From: Ashinkailepas kermadecensis
Taxonomy: Eukaryota; Arthropoda; Thecostraca; Neolepadidae
DNA: 64,000 nt
Assembly (NCBI GenBank): GCA_034440615.1
Contig: JAOTOM010005143.1
Coordinates: forward strand, 696,001-760,000
Direction: 5' to 3'
Part shown: positions 1-64,000 of the stretch, piece by piece
Position numbering within the stretch: position 1 is the stretch's first letter
Layout of the letters: each line of letters begins with the position of its first letter
The notes under the pieces: generated by a model
Seen by the model: only the letters and a program-made list of their open reading frames with translations
What the model was told of the DNA's origin: nothing
Database searches by the model: none
Position numbers and translations under genes: made by a program

Positions 1-189
1 AGTAGCACTTACAGAATGCAAGCATGCATTATTTGCGCATTAATTAAACACATTGACACTATAGCATGAACCTCGTCTGTTGTTATTACGGGCATGGGTG
101 GCAATTAAGTACATTTGGGAGGGGACAGGGGCCAATATTGCCTTGACGGAAGTCACTAAACCGACGGCGAGATACCCTCATTTCACATG

Positions 190-1540
190 ACCCGAGACAC
201 GTGAGAAGACTCCGAGCCATCGAAAAGGCCCACAGAGCCGACATGAAGGGCTCCTGAGCCTACGTGAGGGGGGGGGGGGGGAGGGAGCCAACGCAAAGTG
301 CAATGGAATGATGGAGGGGCCCTCAGGTTATTGGGAAGGCCCTCAGGCTGATGAAGAGGTCCCGAGGTCCCGACCAGTAAAGAGGGCCTCTGAACCAACG
401 GAGAGGGCCCCCAGCAACCAAAAGACTCAGAGCCATTGAATAGGGCATCGAACCTCCTGAACGGCCCCTGTGCCGAAGGAGGTCCCCAAGCCGATATGGA
501 GGATCCTGGCTGACTGAGGGGCTCCCGGGTCTTCGGAAGCGCCCCGGCTGACTAAGAGCTACGGCCAGTAAAGAGTTAGTTATTTGGGCTTTAGGGCGCT
601 TCGACCAGAATTGATCATTCGCGGCCAGTAAATAGCGTCCTTGACTCAACGCATAGGACCCTGACCCGATGGAGAGGGTCTCCAGGCACCAGAGATGATT
701 CTCTACACCAGAGGACCCAAGATACGCATGGAAACTAATAATTTGGTTGGAATCAGGGAACTTTACCCAAAAAGTGAAAAATGTGTGCCCTGCTATGGGA
801 AATCCCAGCTCACATACTAAAAATAGGCCCTGTCGGAATGATGGAGAGCCTCGGTTAGTAGAGAGCCCCAAACCAACCGAGAAGGACCTCGTGCTGACGA
901 AGAGGGTCCATGAGCCAGCAGAGGGCCCTGGCTATTGTAGAATATTCCGCGGGTCATCGGAAGGAACCCATGGACCAATATGAACGGCCCCTGGTCCCAC
1001 GCAGGCCCCAAACCGACATGAGGGACCCCTGAGATGACAGGGGGCCCGGGTCATTGGAAGGGCCGTCCGACTGACGGAGAGGACCTCGGCCTGCAAAGAG
1101 GGCCTCTGAGTCGACGGAGAGGGTCACCAGCCATCAAAGGGATCACAAACCATCGGAGAGTACCCAGTGCCGATATTAAGGACCCCTGGGTTGACGGGTG
1201 AGGTGGAAGCTGATATGAAGGTCCTTTAGGCTGGTGGAGGGGCCCCAGCCAGTAAAGAGTGCTCTGAGCCCCACGCGGAGTGCGACCCTGAGCCGACGGA
1301 GGTCCCAAGACCACCGGAGGGTCCAGAGCCAAGACGAAGGGTTCCTGGGGCGACGGAGGAAAAACGAAGGCGAATCCGGCTTGTTTTTTTTCTCTCGATA
1401 TGAAGGGCACCTGCGAAGAGGAGTGGCCGTCGGGTCGTTGCAATGGTCACGGGTTAACGGAGAGGAACCCGGCCAGTAAAGAGGGCCCCTGAGCCATCGG
1501 AGAGGGTACCTGAAGCGACGGAGAGGACGAAGTCGTTTTT
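190..1540. repeat. Degenerate GC-rich short-period repeat, family 1 (CTGAGCCGACGGAGAGGGCC type)
   Basis: About 1.35 kb built of 20-26 bp degenerate units. Recurring words are GAGGGCCCCTGAGCC, GACGGAGAGG and CCAGTAAAGAGGGCC. Spacing is irregular and units are well diverged, so this is an old array or the body of a repeat-rich transposon. It lies in or beyond the ACAT2 intron left of coding exon 5. A related stretch lies at 13,310-13,880, and an inverted one at 10,790-11,130. The minus-strand ORFs across it are products of the repeat and resemble no protein. Confidence 0.7.
573..621 (-). mobile_element. Micro-retroposon copy M1 (49 bp) with 11-bp target-site duplication
   Basis: The 49 bp read TTAGTTATTTGGGCTTTAGG and continue with GCGCTTCGACCAGAATTGATCATTCG. 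They match the core shared by six other short insertions in this window. The flanks CGGCCAGTAAA at 562-572 and 622-632 are identical. Because CCAGTAAA also recurs in the surrounding degenerate repeat, this is the weakest of the seven duplications. Orientation is assigned from the SINE tail it resembles, which is (AACC)n at the 3' end on the minus strand. Confidence 0.6.
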
Positions 1541-1738
1541 ATCCGCATGTTCTGTGGTAGCATGTGTGCGTTGTTATTGGCTCCTGGTGTCGAACTGAAA
1601 CTGAATGCTCCCAGTTCGCCTGTCCCAATGAGTTGCCCTGGTGTCGGCCGTTGGTGCAGCCACACGTGGCCTTCCAACTGAGCCAGACAGGACTCCGACT
1701 CTGACTCTGACGTCACACAGCTATCAGCTTCTCCTCAC

Positions 1739-1968
1739 CTTAATGAAGCACGGTCTGAGCTTGGCCAGCGCCTCGGCCGTGGTGCCGGGTCGTGGAAACT
1801 CGTCCCGGCTGACCTCGACAGTGGCATTGCGAGAGGTCACTTGCACGGGCACCACTTCACCAGCGAACAGTTCAGCGTTCTGCGCCGCCTCGGTCAGGTT
1901 CTGCGAACGGCAGGCGAACTCGTCCTGCTCGGTCCGGCTGATGTTGAACTGGCGAGCGATGTTCTCGG
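1739..1968 (-). CDS. ACAT2: Acetoacetyl-CoA thiolase (cytosolic ACAT2 type), coding exon 5
   Basis: Encodes about residues 164-240 (ENIARQFNISRTEQDEFACR through LAKLRPCFIK), the thiolase region after the HMG(I/V)TAEN motif. The acceptor is ACGGCAG at 1,969-1,970; its two leading bases complete Ala164 begun in exon 4. The donor is AAG followed by GTGAGG after 1,739. The 230 bp equal two bases plus 76 codons, in phase with exon 4. The sequence follows ACAT2 and bacterial acetyl-CoA acetyltransferases (QNLTEAAQ, EVVPV, DEFPR) more closely than mitochondrial ACAT1. The remaining C-terminal part, with the catalytic His and second Cys of the family, must lie left of this window. An overlapping plus-strand ORF is only its antisense shadow. 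Confidence 0.93.
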
Positions 1969-2064
1969 CTGCCGTGCAGAGGTCAGTTCGCACACGGTCA
2001 GATAACACATGAGAGGGGAGCTATAATACTTAGGTCATGGGAAGTCATACTCAGGAAGGGCAGG

Positions 2065-2224
2065 TTATTGGTTATTGGTTTTACGACACATCGGCCGTTG
2101 AGTCATGCAGCGTCGCCAATCTCTCACGCCGATTGGCCGCGGGCGAAGAGTAGCGACAGGTGAGACTCGAACCAACAACCTTTCGATTGTGAGACGGGCA
2201 ACTTACCCCTAGACTACTCGTCCC
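2065..2224 (-). mobile_element. tRNA-derived SINE, family A, copy 1
   Basis: On the minus strand it starts with a tRNA-like head (GGGGACGAGTAGTCTAGGGG, an A-box-like stretch). A B-box-like GGTTCGAGTCTCACC follows, then a body and a tail ending at a GGTTATTGG/TTGG-type repeat. Nearly identical to the copy at 52,436-52,606. Flanked by a 13-bp duplication with one mismatch (CAGGAAGGGCAGG at 2,052-2,064; CAGGAAGGTCAGG at 2,225-2,237). Its tail (TTTTACGACACATCGGCCG then TTGAGTCATGCAGCGTCGCC) is related to the short M1-M7 insertions. Confidence 0.85.
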
Positions 2225-2239
2225 CAGGAAGGTCAGGGG

Positions 2240-3780
2240 TGCTTAACAAGTGTTCAGTTGCTGGTGATGTTCTCCTCGTGGTGTAAGGGTCAGGTCAGGT
2301 TACGCCGGTGGGGGGTGATACTCAGGAGGAAGTGGCACCGTGTCGTGGTGCTACTGACTAGCTATGGTCTCCAGTGCTGGACTCGGGTCAGGAGGGGGGA
2401 GGCTTGGTCAGTCGAAGTAGCGACATGAGAAGGTAATCGGGCTCAACCATCTAATATCAGTGTCCGAGTCTATGACTTTTCTACCACCGTGGGGACAAAA
2501 TATCGCCTCTTATCCATTTTTTCGAGAGCGGATGGTCTGTGTGTGTGTGTGTGGAATGTATCTGCCGATCCTCCCGTTGCGGAAATCCTGGGTACACTGA
2601 TGCTTGCTATACCAAATATTTTCCACGATCTACACCTCGGTTGATTAAATGATCGATTATTTAGGCTTAAGGGCGTGCCGACTACAAGATCACTTTGTGT
2701 CCAATCTACACCTCGGTAAATAATATTATAGCATAGCAGTATGAACATTTTAAAAAAAACCACAACGGTTGATGTCAATTGAGGACTCATTGTGATTGGA
2801 AGGCGGCAAAAGGACGGGTCAATTACAAGGTTTTCAGTTATGGCTTGGGGACAGCGGCGCCGCTACCGGGTGATGGAGCCAGGGGCGACAGGAGGGGGAT
2901 ATAGCCCAAGTCCCCACCATGTGGTCTTGGTTCAAAGACAACCGGGATATGGGAAGGTGCATTACACCCCCACTCCGCTCAACGTTTTTTTTTTATAGCC
3001 GAAGGCACCCCTTCAGAATTCTGCCGCCTGACCAAATACTAGATCAATCAGCCGTCTAAAGCCCCCCCCCCCCAGGTGTGAAAGCCTGGAGACGCCACTG
3101 CTTTGGAAATGGGAAATTTCATAGGATTTCGTGCGATATCTAGAAGGTATTTGGGGGGGGGGGAGAGGCAATGAACCAGTAAAATTATTTGGTGCGACAA
3201 CCTTGATGTTGCATACATTGGTACAGCCGCACAGAGAGATGGACTTCCCAGCAAAAAAAAAACTTTCTGCTGCATTATCTCTATGGTTCTCACAAGTCAT
3301 CATCCATGACAGCGATTCCACTTGTCCTGCATCTCAAAATATCTACCTGTATCAATATCCGACCACCCGTGTCTCCATACACTCGGTCGATCACTGCCGA
3401 ATACTCTGTTCACTGCTGCGCGACGGTGCTGCTGCCTACGAGCCAGATGACGAACTATCAATCAAGTAGCTGCATACGGTCGAGTGTCGTGGAAAAATGA
3501 CGAGGGTGGTGGACACGAGAAGGGGTACATACCTGCAACACCAATATACCAACATATCCGATAGGTGTGTATGAAGGAGCGCCGCCCTTGATGGAAATGA
3601 CAGTGCGAAAAATGAAACATTTCGCGAACCTTGATGACTAAGGCGGGTGGGCAGGCAAAAAATGTCAATTTTTGGGACAAAAAATGGCCTATTTGAACTC
3701 GGCATGCAAAAAAATTGAATGATGCGCGGAAATCGAAGGTCTGAAGCAAAAATGCACAAAGGGATCACCCTACTGGCACA
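2240..3780. other. Non-coding interval, mostly unassigned
   Basis: No supported gene. It holds micro-retroposon M2 (listed separately), a short GT run near 2,537-2,552, and C/G homopolymer runs at about 3,062-3,073 and 3,152-3,163. Around 3,060-3,105 there is a fragment (GGAGACGCCACTGC) that recurs in dispersed repeats elsewhere in the window. The short ORFs show no recognisable domains. Confidence 0.5.
2642..2703 (-). mobile_element. Micro-retroposon copy M2 (62 bp) with perfect 14-bp target-site duplication
   Basis: The insertion carries GATTATTTAGGCTTAAGGGC, then GTGCCGACTACAAGATCAC, the family core. ATCTACACCTCGGT is exact on both sides (2,628-2,641 and 2,704-2,717) and does not extend on either side. 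This makes it a clean target-primed insertion. Confidence 0.85.
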
Positions 3781-4720
3781 GGGGAGCGTGTTCTAGCTGA
3801 GATCTCTTCCCCATTATGATTAACAACATATTTGCCGATTACACCGACATATCACTTCAATATTAACTCTTTTTTTGCAGACGACATAGTCATTTGGACA
3901 ACAGCAACGTCCTTCTAAAAAGCCGATAATGTCATTCAAGCCACACTAGAGCACATAGCAGTGTGGTGTAAAACCTTAGCCTTCACCCTCTCCGCAGAAA
4001 AATCGCCAGTCACACATAGCCGTCGCAGATGCACCAGGAGCCGGTTTTGGCGAAAACCCCCACCCCCATTTAGTGTTCAAATTGTCACGACTCTGTCAAA
4101 TCGGAACTTCACGACGCCAGCCACTGCAGATTAACCGCCTACTAGGCCATTCTGGACCTGAGTCAACAACAGGTCGAGTACTTGTTCTTAGAAAAGAAAT
4201 CGGGTATCACACCGGCTGAAATTATTGGCACTTTGAACAAATTCACCGATATTGACAACCTCAAAACACTTGTATTCACGGATAGGTCAAACACGAGGTA
4301 AAAGTAGGCATCGGCATCACTGCACCAGGTCCTAGGCTTTCCAAGAGTCCACCGGATAACTTTTCCATCTTCATCGCTGAAACAGTGGCCATGTTGACCG
4401 CTATCTCTATACTAAATAAACGCAACACGAGAAACGTAGCAATTTGTCCAGACTCTAAATCGGTCCTCCAGTCAATCAGCAACACTTAGAAATGCCCACA
4501 TTCAGTCTTTGATCGAATCCAACAAGCTGGGTTTCCCGCAAGATAAAGAACATTTCCTTCCTCTGGATTCCGGGCCACGTCAACATTTCAGGAAACGAGC
4601 AAGCATATGGGATGGCAAAGCGAACCTTAGCACCGACCACTTATAACAGCATGGAATGGAGGGTAGACGATTGCAAAGCACCCACCTCTACAACGTCACA
4701 TACATAAGCATCACCGGAAC
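3780..4720 (+). pseudogene. Degenerate non-LTR retrotransposon fragment, RT end plus RNase H (I-like clade)
   Basis: The plus strand carries broken frames of a LINE polyprotein. The RT catalytic block reads FFADDIVIWTTAT near 3,870-3,905, followed by AVWCKTLAFTLSAEKS near 3,957-4,005. An RNase H domain follows from about 4,268, where VFTDRS replaces the usual VFTDGS, with GIGITAPGPRL and ICPDSKSVLQSI in frame near 4,305-4,480. The RNase H end signature IPGHVNISGNEQA is near 4,567-4,605. RT followed by RNase H is typical of I and related clades. Several stops and frameshifts make it dead. The minus-strand ORF at 4,276-4,485 is a shadow of the RNase H part. Confidence 0.8.
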
Positions 4721-6780
4721 ATATGGACACAGCACAGCTCTACACCTCACCGCTCCAACCACACTTACATCAACTCAACGCTACGAAAACGCATCAGCTC
4801 AACGGGGAGGGGGGAGGGCAGGGGGGCCATGGCCCACCCACTTTTCAAAGTGGGGGGCCAACAATGGTAGCTGGCCATCCCACTTTTGAGACATTTAAAT
4901 TTCCCAAAAAGCAGCATGCACCAGTCATAAAATAATGGTTTTTCGTTAGGTGTGGGATGTCGAAACGAGCACAGCAAGATGTCGAAATTTGTGATGGGAA
5001 CATGCCAATTAAAAATAGTTTCAGTCCTTCAAACTCAATTGTCAGCCAATTGTGTACTCACAAGTGCATGCTTTTCGTTTCATTTGAAAGACATTTAAAA
5101 TAGGGATACCTATGCTAATGATAACGATTGCAATACCATGCTATCAACAGGTGACATTGCTTAACGAACCACATCACAGGTAATCTCAGTAACTGGAACT
5201 GTGTTATGAGATGCTGGTCTATAACAATCCATTATGGTGAGCATGAGCATGCTATTTTACACGAAATACTCTTCGAAGCGAGTCGTGAAGACTTCATAAG
5301 CATACAACAAGCACGATGTGGATACTTTCTGGGAATGGATGTCTATTCTGCGCTCAGAAAGTGGTACATTTCACCCTATTTCGCGAATAACTTATCACTG
5401 GCATGCATACATTTGAATTTGTGAAAACTCCCTGCAATATATAACTAAGTAAAAGCTGCACATATAATATCGTAGCACTTCATGTTTAAGTCATGCACAC
5501 TTGGACATGACCTTGCAACAACGCAACTAATTCAGGAGTTCGTGTAATGAAACAGATGTGTGGATATTCAAACCATATATTATGTTATGAAAAGACTATA
5601 AAGCAGATAATGTGCCAGCCTGTACCAAAATACATTTATACTAGAGTTTCACGGTGGTTCTTTGACTGTTAACATACTTCACATCGATTTCATTAATATT
5701 GCCTACAGTATAAAATTATAAAGGTTGAAGGCAGTAACGTAACACAATCAAGGTAAGACACACAATTCGCAAGAGCAAGTTCCTTGCCTTGATATTACAT
5801 TGTCATGTATTATATATGACCTTGGTCCTAGTTACTCGACTTCAACATTTACATGTAATTTGATTATTGAAGCATAAAAATTACTCCACGATACATCCAT
5901 TGCGTGACTGTAGTATGGAATAAAACGTTAAAATTTCCATACATTTCAATGGATTTTCAGTTGTGCAAAGCACACAGATGTCCAATCTTTTGAGTGAAAT
6001 GTCTGGGTATCATCGGTACTGGCATCCAACATAGCAAAACACTTATTTCCACCATTTATTATGGTAGCATATATACAATAATGAAGTCCACACCCTATTA
6101 TATAAACTTCAAGTGCGAGAACACATCTTAGAATCTCAAAATCCCTCGAGAGGATTAGGCGCTCGTGATGCGACCTGACAAGGTCACATGAGAAGTTATA
6201 TGAAGAGCGGTGATGTGACGAGTGACGAGTGATGCTTGTCATGTGACCTGAGAAGGCACATGACGAGCATGGCAACTGACCCGAGTGGATCTTCAGCTGG
6301 GTAACTGCTTAGTAGCATTGACAGCACGTTATATATTGAATTCAAATTGTGTCGTTCAACAGAAATGGTTCGGTCAGATGGTGGGATCATGGTATACGTA
6401 ACAACATCTGCTTAGCAAAGACTGATCCCAGAATATGTTCAATGAAGACATTTGGATTGGTATTTGGTTCAGGGGCGCATCGGCTGCGTCGGTCATGCAT
6501 CAAGACATTTGGATTAAAAGTAGTAAAACACATAATTACAACGGAGACTTTCCAGGCTTTTCATCGTCCAGTGATGTGTACGTCCAGGCTGAAATTGAAG
6601 AACACCGAATATAATAAAAATAAAGATAATGGATGAATTTAGGCTAATTGCAGGGTGTATATTTTGAACACTACTTGTGGTGCAAGCAGTTAAATCGGCA
6701 TAGGAAAGTCGAGTTTGTGCGATGTATTCCATAGACGTCATTGTTAGGCTATAAAATCTTTGGGGCATGCGAAGTGGCGG
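4720..6780. other. Non-coding interval, mostly AT-rich
   Basis: About 2 kb with no supported gene. A G-rich segment at 4,803-4,890 (GGCCCACCCACTTTTCAAAG) resembles one at 10,545-10,575 and is probably a dispersed repeat. The rest is single-copy-looking AT-rich sequence with short random ORFs, apart from micro-retroposon M3. Confidence 0.45.
6459..6501 (-). mobile_element. Micro-retroposon copy M3 (43 bp) with perfect 14-bp target-site duplication
   Basis: Contains GGTATTTGGTTCAGGGGCGC, then ATCGGCTGCGTCGGTCATGC. AAGACATTTGGATT is exact at 6,445-6,458 and 6,502-6,515. One of the shortest members of the family. Confidence 0.85.
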
Positions 6781-6789
6781 ACTGAAGGG

Positions 6790-9440
6790 GGCACTGGAGC
6801 AGCCCTCCCCCTTGAGAGGTTATGGGCCCCCAATTATCGCGCTGGTGTTCGGAAAAAAGCGCCAGACTCCCCAAAATCCTGGTGACCCCAACTATCGCAC
6901 TGGGGCCCATAAAAATCACATTGAGGCCTCAAAAAGTCGCGCAAGGGCCCTGGAAATGACGTTGGGCCCCAAAAATCCCACCAAGGCCCCTGAAAATCAC
7001 ATTGGGTTAAAAGAATAGTTCCGGGACCCAAAAAATGATGCTGAGGGCTTCAAAATGCGGGACTTGAAATTTAGGCCCTTGAAAATACCGCTTGGCCCCA
7101 AAGTAGTCGCGCCGGGGCCCCGAAAAGTCGAGCCAGGACCCCAGAAAATCACGCTAAAGGCTTAAAAGATCTGGCCTAGTCCCTGGACATCACGCTGGGG
7201 GCCAAAACGTCTCGCTGGGCTCCGAAAATGACGCTGGGCCCCAAAAGGACAGGCCGGACCTTCAAAATCACGCAGGGTCCCAAAAGGTTGGGCCGGAGCC
7301 CCTGATAATCGCGCTAGTGCCCCACAAAGTCGGACCGGGGCCCCGGAAAATCACGCTGGGAGCACAAAGAAATCGTGCCAGGATCCTCACAAATCACGAT
7401 GGGGCCCGCAAAAAGATGGGCTGGACACCTGGAAATCACGCTGGGGGCCTCAAAAGTTCGCGCCTGGGCCCAGAAAATCGCGCTGGGGCCGAACAGCGTG
7501 CCAGGGTTCTTGAAAATCACAACAGGGATCCCAGAAGGTTGGGCCGTGACCCGTGAAAATCACGCTGAGCCTGAAGGTACCAACAAGTCGCGCCTGGGCC
7601 CCTGAAAACCACGCTTGGGACTCGACAGGTCGCAGCGGGGCCCCAAAAGTCTCATCGGGAACACCCAATAAATGAAGCCGGGGCAACGACAAAACAATCC
7701 GGACATGGAAAATCACTATGGTCCCGGCAATCGCTCCAAAAGACACTAAAACATGTTGGGCCCCCAAAAACGTGTCCAGGCCACTAAAACTCTCGACAGG
7801 CATCCCAACAAATGACGACATGGTAGAAAAGCCGCACATAGACCCAAAAACGTCGCGCCGCTACCCTTGGAAATCACACTAGGGGCCAAAAATGTAGCGC
7901 CGGATACCCACAAGTCTCAGCTGGCTTCTCAAAAATCGATTCCTACCCGGAATATCACTCTGCAGCCACAAAAATGGCGTCAAAGGCCCCAAAACTACGT
8001 CGGGCCCCGGAAAAGAAGCACATGAGAGCACTAAAAAAGGAGCCACTGGGAGCCCCAGAATCGTACCGGGGCCAAAAAATATCACGCAGGAGGCTTACAA
8101 AAATAGAAGTCGACTCCACAAAATCACATAGGAACTCCATCGAGTTGATCTGAGCACTGGAAAAAATCAGAACAGGTCCCGAAAGAAAGTTCTCCTAAGG
8201 GCCTTTCTACTGTGAAGGGTGCCATCGGCTGAAAAAAAAACTCGTTGAGCAGCCGCAGTGGTATACCAAAGAGGCAAATGCCCTCTCCCCTCCATCCTGA
8301 AGAATGGATATAATCCAAGAATCCCAAAAATCCAAGGCTCCCGAAAATCCAAGAATCGCGTCGCGGTCAACCAAAAATGGTTCTGGGGCCCCATAAATTC
8401 GCTCCGGGGCACCCATAATTAGCGGTTGCAAATAAATGCTGCGGGCACCAAAACAAACTTGTATCGGGCCCGAATTTGCGCCGGGAATGCCAAAATCGCG
8501 CTGGGCCCAGATAAGTACGACGCGCCCCGCGAACTAGCGCCAAGCCCCTTAAATATCGCGCTTGGGACCCACAATTCCTGTCGGTAGGTCCCATAAATTC
8601 TGGCTGGGTTATAACAAATTCCCCTTGGGGCTCCCACAAATTGACGTCGATGGCCCCAAATAAGCACAGCGTGGCCACAAAATCGCATCGGGACCCGATA
8701 AGAATCAAGCCGGAGCCCGCCAAAATAAAGAGAGATTCCGAAAAATAAATGTCCGAGCCAGGAAAATCTCTCCTTAGCCCAACATATCACCAGATGCCTT
8801 AACAAATCGCATACAGCACCAAAAAAGTACCGGAGCTCGAAAAATCGCGGCGGGACACGAGAACATGTCCCCATCCCCTAAAAAAAAACAGGGCTTGGCT
8901 CGGATTTTACATAATTCAGAAGTCACTCAAAATTGCATCGAGCCAAGAAAACCGGCGTCGGATCCCCCCGGAACCATGCGCATTGGTCCGAAAAGTCGCG
9001 ACGGGACCCCGGGAAATTATACCGGAGCCTACAATATCGTGTTGGGGTCCCACAAATTCGAGCGAGGAACCCCAAATAAACAGCGGGACCCTGAGAGCAC
9101 AATTGGAGGACGAAAAAGCACCGGGTCCCCCAACGCGTACGGAGTTTGGTAAAATGCGGCAGGGCCTTAAACCATGCGTTGCAGCTCTAAATAAACGCAC
9201 CGGGAGCTAAAAAACACACACAACGGGGCCTTGAGACTGCATGGGGTCTCAAAACCAGACTGGGCCCATACAAATCGACATGGTCCTAGATAAGGAACAA
9301 AAAGACCGTGCATCAAATAAACACTTCGGGTCTGCGAAAACACGCCGCCACCTATACAAATATCGTCGGTGCACAAAAAAGCAGCAAAACTCTATAAAAA
9401 AAAAGACCAGGGGTCGCAAAAATGTGCCGGCCCTTAACAC
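6790..9440 (+). repeat. Dispersed repeat with degenerate CCCCAAAATCGCGCTGGGGC units, family 2, long copy
   Basis: About 2.65 kb of 20-26 bp degenerate units, each with a GGCCCC core followed by AAAAATCGCGC-like sequence. It is a defined dispersed element, not only a local array. Segment 8,700-9,430 aligns collinearly with 37,559-38,311, including CATGCGTTGCAGC, AATAAACGCACCGGGAGCT and GGTGCACAAAAAAGCAGC. Segment 8,400-8,720 aligns in reverse with 39,580-39,790. The ORFs on both strands are repeat artefacts. It lies in the ACAT2 intron between coding exons 5 and 4. Confidence 0.75.
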
Positions 9441-10580
9441 AAATTGGCTGTAGCCTAAAACACATCCGTAGACAAAGTAAAACGGAGAGCTAAAAAAGAA
9501 CGCCTGACTAGAGCCTCTAGCCAATCTGGGAGTGTATTTAACCAATGGGATGAGGTGAATCAAAGCTCAGCGGTTATCAGGATTTCTTAGCCACCAGAAA
9601 ACGTGGGAAGAAGAGAACTAATCATCGAATTGAATTAAGGATGGGCCCTTGTGGCTCTTAAGTCTGAACACGTTAAGACGTTATGAGGTGCCGTGTGTTG
9701 TCACCCGTCAGCTATTTTCCACTGAATTGTTGGTCCCCAAAATAAGCGCTTCCATTCCGTTTCATTTCATTTCAAGTAGCGGATATTCTAAGGTTCACGA
9801 TGTGTGCTACAGAGATGATTGAGGTGACTGATCACCTATGTGCTGGAGTTAGGCCATGATGACGAACATCATACCATGTATTTTAATTTATTGCGTTTTT
9901 CTTTGCCTCGGTCTGTTAGCCTGCCAATCTTGGTCTGCCACACACCGGGTCAAATAATTTTCAACCAGCGATCACCCGCCTTTCCTGTTTCTCATCCTCT
10001 CCAGTATCAATCATGAGACTTCTTTTGCCATGGGCCAGCAAGTGAGCAAGTAAGCTTCGTTCTTGCTTATTCTTTCTTCTCACCAACATCGTGAACATTT
10101 ACAACGGGGAACATCTGAAAGACGTATAGCACTATATCATGGAAACTGGGGCGCACCACATACCCTTCAGTGAGGCTGTAATGCGCTTGCACCCCGCACA
10201 CACTCGCACATAGCGGAAGTTGAGGACATTTTGTTCGAGGAGAGATAGTAATACTAATGGTTTCACTCACACCAGGAAGATAAACCTATTACTACAAAAG
10301 AATCCATCAGTCATGAAAAGAGCTCCAGGTTCAGCGAGAAGTGTGATGTTGAAAGTACTTATACTGCGATGACAGTTCTTTTTCAGTAGCACATGTTACT
10401 GTTGGCCATAGGCGCGTCCAGGGGCTTGCCCCCCCCCCCCCACTTCGCGGTGAAATTTGTATGTTAACTATTAAATTTATCGGGTTCTCTATCCAAAAGT
10501 GCTCAACCCTGGTACTTTGCGAAATTCCTGGATGCGCCCCTGCTGCTGACCCTGGCCCACCCACTTTTTGAGACGTTCCT
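9440..10580. other. Non-coding interval with a LINE 3'-end remnant
   Basis: No gene seen. At 9,640-9,690 the words GATGGGCCCTTGTGGCTCTT and AAGTCTGAACACGTTAAGACG resemble the 3' end of the CR1-like LINE at 30,690-30,745 and a fragment at 34,050-34,100. A C homopolymer run lies near 10,430-10,441 in a degenerate repeat fragment. Confidence 0.45.
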
Positions 10581-10740
10581 ACGCATATGGACGCATTCGA
10601 CTGTTGGGTCATATAGTGTCGCCAACCCCTCACACCAGCTGGTCGCGGGTGAACTAGGTAATCCCGCCGACTGTGGGATTTGAACACACGATCTTCCGAT
10701 CAAGAGTCCAACTCCTACCGACTGAGCTACCGCGGCCCCC
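10581..10740 (-). mobile_element. tRNA-derived SINE, family B, copy 1
   Basis: The minus strand starts GGGGGCCGCGGTAGCTCAGT, then CGGTAGGAGTTGGACTC (tRNA A-box-like). TGTGTTCAAATCCCAC follows (B-box-like), then GGCGGGATTACC. The body GTGTGAGGGGTTGGCGACAC and then TATATGACCCAACAGTCG is related to family A and to the micro-retroposon core. Read as a SINE rather than a functional tRNA gene because the head runs into the SINE body and copies recur at 21,640 and 31,418. Confidence 0.75.
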
Positions 10741-10789
10741 AAGACTTCGACTTGTGCCCCCGCCGTCTGCCCAGACCCTTCGTATTCGC

Positions 10790-11130
10790 TTGGGGCTTTT
10801 TCGACTGCCCAGGGTCCTCCCCACCGGTATGGGTCCTTCACCGCGATTCAGGAGCCCTTCTGTTGGCTCAGGGGCCCTTACCGTTGGTTCAGGGACCCTC
10901 TTTACTGGCTGGAGCCCTCTCAGTCAGCCCGGTGCCCTTCCAACGACCTCGGCCTCCTCCGTCGGTGTCAGAAGCCCTTACATTGAGCCAGCTCTGTTCC
11001 CTGAACGTTCTGTCTGTGGGCACTCCCCGCAGACGAGGGATCCGCTTAATCGGCTCGGGACCCTCTCGATCAGTCAGGGCCTCTCTCGTTGGTCCAAGGG
11101 CGGTTCACGTCGGCCCGGGTCTCTCATTGG
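10790..11130. repeat. Degenerate repeat, family 1, inverted orientation
   Basis: Short-period degenerate units with CAGGGGCCCTTACCGTTGG and GGACCCTCTTTACTGGC, the reverse complement of the family at 190-1,540. The open frames here come from the repeat. Confidence 0.6.
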
Positions 11131-12570
11131 TCACCCGAAGGCATCCTTGAGCGCCTAATTTCTTGTGTGTTTCGCCACGACCTATGTTGAAACACAATGT
11201 ACTCAACGGTCCGTTTGGGCTCCTTCTGGGCCAAGGGGCATGACACCCCCGGATCCGCCCGTGACGTCTGCCCAGTAATTTACACCAGCTGACGGCGCAC
11301 ATGTGGCGTTCACCAGGCCATCGGCGGGGACAGTGGCCTGATGCAGAGCTACACCCGCACATTGTCCGCTAATGAACACGGAACCGGCACACGCGCCGGC
11401 TAAACACCACACGCCACCGTGACTAGCTCAACGTTGGCTTCCTCAGCTGTTACAGTTAAACGGTGTCCAATCAGGGGCGGTTCTGGTCCTCGGTGAGTGG
11501 GTAAATTGATCTTACCCTGTCAGATCTTACCCCCCCCCCAAACGAAAAAAGAAGAAGAATGAATCCGGTCACTCTATTTTCCGGTCTAATAAATACATCA
11601 TTTAGCTCAAGTATTTTTAGCACATAAGGAAAATGAATACCCCAGCGTTCCACAAACTTGGGTCGTTCCAAGGATTAACCAGCTGATTTCAGCAGACAAG
11701 TGGGCACTGCCTATTGACGAATCCATGTTAGTTCTGCCTTCCCGCCAGTCGTGGGACTAAAGTTAAGTTATGGGTAAGTAAGTCACACGCGACCGTGTGA
11801 ACGGTGCATTCTGTCAATGAAATGCCATTTCCATGCTGCCTAGTTTATACTGTCTTAGTTCATAGCGCAGACCAGCTCCTCACGGATCATATTTGCTACT
11901 TAGCATTGATATGCATACTCAGAATATTGGAGAAAAAAATACAAAGTTTGATGTTGAAAATTAATACATATCGTATATCAGTGGTTTAAAAAACTACATT
12001 GATTGATTGATTATTTGGGCTTAAGGGCGCGCCGACTACATGGTCATTTGGCACCCATTTAAAAAACTACATCAAATATGGCATATAACTAGTTCCATTC
12101 CATATTTGACGGCCTATGCTTATAACACAGCACTAGTTGACAGATCTAGCATACGAGGTAAACTAATCTAGCATACGAGGCAAACTAGTTCATCGAATAA
12201 TTAATGAGATTTTAATAAGACGTTTCGATGCAATCAAGTGCAGACATCGCATCAAGCTTAGTTTGCCTTCAGATTGAATACTTTTTGCCACTGTCCCATC
12301 AAGATATATGCCAAAAATTTCACACAAAATGAAGTTCCACAAGCATGAAAATTTGGTAAACTATGCTTACCCAGGTTGCCCTTGAAAACCACCCTTATGT
12401 TCAATTCCCGCAAGGAATATCGACGATAGAAGTGTCCGATATGAAAGCTGGTCACAGGGCACAGTGCGCTTAGCAAACAGGGATACGGCTGCGAGTAGTT
12501 AATCAAGCTGACACGCTTGGTAGAAAAACAGACTAGCCAGAGGAAAATCAGCGTTGTCACTGTTCTTCAG
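11130..12570. other. Non-coding interval in ACAT2 intron 4
   Basis: No supported gene. The ORF near 11,203-11,412 has no recognisable domain. A C run lies near 11,530. The interval contains micro-retroposon M4 (listed separately) and a short local repeat of CTAGCATACGAGG at about 12,147-12,182. Confidence 0.45.
12000..12057 (-). mobile_element. Micro-retroposon copy M4 (58 bp) with perfect 15-bp target-site duplication
   Basis: Contains TGATTGATTGATTATTTGGG, then CTTAAGGGCGCGCCGACTAC. TTTAAAAAACTACAT is exact at 11,985-11,999 and 12,058-12,072. This is the clearest case in the window, with a tetranucleotide-like tail on the left side. Confidence 0.9.
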
Positions 12571-12571
12571 C

Positions 12572-12804
12572 CGGTCGGTCGGTCGGTCGGTCGGTCGGTC
12601 GGTCGGTCGGTCGGTCGGTCGGTCGGTCGGTCGGTCGGTCGGTCGGTCGGTCGGTCGGTCGGTCGGTCGGTCGGTCGGTCGGTCGGTCGGTCGGTCGGTC
12701 AGTCAGTCAGTCAGTCAGTCAGTCAGTCAGTCAGTCAGTCAGTCAGTCAGTCAGTCAGTCAGTCAGTCAGTCAGTCAGTCAGTCAGTCAGTCAGTCAGTC
12801 AGTC
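12572..12804 (+). repeat. Compound tetranucleotide microsatellite (GGTC)n then (AGTC)n
   Basis: An uninterrupted GGTC run of about 32 units (12,572-12,699) switches once to AGTC for about 26 units. The phase is preserved across the switch. ORFs of SVGRSVGR and SVSQSVSQ are artefacts of the repeat. Confidence 0.97.
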
Positions 12805-13244
12805 GCGTAGCCCACCAACACGGGCGTCATGCGAGGAGACAGTACGACACGAGGCCTCACATATGCATATCACTGGTACGTCACTGACCAAATGGCTTAC
12901 TGAGGTGCATAAGGAACAGTAATGAGATCCTAGGGAGAAATGCACCAATAACTTAAGATGTCCTTGAGGTCCTGGATTATTTTTCTGTTACTTAGCAGCA
13001 ATTGTGTTTCAGCATTCCGTCAGATGTTGTTCATGGATATATTGCAATGAACAAAGGACTGCCCATGATTTAAAAAAAAACACTTGAAAATGGATCTCGG
13101 AATCTGATCCTGAAATGGATCTCGCCCCATCACAAAAGCAGTCCCGTTCGTTGTGTCTGCTGCTTCTCACGATGCTAAAACAATGCAATCGTGGGTCATT
13201 TTGGACAACCATGTTAAAAACAGCTCATTTCTCACCTATGACAC

Positions 13245-14209
13245 ACACCACTCGGTGCAACTCACCTGTAACGCCCACATAACACTCAGTGCAACTCACA
13301 TGTGACGCACGTCCCTGAACTGATAGAGGGCCTAAGGTGAAGAATGAGGCCTCTGAGCAAAATGAGAGCACATGAGCTAACAGAAAAAGACTTGAGCTGA
13401 CGGAGAGAGCACCTGAGCTGAATGAGAGTGCCCATGGGCTAAAGAAGAGGGACTCTGAACTCCCAAGGAGGGCCTATGAGCTAACAGAGGGCCCTACAAC
13501 TAACGGAAAGGGTCATGAGCTGACGGAGGACCTCTGAGCTCAATGAGAGGGCTCCAGGGTGAAGGAAATGGCCTTGAGCCGATGGAGGGGTCCTGAGCTG
13601 ACAGAGGACACCTGAGCTGAATGCGAGGACCCATGAGCTAAAGAGGGCCCTGAGCTGAATGAAAGGGCCCAGTTGACGGAAATATTCCTGAGCTGACGGA
13701 TGGGGCGCATGAACTGAATGAACATGAACATGAACGCAGACGGCCCCTGAGCTGACGGAGAAGGACCCGGAGCTTTCAGATGGCGCCTGAGTAAGGGATA
13801 GGACCCCTGAGCTGACGGAGGGCCCCTTAACTGAATGAGAGGGCACCAGAACTGATGAAAAAGGCCCTGAGCTGTGACGCCCACATAACACCGGTTACAC
13901 GCCACTTGTCGCGCCCTCAGATACCCGGCATGCCTCACATGTGACGCCCACATAACACCCGGCAAACTTCGCCTGTGACGCCCACATAACACCCGGCAAA
14001 CTTCGCCTGTGACGCCCACATAACACCCGGCATGTTCCACCTGTTACACCTACAAACACCAGTTACAACTCACCTATGACTAGCAGATAACAGCTGGTAC
14101 ACCTCACCTGTGACACCCACACGGCACCCGGTACACCTCACCTGTGACACCCACACGGCACCCGGTACACCTCACCTGTGGCACCCACCCGGCACCCGGT
14201 ACACCTCAC
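13245..14209 (-). repeat. 34-bp minisatellite copying the exon 4 splice donor, interrupted by family 1 repeat
   Basis: The best units (14,075-14,209) are 34 bp: ACACCTCACCTGTGACACCC then ACACGGCACCCGGT on plus. On minus each unit holds GGTGTCACAG followed by GTGAGGTGT, which is the end of ACAT2 coding exon 4 plus its 5' splice site. Older units (13,873-14,075) have drifted to GCCTGTGACGCCCACATAAC. More units lie at 13,245-13,310, and 13,310-13,870 is degenerate family 1 sequence (CCTGAGCTGACGGAG) that splits the array. The array begins exactly at the exon's donor. Confidence 0.85.
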
Positions 14210-14409
14210 CTGTGACACCCATGTGTATATCATTGAACGCATCCGTCAGACCGTCGCAGAGCATGCTGTCGCGCAGCTCGCCGTGTCCCAGCTTGGTGCC
14301 GGTTCGCATGGCGAGCAGGTGGGGCGTCTGTGACATGGACTCTTGCCCGCCGGCCACCACCACTCGCGCCTCTCCGCACATGATGGCCTGGGCGCCGTTA
14401 CTGACAGCC
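14210..14409 (-). CDS. ACAT2: Acetoacetyl-CoA thiolase (cytosolic ACAT2 type), coding exon 4
   Basis: Encodes residues 97-164: AVSNGAQAIMCGEARVVVAG, GQESMSQTPHLL, the thiolase signature RDSMLCDGLTDAFNDIHMG, and VT. The acceptor CCCACAG precedes 14,409; the first base completes Lys97 from exon 3. The donor is ACAG followed by GTGAGG at 14,209-14,204. Its last base starts Ala164, so exon 5 completes the family motif HMG-x-TAEN. An alternative GT two codons earlier (after ATGG) would break that motif and is rejected. Length 200 bp equals 1 + 66 codons + 1. Downstream in the transcript lies a tandem array of copies of this donor. Confidence 0.94.
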
Positions 14410-18665
<4,256 letters not shown>

Positions 18666-18767
18666 CACAGCACAGCGGCCACTGACGACCACCCACTGGC
18701 ATGTGGCTACGTCACGGCACTTACCATGAACACAGCTAGACACAGATGATGCACACTCCCGAGATGT

Positions 18768-18824
18768 TAGTTAATTATTGGGGCTTTAGGGAGCATTGAC
18801 TACATTGGTCATGGAGCGCCCAAA
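18768..18824 (-). mobile_element. Micro-retroposon copy M6 (57 bp) with 14-bp target-site duplication
   Basis: Reads TAGTTAATTATTGGGGCTTT, then AGGGAGCATTGACTACATTG, then GTCATGGAGCGCCCAAA. Flanks CACTCCCGAGATGT (18,754-18,767) and CACTTCCGAGATGT (18,825-18,838) differ at one base. Confidence 0.85.
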
Positions 18825-19028
18825 CACTTCCGAGATGTAACTAGGAGCACCAGCCAACCGACTTCACCCTTAAACAATCATGTTAGGGTTAGCATGCGAA
18901 AACGAATAACACACACAAAAATCAAGCTATATTGCCAGCACTGTACTGTGTTTGATGCTATAGTCATACTGTACATACCTTAGTGCCGGTTAATTGCCAG
19001 TAGTGTGGTCATGCTGACCTGTACTAAC

Positions 19029-19150
19029 CTGACCCAGCACGACTTCGCTGACATCCGCTGGGTCGACACCAGCCTTGGCTAGAACGCCACGAATCACGAT
19101 GCTGCCCAGCTCGTAGCTCTTTAAAGAGGCTAGCGAGCCTAAGAATGAGC
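19029..19150 (-). CDS. ACAT2: Acetoacetyl-CoA thiolase (cytosolic ACAT2 type), coding exon 2
   Basis: Encodes residues 19-59: GSFLGSLASLKSYELGSIVI, RGVLAKAGVDPADVSEVVLG, Q. The acceptor CACCTCCCCAG precedes 19,150; two bases complete Gly19 from exon 1. The donor is GGTCAG followed by GTTAGTAC. The joined product gives RTPIGSFLG and [16 protein letters not shown], the conserved thiolase N-terminal fold. The 122 bp are two bases plus 40 codons. Confidence 0.94.
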
Positions 19151-19769
19151 CTGGGGAGGTGGCGTCAATACATGAGTGCTTATTAGCGTGAGTCTGGAAG
19201 TCAGCCATTGTTGAGACAACACTGCACAATGCTAAACGACATTAGGCATGCGACCAGAGTATTCACGTTTTGCTGGACTAGAAACGACAACAAATATTGA
19301 CCGTCCATACAAGTGAAAAAGTAATGTTATTTGCGCCCCAGAAGTCGACAACGAAAATTGGACACAAATAATTATGCACATTTTAATATGCAGTTGATAA
19401 ATTAAGAAGAAGAGGTTATCGGTTCATCGTTCCCGGCTACTTTGACATTGTGCAATCAACTGCTGCTACAGCTGGACAAATGTCAGGAAAGTTATCATCA
19501 ACGGCTCTGCAGTCATTAAACAGCTCTACAGCTAGATCTTTAAGGGCATCCCAAACGCCTTGGAGTCACATAATTCTCACAAATCGCATCCAGCATCTGT
19601 AAAGCGATTAGTCGTCCGGCAACAGATGCTGGGCTGATTGATACTCTGGGCCGGCCGGCAGGCTGGCATAATCAGGTGGCATCATGCTTACTGGCCAACT
19701 TTCTGGGCAGGTGGCCACATGACGTCATCAGAGGTGCCAGGCACCGCAGTGTAGCAAACACGTACACAC

Positions 19770-19990
19770 GAGCAGGGGCGGAACCAGGAATTTGGATGTG
19801 GGCACTCGTCCATAGTGGCGACATTTCCTCGGAGAGGCGCCACTGCGGAGGTCCCTGGCAGGGTACCTTCGGCTGAAGAAAAAATCGCTGAGCAGAGTGG
19901 TGAGGATGTAAAGTGAAGGGCGCCTTTTCCACCCATCAGGCCGCTGTTGGCTGAATAAATCAGTTGAGCAGGAGGGGGACGGGGAGGCTT
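19770..19990. repeat. Dispersed degenerate repeat (GGAGAGGCGCCAC type)
   Basis: Contains GGGGCGGAACCAGGAATTTG and GGAGAGGCGCCACTGCGGAG, followed by GAAAAAATCGCTGAGCAG. Related pieces occur at 34,900-35,040, 35,780-36,100, 44,690-44,850 and 61,870-62,190. They share the words GAGGCGCC, CGAATTTTTC and CAATTCCTGGATCCACCCCT. Unclassified element remnant; the small ORFs are not genes. Confidence 0.5.
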
Positions 19991-19999
19991 GCACTCAAG

Positions 20000-21620
20000 C
20001 TTTCCTAGGGGTGCGTATTTTCCCAGTCAGAGCGGCGCCACCTTTCCATGGGAGCAGACGCATGCCCCAGTGCTTCTCCCTGCACACGAGGAGGGGGATG
20101 TTTTGGAAGTTAACTTTCAATGTATTACGTCAGGATATATGCATATACTGACGTCATGCCTGACCATATGTCTATTCGATTTGGTAGCAGATTCGAATTA
20201 AACGACCTGGGGGGTGAACGAAGAATGCCTGATCTATCGCCAGTTTCTAGCTGCCAAATGCTGCGAAAATGGGGTGCTGCTGAACTTGAATAAAAGGCAG
20301 TAATTGCATACACGAGAAACAAACCGCCAATAAATAGCAATAGCGGACTTGAATACACCACGAACCGAAGGTGATATAATGAAATGTATAGGTACTGTGA
20401 GCAACCCCATGCATCTCGAAGATATCAAAACGAGCTCATGGATCCTATCACATGAGCCGCGAGTACTGAAATGGACGTCACTCGACTGCCCGTTCTCAAG
20501 CTCGGGGGGACTGGGGTCACGATCCGCCGATCCAGCCGGGATATCTAGCCATGTAGCCGCACGTCATGTGTGGTCGGTCCGCAGGCGACAGAGTGACTTC
20601 CTCCTGACCTACTAGTCGGAGGGAGGGTCGTCACATTCAAACGTTGCAGGAAGTCTGATCCAGGAGGGAAACTTGGGCTGTCGATATCGTAAAATGCGCT
20701 TCTGCCTTTTACTGCAAATAAACATGTATACTAAACATGTGTACTAAATGCATGCTAAAACAAGTATTCCGCTTCTTAACTAAAAATGTGTTTCCGCAGT
20801 GTTTCAAAAATGTGTTCAAATGTGTTAAATGATTCCTAGACACCGCAATTCACTTTGAGATGCGTACACGACGTTCGGCAGCGGACTCAGAGTCAGTAGA
20901 AAAGAGTACCTCGTTTTTATATTTTTATATGAGCACATTGAAAACCAATCCACATGAGCAAAATGTGTTCCACGCTTACTTAAACTGGCATATCTGACAG
21001 ATTCTGTGCTACTAGCACAGTGTGCTATCATCTTAACCCACAATGCAGGATCGTCGCCAAATGGCGCATGTGGCGCAGTGCATGACGGTTCCTTCTACAA
21101 CGCATTTTTTCTGCTCAGCTAAAGCCAATCAATCGTTCAGCGTGGGAAATGCTAATGCTCTACGTTGGCCAGACTGGTCGAATGGCCCAGGACACGCATG
21201 TCACGTGACATGATTCCGCACCACGTGACCCGAGGCCGACTGAATCCACAAGGCTAGGTAGCTATGCTTGGACTTGAAGTGCAGGGACAAAAACCCTTCC
21301 TGAAAAGTTATTCTAAGTATTCCGGAGGAAATACTGTGATGAAAATTGGTACCGACAAAATGAAAATAACAATCCAATGCTGACTGAAAAAGGGAAATGA
21401 AACTCTGCAAAAATTGAAGTGTGACGGTCGAGTTAGGAATGGTTATATCGTGTTAAGAGGGGTCACTCAAAGTAACTTCAGGCATATATACAATGTACAT
21501 GGAGTCGAAATTGCCAAGGCTCGGAATAATAGCTGGCAAATAGATAACATTCCTGAACATCACATGTTATGAAAAGAACCTCGAGTTTGGGTAATAATGT
21601 ATTTGACTGCTAGGCTGCGT
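20000..21620. other. ACAT2 intron 1 interior, no feature recognised
   Basis: About 1.6 kb with no clear gene, repeat or transposon that I can name. Short ORFs only. Confidence 0.4.
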
Positions 21621-21639
21621 GAGAGGTTGGCAACTTATC

Positions 21640-21752
21640 GTGCTGATCGGTCGCGGTTGGATTCCGCAATCCCGCCGATCGTGGAATTAGAACTCACGAG
21701 ATTTTGATCTGGAGTCAAATGCTGTGTCAACTGAGCTACCGCAATACCAGGT
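21640..21752 (-). mobile_element. tRNA-derived SINE, family B, copy 2 (partial)
   Basis: Minus strand carries GCGGTAGCTCAGTTGACACA, then a B-box-like GTGAGTTCTAATTCCACG and GGCGGGATTGCGG. This matches the heads of copies 1 and 3. The adjoining plus-strand word GTGAGAGGTTGGCAAC suggests rearrangement of the body. Confidence 0.6.
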
Positions 21753-21948
21753 ATGTCATATGGAACAAATTTAAATCCAACTAATTCATCATATATCAGA
21801 AGAAGTAAGTATACAAATAAAGGATGTCTATGCACTTGATAGCCACACAATTGTTTCCCAACATTTATTGATAATTCATGAAGGTAACATACTGAAGTGA
21901 CAAGTGCATACTCCAAGTCTTACCCAAGTCTCCAAGGCATCGTCTTAC

Positions 21949-22030
21949 CAATGGGTGTACGCAGTGCAGACACGATCACGACTTCATTTTTCGTTTGGAC
22001 CATGTTTTGAAATGGTACTGAAACTGGAAT
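21949..22030 (-). CDS. ACAT2: Acetoacetyl-CoA thiolase (cytosolic ACAT2 type), first coding exon with start codon
   Basis: The enzyme condenses two acetyl-CoA to acetoacetyl-CoA (reversibly) in the cytosol, the first step toward mevalonate. The ATG is at 22,003-22,001 and opens MVQTKNEVVIVSALRTPI plus the first base of Gly19. The donor is CCCATTG followed by GTAAGACG. This start is chosen because it places VVIVSA-RTPIG as in other thiolases and brings the catalytic Cys to residue 92. A strong acceptor (TTTCTTTTCCCCCAG) ends at 22,031, so 22,030-22,004 is probably 5' UTR preceded by an upstream untranslated exon. The frame is open upstream of the ATG, so a longer N-terminus cannot be excluded, but no targeting peptide is evident. 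Confidence 0.88.
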
Positions 22031-22704
22031 CTGGGGGAAAAGAAACGAACTGATTAAATCGAATAAGCACCCCCTCCCCAAAATGACTGCTATATTGTGC
22101 TTGCATGCCGGTTGAACAACAGTGCTGCTGTCCCATGCCAAAAAGTGTAAAGTACAATTCATGTAGTGTATCGTATATAAATAACCAACTGGCAATGCCA
22201 AATTATACATGTTCATATAAAAATAAACACCAAATTCAAGTGTGATGGCAAGAAGAGGCGGGAAATGCAAAGTAAAGAGCAGGATCATTGTGTTAGTGCT
22301 CGCCTTTTGATATCGTAAGAGCATTCATACTTTTCGTACTCATATCTGCCGCAGTCAAGAATTACGCCTTACATACGATCAAGACATAAAATCGTCCATG
22401 TTCATGCACTCAGTACGGCTTTGCAGGTTCCCGTCCACATCCATCACACCACATACCTTCCAACACTTGAGCCATCAAAATGATGCTAATAAAACGACAC
22501 CTCTGTTAGTTTGGCGAAGTCAGGGAATAACCCGCACTTCCTACTCAGCAGCAGCAGCCTCGAGCATGGACAGAGCTAACACGTCACTCGTGTGCATACA
22601 GGGGTTTCTTTTCCTGGAATAATCTTACCACAAAACAAAGAAGATCCTAGTCTTGCATAGGTGCATAGGATGCATGGGCTTATTGTGTTTATATTCACAT
22701 ATAT

Positions 22705-22815
<111 letters not shown>

Positions 22816-22910
22816 CTTGTGTTGTTTGTATTCACCAATATTGTTGTGCTTTTTTAGTCCTGTGCACATCACTGAGCATGCAAAAGGCAATATAAACATA
22901 CTACTTAAGG

Positions 22911-23067
22911 ACAAAATACAATGGTACAAGACATTATATTATCAGGAAAAGTACACCAAGGATTTGGCTTAATGCCTTCATCAAGGTGACAAGTAGGATG
23001 AAGGCATTAAACCGAAACGTTGGTGTACTTTTCTTTAATATAAACCATCTTGTGCCATTGTACTTTG
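22911..23067. repeat. Palindrome of about 72-bp arms with hammerhead-like cores
   Basis: Left arm 22,911-22,982 (ACAAAATACAATGGTACAAG to AATGCCTTCATC) is the inverted copy of 22,996-23,067, with a loop of about 13 bp. The plus-strand right arm has GATGAAGGCATTAAACCGAA, then ACGTTGGTGTAC. The minus-strand left arm has TTGATGAAGGCATTAAGCCA. Both resemble the hammerhead core CUGAUGA, short stem II, GAAAC, as found in Penelope-like terminal repeats. Neither core is intact. Confidence 0.7.
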
Positions 23068-23278
23068 TATCTAGCTTATCCAGTGAACTATTAACAAATC
23101 TACTAATGCCTAATAACCCATGCTAACATTTAAGTGACACAAGTGACCTGAAGGACAATGTGAAGCATGTCTGCGAAGCATACGTAATCTCAGAGATTGG
23201 CTCTCGCCGTGTAAATGGCGATTTTTAATTATGAGGCCGATGGATTTTTTTCTGGGTCAGACACTATCTTCCTGACCC

Positions 23279-25900
23279 TTACGATTCTTTGTAAAGCACT
23301 GGTTGATTTTCCGGGTAGCAGCGTGATTTGTTGGGGACTGGCTCCATTTTCAAGCCCTCGCCGTGGCATATTTCGCCACCGGAGCGATTCTCAAACATGT
23401 CGGGGATCTTGATGGCAGAACGGCCATGAAAAACCTTCCAACATTTGATAATGTCTGCTCGAATCAGTCTACCTTCCACAAAGTACAAATCTAGTTTTTG
23501 TAATATGGCACCATAATCCAGACCTTCCATCCCCTCTACGTTCCATGTCCACTTTCGCTGTACCGACTCTAGTCGCCTTAAATTACCTATGCATCCTGTA
23601 TTTAAAATACATGAGGAAAACTCCAAGAGGCATGGCATAAGTAATGTACAGGGTTTTAATAAATTCAGGAGAATTACAAAAAAGTAGTACTTAGTAAGTT
23701 GCTGGCCAGACTTCCAGCTTTCTGTACTATACCAGCAATGTGTTGATGGAAATGCAAGTTTCTACTTACTGTGATGCCTAAGTCAGTATGCACCTTCACA
23801 AAGCTTACCTGTATTCCATCGAGGTAATAATGTGCATAAGGGCCAATATGTTTCCAGTCATGCAAGCTACAGTGCATTTTAAGAACTGCACATTTGTTGG
23901 AGTACATTTATATTCCCCATGACTGGGCAGTACTAACAAGTGTATCTATATCTTTTTGGCCCTGTGAAATACCAGCCAGCAGGTCTGTGATAGATTTGTA
24001 CTGGGAGTGTATACCATAATTAACATAATTAACATAAATCAATAATAATATAGAACCTAGTAGAGCCCTGGGGTACTCTGCTCAGAGCTTTCTTTGGCTT
24101 GCTGGAAGAGCCAGAGACAAGCACTTTAATTTCCCTCCCACACAGAAGATGTTGAATCCAGATGAGGATTATCTCTGAAATTCCCAGAGCTCTCAGTTTT
24201 GTTAGTAGCAGAACATGATTAACATCAAATGCCTTTGGAAAATCAAAGAAAATTACATCCACCACATACCCTCATCTAGCCAGGTAGAGACAATCTCATA
24301 TGTCAGCAATAATTGATCCTCTATGGAACATCCACAACAGAAGCCAAATTGCCCTTGGTACAGCAAGTGATGGTTCTCAAAATATTCTGTCAGATTCTAA
24401 AAAATTAAGCTTTTCAGAATTTTACATGGGACAAAAGTATGACTCACAAGGTGATAATTTAATGGATCCTACCTTGGAATAACTTGTGAACTCTTCCAAC
24501 AGTCAGGAAGACTTCTAGTTGAAAGAGATTGTTAAAATTTTTTTAATCAAAAATGGTTTTACAAGCTTCTCACAACAAGCTACAAGAAATTGAGGGTGGA
24601 CCCCATCAGAACTTATGCTGGTGGACCCATCAACCTCACTCAAAATTATGTGCCCATCAGCATATGTAATCACAAGGTTTGCAGCACTGCTTCAGTAGTT
24701 TCGTTTGGGGCTAGGTTTGTTAGTTTATCTGTGCAATGCACTGAGGAAAACGTCCCAGCAAATATTTCAGCCATTTCCTGACAGTCAAGTGTGAGTCCAT
24801 CAGTTGGTTCCCCCTGAATGGCCCCAGGGATGTTCTGCCAATTTTCTGGTGTCATATGTAGGAATAAAATTCCTTGGATGATGGCTTACGAATTAATGAC
24901 TTCACTTGACTCATAACTAACTCATACTTGATCTGTGAGTGAATATACTAAAGTTTCTATACTGTCTATTTAAATCTTGGAATGATCTCAGTAAAAGACC
25001 TGTCTGTGTAGACTGTCTCCCATATTGGTTTCTGTTCCGTTTGTACTTTTTCCATGCATCCTTTCACCTTCCTAATAGACTTTGAGGACTGGTTGGCCAT
25101 GGAGGATGTATTTTTGGCACAACTCTGGGTATGTATAAGTCTGTAATAGCTGACGATATTTCTAGGAACCTTTTGTACACACCACTAGTGTCTAGATGTT
25201 GAAACTCAAGCATCCAGTCATATTCAGACAGGCATTTCTCAATAGCTATGTAATTCCCTCAGTACCAACACCTTTTCAGTGTGGTATTGCTAGTTATGAT
25301 TGATTTGCTTGCTTGGAAATAATAGTCGATTAGAACAGGACAATGCTGGCATTTAGGAAGGGGGAGGGGCAAGATCTCCACCAGTCCCACCCTATCTACT
25401 TAAGATGTTAAAATTAAATCCAGGGTGTTCCCAGAATTTACAAAGGTAGGCTGGCGAATCCATTGAGTGAGGTCGCATATGAAAACAGTCAATAATATAT
25501 CTGTGGGAGTAATACTGTGTCAGCAATACCATCTGGCCAGTGCACTGATGACAAGTTAAAATCCATTAGAATAATTATCTCTTTACCACTACAGAAATCA
25601 GTCAAAAAGTTACAAGTGCCTGGTTTTGACACTCAAGATTTGAGGGAGGGTGGTAAACACACAATATGTATAGGCAGACATCCTTCAGAAAAATAGCATG
25701 GACATTGGGAGTGGAGACCCTGCTGATTGTTCAAACCTAATTACATGCTTTAGATATAAGTAAACACCAGGCTTGTGAATAGGACCAGTTGTGTCAGTTA
25801 TCACCATCTCGTATCATGCTATATCTACAAATGAGCTAGGCACTGGTGGCAGCAACTAAGTTTTGTTAACTGCCAGTATGTCAATTTTTCCATCTGAAAG
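23279..25900 (-). pseudogene. Dead CR1/Jockey-type LINE (LINE B)
   Basis: Minus-strand fragments appear in gene order. An endonuclease piece with DFNLSSVHWPDG is near 25,530-25,570. A linker with EMAEIFAGTFSSVHCTDKL is at 24,670-24,855, and an RT start (SSDGVHPQFLVACCEKL) is near 24,560-24,620. RT motif A (VIFFDFPKAFDVNHV) and RVPQGS lie at 24,029-24,265. YSNKCAVLKMHC and HTDLGITVSRNLHF are at 23,674-23,907, and a C-terminal domain (NTGCIGNLRRLESVQRKWTW) at 23,279-23,638. The segment that should carry the catalytic FADD/YADD box right after RVPQGS is missing. There are many stops and frameshifts. Confidence 0.85.
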
Positions 25901-26089
25901 AAAGGCAGATGTGTATAGAACTGTGTTCTGTATGCAATTAAGATTCACTAAGGACATGCAAAGTCTGGAGAAGCACATAACGTTGCTTGTCTTTTACATT
26001 GGACAGTTTTTAAACCTTTTCTTTTTGGGGGGGGTGCGAATCTTATACTTATTTAAATAAAAATTGTGGTCTTTTCAAAAACAGAATAT

Positions 26090-26770
26090 ACCAGGCTATG
26101 TTAGGCTAGGTTAGGTTAGGTTTTTAAAGTAAATGTTTATTTTTCAGAAAACAAATTGTTTTAAAATGTGGTATTATTGCAGTTTGAGGTATCCATGACA
26201 AGTTTTACACACCTTTTACCTCCATGAAGCAAAGGAGTTAGGATTGGTCAGGTCAGGTAAGGTTATGCTTTCCCCAAAAATGGAAATACTTCTTTAAAAT
26301 GAAATTTTCTATACAAAAACAGATCGGGCCAGGTTAGGTTAGTATGTCATACTGTGCAAAAAAAAATTGAAAAAAAGTTGGTAATTTTTTTAGTACAAAA
26401 TAACCTGTTTTTTTTTTGCATGGAAGGCTAGGCTAGGTCAGGTTAGGTTAGGTTATCTTACATTTTTTATTTTGAAAATTACTTGTATGCTATATACCCA
26501 ACTCCAAGCCCCCTTTAGGGTGTTATTTTGCCTCCCACCTGAAAAGTATGCATTTGCAGAGGAAATAAGTGGCTGCATCATGTTAACCATATTCATAAAC
26601 ATTTCATTGGATAAAAACATAAATTGAAAAATTACATTGAACTTAAAATTTACCCCAAAAAATTAAGATTTTTCCTACATGGAAGGCTAAGCTAGGTTAG
26701 GTGGTATTCTTGTAGTTTAAGGTATCCACACAGCAAGTTTTACACACATTATAACCCAACAATATTATAT
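26090..26770. repeat. AT-rich dispersed repeat with TTAGG-like strings, left of LINE A
   Basis: Contains TAGGTTAGGTTAGGTT-like strings near 26,105-26,122 and 26,435-26,455. The segment near 26,505-26,615 (TTATTTTGCCTCCCACCTGA, TGCAGAGGAAATAAGTGGC) recurs directly at 33,345-33,450 and inverted near 31,690-31,760 and 31,990-32,045. The interval also carries CCTCCATGAAGCAAAGG, which recurs near 33,200 in inverted form. Unclassified transposon family or sub-repeat cluster into which LINE A inserted. Confidence 0.6.
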
Positions 26771-26774
26771 ATCC

Positions 26775-27176
26775 AAGGTTACAGACCTGGTCCAAGTGGT
26801 CGCACAGGCCACCAGTGAAAACCAGTTTAGTACAGTTATAGTGCAGGTAGGAGTGAACAACTTACGTCCTGCTAGGAGTGAGGAGCTGATGCAGGACTAC
26901 AGGGCCCTTCTGGCCACCCTGAAGCAAAGCAATAGCAGGGTTATTGTGACAGCTATTCTGCCTAGGGCTGGAGTCTCCCCTGAGTGGAGCTCTAGGGCAC
27001 TGGCAGCCAATGTCAGGGTAGGTAGGCCCTGCAATGAGTTAGGTTTGACTTTCGTTGACAAGTGGTGCAGGTTTTATGGCTCATCTGACCTCTATCAGAG
27101 GGATGGCCTGCACTTCTCCGAGAAGGGGGTGCAAGTGTTAGGCAAAGTATATGAACATGTCCTTCAGGGAAACTAG
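26775..27176 (+). pseudogene. LINE A ORF1 remnant: SGNH/GDSL-type esterase domain, 5'-truncated
   Basis: The frame encodes VTDLVQVVAQATSENQFST, VIVQVGVNNLRPARSEELM, SRVIVTAILPRAGVSPEWSS and DGLHFSEKGVQVLG. It ends at TAG 27,174-27,176. The spaced GxNN and DGLHxS motifs are those of the SGNH-like hydrolase domain found in ORF1 of several CR1-group LINEs. Its role there is uncertain, with lipid or nucleic-acid interaction proposed. The amino end of ORF1 is absent, so the insertion is 5'-truncated at about 26,775. Any in-frame Met is internal. Confidence 0.8.
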
Positions 27177-27184
27177 ATAATGGG

Positions 27185-30100
27185 GTGGGGAGGGAAGAAT
27201 TGGCATTGCCATCTCAGGGATATGCCAATAGTGACAGCATACGCAATAGAACCTCACAGTCAGCAAATAGGGGTAGCAGTAGATCAAGGGGGCAAAGTGG
27301 TAGCTCATCCAGAGATGATAGAGCTACTCAACATGAAAAAGCCAAAGAGGGTCATGGAACTTTTGTTAAGTGTATGATGCTTAATGCTCAGAGCATTCGA
27401 TCCAAATTTGATGAGTTCAGGTGTTATGTTGCTGAGGAGAAACCAGATTTTGTTTGCATTACTGAGGCATGGGTCAGTGAGGGATATTTTGGGGATAACT
27501 TGCAGGACTATGAGATCCAGGGATACAATATGTTTCCATGCAATAGGGGTCCAGCAGTGAAAGGGGGTGGTGTAATGCTCTATGTGAATAGCTTATACAA
27601 TTCTCAAAAAGTAGCAGATGGGGTAAAAAATGTGTCTGTGGAGTCCATTTGGCTTGATGTTGCTGTGGGAAAAGGCAACAGCAATAAACTGAGGATAGGA
27701 GCTTTGTATCGATCAGGAACCTTGCCACATTCTCAGCAACTGGAGCTCGATAAGGTGATTTGTGAGGAAATCAGTAGAAACTTTCAGAGGAAATGCCTTA
27801 TTCTTGGTGACTTTAATCTAAAAGGATATGAAAATGTTGGTGTTGGCTCCCATCATGTAAACTGTTTAGGAAATGCCTTGAAGAGGACTTGTTCTTACAC
27901 CAGTTTGTAATGGAACCAACCAGGCAGGGCTCATTCTTGGACCTTGTCTTCTCAGATTTAAGTGATTTAGTTCAAGACTTGACTGTAGGAGAAACTCTGG
28001 GAAGAAGTGACCATAACATAGTGCGATTTAAGGTATAAATAGCAGGGACAATCAAGGATAATTTGGCAAAGATTCCAAATTGTAACAGGGCAGACTTTGA
28101 CTGCATGAGAGAGGCTTTAAGTGCCATAAAATGGGACGAATAATTTTTGTATTTAAATGCCTGTGAAATGTGGGAAAAATTCAAATCTTACTTGAGGGAA
28201 ATTCAGATTAGACATGTCCCCCAAAAGCAAAGGCGCAAAAGAAGGGTAGGAAAGCCATCATGGCTTACACCAGATCTGATGAGATCAATTAAGGCTAAGA
28301 AATATGTATTTAGAGTATTTAAGGAAGCTTGAAATATCGTAAATCTAAGGTCATATCAAAAAGCTAGAGATGCTGTGAAGCAGAAAACCAGAGCAGCAAG
28401 GCGAGCAAAAGAATTGGATTTGGCTAGGAACTGTAATGGGGACAGTAAAAAGTTCTTTAGTTTCTACAAGCTAAGTAAAGTTTCAAGCACAATTGGTCCA
28501 CTGGAAGTAAATGGGACTATATTGAGTGAGGATGGTGAGATGGTTGAGGAGCTGAGCAAGCAGTTTAAATCAGTGTTTACAGTGGAGGATATGACAAATC
28601 TGCCAACTGTGAACCACATTTCAGTGACAGGTGATCAGATACACGATGTTGATTTCATTGATAGTGATGTTGTTTTCAATTATATCAGAAAAATAAAGCC
28701 AAACAAGGCAGCAGGACCTGATGGAATTTATGCTAGGGTATTGTGGGAAGCTGAAAAGGAACTGGCAAGTCCACTTAGTATATTATTTTGTAGATCAGTT
28801 TCACAAAATGAAATTCCAACAGATCGGAAAAGGGCAAATGTAGTTCCTATTTTCAAGAAAGGAGAAAGAGGGAAAGTTGAAAATTATAGGCCAGTAAGCC
28901 TCACATCCCTAGTCTGCAAGGTACTCGAATCAATTATCAAGGATAGAATAGTTAGTTTTCTGGATGGAAACAGATTGATTCAAGATACTCAACATGGGTT
29001 TAGAAAAGGGCGATCGTGTCTCACAAATCTCTTGGACTTTTTGAATTTTGCTACAGAACAATTTGATCAGGGAAATCAGGTTGATGTACCATATCTTGAC
29101 TTTAGTAAGGCCTTTGACAAGGTACCCCATAAACGGTAAATGATGCAGCTTCAGGTCCATGGCATTGCAGGTAGCATCCTAAAATGGATAGAGTTGTGGC
29201 TTTCCTATAGACAGCAGAGAGTGATGCTAAATGGTACAAAGTCATCATGGCAAAATGTTCTTAGTGGAGTCCCTCAGGGGCTGGTATTGGGGCCACTATT
29301 GTTCATTATATTTGTGAATAGCATTGAATGTGGCCTAAGCAGTAAGGTTTTGAAATTTGCGGATGATTTGAAGATCTTTAGGGCAATAACAGGGCACAAT
29401 GAGCAGGTTTTGCTGCAGAACGACTTAGACGAGCTAGTGAAGTGGTCCGAAAAATGGCAAATGAAGTTTAATTTTGATAAGTGCAAAGTCATGCATGTAG
29501 GTAGGGAGCATATGAAGGCGCCATACTTGATGGGTGGCCAAGTACTATCTGTGACTCAGCAGGAGAAGGACTTAGGTGTTATTTTCAACACAAAATTGGG
29601 GGCATCAGAACAGACCAAAGAAGCCAGGAAGAAGGCACTAAGAATGCTTGGGGCAATACAGAGGAATGTGTCATACAAAAGTGAGGAGGTCATCAAGAAG
29701 CTTTACTGTGCATATGTCAGGCCACATTTGGAATACTGTGTCCAAGCTTGGTCCCCTAGTTATGAGAAAGATTGTTGGCTTTTAGAGAGAGTACAAAAGA
29801 GGGCAACAAAAATGGTTAATGGTATAGGCAACCTGGCATATGAGGAAAGACTGAAGAAATTGAATATGTTTTCACTTAGATATAGAAGGCTGAGAGGAGA
29901 TCTCATCGAGGTTTGTAAATTTGTTCATGGTCAGGAACAGGGATATCTCAGGGAAATGTTTGAATTTAACAGAAATGATGCAATTAGAGGTCATCAATTC
30001 AAAATTAAAGTTAATCACAGCAGGACAAGGTTAAGACAGTCTTTCTTCACGAACAGGGTAGTAGAACACTGGAACCAGCTGCCAGGAACCATTGTCAGTT

Positions 30101-30246
30101 GCAATACACTGAACATCTTTAAAAACGGCATAGACAATCATTATAAGAATAGGGGATTGTTTTTCTGTATTCCAGGGAGGGTTGATCGACAGGGAGGAGT
30201 TGGGAGTTCGGAGGAGTTTGTAATTGTTGAGTGTGTTATGCAATAG
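27185..30246 (+). pseudogene. LINE A ORF2: endonuclease plus reverse transcriptase, CR1/Jockey-like, recently inactivated
   Basis: Domains in order: an apurinic-type endonuclease at 27,375-28,040 (NAQSIRSKFDEF, ITEAWVSEGYF, LILGDFNLKG, and SDHNIVRF after a frame change); a linker (QKQRRKRRVGKPSWLTPDLM); then the RT. RT blocks are NKAAGPDGI, NYRPVSLTS, HGFRKGRSCLTNL, motif A YLDFSKAFDKVPH, GVPQGLVLGPLLFI, and motif C LKFADDLKIF near 29,350-29,380. The C-terminal region has YVRPHLEYCVQAWSP and LERVQKRATKMV. Lesions are few: a frameshift near 27,860-27,905 and stops near 28,037, 28,141, 28,331 and 29,137. The catalytic Asp residues survive, so it died recently or is a young truncated copy. Confidence 0.93.
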
Positions 30247-30745
30247 CAAGTGAGTCTCTTATTAAGTCTAAAAGCTTTATAACTTTATATAGGGTGTACC
30301 TAGCATTGGATTCAGCACCTTCCTTCGGGATGTGATACTGATGAGCTTGTCTATGGTAGCACAATGGGTATGATGGGAGGAGTTTGTAATTGTTGAGTGT
30401 ATTATGCAATAGCAAGTGAGTCTCTTATTAAGTCTGAATGCTTTATGAATTTGTGTGAGATGTGCCTAGCAGTGGATTCGGCACCTTCCTTCGGGATGTG
30501 ATGCTGATGAGATTGTTTATGGTGGCACGATGGGTATGATGGGAGGAGCTTGTGATTGTTGAGGGTGTTATGCGGTAGCAAGTGAGTGGTGCTAGATAGG
30601 CTGGGATATATAGCTTCCTAGGAACTTGGGATAAGGGATTGATTGGGGTGGGAGTATGTACATTTCTAGTACCTTTTCCAGATAGGCTTAACCCAGATGG
30701 GCCCCTGTGGCTCTTATTAAGCCTTAATACTTTATGACTTTATTT
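30205..30745 (+). repeat. LINE A 3' region with about 165-bp tandem triplication
   Basis: GGAGGAGTTTGTAATTGTTG begins near 30,212 (inside the ORF2 end), again near 30,376, and as GGAGGAGCTTGTGATTGTTG near 30,541. Each unit includes GCAATAGCAAGTGAGTCTC and CACCTTCCTTCGGGATGTGA. The element probably ends near 30,745 after CAGATGGGCCCCTGTGGCTC and TTATTAAGCCTTAATACTTT, a string with relatives at 9,641 and 34,050. Confidence 0.75.
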
Positions 30746-31417
30746 ATGACTACACACACAATGTAGATAGATGCCTATAAATGCTTTCTATAAATATGTT
30801 TACAGTAGGTACCATCATGTGTGAACAATGTAAATAAATGTGCATAAATGCATGTCTTGGATGCAGTAACATTTAAGGTGAATCAAAAAGCCTATGTTTA
30901 GCAAGACATGACATGACACAGATAATAAAGTATGGCAGTGAGAATTTGACAATAGATGGAATTGCTTTTTGTGGTTTGATGAAGGGTTGTACCTGAATAT
31001 ACACCAGAAGCAAAGTAATTTTCAACTGTATTTTATAATCATGAAGGAAAGCTCATCATATAATATTGATGACATAAAATGCTCCTTGCCAGAGTGCTAA
31101 ATAATGTATTAACACAATTTAATTCCATGAAGTGAACAAAGAGGTTAGGCTTGGCTAGCTTATGCTTTTGTAAGTTAGAAAAAATTGTCAAAACATTTTA
31201 TATGTTAATTTGTGTTCTACAACATGTCAGGCTAGGTGAAGTTATGTTTGGTTTGGTTAGGTTCCATTAGATTAGGTTTTTAAGTTGGAGGTTCTTTAGA
31301 AAAAATAGAAAATTTTTCATTTTCAACAAGAATGTGTTTTCTTGCATGGGAGGTTAAGTGGTAAATTTGCAGTTTAAGGTAAGTTCTAACTTCTTGAAAT
31401 TTCTTTCTTTAATGCAA

Positions 31418-31597
31418 GGGGCCACAAAAGCTCGGTCAGTAGGGAGTTGGACTCTCGATCATATGCTCATGGGTTTGAATCCCACAGCCGGCAGGATTAC
31501 CGAAACCACCTACAACCGCTAGGCGTGAGAGGTTGGAGACTTTACATGACTCAGTAGGTGGATGAGTAGTAAAAGAGCTCCAGTACCACCACCACCA
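31418..31597 (+). mobile_element. tRNA-derived SINE, family B, copy 3 (complete)
   Basis: GGGGCCACAAAAGCTCGGTC, then AGTAGGGAGTTGGACTC (A-box-like), then GGGTTTGAATCCCAC (B-box-like), GGCAGGATTACC and GGCGTGAGAGGTTGGAGAC. The body ends in a CCACCACCACCA tail. Flanks AATTTCTTTCTTTAATGCAA (31,398-31,417) and AATTTCTTTTATGCAA (31,598-31,613) are an imperfect target duplication. Confidence 0.8.
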
Positions 31598-31634
31598 ATT
31601 TCTTTTATGCAATGTTTATGAGTGTGCTGAGCAT

Positions 31635-31673
31635 TGGGGTTTAGGGGTGCATCGACTGCAGTGGTAATGCAGC
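31635..31673 (-). mobile_element. Micro-retroposon copy M7 (39 bp, shortest) with perfect 14-bp target-site duplication
   Basis: Reads TGGGGTTTAGGGGTGCATCG, then ACTGCAGTGGTAATGCAGC. AGTGTGCTGAGCAT is exact at 31,621-31,634 and 31,674-31,687. It lies just after SINE B copy 3 but on the opposite strand, and is the only copy outside the ACAT2 gene span. Confidence 0.85.
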
Positions 31674-33479
31674 AGTGTGCTGAGCATGATGTGACCACTC
31701 ATTTCCTCTGCAAATGCATACTTTTCAACTGGGAAGCAAAATAACACCACCAAAGAGGTTTGGAATTGGGTAATGTATCATAAAAAGTAACATTCAAGAT
31801 AAAGAAAAAAGATGACATAACCTTACCTAACCTAGCCTAACCTTCCACAAGATTAAGCATTCCTTTTTAATGAAAAATTTCCAATCATTTTTTAAAACTA
31901 ATTTTTTAAGTAAAAAAACTATTATTGGAGATCAAGGTAAAATTTGATACTTTGGATTTTGAATACGATGTATTTTTAAGGTGAAAAAGACAACTTGACC
32001 ACTCATTTTCTCTGCAAAGGATTACTTTTCATTTGGCAAAGAAATACACGATCATAATCACATATAATTATCTGTACCTGGTGTGTGAGACGTGATAAAG
32101 AAGAAATGGACTCTTCATGTCAACACTTCATGGACTCAATTCAATACTCTGACATCAAAAGCAAACTTTTTTTCCAGCCAGATGCATCATTAACCTTCGA
32201 TCAAGGCCGGAAGTTCCTTGCGATGCTCTTAATGTTAATGGCAGAGCTAACAATGTAGCCTTTGGCCATGATGATGTCATGGCCAAAAAGTTTGTTTTGG
32301 GAATGATTCTGGTTTTCTGGTTAGGTTAGGTTATATTATGCTATAATATATTTTATATATTATGCTACATTATCTTGATCAAAGTTAGGTTAGGTTATTA
32401 TATGTTTTGTCTATGATTTATATTTCCGTATATAATTTTTGAAGTCTTGATTATAAGCAGAACTCAGTAGACAATGTCTCCTGCAATATCTACAGCAAAT
32501 GTCAATAAACAAACCAGATACAGCCACATGCTAGATACAACACATATCAGTATAAGTTTAGCTTTGCCAGGTGTGGGCTGAGCTCCAGTATCTCACATAA
32601 TTAGTAAGCTTTCTTTTGAGGACAGTCATGCAAGTTTATAATTTTTCTGACAACACAGTGTCATTCCCAGTGAGGCTATTTGCTCAAATTGTTCAAAGGT
32701 CTGTCAGTATTTGTTGATTTTTAAGGAATTCCATGGCCACAAGATTCATAATTTCCTTCTTGAAGCATCAAAGCTTTATAAGCCACGGTCCAAATGCAGT
32801 GCTGGTCCATCCGACACCATCAAGGTACAAACAGACAAGCCACAGCCCAGACAATACCATTAAGTTATGTAAATGTTTGCAGCGTTAACTGATGAAATGC
32901 TGCTTATATCATAGCACATTTCCTCTGTATATTGTGTATGACATCAACTGTATCAACAACCTTTGACTTAAAAGTAATAATTTGCAGAGAAAATCAACAG
33001 TCACATTGTCTTCACCACATAAAGAACGTTGTATTAAAAAAAAACAAAGAATCAAATGGTACTTCGATCTCCAAATTTACCAAAAAACCTACCCTAACCT
33101 AATCTAACCATGAATGTTTTGGAAACAAAATAAATTGTTAGGGAACATTTTATTAAAAATTGCCAATTTTTCTAACTTACAACTAACCACCCTCTGCATG
33201 CTTCATGGAGGTAAAATGGGTGCAAACTTCTCTCATGGTTAGCTTACACTGTAATATTACATATTAGGCTAGTCATTTAGCTAGGTAATGACACAGTTTA
33301 AAATGTATTTTTAACATTACATGTTATGCTATATTACCCAACTCCAAATGCCTTCTTTGCTGTTATTTTGCCTGCCAACTGAAAATATTGCAATTGCAGA
33401 GGAAATTAGCAGCCACATCATGCTAACCACATTCATAAACATTGCATTGGTAAAAAGAACATTCCAAGAATTAAAGAAC

Positions 33480-34880
33480 TAGGTAGGAAGATGAGGGGTT
33501 TCTGAACACTTAAGGCATCATGCAACAAATAGCTCTACTGCTGCTTCTGCATGGCTGAACCAGTAATTGTACTGTGTTTACTGAACACAAAAGATAACAA
33601 GCTATCCATATTCGAGCAGGTCCTTTCAATGAAAATCCTCTAACCACTTGCAGAGCAACTTTAAAACAGATAATAATTTTGTAGTGGTGTGCCATATTCT
33701 GAACACAAAAATGATGTTGTGCAGGACGAAAATGTTGTTGTGCACATATAGTGCAGGACACTGTAGCTGTTGTGGTACAAGCTATTAGGTCCATCATTTA
33801 TGAATACCACCATGTTTTTGTTATTTATGCACTGAACATGATGTGGGAGACATCCAAAGGTAGGTGTTCAGGAAACAGAACGTGTTCAGATACCCCCCCC
33901 CCCTCTTCCCCTAGATAGGTGCCTGAGAACCTACCTAGGTAGGTGCCTATGTTGATGTACCTACCTACAGTGCAGTGCAAATTTAGCGATTTTCTTTGGA
34001 ACTCAGGACATAGTATTGATTAACATGTTTCAGTATGCTTTGAAGGTTTAACCCAGATGATCCCCTGTGGGTCTCATTAAGTCTTCACTTAGCCTTAACG
34101 CTGAGTCTACTAACGTTCACCCCCTACTGACGGTAGCTGTTACACATTTCCATAGAAACTCAGAGTTGTGATTCAGTCAGCCTCTCACTTTCCATGTACT
34201 TCATTTTACAACACAACAACGCCCTTAAGTACTCACAGGCTGCTATAAAACCGTGAACCGACTGTCCGGTCCCACAGCGGCAATGGACTAATTATTCAAA
34301 GGTAACTTCAATTACTCCAAACATATCTAGACAACAGGTGCTCTAAAGCGGGCCACCACGAAGTTGTTTGGTAGCGCAATCGCATTGGGCTTGAAGATTT
34401 CCCTTCACGATTGGTTTACACGCAATTTTACCAATATTCTCTATGCTATCTTGCATGTTTTCTGGCAATAAATAGTACTTTAATGTATACCAATTGAAAG
34501 ACCTACTCTTCAACTTCAGTTAAAGGTATCCAAAATAACCCAGTGAAGATTGTCCTGCCTTACAATGCGCCGTTTCCGGCAGGATGACCATCAAGCGCCT
34601 CCAAAATATAGGGATTTCTATCGATATTGGTAGGCTCTCTCTACCGTCCATTTCACCTGGTCAAGTTGCCACCCTCGTCCAAGAGCGGACGAAAGGACAG
34701 TCAAGGCGCCATAGGCGCCATAGCTTCTCCCCCTCAGTTGTAGGAAAGTTCCTGGAAGGGAACTACAGAAGACCGCCTGAAATGATCTGACCGTTCCCCT
34801 AGACTACAACAGGAGGCGCCTGTTGTGTTGTCAGCCACCACTATACACCACTATATAGCCACCACAGGAAACCCATTGCT
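33480..34880. other. Non-coding interval with a LINE 3'-tail fragment
   Basis: No supported gene. 34,050-34,105 (AACCCAGATGATCCCCTGTG, GGTCTCATTAAGTCTTCAC) is a relative of the LINE A 3' end. The 68-residue ORF at 34,584-34,790 shows no domain. A C run lies near 33,894-33,902. Confidence 0.45.
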
Positions 34881-34899
34881 GCCACAAGAGGCATGGGCT

Positions 34900-35040
34900 A
34901 ATCCAGGATTTGTCATCTGGGGAGGGGACATGTGTCTGGAGGGGCGCCACCGCGAAGGTACATGGAGAGGCGCTTTTCCTGCGCGTATCATGGAGAGGCG
35001 CTAAAGATTCTGCCCTCCCTAACCCACAAAACATAGCGCT
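34900..35040. repeat. Dispersed degenerate repeat (GAGGCGCC type)
   Basis: GGAGGGGCGCCACCGCGAAG and CATGGAGAGGCGCTTTTCC resemble 19,800-19,960 and the interior of the inverted-repeat element just downstream. Unclassified remnant. Confidence 0.5.
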
Positions 35041-35134
35041 TTAGGTTCGTCAAAGAAGGCTGGGTGACCATTGACTCTCAGCGCCATCTACATCTTTATC
35101 AACTTTCAGACCCCATTTCGCGTCGGCGCCTTTG

Positions 35135-36680
35135 ATCTGCGCGTATCAGCGGCACAGACCTGCCACCTAGCGGAGGGTAAGTAAAAAAACACGGAAACGC
35201 GGACAGTTTTAGGCCGTGCGCCTATGGGAGGTCGGGGCAGGCATTTCGTATTATTTTTTTTTCCAATTGATTCAGTCACCCCAGGAGGATTGCATCTCCC
35301 TTCATGATACAGAATTGATCAAGGAACCTTACCATTCTTTCCTTATTGATTTATTACGCTCCGTTCCGAAGTTGTCGTGATGCGAAGTGAATGCATCTGT
35401 GAGAGGGAGCCCATTTCGACGAAGGGGTCGGCCCACCGATGTTGATTTCTTAAAAGGATCGGAGGGGGCAAAGTACATGAAGGCAAAAGGCAGACCAAAA
35501 TGAATAGGGGGTCACATTCCATAGGCTCCCATGTTAGAAGTTGAAATTATTGCGGGTGGGGGAAGCAAGCATTGAAGGGACAGTTTCACCCTTCAAGATA
35601 AGAATGGGCGGTTCTGCTTTCGCCCCCACCCTCCTTGCTCTCTAGATATGTGGCTTATATTTTCCGGTGGAGTGGTTTACGCAACTGAATGGGTGAGTAC
35701 AGACTTCGGCGTACCAACCAATCCGCAAAGATAATTGAGCGGAAGTTCCATGGAGGGTACAAGCCCCCTCCCCTACACCATACCACTGACAAATTTATGA
35801 TTTTGCCAAGGAGGCGTCATTTCTCCAGAGGGCGGCTCTTTGTCCAGAACATTTGGACGGAGCACACTCCGATCTCCCAGAGAGGCACCATTTGTTTTTG
35901 TCTGAGGAGCGCCTTTCGCCGAAAAATTCGCGGCGTGCGTTCGGACTCTCAGAGGACTGCCGTTCCCAGGCTGAGGAGCGCGTTGCGCTGATAAATTCGA
36001 GGGAGGGGTACACTGGAGCCTCCAAGAGAGGCGTCCTTCGGGTCATAAGGGGCGCCACTTTCGCTTCCTCCTCTTGGATCAGCCCTTGCAACATACCCTA
36101 GCTGGCAACGCCACTACCTCTCGCCGATTTTCTACCACTTGCCAGTCGTTCGACTCGGGTGTTGTTTTATATACCTTTGAGGGGGAACTGCCACCTCAAT
36201 GTTTGCTTAACCAACCCCCGCAATTATTTCAACTTCTAACATGGGAGCCAATGGAATGTGCCTCCCCCCCCCACCCCCATTCATTTTGGTCTGCCCATTG
36301 CCTTCATGTACTTTGCCCCGTCCAATCATTTCAAGATCAAGATAAAGATTCAAGATAAAGGTCATCAAGATATCAACATCGGTGGGCCGACCCTTGGGGC
36401 AAGGTGGGCTCCCTCTCACAAATTTCTTCATTTCGCACCACGACAACTTCTGAACGGAGCGTAATAAATCAATAAGGAAAGAACGGCAAGATTCCTTGAT
36501 CAACTCTGTATCATGAAAAGCTGATGCAATCTGCCTGGGATGGCTGAATCAATTGGATAAAAAATCAAATACGAAATGCGTACCCTGAACTCCCATAGGC
36601 GCACGGCCTAAAACCGGCCAAGTTTCCGTGTTTTCACTTACCCTCAGCTGAGTGGGCCGATACGCAAACAGCTGTTGGTT
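35135..36680. mobile_element. Inverted-repeat element, arms about 480 bp
   Basis: Left arm 35,135-35,620 pairs with right arm 36,175-36,680. Examples: CAGACCAAAATGAATAGGGG (left) against CCCCCATTCATTTTGGTCTG (right); CATGTTAGAAGTTGAAATTA against its complement near 36,225; TTATTGATTTATTACGCTCC near 35,340 against its complement near 36,460. The 550-bp spacer is GAGGCGCC-type dispersed repeat. Arms differ by scattered substitutions and small indels, for example two CAAGATAAAG insertions in the right arm. A third partial copy lies at 56,690-56,815. No transposase is seen. Confidence 0.8.
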
Positions 36681-37558
36681 TCCAATCCAGGCGTACATGA
36701 TCCATGGATGCGCTACCTTCCAATAGCTATCTAACACGTTCGAGCGCAAAGTCAGGACCAGATCAAGAGGGAAAGACATGAGGTTTTGACGAACCTTGCG
36801 GAAGCGGGTATCTAACAATGGTGTCGATTCATTTCTCTACCCTGGAGCATCGGGCTCAAGCCCCGTAATGTTGGCTCAGTCAGCAGCCTCTAACGAATCA
36901 GCGAATAAATTAACGGCAAGAACAAGCATTGAACAGCAACGCATAAATGACAATGCAACAATGCAACAATGTCAGTGCATGCATAATCCAAACATTCAAA
37001 TTCCACGCCGTCACGCCCATCGTTTTCGCTGTGCTGTACCGTTTTGTAAATGACGTATGGAAGCTGGGAAGCTCTAAGTATGCAGGCTGTAATAACAGAA
37101 AAGAAGTTTGTTGGAAGAAAATGCATTTTAAAAACATCATTCATCCCATTTAACATGGGGCATGGATGTTGTATTGTATGCTTGTGAGGGATAATTTGTC
37201 CCGTCAATGTTGGCTTTGCCTCATGGGCGTATGTTTCGGAAAATGATTGAGGGACCAGTGGAGTACCTATATTTGCGTCAAGCAGGAGGGGGCAAAAGGA
37301 TTTGCAGGGGAGGGGTGGGGGGGGGGCACCTACGCCCATTAAAAAGTCCTTGGATTTCGACCGCTGTATTGTCAAAGGAGACATTTCGAAATAATATAAT
37401 TAGTTATCAACTAAATTGTCCTGTGGAGGGGCCTATAATCTACCACTATGGTTTCTGATTGGTCGGATTTCAACCCTAACTGCACCACCCAGTTCTAAGG
37501 TTTTATTTTGGTATACCTTGATAAGTTACCTCACACTGCTGAAACTACACCTATACCA
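36680..37558. other. Non-coding interval, nothing recognised
   Basis: About 0.9 kb with short overlapping ORFs and no domain. A G run near 37,315-37,327 is part of a degenerate fragment. Confidence 0.4.
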
Positions 37559-38311
37559 CAAAACCGGATCGGTATCCCAAAAAATCAAGCTGGAGCCCTC
37601 CAAAAAAAGGAGGGATTCCAACAAATAAATGTCCGGGTCAGGAAAATTGCTCTGGAGCACCGAACATTTTTTTCCAGATGCCTTAAAAAATTGCGTATGG
37701 CACCGAAAAGCATACCGGATCTAGAAACATCGAGGTGGGATACAAAAATATGGCGCCAGAGGCTCCAAAAATCAGGCCGGGATTCGGACTTTGAAAAAAA
37801 AAACCAGAAAAGATCCACAAAATCGTGTTGAGCCCAGAAAGCTGGCGTTGGGTCTCCGGAACCACGCGCCTGGGCGCGATAAGTCGCACTGGGACCCAGA
37901 AAGATCGCATCGAAGCCGCAAAATCGTACTGGGGCCCCACAAATGTGCATCAGAAGCCCCAAATATACACAGCGGGACCCTAAGAGTACAACGGTGCCCG
38001 AAAATACAACTAACCCTCCAAAGCGAACCGAGTCTCCCAAAAAGCGATAGGGTCTTAAAACATGCGTTGCAGCCCTAAATAAACATACCGGGAGCTCTAA
38101 AAAAAATACACTGCAAGCTCGCAAGGCGGACAGGGGCCATGAGAACGCACAAGGGCCTGAAAAAAGAGGCTGGGGCCACAAAAGGCAACATGGTTCCAAA
38201 ACGTACAAAACTACCGGGAGCTAAATAAACACATCGGGATCTTCGAAAACGCCCTATAAAAAATACTCGGTGCACAAAAAAGCAACAAAGCCCTAAAACG
38301 AGCAGGGTTTC
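37559..38311 (+). repeat. Family 2 dispersed repeat, left arm of head-to-head inverted duplication
   Basis: Begins AAACCGGATCGGTATCCC and ends GCAACAAAGCCCTAAAACGA then GCAGG. Its reverse complement runs from 38,836 (CCTGCTCGTTTTAGGG) to 39,576 (AATACCGATCCGGTGTTT). It also matches 8,700-9,430 in direct orientation. Confidence 0.85.
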
Positions 38312-38835
38312 GAAGATGTATTATGCCCATACCTTCAATTTAAAATGTATTACCCACCACTTTAAAATGCAAAGTTTCACTATTTCAGGCATTCCAGTTC
38401 ATAGCACCCGGTCGCCACGACGGCAACGTGAGTGCACGTGCGCACCCATCTTTCGTATTCGGTGCATTCGCCACACTTCGTGCGATGCTACGGTTTCTGC
38501 TAGGCCTTCTGCGTTTTGCTAATTGCTGCCACGTGATAGACTTGCGCCATATTTGACGTGATGGAATGCTTCATATGGACGTTCGCTGCGAAAAGTCGAT
38601 TTATTAAATTCGATCATTAGTTTCCTACTTCCCACATCTGGTAGTTCTGAAATGCGGTTTCCGCTGAGCTTTAATGCACTTCATATTTGTGCTGCTATCC
38701 TTCCAGATTGGCTACCGAACCGAGGCTCTGCCTCAGCGTTCTTTTTTGGACCCGTTGCGTCTTTTTTGGTCTATGATTGTGTATTATGGCTCCAATCCAT
38801 TTTTGTTAGGGGCTTAAAACATTTTCGAACCACCT
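38312..38835. other. Spacer between inverted family 2 copies
   Basis: About 525 bp of mixed composition, with no gene recognised. TTTTTTGGACCCGTTGCGTC near 38,741 suggests that the family 2 sequence extends a little into it. Confidence 0.5.
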
Positions 38836-40440
38836 GCTCGTTTTAGGGTTTGCTGCATTTTTGTGCACCGAGGATTTTGTTTGACGTGTCAGGGCGTTTT
38901 CGAAGATCCCGATGTGTTTATTTAGCGCCCGGTCTTTTTGTTTGTTTTGGAACAATGTTGCCTTTTGCGGCACCAGCCACTTTTTCACACTCTTGTGCGT
39001 TATCATGACCCCTGTGTGCCATGAGAGCTTGCGGTGTATTTTTTAGACCTCCCGGTATGTATATTTTTGGCTGCAACACATGTGTTAAGGCCCTGTCGCC
39101 TTTTGTGAGACTCTATGCGCTTTGGAGGGCCAGTTGTATTTTCGGCCCCCGTTGTGCTCTTAGGGTCCCGATGTGTTTATTTTGGGCTTCTGACGCACAC
39201 TTGTGGGGCCCCAGTACAATTTTGGGGCTTCGGTACGATGTTTCTAGGTCCCAGAGCGGCTTATCGCGCCCAGGCGCGTGGTTCCGGAGACCCAACCCCA
39301 GTTGTCTGGGCTCAATACGATTTTTGTGAATCTTTTCTGATTTTTTTTAAAAGTCCGAATCCCGGCCTGATTTCTCGAGCCCTTGGCGCCATGTTTTTGT
39401 ATCCCACCTCGATTGTTCGAGATCCGATTTGTTTTCGGTGCAGCACGCAATTTGTGAAGGCATCTGATAATATGTTCGATGCTCCAGACATTTTTTTTAT
39501 CTGGGCATTTAGTTGTTGGAATTCCTCCTTATTTTCGAGGGCTCCAGCTTGATTTTTTTCGAATACCGATCCGGTGTTTGTGGTCACACTGTGCTTACGT
39601 GTGGCCCTAGACGCCAATTTTTAGAGCCTCGACGGGACTACCGATGGGAATTGTGGGTCCCGAGCGCGATATTTGGGGGGCCCGGTTCGAGTTTGTGGGA
39701 CGCATTGTATTTAGCTGTGGCCCCAACGCGATTTTGGCGGTTCCTGTTGCAATTTTTCGGGCCTCGGAGCGAGTTTTCCGGGGTTCGCCCTATTTATTTG
39801 GAGACCCATACGTGAATTCTGGTGGACCGACGCGAATTTTGGTGGCCCCAGCGCGATTTTTGAGGCCCCGGCACGATTCTTGGGAGCTTATCCCTCTCAC
39901 GATGGAGGGGGAATTTGCCCCTTTGATATAGTACTGCGGCCACTGAAGGAGTATTTTTTCTTGTCCCAGAGTGACATTCCGGTTAAGGATTGATTTTTGG
40001 GTCAGCAGCAAGTTTTGGGGCCCCGGCGCGATCTTCTGGGACTCCAGTGTGATTTTCAAGGGCCGCGACGCGACTTTTTTGAGTCCAATGTGATCTTTTG
40101 TGCCCCGACGTCATTTTCTTGGATCCCTAGCGCGAGCTATAACGGCGTGGACACTTTTTGGGGGTCCAATGCGTTTTGGGGGCTTTTGGCGTCATTGTTG
40201 GGCCCCCAGAGTGATTATCCATGTCCGGATTGTTTTTCGTTGCTCTGGTTTCATTTGTTTTGGTCCCAATGAGACTGTTGGGGCACGGTACGACCTGTGA
40301 TGCCCCTGGCATGATTTTCGTGGTCCGGGCGTTAATTTTTGGTACTCCAGGCTCAGCGTAATTTGCGGGGGCCCCGACCGGATCTTTTGGGGCCCATATC
40401 GGGATTTTAAAGTACCCAGACACGAATTCTACTATTTCTT
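38836..40440 (-). repeat. Family 2 dispersed repeat, longer inverted copy
   Basis: 38,836-39,576 is the inverted match of 37,559-38,311. 39,577-40,440 continues with GGGGCCCCGGCGCGATCTTC-type units and aligns in reverse with 8,400-8,720 (TGTGGTCACACTGTGCTTAC; GAATTGTGGGTCCCGAGCGC). Plus-strand ORFs are artefacts. Its right edge abuts family 3 sequence. Confidence 0.8.
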
Positions 40441-40480
40441 AGGGGTTTCTTTTTGCAAATTATAGGCCTCCTGTCGCGTC

Positions 40481-41410
40481 TTAACACGCGCCCTGGAGGG
40501 CCTCTGAGAATTACGCGCACTGGAGGGGGGGGGGCCGATTCCGCCCCCCCTAAGATCTCGGCTCCTAGTAAAGCTGGAGGAACGAAATTCGCAGGGTGGA
40601 TGGGCACGGTAGTGAACTCTATTGTGTGCAATTTTCGTGACCTGAGGTCAATATCTTCAAGGTCAAATGAGGTCAGATTGGCAAAATTTCCCGGTTTTGC
40701 GTGGCTTGGCTTGTCATCGTTATGGATCGCTGTGACTGTGTTTAAATGCTCAAAAATGGGCATCAATGATGTTGTGGACATTACTAATGATGCAATGCAG
40801 ATGCTAGACCCAACATTTGACCTCAGGTCACCTATATAGCACCACTTTATCAGGTCAGTTACCTGTTCCAGTTACCGGAACCGGCCGCCCGCCCGATTGT
40901 TCCGTCGGGCAGCTCGGAGCAATCGGCTTCGTGAAGAAGGGAGTAAAGTACATGAATAAAGTATGTCAACGCAATGACAAACAGTACAAATGACAACCAG
41001 TAGTGCATTTATGGCAACATTCCAGTTTTTCAAGTTTGGTTCCATTAACCTGTCATGAACTTGACCTGACTTGACCTTGGTGACCTAACATGACCTTGAA
41101 ACTATACAGCATATCAATATGCATCAAACAAGTCGCTAGTGTTGCCTAGAACACTTCCCTTTTGTCAGTATACTGGAAGCGCATCAGCGCCGATTTTTTT
41201 GGTCTGGCGCTATAACATTTTTTTTAATTTAGCGGCCCCTAACTTGAAAAATGTTCGGCCGATTTCCATTTTTCTTGCTTTAAACGACGCGCCGTTCATT
41301 TCTAAGCAGGTACACCGAAAATTGCGTATATCGACCGGTAAAATGTGCAGTTATTTGCGAAAAATCGGAGGGGTGGGCGGATTTCGCCCCCCCTCCAGTG
41401 CGCGTGTTAA
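40481..41410. mobile_element. TTAA-bounded inverted-terminal element, copy 1 (piggyBac-like non-autonomous?)
   Basis: Left end TTAACACGCG; right end CGCGTGTTAA. Read inward from the right, the end is TTAACACGCGCACTGGAGGG, then GGGGCG. On the left the same CGCGCACTGGAGGG follows 27 bp after the outer end. Removing the element leaves CTCCTGTCGCGTC + TTAA + GGGTCTCGTCTC, a normal unit of the family 3 repeat, so the insertion is at TTAA. The interior has no long ORF; G/C-rich subterminal parts enclose a region with tracts such as CAAATGAGGTCAG. Confidence 0.75.
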
Positions 41411-44400
41411 GGGTCTCGTCTCATTTCCTAGAGCATTTTTACCGGTTTTCGACGTCTCCTTGTGCGTCCTACCCTCATCCATCTTCAATGGTCCTCCTCT
41501 CCCGTCTTGGAGGATCTCCTCTTGCATTCTGGGGCCCCTTTAACATGGCATGGGGCTTCCTCCCATCTACGAGGGCATTCTCTGCCAAATTAGGGGCCTC
41601 CTGCCACGCCTCGTGGGCCTCCTCCTTTATCCTGGCAAAGCCTTACCGGTCTTGAGGGATCTTCAATTTTGGAAACCTCACCTCCTTCCATACCTGCTAC
41701 CACGCCCATCTTAAGAGCCTCCTCTCACTTCCTGGGAACCCTTTCCGGTCTTCGGGGCCTCATTTGGTCCTGGAGACCTACTCCTTCTTGAGGGAGTCCT
41801 CTCGAGTCTGGCAGGTGCCGCATTTCTCTTCTACAGGCCTTCTTTTTTAAATTAGGGGCCTCCTCTCACATCTTGGGGTTCTCCTGCTCTGCGTGTGGAT
41901 TGGATCTTTACCCATCTTAGGGGTGGTCTCTTATCTCCTGGTGGACTCCTCTTCTCTCCCAGGCGCCTCCTCTGCCAAATTACTGGCAACATTTCCTATC
42001 TTAGTGGCCTTGTTATTTCCCGGGGACCTTCTTAGCCGTCTTCGAGCCTTCTTTTCCGCCTGGGAGCCATCTCTCTTATCCAATGGCCTTTCTCTCCTAT
42101 TTTAGGGGCCTCCTCGTCCATCATGGGGTCTCATTTCCAATCTTGTGTCGTTCTCTTCCGAATTAGGTGCCTCCTGCCACGTGTCTGGATCATCCTTTTC
42201 TATCTCGGTGGAACCTCACCCGTTTGGGGCCTGCTTTTGCGTCTCCGAAACCTCATCTCATATCCACTGGCTTCCTTTTCCGTCTTTGGGCCTCCTCTCA
42301 TATTCTGGGGCCTCCTTTCCGGTGTTGGGGCCTGCTTTGCAATCCTGGTTGCCTCCGTGCCATTTTAGACACTCTCCTGATTTCTGGTGACTCCTACCCT
42401 CTCCAAGGTGACTCCTTTTTCAAAGTAGGGGCCTCCTCCCACGTCATGGGGCCCTCCTTGTCTGTGTTTGGAGCCTCATTATCCTCTTAGCAGGGGGGCT
42501 TTTGCGTCCTAGTCCTAGATCTTCTCTTCTAGGGTCCTCCTCTTCCAAAATATGGGCCTCATCTGGCTGGTCTCAGTGGCCTTCTCTCATTCCTGCGGAG
42601 ACCTTCTTACCCGTCTCGGAGCCCCTATTGCGTCCGGAGAAATCTCCCATATCATGTCTTAATTTTACATTGCAGGGGCATCCTCTTCCGTCTTGGAGGC
42701 CTCGTTTTCCAAATGAAGAATATCCTGCCACCCATCGGAAGCCTTTCCGTCTAACCTGGGTGGCTTCATGCCCGTCTCGGTGGCATCCTTTCCGTCCTGA
42801 GGGCCTTCTATTCGTGCTGGGGGCCTCCTTTTCGTCCTGGGGCCTCCTTTTCGTCCTGAGGGCTACCTCCCAATCTCTGTTCTACGTCTTAGAGGCCTCC
42901 TTTTCGTCATTGGGTGCATCCTTTTCGTTCTGGGGGCCTCATTTTCATCCTGGGGCCTCCTTTTAGTCCTGGGGGCCTCCTCCCAATCTCTGTTCTACGT
43001 CTTGGGGGCTTGTTTTGCATCCTGGGAGCATCCTTGTCTTCCTGGGGGCCTCCTTTTCGTCATGGGGGCCACCTCACAATCTCTGTTCTACGTCTTAGGG
43101 GCCTCATTTTCGTCCTGGGGACCTCCTTTTCGTCATGGGGGCCACCTCCCAATCTCTGTTCTACGTCTTAGGGGCCTCCTTTTCGTCCTGGGGACCTCAT
43201 CCCAACCTCTGTTCTACGTCTTGGGTGCATCCTTTTCGTCTTTGGGTGCATCATTTTCGTCCTGGGGCCTCCTTTTCGTCCTGGAGCCTCCTTTTCGTCC
43301 TGGGGGCCTCCCCCCATCTCTGTTCTACGTCTTGGGGCTTCCTTTTCGTCCTTGGGTGCATCCTATTCGTTCTGGGGCCTCCTTTTCGTCCTGGGGGCGT
43401 CCTTTTAGTCCTGGGGGCCTCCTTTTAGTCCTGGGGGCCTCCTCCAAATCTCTGTTCTACGTCTTGGAGGACTCCTTTTCGTCCTGGGGCCTCCATTTCG
43501 TCCTGGGGCCTCCATTTCGTCCTGGGGGCCACCTCCCAATCTCTGTTCTACGTCTTATGGGCGTCCTTTTCGTGCTGGGGGCCTCCTTTTCGTCCTGGGG
43601 ACCTCATCTCAATCTCTGTTCTACGTCTTGGGGGCCTCCTTTTCGTCCTTGGGTGCAGCCTTTTCGTCCTGGGGCCTCCTTTTCGTCCTGGGGGGACTCT
43701 TTTTCGTCCTGGAGGGACTCTTTTTCGTCCTGGGGTCTCCTTTTCGTCCTAGAAGCCTCCTCCCAATCTCTGTTCTACGTCTTGGGGCTTCCTATTCGTC
43801 CTGGGGACCTCCTTCCAATCTCTGTTCCACGTCTTGGGGGCCTCCTTTTCGTCCTTGGGTGCATCCTTTTCGTTCTGGGGGCCTCCTTTTAGTCCTGGGG
43901 GCCCCCTGCCAATCTCTGTTCTACGTCTTTGGGGCCTCCTTTGCGTCCTGTGGATCCTTTTCGTCCTGGGGGCCACCTTCCAATCTCTGTTCTACGTCTT
44001 AGGGGCCTCCTTTTCGTCCTGGGGGGGCCTCCTTTTCGTCATGGGGGCCACCTCCCAATCTCTGTTCTACGTCTTAGGGGCCTCCTTTTTGTCCTGGGGG
44101 CCTCCTTTTTCGTCCTGGGGGGCCCCTTTTTCGTCCTGGGGGCCTCCTCCCAATCTCTGTTCTACGTTTTGGGGTTCCTTTTCGTCCTGGGGGCCTCCTT
44201 TTCGTCCTGGGGGCCTCCTCCCAATCTCTGTTCTACGTCTTGGGGCCTTCTTTTCGTCCTGGGGGCCTCCTCCCAAGCTCTGTTCCACGTCTCTTATAGA
44301 GACCTGATTATATTTCCTGGGGGCCTCGTCAGTCTTGAGGCCTCATTGACAGCATGATCTTCTGTCCCGTCGGCCTCCTTGCTCACCTTGTTTGCTGTGC

Positions 44401-44440
44401 ATTTGCGGATAGGGGCCTCCTCAAATTTCAGGGGGCGTCG
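41411..44440 (+). repeat. Degenerate GGGGCCTCCTTTTCGTCCT repeat, family 3
   Basis: Three kilobases of about 20-24 bp units. They are diverged at the left (GGGGCCTCCTCTCACATCTT) and more uniform from 42,800. There a higher-order unit with CCCAATCTCTGTTCTACGTC recurs more than a dozen times, separated by variable numbers of GGGGGCCTCCTTTTCGTCCT. All long ORFs (SLFYVLGASFSSWGPP and similar) come from the repeat. The right end (44,275-44,435) has a separate copy at 51,585-51,760. Confidence 0.85.
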
Positions 44441-44574
44441 CCCTCCCCCCAGTTTCACGGCAGGGGGGGGGGGGGGAGCGATTGTCTAACGAGGCCTCCG
44501 TTGTCCGGCAAGTTCATAAGATGCATGACTGCAGGCGGTGGACGGTCCTCTTCAATGCACAGCACTGCTCCAAC

Positions 44575-44670
44575 TCACGCAGCACATTTCACACCACCCT
44601 CGTCCACCAGTTTACGGCACATATACCCAGCGATGTCATACCGGAAAGAGCGAAGGCGACCCTCCTTATA
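44575..44670 (-). pseudogene. Possible transposase fragment (IAGYMCRKL), copy 1
   Basis: The minus frame reads GRLRSFRYDIAGYMCRKLVD, then EGGVKCAA, then a stop. A second copy with GRLRSFRYIAGYMCRKLVEE is at 47,432-47,520. IAGY followed by a hydrophobic-basic KL segment resembles motifs in some cut-and-paste transposases (P/THAP-like), but the fragment is too short to assign. It could equally be a non-coding repeat. Confidence 0.3.
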
Positions 44671-44689
44671 ACTAAAAAAGTCACCATTC

Positions 44690-44850
44690 TGGGAGGTCCG
44701 AGTGTACCAGTCTCCCTCGAATTTGTCCGCCAGAGGCGCCTCTCGGAAGGAAAAGGTGTCCCCCCCGGATGCATTCGCAGCGACGCCCCCTTCGGGTAAG
44801 TGCCCCTCATGACAATTCCTGGATCCACCCCTGGCAAAACCTGACACTGT
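44690..44850. repeat. Dispersed degenerate repeat (GAGGCGCC type)
   Basis: CCAGAGGCGCCTCTCGGAAG and CAATTCCTGGATCCACCCCT match the unit at 61,900-62,190 (CCAGAGGCACCCCCATG, CAATTCCTGAATCCACCCCT). Confidence 0.55.
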
Positions 44851-47090
44851 CGGTAAAGTACAACGCCCACATCAAATTCGAAATTCTGTCGGGACGAACG
44901 GCGGTACACGTCAGTCATGTTCCGACCAATCTCCGCCATATTAGACTATAAATGTGGTCGAAAGGGTTCACAGAACACTCTGAGCCACATTAGGCTGTCC
45001 GAAGTTGAACAAGCCTAACCTAACTTGACATGACTTTGCCTAACTTCCTTTTTATGGACATTTTCCCAGTTTGATTTTATTCCCACACTTTCCAATTTAA
45101 TTTTCCGGCGCCGGCAGGGCCGCCGCGCCGGGGACGTTAAAATGTTCGGTTCTGAAAATAACATTTTTTGCACATCCTCGTCTTTTCACCGGGGCTACAA
45201 CATGGTGTATGACCCATCACCGCCCTATCTTCATAAAGGGAGGTGTTTAGTATTTTCATTATTATTTTCCGTTCATTTATTATTTTTCATATTCATTTAT
45301 TATTTTCCCATTATTTTCCGTTATATTTTTGGCTACATATGTGATAAAATACCTTCTTTTATATTATTCGTGACTTGTACTATATCGACTGCTTTGCCTA
45401 CTTCGCAGGCACGTACCTACTTGGGGGTGGCGACGCATGTGTATTTTACCATATAGGATATATAGGTCATATAAGACTGAGATACATCAGAAATGGATAC
45501 TTCTTAGAACAGCTACGGAAACCCGAAAAATAGTACAAGACACAACATATTATACATGCAGTGCATTTAGTGCACGATAAAATAAAACCATCTTAATTCC
45601 GTGATATCATCGAATCAGACAGCCGGACAGAGAGTGGTGCACATTTGATGCATTGCACTGTACTTACCTGCTGTTATTCCAGCCCTCCCGTTCGCAGAAA
45701 CCACGCGTGCTCGGATGTGTCAGGATTTGTTCCCAGCTTGGTATTTTCCTCTGCACACGTGTGCCGGCTCCTTTTTCTAAATAGTTACGTAGTCTCACAC
45801 CCTCATTACTACTTCAAGTTTGATAGTCCACGTAGCAAGTGTGCGTCTGTGATAATACAGGCAGCAAGTGTGCATCTGCAAGGTTTTCGATTCACGTTGG
45901 TGATGAGGGACCCAATTCAGTATCGACAACATTTGTTCTGCTATTTGAGTTTAGAAACGCTACGAGACATGGACCGAGATCCCCTTTACATCGCTCACGA
46001 CGGCTGCATCATTCCACCCCACGCATACTAGAACTGGTAGCACTGGTAGTTACTAGGAAAGCACTGGTACTGGTAACGAGGTTGAGGTTACATGTGTGTT
46101 ATACGATCAATTACAGGGGTGTGCTCTGGTCACACACATGCATTTGTACATATTGGTGTTGTTGTCTGGCTGTTAGTGGGAGACGGCGGCAGATGGTAAA
46201 TGACCGTGTCGTTCCTAAATAATTCGGAGTTGTGGGTTGTGTCCACAGATTATTAAAGACAGATGTGTCGTGTATTCTTTTCTTCATCAGGAAATTTTGC
46301 AACAGCCATCACACCATATTTTCATGACTATTCACTAGAATGTGAAGTTCAGAAAGGTCCTGATTTGATTTAGATTGCCAGATATAGGCATACTTAGCGC
46401 GTATTCGTCCACAGGCGTTTCCCAGGCAGCATTCACCTTACGAGTTTACACGGACTGTTCAGACAGAGTGAGCGAGCGTTCTGTGCGAACGCAGTGATGC
46501 AAATGCCAAAACACACTTGGTCTTGCTTGCTTGTATTTTGGAGATATATTGAACTCGGCCTCTTTGCAGGTGATATTGGCATGAGATGAACTGACGTGGA
46601 CATGAAGTTAAGTAGATTTAACTGGCAACTGCACTTGATAAGGATTAAATATTGTGATTCTTTTCATCATCAAGGAAGAACACATCAATATGACCTCAAA
46701 ACGATTAAAAGGTTGCATATAAGAACTCCACGTTTCATATGGAATGTTCGAACGCAGTCCTCTCCACTGTCTCAGTCTGTGTAATGCATGTTGGCATGAC
46801 CGGAGCCATGATTCCCGACCTGGGTGTGTTTCTGTCTGTCTTGCCCACATATATTAATATTACTAACATATTAATAGTCCGCCATCACGCTTGTGTGCTC
46901 ACGCTTGTGGGTGGGCTCGCAGATTATTCTTTGATATATGAACAACGGAGGAAACGTGGCTGGGAAACTCTTGCACATTGATAGAACGGAACGTTTCGAA
47001 AATTGGACTTGCAATCAATTGCAAATGAATCCTATCAGCAGTTTAAGTAGCCTAAATCCAGAATACAAACATAATTGAGGACAGGGTCGA
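44850..47090. other. Non-coding interval, nothing recognised
   Basis: About 2.2 kb with only short ORFs and no domain. ACCTGC at 45,665-45,670 reads as CAGGTAAGT on minus and would fit a donor, but no conserved protein precedes it. I do not call an exon. Confidence 0.4.
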
Positions 47091-47703
47091 TTAACATGAG
47101 TGCCGGAGGGCCTCTCACATAACACGCACAGGAGGGGGATGGGAGGATTCGGCTCTTGCCCCTAAGATTTCGAAAACTACTGAAGCTATAAGAACACAAT
47201 TTGGAGGGTGGATTGCGGATGTAGTGAACTACACATTGCATGACCCTAGGCCATTAAGGTCAAGTGAGGTCGTGATCAGCTACCTCATCGCGCTGCCGCT
47301 CCACCGCACCGACGAAGCCTGTGTGACCTTGAACGCTCGCCAGCCACCGCCAGGTCGGTTGATTTGGCACCCCGTAATTCCTGTATTTACTAACGGATTT
47401 CGATTTCGTGTTGCATAGGGTGCGCTTATCGATGCACATTTCACACCACCCTCCTCCACCAGTTTACGGCACATATACCCAGCGATGTACCGGAAAGAGC
47501 GAAGGCGACCCACGTTGTCACAAAGTTGCATTACGTCACAAAGTTGCATTACGTGCAACTTCAACAACAGTCACAAAGTTGCATTACGATATCGCCGCCC
47601 AATGCATTATCCCATAGTCAGCTCAAATGCAAAATAGCAATGCAAAAAACAGAAGTGAGCGGATTGCGGCCCCCCCTCGCCCTCCTTCGGTGCGCGTGTG
47701 AAA
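47091..47703. mobile_element. TTAA-bounded inverted-terminal element, copy 2
   Basis: Left end TTAACATGAGTGCCGGAGGG, CCTCTCACATAACACGCACA aligns with copy 1's left end including its sub-terminal stretch. The interior GGAGGGTGGATTGCGGATGT, AGTGAACTACACATTGC matches GCAGGGTGGATGGGCACGGT, AGTGAACTCTATTGTG in copy 1. Right end GGTGCGCGTGTGAAAC is a decayed GTGCGCGTGTTAA. It contains the second IAGYMCRKL fragment. Confidence 0.6.
47432..47520 (-). pseudogene. Possible transposase fragment (IAGYMCRKL), copy 2
   Basis: Same frame as copy 1: GRLRSFRYIAGYMCRKLVEE, GGVKCA. It lies inside the second TTAA-bounded element, so it may be a remnant of that element's transposase or a nested insertion. Unassigned. 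Confidence 0.3.
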
Positions 47704-47944
47704 CAGCCACATCTTATACCTACATGAATCCTGTAGCACTTTGCCCCCCCCCCCCCATACTTTTCATACAAACAACACCTATGATCCACTCCCACCCAAC
47801 TCAAGCGTGAGACGGGACGCAAATCTGTGCGCACCACAGAGTAAGACATGCTGCCAATCAGCGGCTAAATATTGGAATATATGACGTATTTTAAGACATA
47901 AACGGGCACATCCATGGTCATCTGGCAAAAGACGATCGTCTGGT

Positions 47945-48408
47945 CCAGGTCGCGGCCAGATAGCTGCCAATGGAACTAGAGATGAGTGCCGAGGTCCGGG
48001 TCGCGGCCAGATAGCTGCCAATGGAACTAGAGATGAGTGCCGAGGTCCGGGTCGCGGCCAGATAGCTGCCAATGGAACTAGAGATGAGTGCCGAGGTCCG
48101 GGTCGCGGCCAGATAGCTGCCAATGGAACTAGAGATGAGTGCCGAGGTCCGGGTCGCGGCCAGATAGCTGCCAATGGAACTAGAGATGAGTGCCGAGGTC
48201 CGGGTCGCGGCCAGATAGCTGCCAATGGAACTAGAGATGAGTGCCGAGGTCCGGGTCGCGGCCAGATAGCTGCCAATGGAACTAGAGATGAGTGCCGAGG
48301 TCCGGGTCGCGGCCAGATAGCTGCCAATGGAACTAGAGATGAGTGCCGAGGTCCGGGTCGCGGCCAGATAGCTGCCAATGGAACTAGAGATGAGTGCCGA
48401 GGTCCGGG
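47945..48408. repeat. 51-bp minisatellite, about 9 near-identical copies
   Basis: Unit: GATAGCTGCCAATGGAACTA, GAGATGAGTGCCGAGGTCCG, GGTCGCGGCCA. The nine copies look identical over 460 bp. Because 51 is divisible by three, the minus frame stays open (AAIWPRPGPRHSSLVPL), but this is an artefact. The first flank differs (GTCTGGTCCAGGTCGCGG). Confidence 0.97.
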
Positions 48409-50980
48409 TCGTCTGGTCCAGGTCGTCTGGTCCAGGTCGTCTGGTCCAGGTCGTCTGGTCCGGGTCGTCTGGTCCAGGTCGTCTGGTCCAGGTCGTCTGG
48501 TCCAGGTCGTCTGGTCCGGGTCGTCTGGTCCGGGTCGTCTGGTCCGGGTCGTCTGGTCCGGGTCGTCTGGTCCGGGTCGTCTGGTCCAGGTCGTCTGGTC
48601 CAGGTCGTCTGGTCGGGTCGTCTGGTCCAGGTCGTCTGGTCCAGGTCGTCTGGTCCGGGTCGTCTGGTCCGGGTCGTCTGGTCCGGGTCGTCTGGTCCGG
48701 GTCGTCTGGTCCGGGTCGTCTGGTCCGGGTCGTCTGGTCCAGGTCGTCTGGTCCAGGTCGTCTGGTCCGGGTCGTCTGGTCCAGGTCGTCTGGTCCAGGT
48801 CGTCTGGTCCGGGTCGTCTGGTCCGGGTCGTCTGGTCCGGGTCGTCTGGTCCAGGTCGTCTGGTCCGGGTCGTCTGGTCCGGGTCGTCTGGTCCGGGTCG
48901 TCTGGTCCGGGTCGTCTGGTCCGGGTCGTCTGGTCCAGGTCGTCTGGTCCGGGTCGTCTGGTCCGGGTCGTCTGGTCCAGGTCGTCTGGTCCAGGTCGTC
49001 TGGTCCGGGTCGTCTGGTCCGGGTCGTCTGGTCCGGGTCGTCTGGTCCGGGTCGTCTGGTCAGGTCGTCTGGTCCAGGTCGTCTGGTCCGGGTCGTCTGG
49101 TCCGGGTCGTCTGGTCCAGGTCGTCTGGTCCAGGTCGTCTGGTCCAGGTCGTCTGGTCCGGGTCGTCTGGTCCGGGTCGTCTGGTCCAGGTCGTCTGGTC
49201 CAGGTCGTCTGGTCCAGGTCGTCTGGTCCGGGTCGTCTGGTCCGGGTCGTCTGGTCCAGGTCGTCTGGTCCAGGTCGTCTGGTCCGGGTCGTCTGGTCCG
49301 GGTCGTCTGGTCCGGGTCGTCTGGTCCGGATCGTCTGGTCCGGGTCGTCTGGTCCGGGTCGTCTGGTCCGGGTCGTCTGGTCCAGGTCGTCTGGTCCAGG
49401 TCGTCTGGTCCGGGTCGTCTGGTCCGGGTCGTCTGGTCCGGGTCGTCTGGTCCGGGTCGTCTGGTCAGGTCGTCTGGTCCGGGTCGTCTGGTCCGGGTCG
49501 TCTGGTCCGGGTCGTTGGTCCAGGTCGTCTGGTCCGGGTCGTCTGGTCCGGGTCGTCTGGTCCGGGTCGTCTGGTCCGGGTCGTCTGGTCCGGGTCGTCT
49601 GGTCCGGGTCGTCTGGTCCGGGTCGTCTGGTCCGGGTCGTCTGGTCCAGGTCGTCTGGTCCGGGTCGTCTGGTCCAGGTCGTCTGGTCCGGGTCGTCTGG
49701 TCCGGGTCGTCTGGTCCGGGTCGTCTGGTCCGGGTCGTCTGGTCCAGGTCGTCTGGTCCAGGTCGTCTGGTCCGGGTCGTCTGGTCCAGGTCGTCTGGTC
49801 CGGGTCGTCTGGTCCAGGTCGTCTGGTCCGGGTCGTCTGGTCCAGGTCGTCTGGTCCGGGTCGTCTGGTCCGGGTCGTCTGGTCCGGGTCGTCTGGTCCG
49901 GGTCGTCTGGTCCGGGTCGTCTGGTCCAGGTCGTCTGGTCCGGGTCGTCTGGTCCGGGTCGTCTGGTCCGGGTCGTCTGGTCCGGGTCGTCTGGTCCAGG
50001 TCGTCTGGTCGGGTCGTCTGGTCCAGGTCGTCTGGTCCGGGTCGTCTGGTCCGGGTCGTCTGGTCCGGGTCGTCTGGTCCGGGTCGTCTGGTCCGGGTCG
50101 TCTGGTCCAGGTCGTCTGGTCCGGGTCGTCTGGTCCGGGTCGTCTGGTCCGGGTCGTCTGGTCCGGGTCGTCTGGTCCGGGTCGTCTGGTCCGGGTCGTC
50201 TGGTCCGGGTCGTCTGGTCCGGGTCGTCTGGTCCGGGTCGTCTGGTCCAGGTCGTCTGGTCCGGGTCGTCTGGTCCAGGTCGTCTGGTCCGGGTCGTCTG
50301 GTCCGGGTCGTCTGGTCCGGGTCGTCTGGTCCGGGTCGTCTGGTCCGGGTCGTCTGGTCCGGGTCGTCTGGTCCGGGTCGTCTGGTCCGGGTCGTCTGGT
50401 CCGGGTCGTCTGGTCCGGGTCGTCTGGTCCGGGTCGTCTGGTCCGGGTCGTCTGGTCCGGGTCGTCTGGTCCAGGTCGTCTGGTCCGGGTCGTCTGGTCC
50501 GGGTCGTCTGGTCCAGGTCGTCTGGTCCGGGTCGTCTGGTCCGGGTCGTCTGGTCCGGGTCGTCTGGTCCGGGTCGTCTGGTCCGGGTCGTCTGGTCCGG
50601 GTCGTCTGGTCCGGGTCGTCTGGTCCGGGTCGTCTGGTCCGGGTCGTCTGGTCCAGGTCGTCTGGTCCGGGTCGTCTGGTCCAGGTCGTCTGGTCCGGGT
50701 CGTCTGGTCCGGGTCGTCTGGTCCGGGTCGTCTGGTCCGGGTCGTCTGGTCCGGGTCGTCTGGTCCGGGTCGTCTGGTCCGGGTCTGGTCGGGTCGTTGG
50801 TCCGGGTCGTCTGGTCCGGGTCGTCTGGTCCGGGTCGTCTGGTCCAGGTCGTCTGGTCCAGGTCGTCTGGTCCGGGTCGTCTGGTCCGGGTCGTCTGGTC
50901 CGGGTCGTCTGGTCCGGGTCGTCTGGTCCGGGTCGTCTGGTCCGGGTCGTCTGGTCCGGGTCGTCTGGTCCAGGTCGCGG
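48409..50980. repeat. 14-bp minisatellite (GGGTCGTCTGGTCC), about 183 copies
   Basis: 2.57 kb of a 14-bp unit whose main variation is one position, GTCCGGGTC or GTCCAGGTC. A few 1-4 bp indels occur (near 48,612, 49,061, 49,514, 50,008, 50,785). The array ends in GTCCAGGTCGCGGAGATGAG then TGCCG, which is 51-bp-unit sequence, so it expanded inside one 51-bp unit. Three frames remain open for 500-885 codons on both strands purely because the unit lacks stops. Confidence 0.97.
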
Positions 50981-50984
50981 AGAT

Positions 50985-51370
50985 GAGTGCCGTTGCCGTT
51001 TGATAGCACAGGCTGGAAGTTAGTTGTCGTGGTTTATGCAATCAGTTGTTTTTCCTTTGCGAGTTTTCCTTCTGTTCAGTAGCATAAATATTTTATATGT
51101 AAAACAGTTATCATTGGAACTATTATTCATCTCTCTTTTCTACTTAGCATCATTTTATGTCGGGTCGCTCTATCTCGGAGAACGAGTGGTCTGGCAACCG
51201 AGTAAAATCCGCTGAAAAACTACCTAGTTGACGAGAAGTTAATTTGCCGGGGTGCCAAGATTAGCCTACTCTTGTCGAAGAATACCGAGGGCTGACACCT
51301 GGGTGCTAATACTAAAGTCCACACCACCTATCACGCCGGCCGCCGCGTGTTAGTTGTTAGCAGGTGGTTA
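50985..51370. other. Non-coding interval right of the arrays
   Basis: About 390 bp of mixed sequence with no recognised gene or repeat. Confidence 0.4.
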
Positions 51371-51371
51371 A

Positions 51372-51544
51372 TCACTGGCGGATCCAGAGGGGCTATTTCG
51401 GCCATGGCCCCCACGAAGCACTTAAAGGGGGGATGGTGTCTCTCCCCCCACAAACTGGGGGAATACATGGAGACAATGGGCAAGCCGAAACCGAAACGCC
51501 GAAAGCTGGCCCCCCCCAAACCGGTGGGCTAGATCCGCCAGTGC
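51372..51544. mobile_element. Short inverted-terminal element (MITE-like), about 170 bp
   Basis: Ends CACTGGCGGATC (51,373-51,384) and GATCCGCCAGTG (51,532-51,543) are inverted copies. The inner sequence has GGGGCTATTTCGGCCATGGC and CCCCCCCAAACCGGTGGGC. Termini of CAxTGGCGGATCC type are common in small DNA transposons, perhaps hAT-like. A target duplication is not clear. Confidence 0.6.
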
Positions 51545-51559
51545 CCCCCCTGGAAGTAT

Positions 51560-51770
51560 TTCGTGGCGACGCCACTGCCTGGGGGCATCCTTCCAATATT
51601 TATCCTACGTATCTTATAGGGACCTGATTATATTTCCTGGGGGGCCTCGTTGCCAGTCTTGGGGCCTCCTTGACAGCATGATTTTCTGTCCCGTCGACCT
51701 CCTTGCTCACTTTTTTCCTGTGCATTTCCGGATAGGGGCTTCCCTGAAATCTCCATGCCTCGTTTCTCGC
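51560..51770 (+). repeat. Detached copy of the family 3 right end
   Basis: CTTATAGGGACCTGATTATA, TTTCCTGGGGGGCCTCG and GACAGCATGATTTTCTGTCC reproduce 44,275-44,435 in the same order and orientation, 7.3 kb away. Confidence 0.85.
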
Positions 51771-52420
51771 GTTATCCCGTTAGTATCATGTTTATGCTCA
51801 CCATAGCGGATCCAGGATCGTGATACACAAACATCCCGTAGCTCAATTCCAGGTAATGTGTGCTATGCTATACAATGCCAGTCTGGAACATGGTTATATG
51901 TACCATTATTGTCGATATAGGGATCCAAAATTCGGTATGTCAAAACAAACAAAATGGGTAGTCATGTATGCCATGGGGTCAAAGCAGAGTTCGAAGGACT
52001 TGACACGCATTTTAAATGGCAGTTCCATTGCAAATTTCGACATCCTGCTACACTCGTTTCGACACTCACCAAGGGAAAAAGCATTATGTTAATGACAATT
52101 TTTCCTGGATACTATGCAAATTCCAGATAATAAGTAAGCAAGCCATCAGACTGTACTATCTATGATGTTCCCCGTTCCCCAGACTTAAGGGCGCCTTCCT
52201 CATTGGTGATGAAAAAAAACCAATATGTTCACACATTGAATCTCTATCGTTTTACTTTTTACTATCAAAACCATGGTTACTAAAGTAACCCAGTGTCGAA
52301 CTGTGCATTTCAGGTGATAAATCAGTAGTACCCAGTAACCTGCTATGGGTGTTTCCATACATATTTGTATCCTACCTGTATTTATATTTTATCTACCTTG
52401 TAGCTTGGTCTATAAGTGTG
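51770..52420. other. Non-coding interval, nothing recognised
   Basis: About 650 bp of AT-rich sequence. No gene or repeat assigned. Confidence 0.4.
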
Positions 52421-52435
52421 ATGAATCTCCCGTTG

Positions 52436-52606
52436 GTTGGTTGGTTGGTTGGTTATTGGTTTTACGACACGTCGACCGTTGAGTCATGTAGCATCGCCAA
52501 TCTCTCACGCCGATTGGTCGCGGGCGAAGATTAGCGACAGGTGAGACTCGAACCCACAACCTTTCGATTGTGAGACGAGCATCTCACCCCTAGACCACTC
52601 GTCCCC
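52436..52606 (-). mobile_element. tRNA-derived SINE, family A, copy 2, with (AACC)n tail
   Basis: The minus strand begins GGGGACGAGTGGTCTAGGGG (A-box-like), then GTTGTGGGTTCGAGTCTCAC (B-box-like), a body with GGCGTGAGAGATTGGCGATG, and a tail ending AACCAACCAACCAACC. The target duplication is ATGAATCTCCCGTTG (52,421-52,435) and ATGAATATCCCGTTG (52,607-52,621), one mismatch in 15. Confidence 0.92.
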
Positions 52607-52663
52607 ATGAATATCCCGTTGTCGTGACGAATAAATAAATACATAAGCAAGTTGAAAAAACTG

Positions 52664-52832
52664 AGGCGATGTGACAAACTGGAGCCAGGTGGCGAGTGTC
52701 GCTACAGCGATGTGACAAAATGAAGCCAAGTGGCGAGTGTCGCTTCAGCGATGTGACAAAATGGAGCCGGGTGGCGAGTGTCGCTAGAGCAATGTGACAA
52801 AATGGAGCCGGGTGGCGAGTGTCGCTAGAGCG
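52664..52832. repeat. 41-bp tandem repeat, 4 copies
   Basis: Unit GCGATGTGACAAAATGGAGC, CGGGTGGCGAGTGTCGCTAG, A. Four copies with a few substitutions, starting about 45 bp after the SINE A copy. Confidence 0.9.
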
Positions 52833-54125
52833 AATCACAACTAACGGACGCCATACGCCGGCCTCGCAATTGGAAGATGAACAACAAACAGAGAAATAGT
52901 TGCTAGTTCCGTTAAGATCGTCAGTGAGCCTCTGGAAGTAGAGAGCATCCGACATCTGAAACACTTGCGTCCACCATAGTGTCCAATTCTCCACCTAGGC
53001 AACGCGTTTTAATCGGGAAATTTTCGGAGTCTAAATTGGAATTTCCATATATTATATCACTAGAGTTCCTACTGAAAAGTGAAATGCCGATCAGTAACTA
53101 AACACTATCACACAGGACCATTCAAGTTGACATGAAATGACAGCCGTGCTACATTGTCTTCCTGGTTCAGCGCTGGCAGCCGTGGGAGAGGTACGACACA
53201 GTGACATTTCAGTGTTACAAACAGGTTCATCGACTCGCTGCCCAGCGGCAAACACATCCCGCATGCATTCGTGAATGCAACAATATTCGATGTTGACACC
53301 ATAGGCACGGCCCATGCATTCCTTCATTCCTAGCCCATATACACACACTGTCACATCAGGGCCGCAGCTGCATGGTGGAAAATCACTTCAATCCCCCCCA
53401 AGAAAAAACTGCGAGGGAAGCATTTTACAGACTCCAGGAATATGTTACTTTAGTTCAGACTATAAACAAACGTACTCGCAGCAGAGTCCGGAGTAACATT
53501 CATGTACGGGAGCAACTAAAATCCGGCAGTCGGACATGAGCAGCAATCAACCGATCAGAAGACACCAGGTGCCATTCACATAACAAGGGAACAGTGTGGC
53601 GGGCACAAAGTAGCGCAACGTTTGGTGCAAGGCGGGCCGAACTGGCAAAGAGCGCGTCAGTCAGCACTGCACTCGTTCCGATTCGTAGCACGTATAGCTG
53701 TACAGCGCGGGGACACAAAACGTCCCGTCACATCGGTCCAAGCGCGCCCACTCAACAACTACTCCCGTCATGCAGACAATGCGCAAGCCAATACGCACAC
53801 ACAACCTCCATTATAGCACACGGCTACCTAACTTATGCACGATTTAAAATAAACCGAGCTAAGGTAAAAAAAAATCTAACCAATTCTATCGGTGCAACAG
53901 GGCGACAGCGGGCAGCGTGGCAGATATAGGCCACGCCGCCCCACGCACCTACGGACTTACCGCTCACGTAATATCAGCTGAAACGTGGCCACTGATGACG
54001 TCACTAGTGTACAATAGCCCACACCACCGAATCTGACGGAGAGAGAGGGACGTCGATACTAAGACACGCTGTACAGTGTGGGAGTTGCGCTGACCGCTGT
54101 CGCGGTTGGTGAACGCGCCGGCAAA
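52833..54125. other. Interval downstream of the RXR stop codon
   Basis: On the minus strand this is 3' of the receptor stop and may include its 3' UTR. An AATAAA-like signal is not obvious within the first few hundred bases. No other gene recognised. Confidence 0.4.
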
Positions 54126-54385
54126 TCATGCCTCGGGCAGCACCGTGTCATCCAACATGCGTGTCAGGTAGCTCTCAAATGACAGGTCGTAGTTGAGCAT
54201 GTCGGTGAAAAGGATCTTCTCGTGACACTTGAGGCCAATGGAGCGCAGCGCTGGCAGTCGCAGCAGCAGCTTGGCGAAGCGGCCCGGCTCACGCGGGTAC
54301 TCCTGACGTACGTAGTCCTCGAGAGTGGCGTACACGTGCTCGCGCAGTCGCTCTACCAGTTCCACCGCACCCAGATTCTTGGCGT
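54126..54385 (-). CDS. RXR: Retinoid X receptor / ultraspiracle, last coding exon (ligand-binding domain helices 9-12)
   Basis: Acceptor TCTGGTAG precedes 54,385; two bases complete the Asp of FNPD begun in the previous exon. It encodes AKNLGAVELVERLREHVYAT, LEDYVRQEYPREPGRFAKLL and LRLPALRSIGLKC, the most conserved RXR/USP helix 9-10 block, which forms the dimer interface. It ends HEKILFTDMLNYDLSFESYL, TRMLDDTVLPEA and stop TGA at 54,128-54,126. The last 30 residues diverge strongly from the usual [20 protein letters not shown], MEML. Where canonical helix 12 reads FLMEML, this protein has YLTRML. Splice sites and frame are intact, so it looks like a real but divergent receptor. Confidence 0.93.
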
Positions 54386-54772
54386 CTACCAGACAGCAAC
54401 CATGGTCAGACAGTGATAAACATGCTACCCCAGTATGCGTGCGGTGTGCGTACGTGCGTCTGTGGGATGTGTTGCTCGTACAAAAGGGGTCTTGGCTCGG
54501 ACTATTTCGAACAGCGCCTTTGTAACAAACAGTTTATTCCCAGCAGCGAATAGCCGCCCGGTACTGATTGACATGACGGTAAAAACCAAAGTGTTACGGC
54601 GAGATGCACTGCCTGGAATCAAATGGTCAGCACTTATGGCGCACAGTATCTTAACCCGTCATTGACCTCCCCAATTCGAGTCATAGTCGAAGACCAGACA
54701 CCACGAGTTGGACTGCCTCAGTCTTGTCTATTGTACAAATCAGCCGCGCTCGGTAGCAATCCGCTAACTTAC

Positions 54773-54914
54773 CAGGGTTGAAGAGCACGATGGTGCGGAG
54801 GCAACCAAGCTCCACCAGGTCCATCTTCATGTCGCGCATCTTTGTCACCAGCTCCACGAGAACGCGTTCAAAGATGCAGTCCATGCCCACCGAGCTGGCC
54901 AAATCCTGCGTCAC
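54773..54914 (-). CDS. RXR: Retinoid X receptor / ultraspiracle, penultimate coding exon (helices 7-8)
   Basis: Encodes [47 protein letters not shown] plus one base. Family members read GAIFDRVLTELVSKMRDMQM, DKTELGCLRAIVLFNPD, so this is unambiguous RXR/USP. Acceptor TACCAAAG precedes 54,914; donor CCCTG followed by GTAAGTTAG. 142 bp is 47 codons plus one base, in phase 0 with the preceding exon. The intron to the last exon is only 387 bp. Confidence 0.95.
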
Positions 54915-55269
54915 CTTTGGTAGACAGCACAGATTAGCGGTGGCAGGTGTCCCTGATACTATCAGTCAACCTCCCTCACGTGACGTACCGCTGCATGGAA
55001 TTCATGTGTGCGAATCAAGTTACAACCGGAATTCTCAGATTTGGCCCGTAATTCATTCCGGATTCGAGACTATTGAAAAAATCTGGATATTTGCCATTCA
55101 GGAATGGTACCAACAAAACAAGTTGGCCTCCCCATGTTCCAATACGCAATTTGTATGATTCTTGGAGTGATCGTTGTCTTCCATGGGAACGCTGGAAAGA
55201 TATTAACAGCGTTGTCAGACTAGGTCAAATCCGCCCGGCTTCACAGGAAATGATTTTCCCTAGGTTGGT

Positions 55270-55545
55270 TGGTTCGTCAGTCAGTCAGTCAGTCAGTCAG
55301 ACATTCAGTCAGTCAGACATTCAGTCAGTCAGTCAGTCAGTTAGTTAGACATTCAGTCAGTCAGACATTCACTCAGTCAGTCAGTCAATCAGTCAATCAG
55401 TCAGTCAGTCAATCAGTCAGTCAGTCAGTCAACCAGTCAGTCAGTCAATCAGTCAGTCAGTCAGTCAGTCAATCAGTCAGTCAGTCAGTCAGTCAGTCAG
55501 TCAGTCAGTCAGTCAGTCAGTCAGTCAGTCAGTCAACCAGTCAAT
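55270..55545 (+). repeat. (AGTC)n microsatellite with interruptions
   Basis: AGTC units broken by ACATTC, ATC and AACC variants in the left half and uninterrupted at 55,470-55,530. Preceded by TTGGTTGGTTCG. SVSQSVSQ ORFs are artefacts. Confidence 0.95.
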
Positions 55546-56059
55546 CAAGTAGACTTCACCTGTCGGTACCATTAGTAGATTGCAAAGAGCTCGCGATCCA
55601 ACCCTCCCCCGGCTCTTACGGAAAGGCGGAGTACCTGGGCGTCGCGATTCCCTCATAACCCGTTTGTTTTTGTATGGACGTGTCACTAGCTATAGTGACA
55701 GATGCAAATATTTGTGTAAATATCATCTAAATAAAGGTCACAAGGTCCGCTTCTGGTCCCCCACCATCCCCTAAAACGATCAGCGGTTATGTTCGTGCCT
55801 CCTCGCTGTCAGTGGCCATTCCAGATTGAGTTAGGAGTACAAGGGGGGGGGGGGATTCTAGTAGCATTCACTAGACTATCTAGAGGGGGGGGGGGAGGTC
55901 AAGGCACGACGTCCCAAAGAGGCCGATTTTGCCGAAAGTTTGCATTAAAATGACTTTCTAGAAGTAAAAAATAGTTATTGCGTAAAAATTGTCACTGGAT
56001 TGTCAAAATGGAATTGTCGACCTTTGTTGAACATAATAAAATTCGATATAAACACGGTT

Positions 56060-56111
56060 CAAAATATATGCCCAACGTTTCAACCTTTGGCCATGATCAG
56101 GAACTCACCTA
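56060..56111 (-). ncRNA. Hammerhead-ribozyme-like core next to the Penelope fragment (decayed)
   Basis: The minus strand reads GAGTTCCTGATCATGGCCAA, AGGTTGAAACGTTGGGCATA. This matches the hammerhead core CUGAUGA (here CTGATCA), a stem II of GGCC/GGUU with a short loop, then GAAAC. Penelope-like elements carry hammerheads in their terminal repeats downstream of the GIY-YIG ORF, which is the arrangement here. The changed core base makes self-cleavage unlikely. Confidence 0.45.
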
Positions 56112-56149
56112 CATTAACACAAATCACAGCTTTACGAGCACGAAAAGTC

Positions 56150-56550
56150 ACGGCATGTGACAAAATCCCAACAGTCAGCACAGCGTACAATCTGATATAC
56201 CGATGCTTGGCATAAAACATACCATGATGTAGTTTGTGTATTTAGAGGTGGTTTATGGTCACGAATGTACATCGATTCAAGCCCCTTAATAAATGCGTTG
56301 TCTTTCGCCGTGTCCAAAATGTAAACCATGAGATTTACATGCGTTACGCAGTGCTCGATGTACTGGTGGGTTGTGGCCATGTGCTCCCCTAGGGTTGCAA
56401 AACATCCACGGATTCGGGCATCCCCGAGATGCTCGTCAAATATATCATGTATGCAGCTTTCCGTTTCTCCAACGTCAAACTGATTAGGACACATTTTGCC
56501 TGTCACTTTGTAAATGACGTCTTTCTTTGTGTATTGCTCACTTAGCCCAT
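56150..56550 (-). pseudogene. Penelope-like element, GIY-YIG endonuclease fragment
   Basis: The minus frame encodes YTKKDVIYKVTGKMCPNQFD, VGETESCIHD, then DEHLGDARIRGCFATLGEHM and ILDTAKDNAFIKGLESMYIR, DHKPPLN. This is the GIY-YIG pattern of Penelope retroelements: (V)IYK, Y-x-GET, a basic EHLGD segment, then DTAKDN and E-x-x-YIR-x-x-KP-x-LN. The RT upstream is missing, so it is a 3' fragment. Confidence 0.85.
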
Positions 56551-56689
56551 TGGGCTAAGTGGGGCCGATTGCTAGATGTCCAAATCCGAAGTTTTTTTTT
56601 CTCGAAAACGGAGAACATAAAATCCCCTCGAGCTGGTCCTGCTGGATCTGTGCCTGGTGGACTTGGCCGCAGGGGCGTAGCTTTGTATG

Positions 56690-56815
56690 CTTTTGGGAGG
56701 GCACTTATCCCTCCAAGAATGTTGGCTTTTCCTCTCCAATTATTTCACCTTTCAAGGTGGTACCCTATGTGGTATGCCCCCCAATCCATTTGGAACCGCC
56801 CATTGCCTTCTAATA
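56690..56815. repeat. Partial third copy of the 35-36 kb inverted-repeat arm
   Basis: TTTTGGGAGGGCACTTATCC, CAATTATTTCACC and CCGCCCATTGCCTTC correspond to 36,180-36,310 (GAGGGGGAACTGCCACC, CAATTATTTCAACTTC, CTGCCCATTGCCTTC). Confidence 0.6.
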
Positions 56816-57671
56816 ATGTGAAAATTAACGACTAGATTGCCTTTTATGCTCGACAGGACTTGCTACTTGAGACCTAACGACTTGAGGAATCGGCTTAGGA
56901 CTTCCTACTACGAACCTGTGACAGCTACAAACGGTCATACGGTGCACATGCAGTACATTTGACACACCCAGGAAGTAATTGAAAAATTATGGCAGAGAGC
57001 AGCAGAAGAGGAAGAAGTTTTCAGACCGTCACATCCCTGGAAAAAGTACCTTCTGCCTGCCAGAATATATTTTCCAGAGCTGGCAACACACTTGTGGTGA
57101 AATCTCGCACCCGTGCTTACGGTTTCCGTCAACACATAGCATTAGTGTGCGGACATTGGCAAAGGTGGTCTGGTTGTTTCTTCCGGTTCCAAAGATATTT
57201 TTGTGACATTCTCAAGACGGTGTCACACCAACCACCAGCCAGTTCTTCCAACTCCTGCGGACGGCTGTGTGACGGTGCTGTGACAAGAATTGGCCTTTTT
57301 TTGCTGCGGTGCTGGTGCAAAACAAGCGACCAGCGACCTGGTAGCATACTAGGTGTCATGGGAGACGTTTGGAACACGATTTCGTTCCATACATCCAACC
57401 GTTTTGTTTTCTAACCTACTTTACGTAGACTACTCTAACCTACTCTCTCACATACCCTGGATGGTGAGCTGGTGGTTTTTTTTACTCAGCTTGAGAGCAG
57501 CAAGACTTGCATCACATCTATTGTTAAATCACCAAAAGGAGCAAGCAACTTCCCATGTGGTTGAAACAGCAGTGCAATAGTGAATTTATGACCTTCGATT
57601 TCGCCGGCCAGAAACGGTGGTTCCCTGTGTCCATGATTGCTGCAACATGTCCCGGACAGGGCACGACTCAC

Positions 57672-57881
57672 GTTGAGGTTGGCTCCCAGTCGGATGGTGA
57701 GAGGGTACTCGATGGAGCGGTACGACAGACTGGCGATGATGAGCTCGTTCCAGCCGGCCAGCAGAAGCGCCACCTGGTCGGACCGCTGCAGCTCGGCAAA
57801 GTGCGGGATCCTCTTGGCCCACTCGAAGAGCTGCTTCAGCTGGTGCTCAATAGCGGCGCGCAGCTGTTCGTGGCTCGAGTC
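57672..57881 (-). CDS. RXR: Retinoid X receptor / ultraspiracle, ligand-binding domain exon (helices 3-5)
   Basis: RXR/USP is a ligand-regulated nuclear transcription factor that heterodimerises with other receptors (EcR in arthropods). This exon encodes DSSHEQLRAAIEHQLKQLFE, WAKRIPHFAELQRSDQVALL, LAGWNELIIASLSYRSIEYP, LTIRLGANLN, the nuclear-receptor signature of helices 3-5. WAKRIPHF and AGWNELIIAS are near invariant in RXR. The acceptor is GGCCGAAG ahead of 57,881, with a textbook branch-point word CACTAAC about 20 bases before it. The donor is AAC followed by GTGAGT. 210 bp is 70 codons, phase 0. The DNA-binding domain and hinge exons must lie beyond 60.5 kb and I do not see them in the window. 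Confidence 0.95.
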
Positions 57882-57914
57882 CTTCGGCCGGCGACACAGG
57901 TTAGTGTTCCACAG

Positions 57915-60540
57915 ACAACATGCTCACGGGCCAGTGGTCCATAGACAGACGACACATTGGTCAGTGGTCCACAGACAGCCGACGCTCTAGTCAGTGGTCC
58001 ATAGACAGCCGACACATTGGTCAGTGGTCCACAGACAGCCGACGCTCTAGTCAGTGGTCCACAGACAGCCGACGCTCTAGTCAGTGGTCCATAGACAGAC
58101 GACACATTGGTCAGTGGTCCACAGACAGCCGACGCTCTAGTCAGTGGTCCACAGACAGCCGACGCTCTTCTCAGTGGTCCATAGACAGCCGACGCTCTAG
58201 TCAGTGGTCCATAGACAGCCGACGCCCTTCTCAGTGGTCCATAGACAGCCGACGCTCTAGTCAGTGGTCCATAGACAGCCGACACATTGGTCAGTGGTCC
58301 ACAGACAGCCGACGCTCTAGTCAGTGGTCCACAGACAGCCGACGCTCTAGTCAGTGGTCCATAGACAGCCGACACATTGGTCAGTGGTCCACAGACAGCC
58401 GACGCTCTAGTCAGTGGTCCACAGACAGCCGACGCTCTAGTCAGTGGTCCATAGACAGCCGACGCTCTAGTCAGTGGTCCATAGACAGCCGACACATTGG
58501 TCAGTGGTCCATAGACAGCCGACGCTCTAGTCAGTGGTCCATAGACAGCCGACACATTGGTCAGTGGTCCACAGACAGCCGACGCTCTAGTCAGTGGTCC
58601 ACAGACAGCCGACGCTCTAGTCAGTGGTCCATAGACAGCCGACACATTGGTCAGTGGTCCACAGACAGCCGACGCTCTAGTCAGTGGTCCACAGACAGCC
58701 GACGCTCTAGTCAGTGGTCCACAGACAGCCGACGCTCTTCTCAGTGGTCCATAGACAGCCGACGCTCTAGTCAGTGGTCCATAGACAGCCGACACATTGG
58801 TCAGTGGTCCACAGACAGCCGACGCTCTAGTCAGTGGTCCACAGACAGCCGACGCTCTAGTCAGTGGTCCATAGACAGCCGACACATTGGTCAGTGGTCC
58901 ATAGACAGCCGACGCTCTTCTCAGTGGTCCATAGACAGCCGACGCTCTAGTCAGTGGTCCACAGACAGCCGACGCTCTAGTCAGTGGTCCATAGACAGCC
59001 GACACATTGGTCAGTGGTCCACAGACAGCCGACGCTCTAGTCAGTGGTCCATAGACAGCCGACGCTCTTCTCAGTGGTCCATAGACAGCCGACACATTGG
59101 TCAGTGGTCCACAGACAGCCGACGCTCTAGTCAGTGGTCCACAGACAGCCGACGCACTAGTCAGTGGTCCATAGACAGCCGACACATTGGTCAGTGGTCC
59201 ACAGTCAGCCGACGCTCTAGTCAGTGGTCCACAGACAGACGACACATTGGTCAGTGGTCCACAGACAGCCGACGCTCTAGTCAGTGGTCCACAGACAGCC
59301 GACGCTCTTCTCAGTGGTCCATAGACAGCCGACACATTGGTCAGTGGTCCACAGACAGCCGACGCTCTAGTCAGTGGTCCACAGACAGCCGACGCTCTTC
59401 TCAGTGGTCCATAGACAGCCGACGCTCTAGTCAGTGGTCCATAGACAGCCGACACATTGGTCAGTGGTCCACAGACAGCCGACGCTTTAGTCAGTGGTCC
59501 ACAGACAGACGACACATTGGTCAGTGGTCCACAGACAGCCGACGCTCTAGTCAGTGGTCCACAGACAGCCGACGCTCTTCTCAGTGGTCCATAGACAGCC
59601 GACGCTCTAGTCAGTGGTCCATAGACAGCCGACACATTGGTCAGTGGTCCACAGACAGCCGACGCTCTTCTCAGTGGTCCATAGACAGCCGACACATTGG
59701 TCAGTGGTCCACAGACAGCCGACGCTCTAGTCAGTGGTCCACAGACAGCCGACGCTCTTCTCAGTGGTCCATAGACAGCCGACACATTGGTCAGTGGTCC
59801 ACAGACAGCCGACGCTTTAGTCAGTGGTCCATAGACAGCCGACGCTCTAGTCAGTGGTCCATAGACAGCCGACACATTGGGCAGTGGTCCACAGACAGCC
59901 GACGCTCTAGTCAGTGGTCCACAGACAGCCGACGCTCTAGTCAGTGGTCCACAGACAGACGACACATTGGTCAGTGGTCCACAGACAGCCGACGCTCTAG
60001 TCAGTGGTCCACAGACAGCCGACGCTCTTCTCAGTGGTCCATAGACAGCCGACGCTCTAGTCAGTGGTCCATAGACAGCCGACACATTGGTCAGTGGTCC
60101 ACAGACAGCCGACGCTCTAGTCAGTGGTCCACAGACAGCCGACGCTCTTCTCAGTGGTCCATAGACAGCCGACGCTCTAGTCAGTGGTCCATAGACAGCC
60201 GACACATTGGTCAGTGGTCCACAGACAGCCGACGCTCTAGTCAGTGGTCCACAGACAGACGACACATTGGTCAGTGGTCCACAGACAGCCGACGCTCTAG
60301 TCAGTGGTCCACAGACAGCCGACGCTCTTCTCAGTGGTCCATAGACAGCCGACGCTCTAGTCAGTGGTCCATAGACAGCCGACACATTGGTCAGTGGTCC
60401 ACAGACAGCCGACGCTCTTCTCAGTGGTCCACAGACAGCCAACACATTGATCAGTGGTCCACAGACAGCCGACGCTCTAGTCAGTGGTCCACAGACAGCC
60501 GACGCTCTAGTCAGTGGTCCACAAACAGGCGACACGGGTC
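57915..60540 (-). repeat. 30-bp minisatellite, 86 copies in perfect phase, seeded at the RXR intron branch region
   Basis: The unit on plus is TCAGTGGTCCACAGACAGCC, GACGCTCTAG. Variants have ATAGAC for ACAGAC and endings ACATTGG or GCTCTTC. From 57,961 to 60,540 there is no indel: every unit is exactly 30 bp. Variants follow a higher-order order: units after GCTCTTC carry ATAGAC, and units after ACATTGG nearly always carry ACAGAC. The exon-proximal sequence on minus (TGTCTGTGGAACACTAACCT, GTGTCG) is a diverged unit that includes the predicted branch point. The roughly 900-codon ORFs on both strands are due to a stop-free 30-bp unit and are not joined in frame to the RXR exon. Confidence 0.95.
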
Positions 60541-60900
60541 AGTGGTACATGATGTTTCCGGCCAAGGAGAAGCGACACATTTTATGAGGTTTCCTCACAT
60601 AGGCTACTTAAAAAAAGTTACGTTTATCGCGATGATGTATGTATGTGTACGGGAATTATCGATACATGTCTCGTGATCCCACATAGTCCCTCGTCAGGCC
60701 AACTGGTAAAACCACCTTCGCCTGGCCAGGGAGGCTTTTGGAAGCCCCTTCACAATAACTTCTGATCTGCATGAGCTAGGATAAAATGCAAACGATCGTT
60801 AGAAAGCTCTGGTCATGGAGAGACCGAAGCGTACTGTACAGTTTAATTTTGACTGATAATAAGGGCAACATAGGTCACGTTAGGTGAATATATTGACCTA
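60541..60900. other. Interval right of the 30-bp array
   Basis: About 360 bp, no gene or repeat recognised. Confidence 0.4.
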
Positions 60901-61430
60901 TACTGAAATCCCTGGAACGATGGCGATTTTCGGTGCCCCGACGCGGATTTCCGTGATCCGACCATATTTTTGGGGACGTCTTTTTTCGGAGCCCGGGCCG
61001 CTTTTTGGGTTTCGGCGTGATTTTTAGGGTCACTACTCGGTTTTCGGGCATGGGCGCAATACATGGGCGCAATATTTCAGGCATGGGCGCCCCCGGCTAT
61101 ATTTAATATTGACCAGATGCGATTTTGTAAAGGTCCCGGCATGTCTTTTCTGGGCACTACGCGATTTGCTAGGCCCCGACGGGAATTTCTGGACCTGCAG
61201 CGCGATTTTTGGGGCTCAGATGAATTGTTCGGCCTCGGTGCTATATTTTTGAACATTAGCGATACTTTATTTGGGCTCTGGTACGCTTTTATGCGGTCAT
61301 ACGCTATGTTTTCTCCCGACGAGAATCTTTGAGGCCCCAGAGCATTTTTTTGGGACCTCCGGCGCGATTTTTCAGGACCACTTCTGAATTTATCGGAGCC
61401 CGGGTCGCTTTTCCGGTTCCCAGTGTGCAT
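60900..61430 (-). repeat. Family 2 degenerate repeat fragment, inverted
   Basis: Units such as TTTTTGGGGACGTCTTTTTT, GGAGCCCGGGCCGCTTTTTG and GACCTGCAGCGCGATTTTTG match the orientation of the copy at 38.8-40.4 kb. Confidence 0.65.
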
Positions 61431-61880
61431 GGGTGTAGCCACGGTTTCGAAATGGTGGAGGAGACAAACCATTGACGCGGTAAGTTTGAATAGTATAGAA
61501 GTATAGCCCGCCTACCCCCCCCCACAAACAAACAAAAAATCCTTCGATTTCAGTCACTTCATTTTCAATGGCTGGTTTCCAGATTTACTACTGATAAAAA
61601 TAATATTTGGGGGACAGAAAGTTCCGCCAAAATTAGCAAGTTTCACTCCTTATTACTGTCTATGAACATCCAGCTTATGTCGTATATGCTGGGCCCGATT
61701 TCACAATCACCATAGGGCAATGATGTAAGTAGGTTAAACGTTGCCCTCTTGTAGCAGGAAAAAACAGAAAATATTGGACGATGGTTTTGTTGTAGTAAAT
61801 ATGGACTTACACCAACCATTCCCATGTTTCCAGTTTTACTGGAACACATTTCGATGGAACGGTAACCAGGGCGGACAAAG
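61430..61880. other. Interval between family 2 and GAGGCGCC-type repeats
   Basis: CATGGGTGTAGCCACGGTTT at 61,430 resembles the GGTGTAACCACTG end seen inverted at 63,955-63,975, so a repeat fragment is likely. Nothing coding. Confidence 0.4.
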
Positions 61881-62190
61881 GGTGTGGCACTGAGGGCATG
61901 TGTCCCCCACATGGAAGGAGGCATCCCTCCGGCCGGGAAAAGGCGCCCCTCTGAAAAGGTTTCAGTGTACCCGCTCGAATTTTTCGGCCAGAGGCACCCC
62001 CATGAAAGAAAAAAGCACCCCTTTGGAAGGAAAGGCGCCACTTCGGGAAGGACCGAGTGTAACCCACCCCTCGAATTTTTTAGCCAGAATCTGAAGGGTG
62101 CTTTCGCAGTGGCGCAGCTCCAAAGAAATGACGCCCCTGCAGACAAGTCCCCCCCCCCATGGCAATTCCTGAATCCACCCCTGATTACAA
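61880..62190. repeat. Dispersed degenerate repeat (GAGGCGCC/GAATTTTTCGGCCAG type), best copy
   Basis: GTGTACCCGCTCGAATTTTT, CGGCCAGAGGCACCCCC and GGAAGGAAAGGCGCCACTTC, ending CAATTCCTGAATCCACCCCT. Most complete relative of the pieces at 19.8, 34.9, 35.8-36.1 and 44.7 kb. Confidence 0.55.
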
Positions 62191-62509
62191 CATTGCTCTC
62201 TCGCGGTTATGAACTCCGGCTGGATATAAAGTCGTAGGCATTCAAGTGTGGCTTCTCTTGGAAATTTGACAACTTCCGTTGAACCATAAAGAGGAAAGCG
62301 GACAATTTTAAAAACTTATATTTTTATGTGTCCGGAACAGCAATGTGGCAGTGAAAATTAAACACTAGCGATGAGAGCGCCGTCCGAGCAGGTTATGACG
62401 GATTGCTTGGGGGAGCTCCTAGTCATATAGGATATGAGTGCCTGCTATCACAACGACTGCAAACAAATTAGGTTTGATCTTCCTATTCTTATTATCCTCA
62501 ATCATTGTA

Positions 62510-63560
62510 CACACACCGGACCTTCGACGCCTTCGAAATTATTTCGATATCTCAACATTCTGATAACGTAAGGCAAGCCACGTCGAATGGCACCTACGTA
62601 ATGGAAATTGAAGCCATAGCGACGAAACGCGAGGGCCTTTACAAAATTATAACTAACCTTTGACCTTGAGGCTTGACCTGACATGTTTCGGGTTGAAATG
62701 TTACTCGAGGGTTTCCCACGGGCTATCTCTTGATACCAAACACGGGTAGCTTTGGGAGAAAACGAAGAAACGCTCGATCACGATCGAAGAAAATAGTTTG
62801 ACCTTTGACTTTTAAAATTAATGTCATTTCTGAACAGTTTGCTAGAGTACCCCACAGCACGTCGAATGACACCCACTTGATGCAAATTTAAGACATAGCG
62901 ACGAGGCGCGAGGACTTCGAGCAATTTAAGCTAACCTTCCATCTTGTGGTTTGACACTGACATGTCTCGGTTTGAAATGCTGCTCGAGGTTAACCACAGG
63001 TATTGCTTGATACCAGATGTGGGTAGGTTAGGGCGAATACAAAAAATGCGAGCCGACCAAATAAGTCGGTTTGACATTTGACCTGTCAAATTAGTTCGAT
63101 TTTGTAACATTATAATACCGCACAAGCCATGTCGAATGACACCCAGTTGGTGCAAATTGAACACATGGCGACGAATCGCGAAGACTTCGAAAATTTCAAA
63201 CTAGCCTTTGACCTTGAGGTTTAACCTTGACATATTCCGGTTTCAAAATGTTACTCGAGGGCTCACCATGGGTTATCGCTTGATAGTGCATCTGGGTAGG
63301 CCTGGGTGTAAACCAAAAAAAAGGTGAGGCGACCGAAGAAATCAGCTTGAATTTTGACCCGTCGACGTTATTACGAATTATCAATTTTTTCGACACCGCA
63401 CAACAAGCGACGTCGAATGACATCCATTTTCTGCAAATTGTCGATATCGCTTTAATATCGCCATCTAATAAATGAAGCTAACCTTTGACCTTGAAGTTTA
63501 ACCTTGACATGTACCGGTTTAAAATGTTACACGATGTTCATCACAGGCTATCGCCTGTGG
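62510..63560. repeat. About 277-bp tandem repeat, nearly four degenerate copies
   Basis: CACGTCGAATGGCACC (62,579), CACGTCGAATGACACCC (62,857), CATGTCGAATGACACCC (63,129) and GACGTCGAATGACATCC (63,409) are 272-280 bp apart. Each is followed by AGCGACGA-like sequence, CTAACCTTTGACCTTGAGG, and a TTACTCGAGG-like word before a short variable stretch. Substitutions are frequent, so the array is old. Confidence 0.85.
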
Positions 63561-64000
63561 CCAGATTTGGGATGCAACCTAAGACGTATAAAGCCTTGCG
63601 ATAATGCAAATTTGTTGCCTCGCAAAGCACAATTTTCCACCCAAGCGAGCACACAAGATGGTCAAGGTTCATGTTATTCAAGAATGGCCCGGAAAAGCAG
63701 AAATTTCTAACATTTGCTGATTTACCATTCGGAGATCTTGTGACGACAGATAGCCTGTGAAGCCCGTTGATTGGCTAGATCGCCTTCTACTATCTTTGGT
63801 GATTCTCTTGCATATATATTTTCACTTTATAAATAATTGAGTATACTTTTGCGGCGGTCATGCTCAGGTAGCTGAGGTTTGAGGGGACACGAAAGAAATT
63901 GGAGGGGACAAATCGCCACTTTTCAGAAATTGGGGGGACATCTCCCCAGTCCCCCTCCACAGTGGTTACACCCATGCCGGTGTGACCTTTCGGGGCTCCG
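63560..64000. other. Right-edge interval
   Basis: No gene. From about 63,865 a G-rich fragment (GAAATTGGGGGGACATCTCC, then CCAGTCCCCC) leading to GTGGTTACACCCATG looks like a dispersed repeat end. Confidence 0.4.

Follow-up and report, generated by a model that had tools for sequence, protein, structure and literature searches.

Hairpin-only inserts between target duplications in the genome of Ashinkailepas kermadecensis, probably derived from the 3' end of a LINE

Introduction

Assays have established that stringent-type LINEs require a 3' stem-loop. This stem-loop serves as their recognition element, and in UnaL2 it is followed by short tandem repeats, as excerpts of two reports describe (PMC4176376, PMC5135761). 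Preferred truncation points have been described, again in excerpts, for SVA, a human element mobilized by a LINE (PMC10681720, PMC12593883). We have analyzed a 64-kb stretch of A. kermadecensis DNA (contig JAOTOM010005143.1, positions 696,001 to 760,000; hereafter, the window), in which a first-pass annotation had pointed out seven short inserts between direct repeats. In these inserts, nature appears to have run a minimal-substrate test repeatedly, a hairpin and tail alone being copied and inserted. Hairpin-only inserts of a LINE were not found described in the open-licence literature that we searched.

Results

Seven short inserts in the window

A profile built from the seven inserts matched nothing else in the window strongly: their E values are 1e-15 to 9e-9, and the next match had an E of 0.05. 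This search recovered the same seven that had been annotated, with limits refined to lengths of 39–64 bp, and the original observation is confirmed, including the single orientation, as all seven are on the minus strand. The annotation had printed the antisense strand, on which the TATTTGG side is the 3' end and the GCGCCC side the 5' end of the insert. In the sense direction, an insert has a hairpin (GGGCGC...GCGCCC) followed by a linker; in most, a tail of tetranucleotide repeats, for example (AACC)n, comes next, and such a tail is at least partly present in five of the seven.

Four inserts are flanked by perfect duplications of 14–15 bp, as previously stated: 2642..2703 (62 bp, decayed (AATC)-type tail; duplications 2628–2641 and 2704–2717, 14/14), 6459..6501 (43 bp, no clear repeat tail; 6445–6458 and 6502–6515, 14/14), 12000..12057 (58 bp, (AATC)n tail; 11985–11999 and 12058–12072, 15/15) and 31635..31673 (39 bp, no tetranucleotide tail; 31621–31634 and 31674–31687, 14/14). 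Of the other three, the insert 576..621 (46 bp; 562–575 and 622–635, 13/14 identical, score 11) has a 14-bp duplication with one mismatch. The perfect 11-bp duplication of the annotation was not reproduced: the insert 18768..18823 (56 bp) has one of 15 bp with one mismatch (18753–18767 and 18824–18838, 14/15, score 12), and the insert 16287..16350 (about 64 bp, (AACC)n tail) has a weak, perfect one of 8 bp (16279–16286 and 16351–16358, score 8), which is unconvincing by itself. The null for these scores was obtained from 5000 places drawn at random from the window outside tandem arrays, which inflate it; scores of at least 14, 12, 11 and 8 occurred 9, 38, 70 and 486 times, respectively. Against chance, the duplications of four inserts stand at less than 0.2% and those of two at about 1%.

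The seven-fold shared orientation is probably a matter of chance (about 1.6%), because the family is strand-balanced genome-wide: one family 20-mer occurs 818 times in forward and 836 times in reverse orientation, and its reversed control 0 times. An Rfam search of the window gave no match at the inserts and found only the tRNA of the SINE described below, and viral contigs gave 0 matches to the exact tail pattern of the inserts.

The hairpin terminates a LINE

The same hairpin terminates a LINE with a C-terminal RNase H domain, about 100–125 nt past its stop codon. Long copies carry the hairpin and tail of the inserts together with a LINE frame containing RNase H (PF00075, E 5e-12 in locus L039). 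RVT_1 plus RNase_H was found in 3/3 homologues examined, the RVT_1 assignment coming from the homologues and not from the genome pieces analyzed. A 3' end shared with a LINE is expected of a 5'-truncated retrocopy, and the inserts have the hairpin and tail of this one. In L061, L068 (twice) and L007, the distance from the end of LINE protein similarity to a related hairpin is 37–132 nt. These sequence comparisons show the LINE ancestry of the inserts.

The layout of a stringent-type 3' end, in which a stem-loop shared with a SINE is followed by a tandem-repeat tail, is present in the LINE, the inserts and the SINE. Pairing holds for 92.5% of cells in the hairpin alignment, with a covariation score that 1/500 shuffles reached; the pair types were no better than shuffles (395/500), nor were the two pairs with two-sided changes (250/500), both of which come from the two SINE rows.

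The comparison element is a tRNA-Val-derived SINE, present in full length on the minus strand at 52439..52607, with A- and B-box matches, a 3' hairpin of the same layout and an (AACC)n tail; a second full-length copy lies at 2061..2226, also on the minus strand. Its 3' end is related to that of the inserts, but the lower stem and linker differ. Among uncut SINE profile matches, 6/10 were full-length or nearly so. No tRNA was found beside insert copies by ARAGORN in 60 of the 98 loci, the single tRNA-Val (L050) belonging to a SINE about 850 nt away. The annotation had described the inserts as lacking A and B boxes; this holds for the consensus, but isolated box matches occur in 3/7 window copies. 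Thus, the box scan of the consensus, Rfam and the tRNA scan of those 60 loci gave no sign of a tRNA, 5S or 7SL head with Pol III boxes. A MITE or other DNA transposon was ruled out, because the duplications are of 10–16 bp rather than of fixed length and the 3' arm lies inside the insert, with linker and tail after it, so that terminal inverted repeats are lacking.

Two length classes and a sharp 5' edge

The loci examined were taken from the shortest contigs, where LINE body is commoner than genome-wide: of the first 100 copies in the list of the family (TCGA), which are on short contigs, 31 carry it. Thirty copies chosen by their 3' end only comprised 23 short copies with duplication (one of which, L090, includes 30 nt of LINE), 4 LINE-body copies and 3 in neither class; 13 of the 23 begin at -1, and among these 13 are two that form an inverted local duplicate. 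Adding the copies with a matching tail in the other loci examined gave 35, 7 and 6 (n=48). When the 100 nt upstream were compared with the LINE, the similarity values formed two groups, at most 11 and at least 24.5. There are two separate length classes among the loci examined.

A duplication score of at least 9 was found in 55/86 copies versus 3/254 mismatched flank pairs. The 86 copies were reduced to 83 loci, in which L007, L025, L028 and L029, duplicates of one insertion, were merged only in part. In 51 de-duplicated short copies, the duplications are mostly 10–16 bp and 36 are perfect; the earlier view of retroposed inserts with target duplications is upheld, and LINE machinery is their probable maker. 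The 5' ends of these copies lie at -1 (16), -2 (8), 0 (4), +1 (3), +2 to +6 (9), -7 (3), -3 (2) and elsewhere (6). The sharp 5' end proposed for the GCGCCC side (GGGCGC in sense) was thus found, and a continuous spread of 5' ends was not seen among the loci examined. The edge is not absolute, because ends at +1 to +8 within the 5' arm are common, and one insertion, found in several duplicated loci, ends at -32.

In 35 hairpin-intact short copies, T is present at -1 in 34, A at -2 in 18 and T at -3 in 10, the last being the background level, versus TTAT at the same upstream positions in 16/16 LINE-body copies. There are few bases at -2 and -3 that differ from the LINE (G, C or AA), and untemplated base addition at the 5' end is therefore only suggested. 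The 5' ends of LINE-body copies are scattered from -32 out to at least about -1500; single-piece similarity overstates the upstream reach of L060, L066 and L068, for which joined alignments to the LINE reach -647, -537 and -98, respectively. The spread of 5' ends over the element that is expected of retrocopies is seen only in this class, and the short class has its peak at -1/-2, the defined and repeated 5' end that is expected of a SINE.

Variants and subfamilies

Variants with (AACC), (AATC), (AACT) and (CCA) tails all yield short copies with duplications, and the sharp edge is repeated in variants not selected for it. The variant duplication search tolerates two mismatches, with a null of 13/220 at score 9, and because of this null the variant loci L020 and L065 are weak; two rows at locus edges were left out of the variant table, and tandem or nested copies account for its ends at 15, 22 and 33. 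Because several combinations of hairpin and tail make short inserts, repeated production by LINE machinery is favoured over one independent element.

In the TCGA family, we estimate that about 217 of 1136 hairpin-intact copies have the LINE upstream word and about 80% are without it, an estimate based on the finding that the TCGA list contains 31 of the 32 word-bearing places listed for contigs up to C1425. A LINE-body share of 224/2249 was rejected, since the 22-mer used mixes the TCGA and TCAA subfamilies. The TCAA subfamily has the same 5' arm and loop, and its copies have [GT]TA upstream in 814 of at most 1113 cases, with bases read to -4. Since this subfamily mostly runs on upstream, the hairpin by itself does not give hairpin-only inserts, and such a sister with a nearly identical hairpin provides a natural contrast. 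Of the 221 copies of an ATCGCAG variant, only 11 have the LINE upstream word.

Discussion

We consider it somewhat the better bet that the inserts are retrocopies of the LINE 3'-terminal hairpin, linker and tandem-repeat tail, copied from a discrete RNA that starts at the hairpin base. The protein of the LINE with the C-terminal RNase H domain would bind the terminal hairpin and, with nicked target DNA as primer at the tail, start cDNA synthesis. Its template would be a short RNA that begins at the hairpin base (with U at -1 and in some cases A at -2), and the insertion would leave a 10–16 bp duplication. The short RNA would most likely be a stub of the LINE RNA, the body of which may be trimmed up to a hairpin shielded by folding or bound protein. 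The edge is on the far side of the hairpin, which fits an RNA end because a stop caused by structure would be expected tail-side or inside the hairpin. The nearly one-base edge thus leads to a testable statement on the end of the template RNA.

A less probable but serious reading is that the enzyme sets the boundary: the template would be full-length LINE RNA, and a LINE protein anchored at the hairpin would release it after copying the hairpin, in the manner of telomerase, which stops at the boundary of its template. This would account for the sharp edge without RNA processing, and the proteins of the subfamilies could differ, fitting the TCGA/TCAA contrast; however, the tRNA-Val SINE, of the same hairpin layout though perhaps paired with another LINE, is copied through in the full-length or nearly full-length matches, and the same family includes LINE-body copies.

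We think it unlikely that the inserts are an independent micro-element, as the first-pass annotation had considered. In this reading, the RNA of ~50–60 nt would come from a gene of its own or from a source copy that perpetuates itself, and LINE protein would move it in trans, making it the smallest SINE-like element. The sharp 5' end, the estimated 80% of TCGA copies without the upstream word and the rarity of this word in the ATCGCAG variant would suit it, but the consensus lacks Pol III boxes, LINE-body copies share the hairpin, and several micro-element genes would be needed because multiple variants yield short copies and related hairpins are LINE-linked.

Ordinary random 5' truncation of the LINE, strongly biased to very short cDNA and with no special template end, is improbable. 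LINE copies are generally cut at varied 5' points (excerpts of PMC3747384), SVA hotspots are on record and a few ends lie at -7, -32 and about -98, but short ends cluster within a few bases while LINE-body ends scatter. Extreme 5'-truncated SINE tails, also proposed at first, scarcely merit retention despite the related hairpin and same tail of the window SINEs, and were rejected on the differing SINE 3' end, the match to the LINE end and the absence of adjoining tRNA in the loci scanned.

Returning to copying from a discrete RNA, the inserts hint that the LINE enzyme can use the hairpin on which it docks as a template by itself. More tentatively, the hairpin and tail might be a self-sufficient retroposon of ~40–60 nt, a discrete RNA unit protected and copied by LINE protein, and a possible raw half for the birth of a SINE on joining a small RNA. 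Its size would then be below that of every retroposon known to us.

Comparison with known systems

ZfL2 belongs to the L2 clade, whereas the LINE here has an RNase H domain. As in UnaL2/UnaSINE of eel, ZfL2-1 and ZfL2-2 of zebrafish and SART1 of silkworm, a SINE of the same genome shares the 3' layout; hairpin-only inserts are very frequent here, whereas the excerpted descriptions of those pairs contain no such class (PMC4176376, PMC5135761). Ordinary 5'-truncated LINE copies resemble the inserts in the 3' end, the kind of duplications and the missing 5' end, but have spread 5' ends, as do the LINE-body copies of the same family, instead of nearly one position. SVA hotspots are likewise preferred points; the edge of the inserts falls at the base of their terminal hairpin. 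Mammalian tailless retropseudogenes have no tail, whereas most window inserts are at least part-tailed and their source is a LINE end. Lastly, tRNA-derived SINEs are, like the inserts, short and non-coding with a LINE-like 3' end and duplications; the inserts differ in being 39–64 bp long, without an RNA-gene head and without A and B boxes in the consensus, and correspond to the half that a SINE must gain from a LINE.

Inserts in the window and copies in the genome

The first-pass annotation had claimed seven short inserts flanked by target duplications, and all seven (576-621, 2642-2703, 6459-6501, 12000-12057, 16287-16350, 18768-18823 and 31635-31673) are present on the minus strand, with strong duplications in four and fair ones in two; the claim is weakened for the insert at 16287, whose duplication is weak. 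The best-preserved insert reads TTGGGCGCTGTATGATCAACGCAGTCGATGCGCCCCTAAGCCCAAATAACCAACCAACC in the sense direction, in which a hairpin (GGGCGC...GCGCCC) is followed by a linker and often by a tetranucleotide tail. A profile of the seven revealed no eighth strong copy in the window, the next match (E 0.05) being the 3' end of the tRNA-Val SINE at 52.4 kb.

Searching the genome (908 Mb) with the core, as the annotation had proposed, gave 1654 exact copies of one 20-mer on both strands (818 and 836), and the reversed control gave 0 genome matches. We examined 98 loci from three samplings (8 + 60 + 30), which are biased by being drawn from the shortest contigs first. Comparison of 68 copies revealed two kinds: LINE-body copies, which run upstream into a common sequence, versus short copies, in which a duplication adjoins immediately. 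The common sequence extends to the 1.5 kb limit of the fetched flank in the longest copy, and its open frame, which carries an RNase H domain, ends roughly 100-125 nt ahead of the hairpin. Reverse transcriptase and RNase H were present in three of three homologues examined; the barnacle Amphibalanus amphitrite accounts for two of the best 120 homologues (55% identity) and the spider Araneus ventricosus for one (34% identity).

The 5' edge of the short copies

For each copy, the region from 60 nt upstream of the hairpin to 24 nt into it was compared with the 65 nt after the hairpin, and the best pair was scored. Duplications scoring at least 9 were found in 55 of 86 copies versus 3 of 254 mismatched pairs; the flanking repeats, for which a check against chance had been set, are thus better than chance. 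After duplicated DNA was merged and LINE similarity was scored, 83 loci were divided into 51 short copies with a duplication, 19 LINE-body copies and 13 unresolved ones. The similarity scores split into two groups (up to 11, or from 24.5), and L028, with a score of 24.5, was placed among the short copies though bearing 30 nt of LINE. The fairest picture comes from 30 copies for which the 3' end was the only selection criterion; of these, 23 are short (including L090, which bears 30 nt of LINE as L028 does), 4 LINE-body and 3 unresolved. When tail-matching copies from the other examined loci were added, 35 short, 7 LINE-body and 6 unresolved copies were obtained among 48.

Counting from the hairpin base at GGGCGC (negative, upstream; plus, inside the hairpin), 13 of the 23 short copies start at -1, two of these being an inverted local duplicate. 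The 5' ends of the 51 short copies lie at -1 (16), -2 (8), 0 (4), +1 (3), +2 to +6 (9), -7 (3) and -3 (2), with single copies at -32, -14, -9, -5, -4 and +24. Among 35 short copies with intact GGGCGC, T occurs at -1 in 34, A at -2 in 18, and T at -3 and at -4 in 10 each, against a surrounding background of 27.5% T and 24% A; LINE-body copies have TTAT at the corresponding positions in 16 of 16. Because -1 is T in nearly all, -2 is A in about half, and -3 and -4 are near background, the copied unit ends at -1 and partly at -2. The LINE-body copies reach upstream to -32, -189, -512, -593, -777, -1145, -1257, -1436 or the fetch limit, and joined alignments take L068 no further than -98, L066 than -537 and L060 than -647.

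Still shorter inserts, starting inside the hairpin at about +24/+25, occur at L038 (duplication of only 8 bp), L077 (12 bp) and L049, where two such copies stand in tandem by eye. At C521:5373-5595 (L095 and L096), one insert with its duplication is found twice, inverted and about 150 bp apart, as if a local inverted duplication had followed the insertion.

Variants and subfamilies

A profile search over the examined loci and the window found 30 further copies having neither search pattern (six lie in the window) and 0 copies in the reversed sequence of the same material. Other loops and other tails occur among the 30. Under a looser rule allowing two mismatches (null, 13/220 at score 9), 12 of them, including six window copies, have a usable duplication; they start at -2 (3), -1 (3) and +2 to +8 (6), and none between -50 and -3. 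LINE protein similarity stops 37-132 nt ahead of related hairpins in 4 of the 30 copies (L061, L068 twice and L007), and at L066 an insert adjoins or sits within a LINE frame. Several LINE subfamilies thus have this 3' end in common, and several variants give rise to short copies. By eye, the repeats that follow related hairpins at L045, L068 and L007 are of three nucleotides, (CCA)n or (CAT)n, rather than four.

Genome-wide, GGGCGCTGTATGACCAACGCAG has 2249 exact copies, with T at -1 in 2147 and A at -2 in 1637. These mix subfamilies: 1136 continue with TCGA and 18 with TTGATGCGCC, and TCAA is the other large class among the matches listed. The LINE upstream word is present in 224, about 217 of which are estimated to be TCGA; by this estimate, a LINE body is present in about 19% of hairpin-intact TCGA copies and not visible in about 81%. 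For the ATCGCAG variant the word is found in 11 of 221. In the TCAA class, 814 exact copies of at most 1113 go on upstream as [GT]TA ([GT]TATGGG), and this class is therefore mostly longer than the hairpin. The 814 copies are seemingly denser on short contigs.

The hairpin and the tRNA-Val SINE

The fold of the consensus (-14.3 kcal/mol) has two stems, of 6 bp and 4 bp, with a 4-by-2 internal loop between them and a loop beyond the second, a stability matched by 8 of 200 shuffles; the (AATC)-tailed variant has the identical layout, with 16 of 200 shuffles as stable. Over 12 sequences, pairing cells amount to 92.5%, a level reached by 7 of 500 shuffles, and two-sided pair changes are no more numerous than in shuffles, so that pair-count support is mixed.

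The window has two full-length tRNA-Val SINEs (52439-52607 and 2061-2226), and diverged older partial copies were matched by profile at 10597-10714 and 31444-31582. Both Pol III boxes are present in the SINE at 52.4 kb, the one copy box-tested. At the 3' end of both full-length SINEs there is a hairpin of the insert layout with other lower-stem letters; the layout is identical to the insert consensus, yet this hairpin is no more stable than its own shuffles (57/200). The SINE profile gave 13 matches at 12 places (L010 and L075 being one), two of which are cut by a locus edge. Since six of the ten uncut places hold full-length or almost full-length elements, the SINE does not as a rule occur as hairpin-only copies; two others are older and partial but retain body sequence, and L051 and L072 cover only the 3' half.

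Other features of the window

Adjacent to the SINE at 2061-2226 is a minus-strand frame matching the thiolase N-terminal domain (1727-2020; PF00108, E 2e-24). A nuclear hormone receptor ligand-binding domain is encoded on the minus strand at 57489-57923 (PF00104, E 1e-11), with a second piece at 54129-54533; by eye, we take these frames to be RXR-like. The former directly adjoins a 30-bp minisatellite (57783-60600). A long 14-bp minisatellite array (48251-51000; 181 overlapping 300-nt matches) has repeat-peptide long open frames on both strands. Two large nested imperfect inverted repeats are found at 37579-39558 (arms of 69-315 nt, 85-91% complementary) and 35186-36634 (63-151 nt, 86-89%).

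Possible origin of the short copies

Copying would begin at the tail, and the 3' arm would be the first part of the hairpin that the enzyme reaches. If structure halted the enzyme, ends would be expected before the hairpin or within it; an edge just beyond the 5' arm suggests that either the template ends or the enzyme is released there. Judging from the sequences, we lean towards the former, with an RNA stub protected by its fold or by a putative bound protein probably serving as the template. We favor this stub over a boundary set by the enzyme, letting go just past the 5' arm, which would give the same edge and is a distinctly less probable reading. An independent small-RNA gene could also supply a template ending there; it is improbable, because several variants of such a gene would be required. 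The TCAA result is against a simple story: if this class is a LINE subfamily, a near-identical hairpin is insufficient for hairpin-only insertion, which suggests a role for some property of the protein or for the fate of the RNA.

Among the papers listed by our searches of an open-licence library, none dealt with hairpin-only LINE inserts. Passages in the nearest literature describe LINE copies as generally truncated at a variety of positions (PMC3747384) and report truncation hotspots for SVA (PMC10681720, PMC12593883). Others describe zebrafish LINE proteins binding such stem-loops between the endonuclease and the reverse transcriptase (PMC4176376) and a stem-loop needed for several LINEs (PMC5135761).
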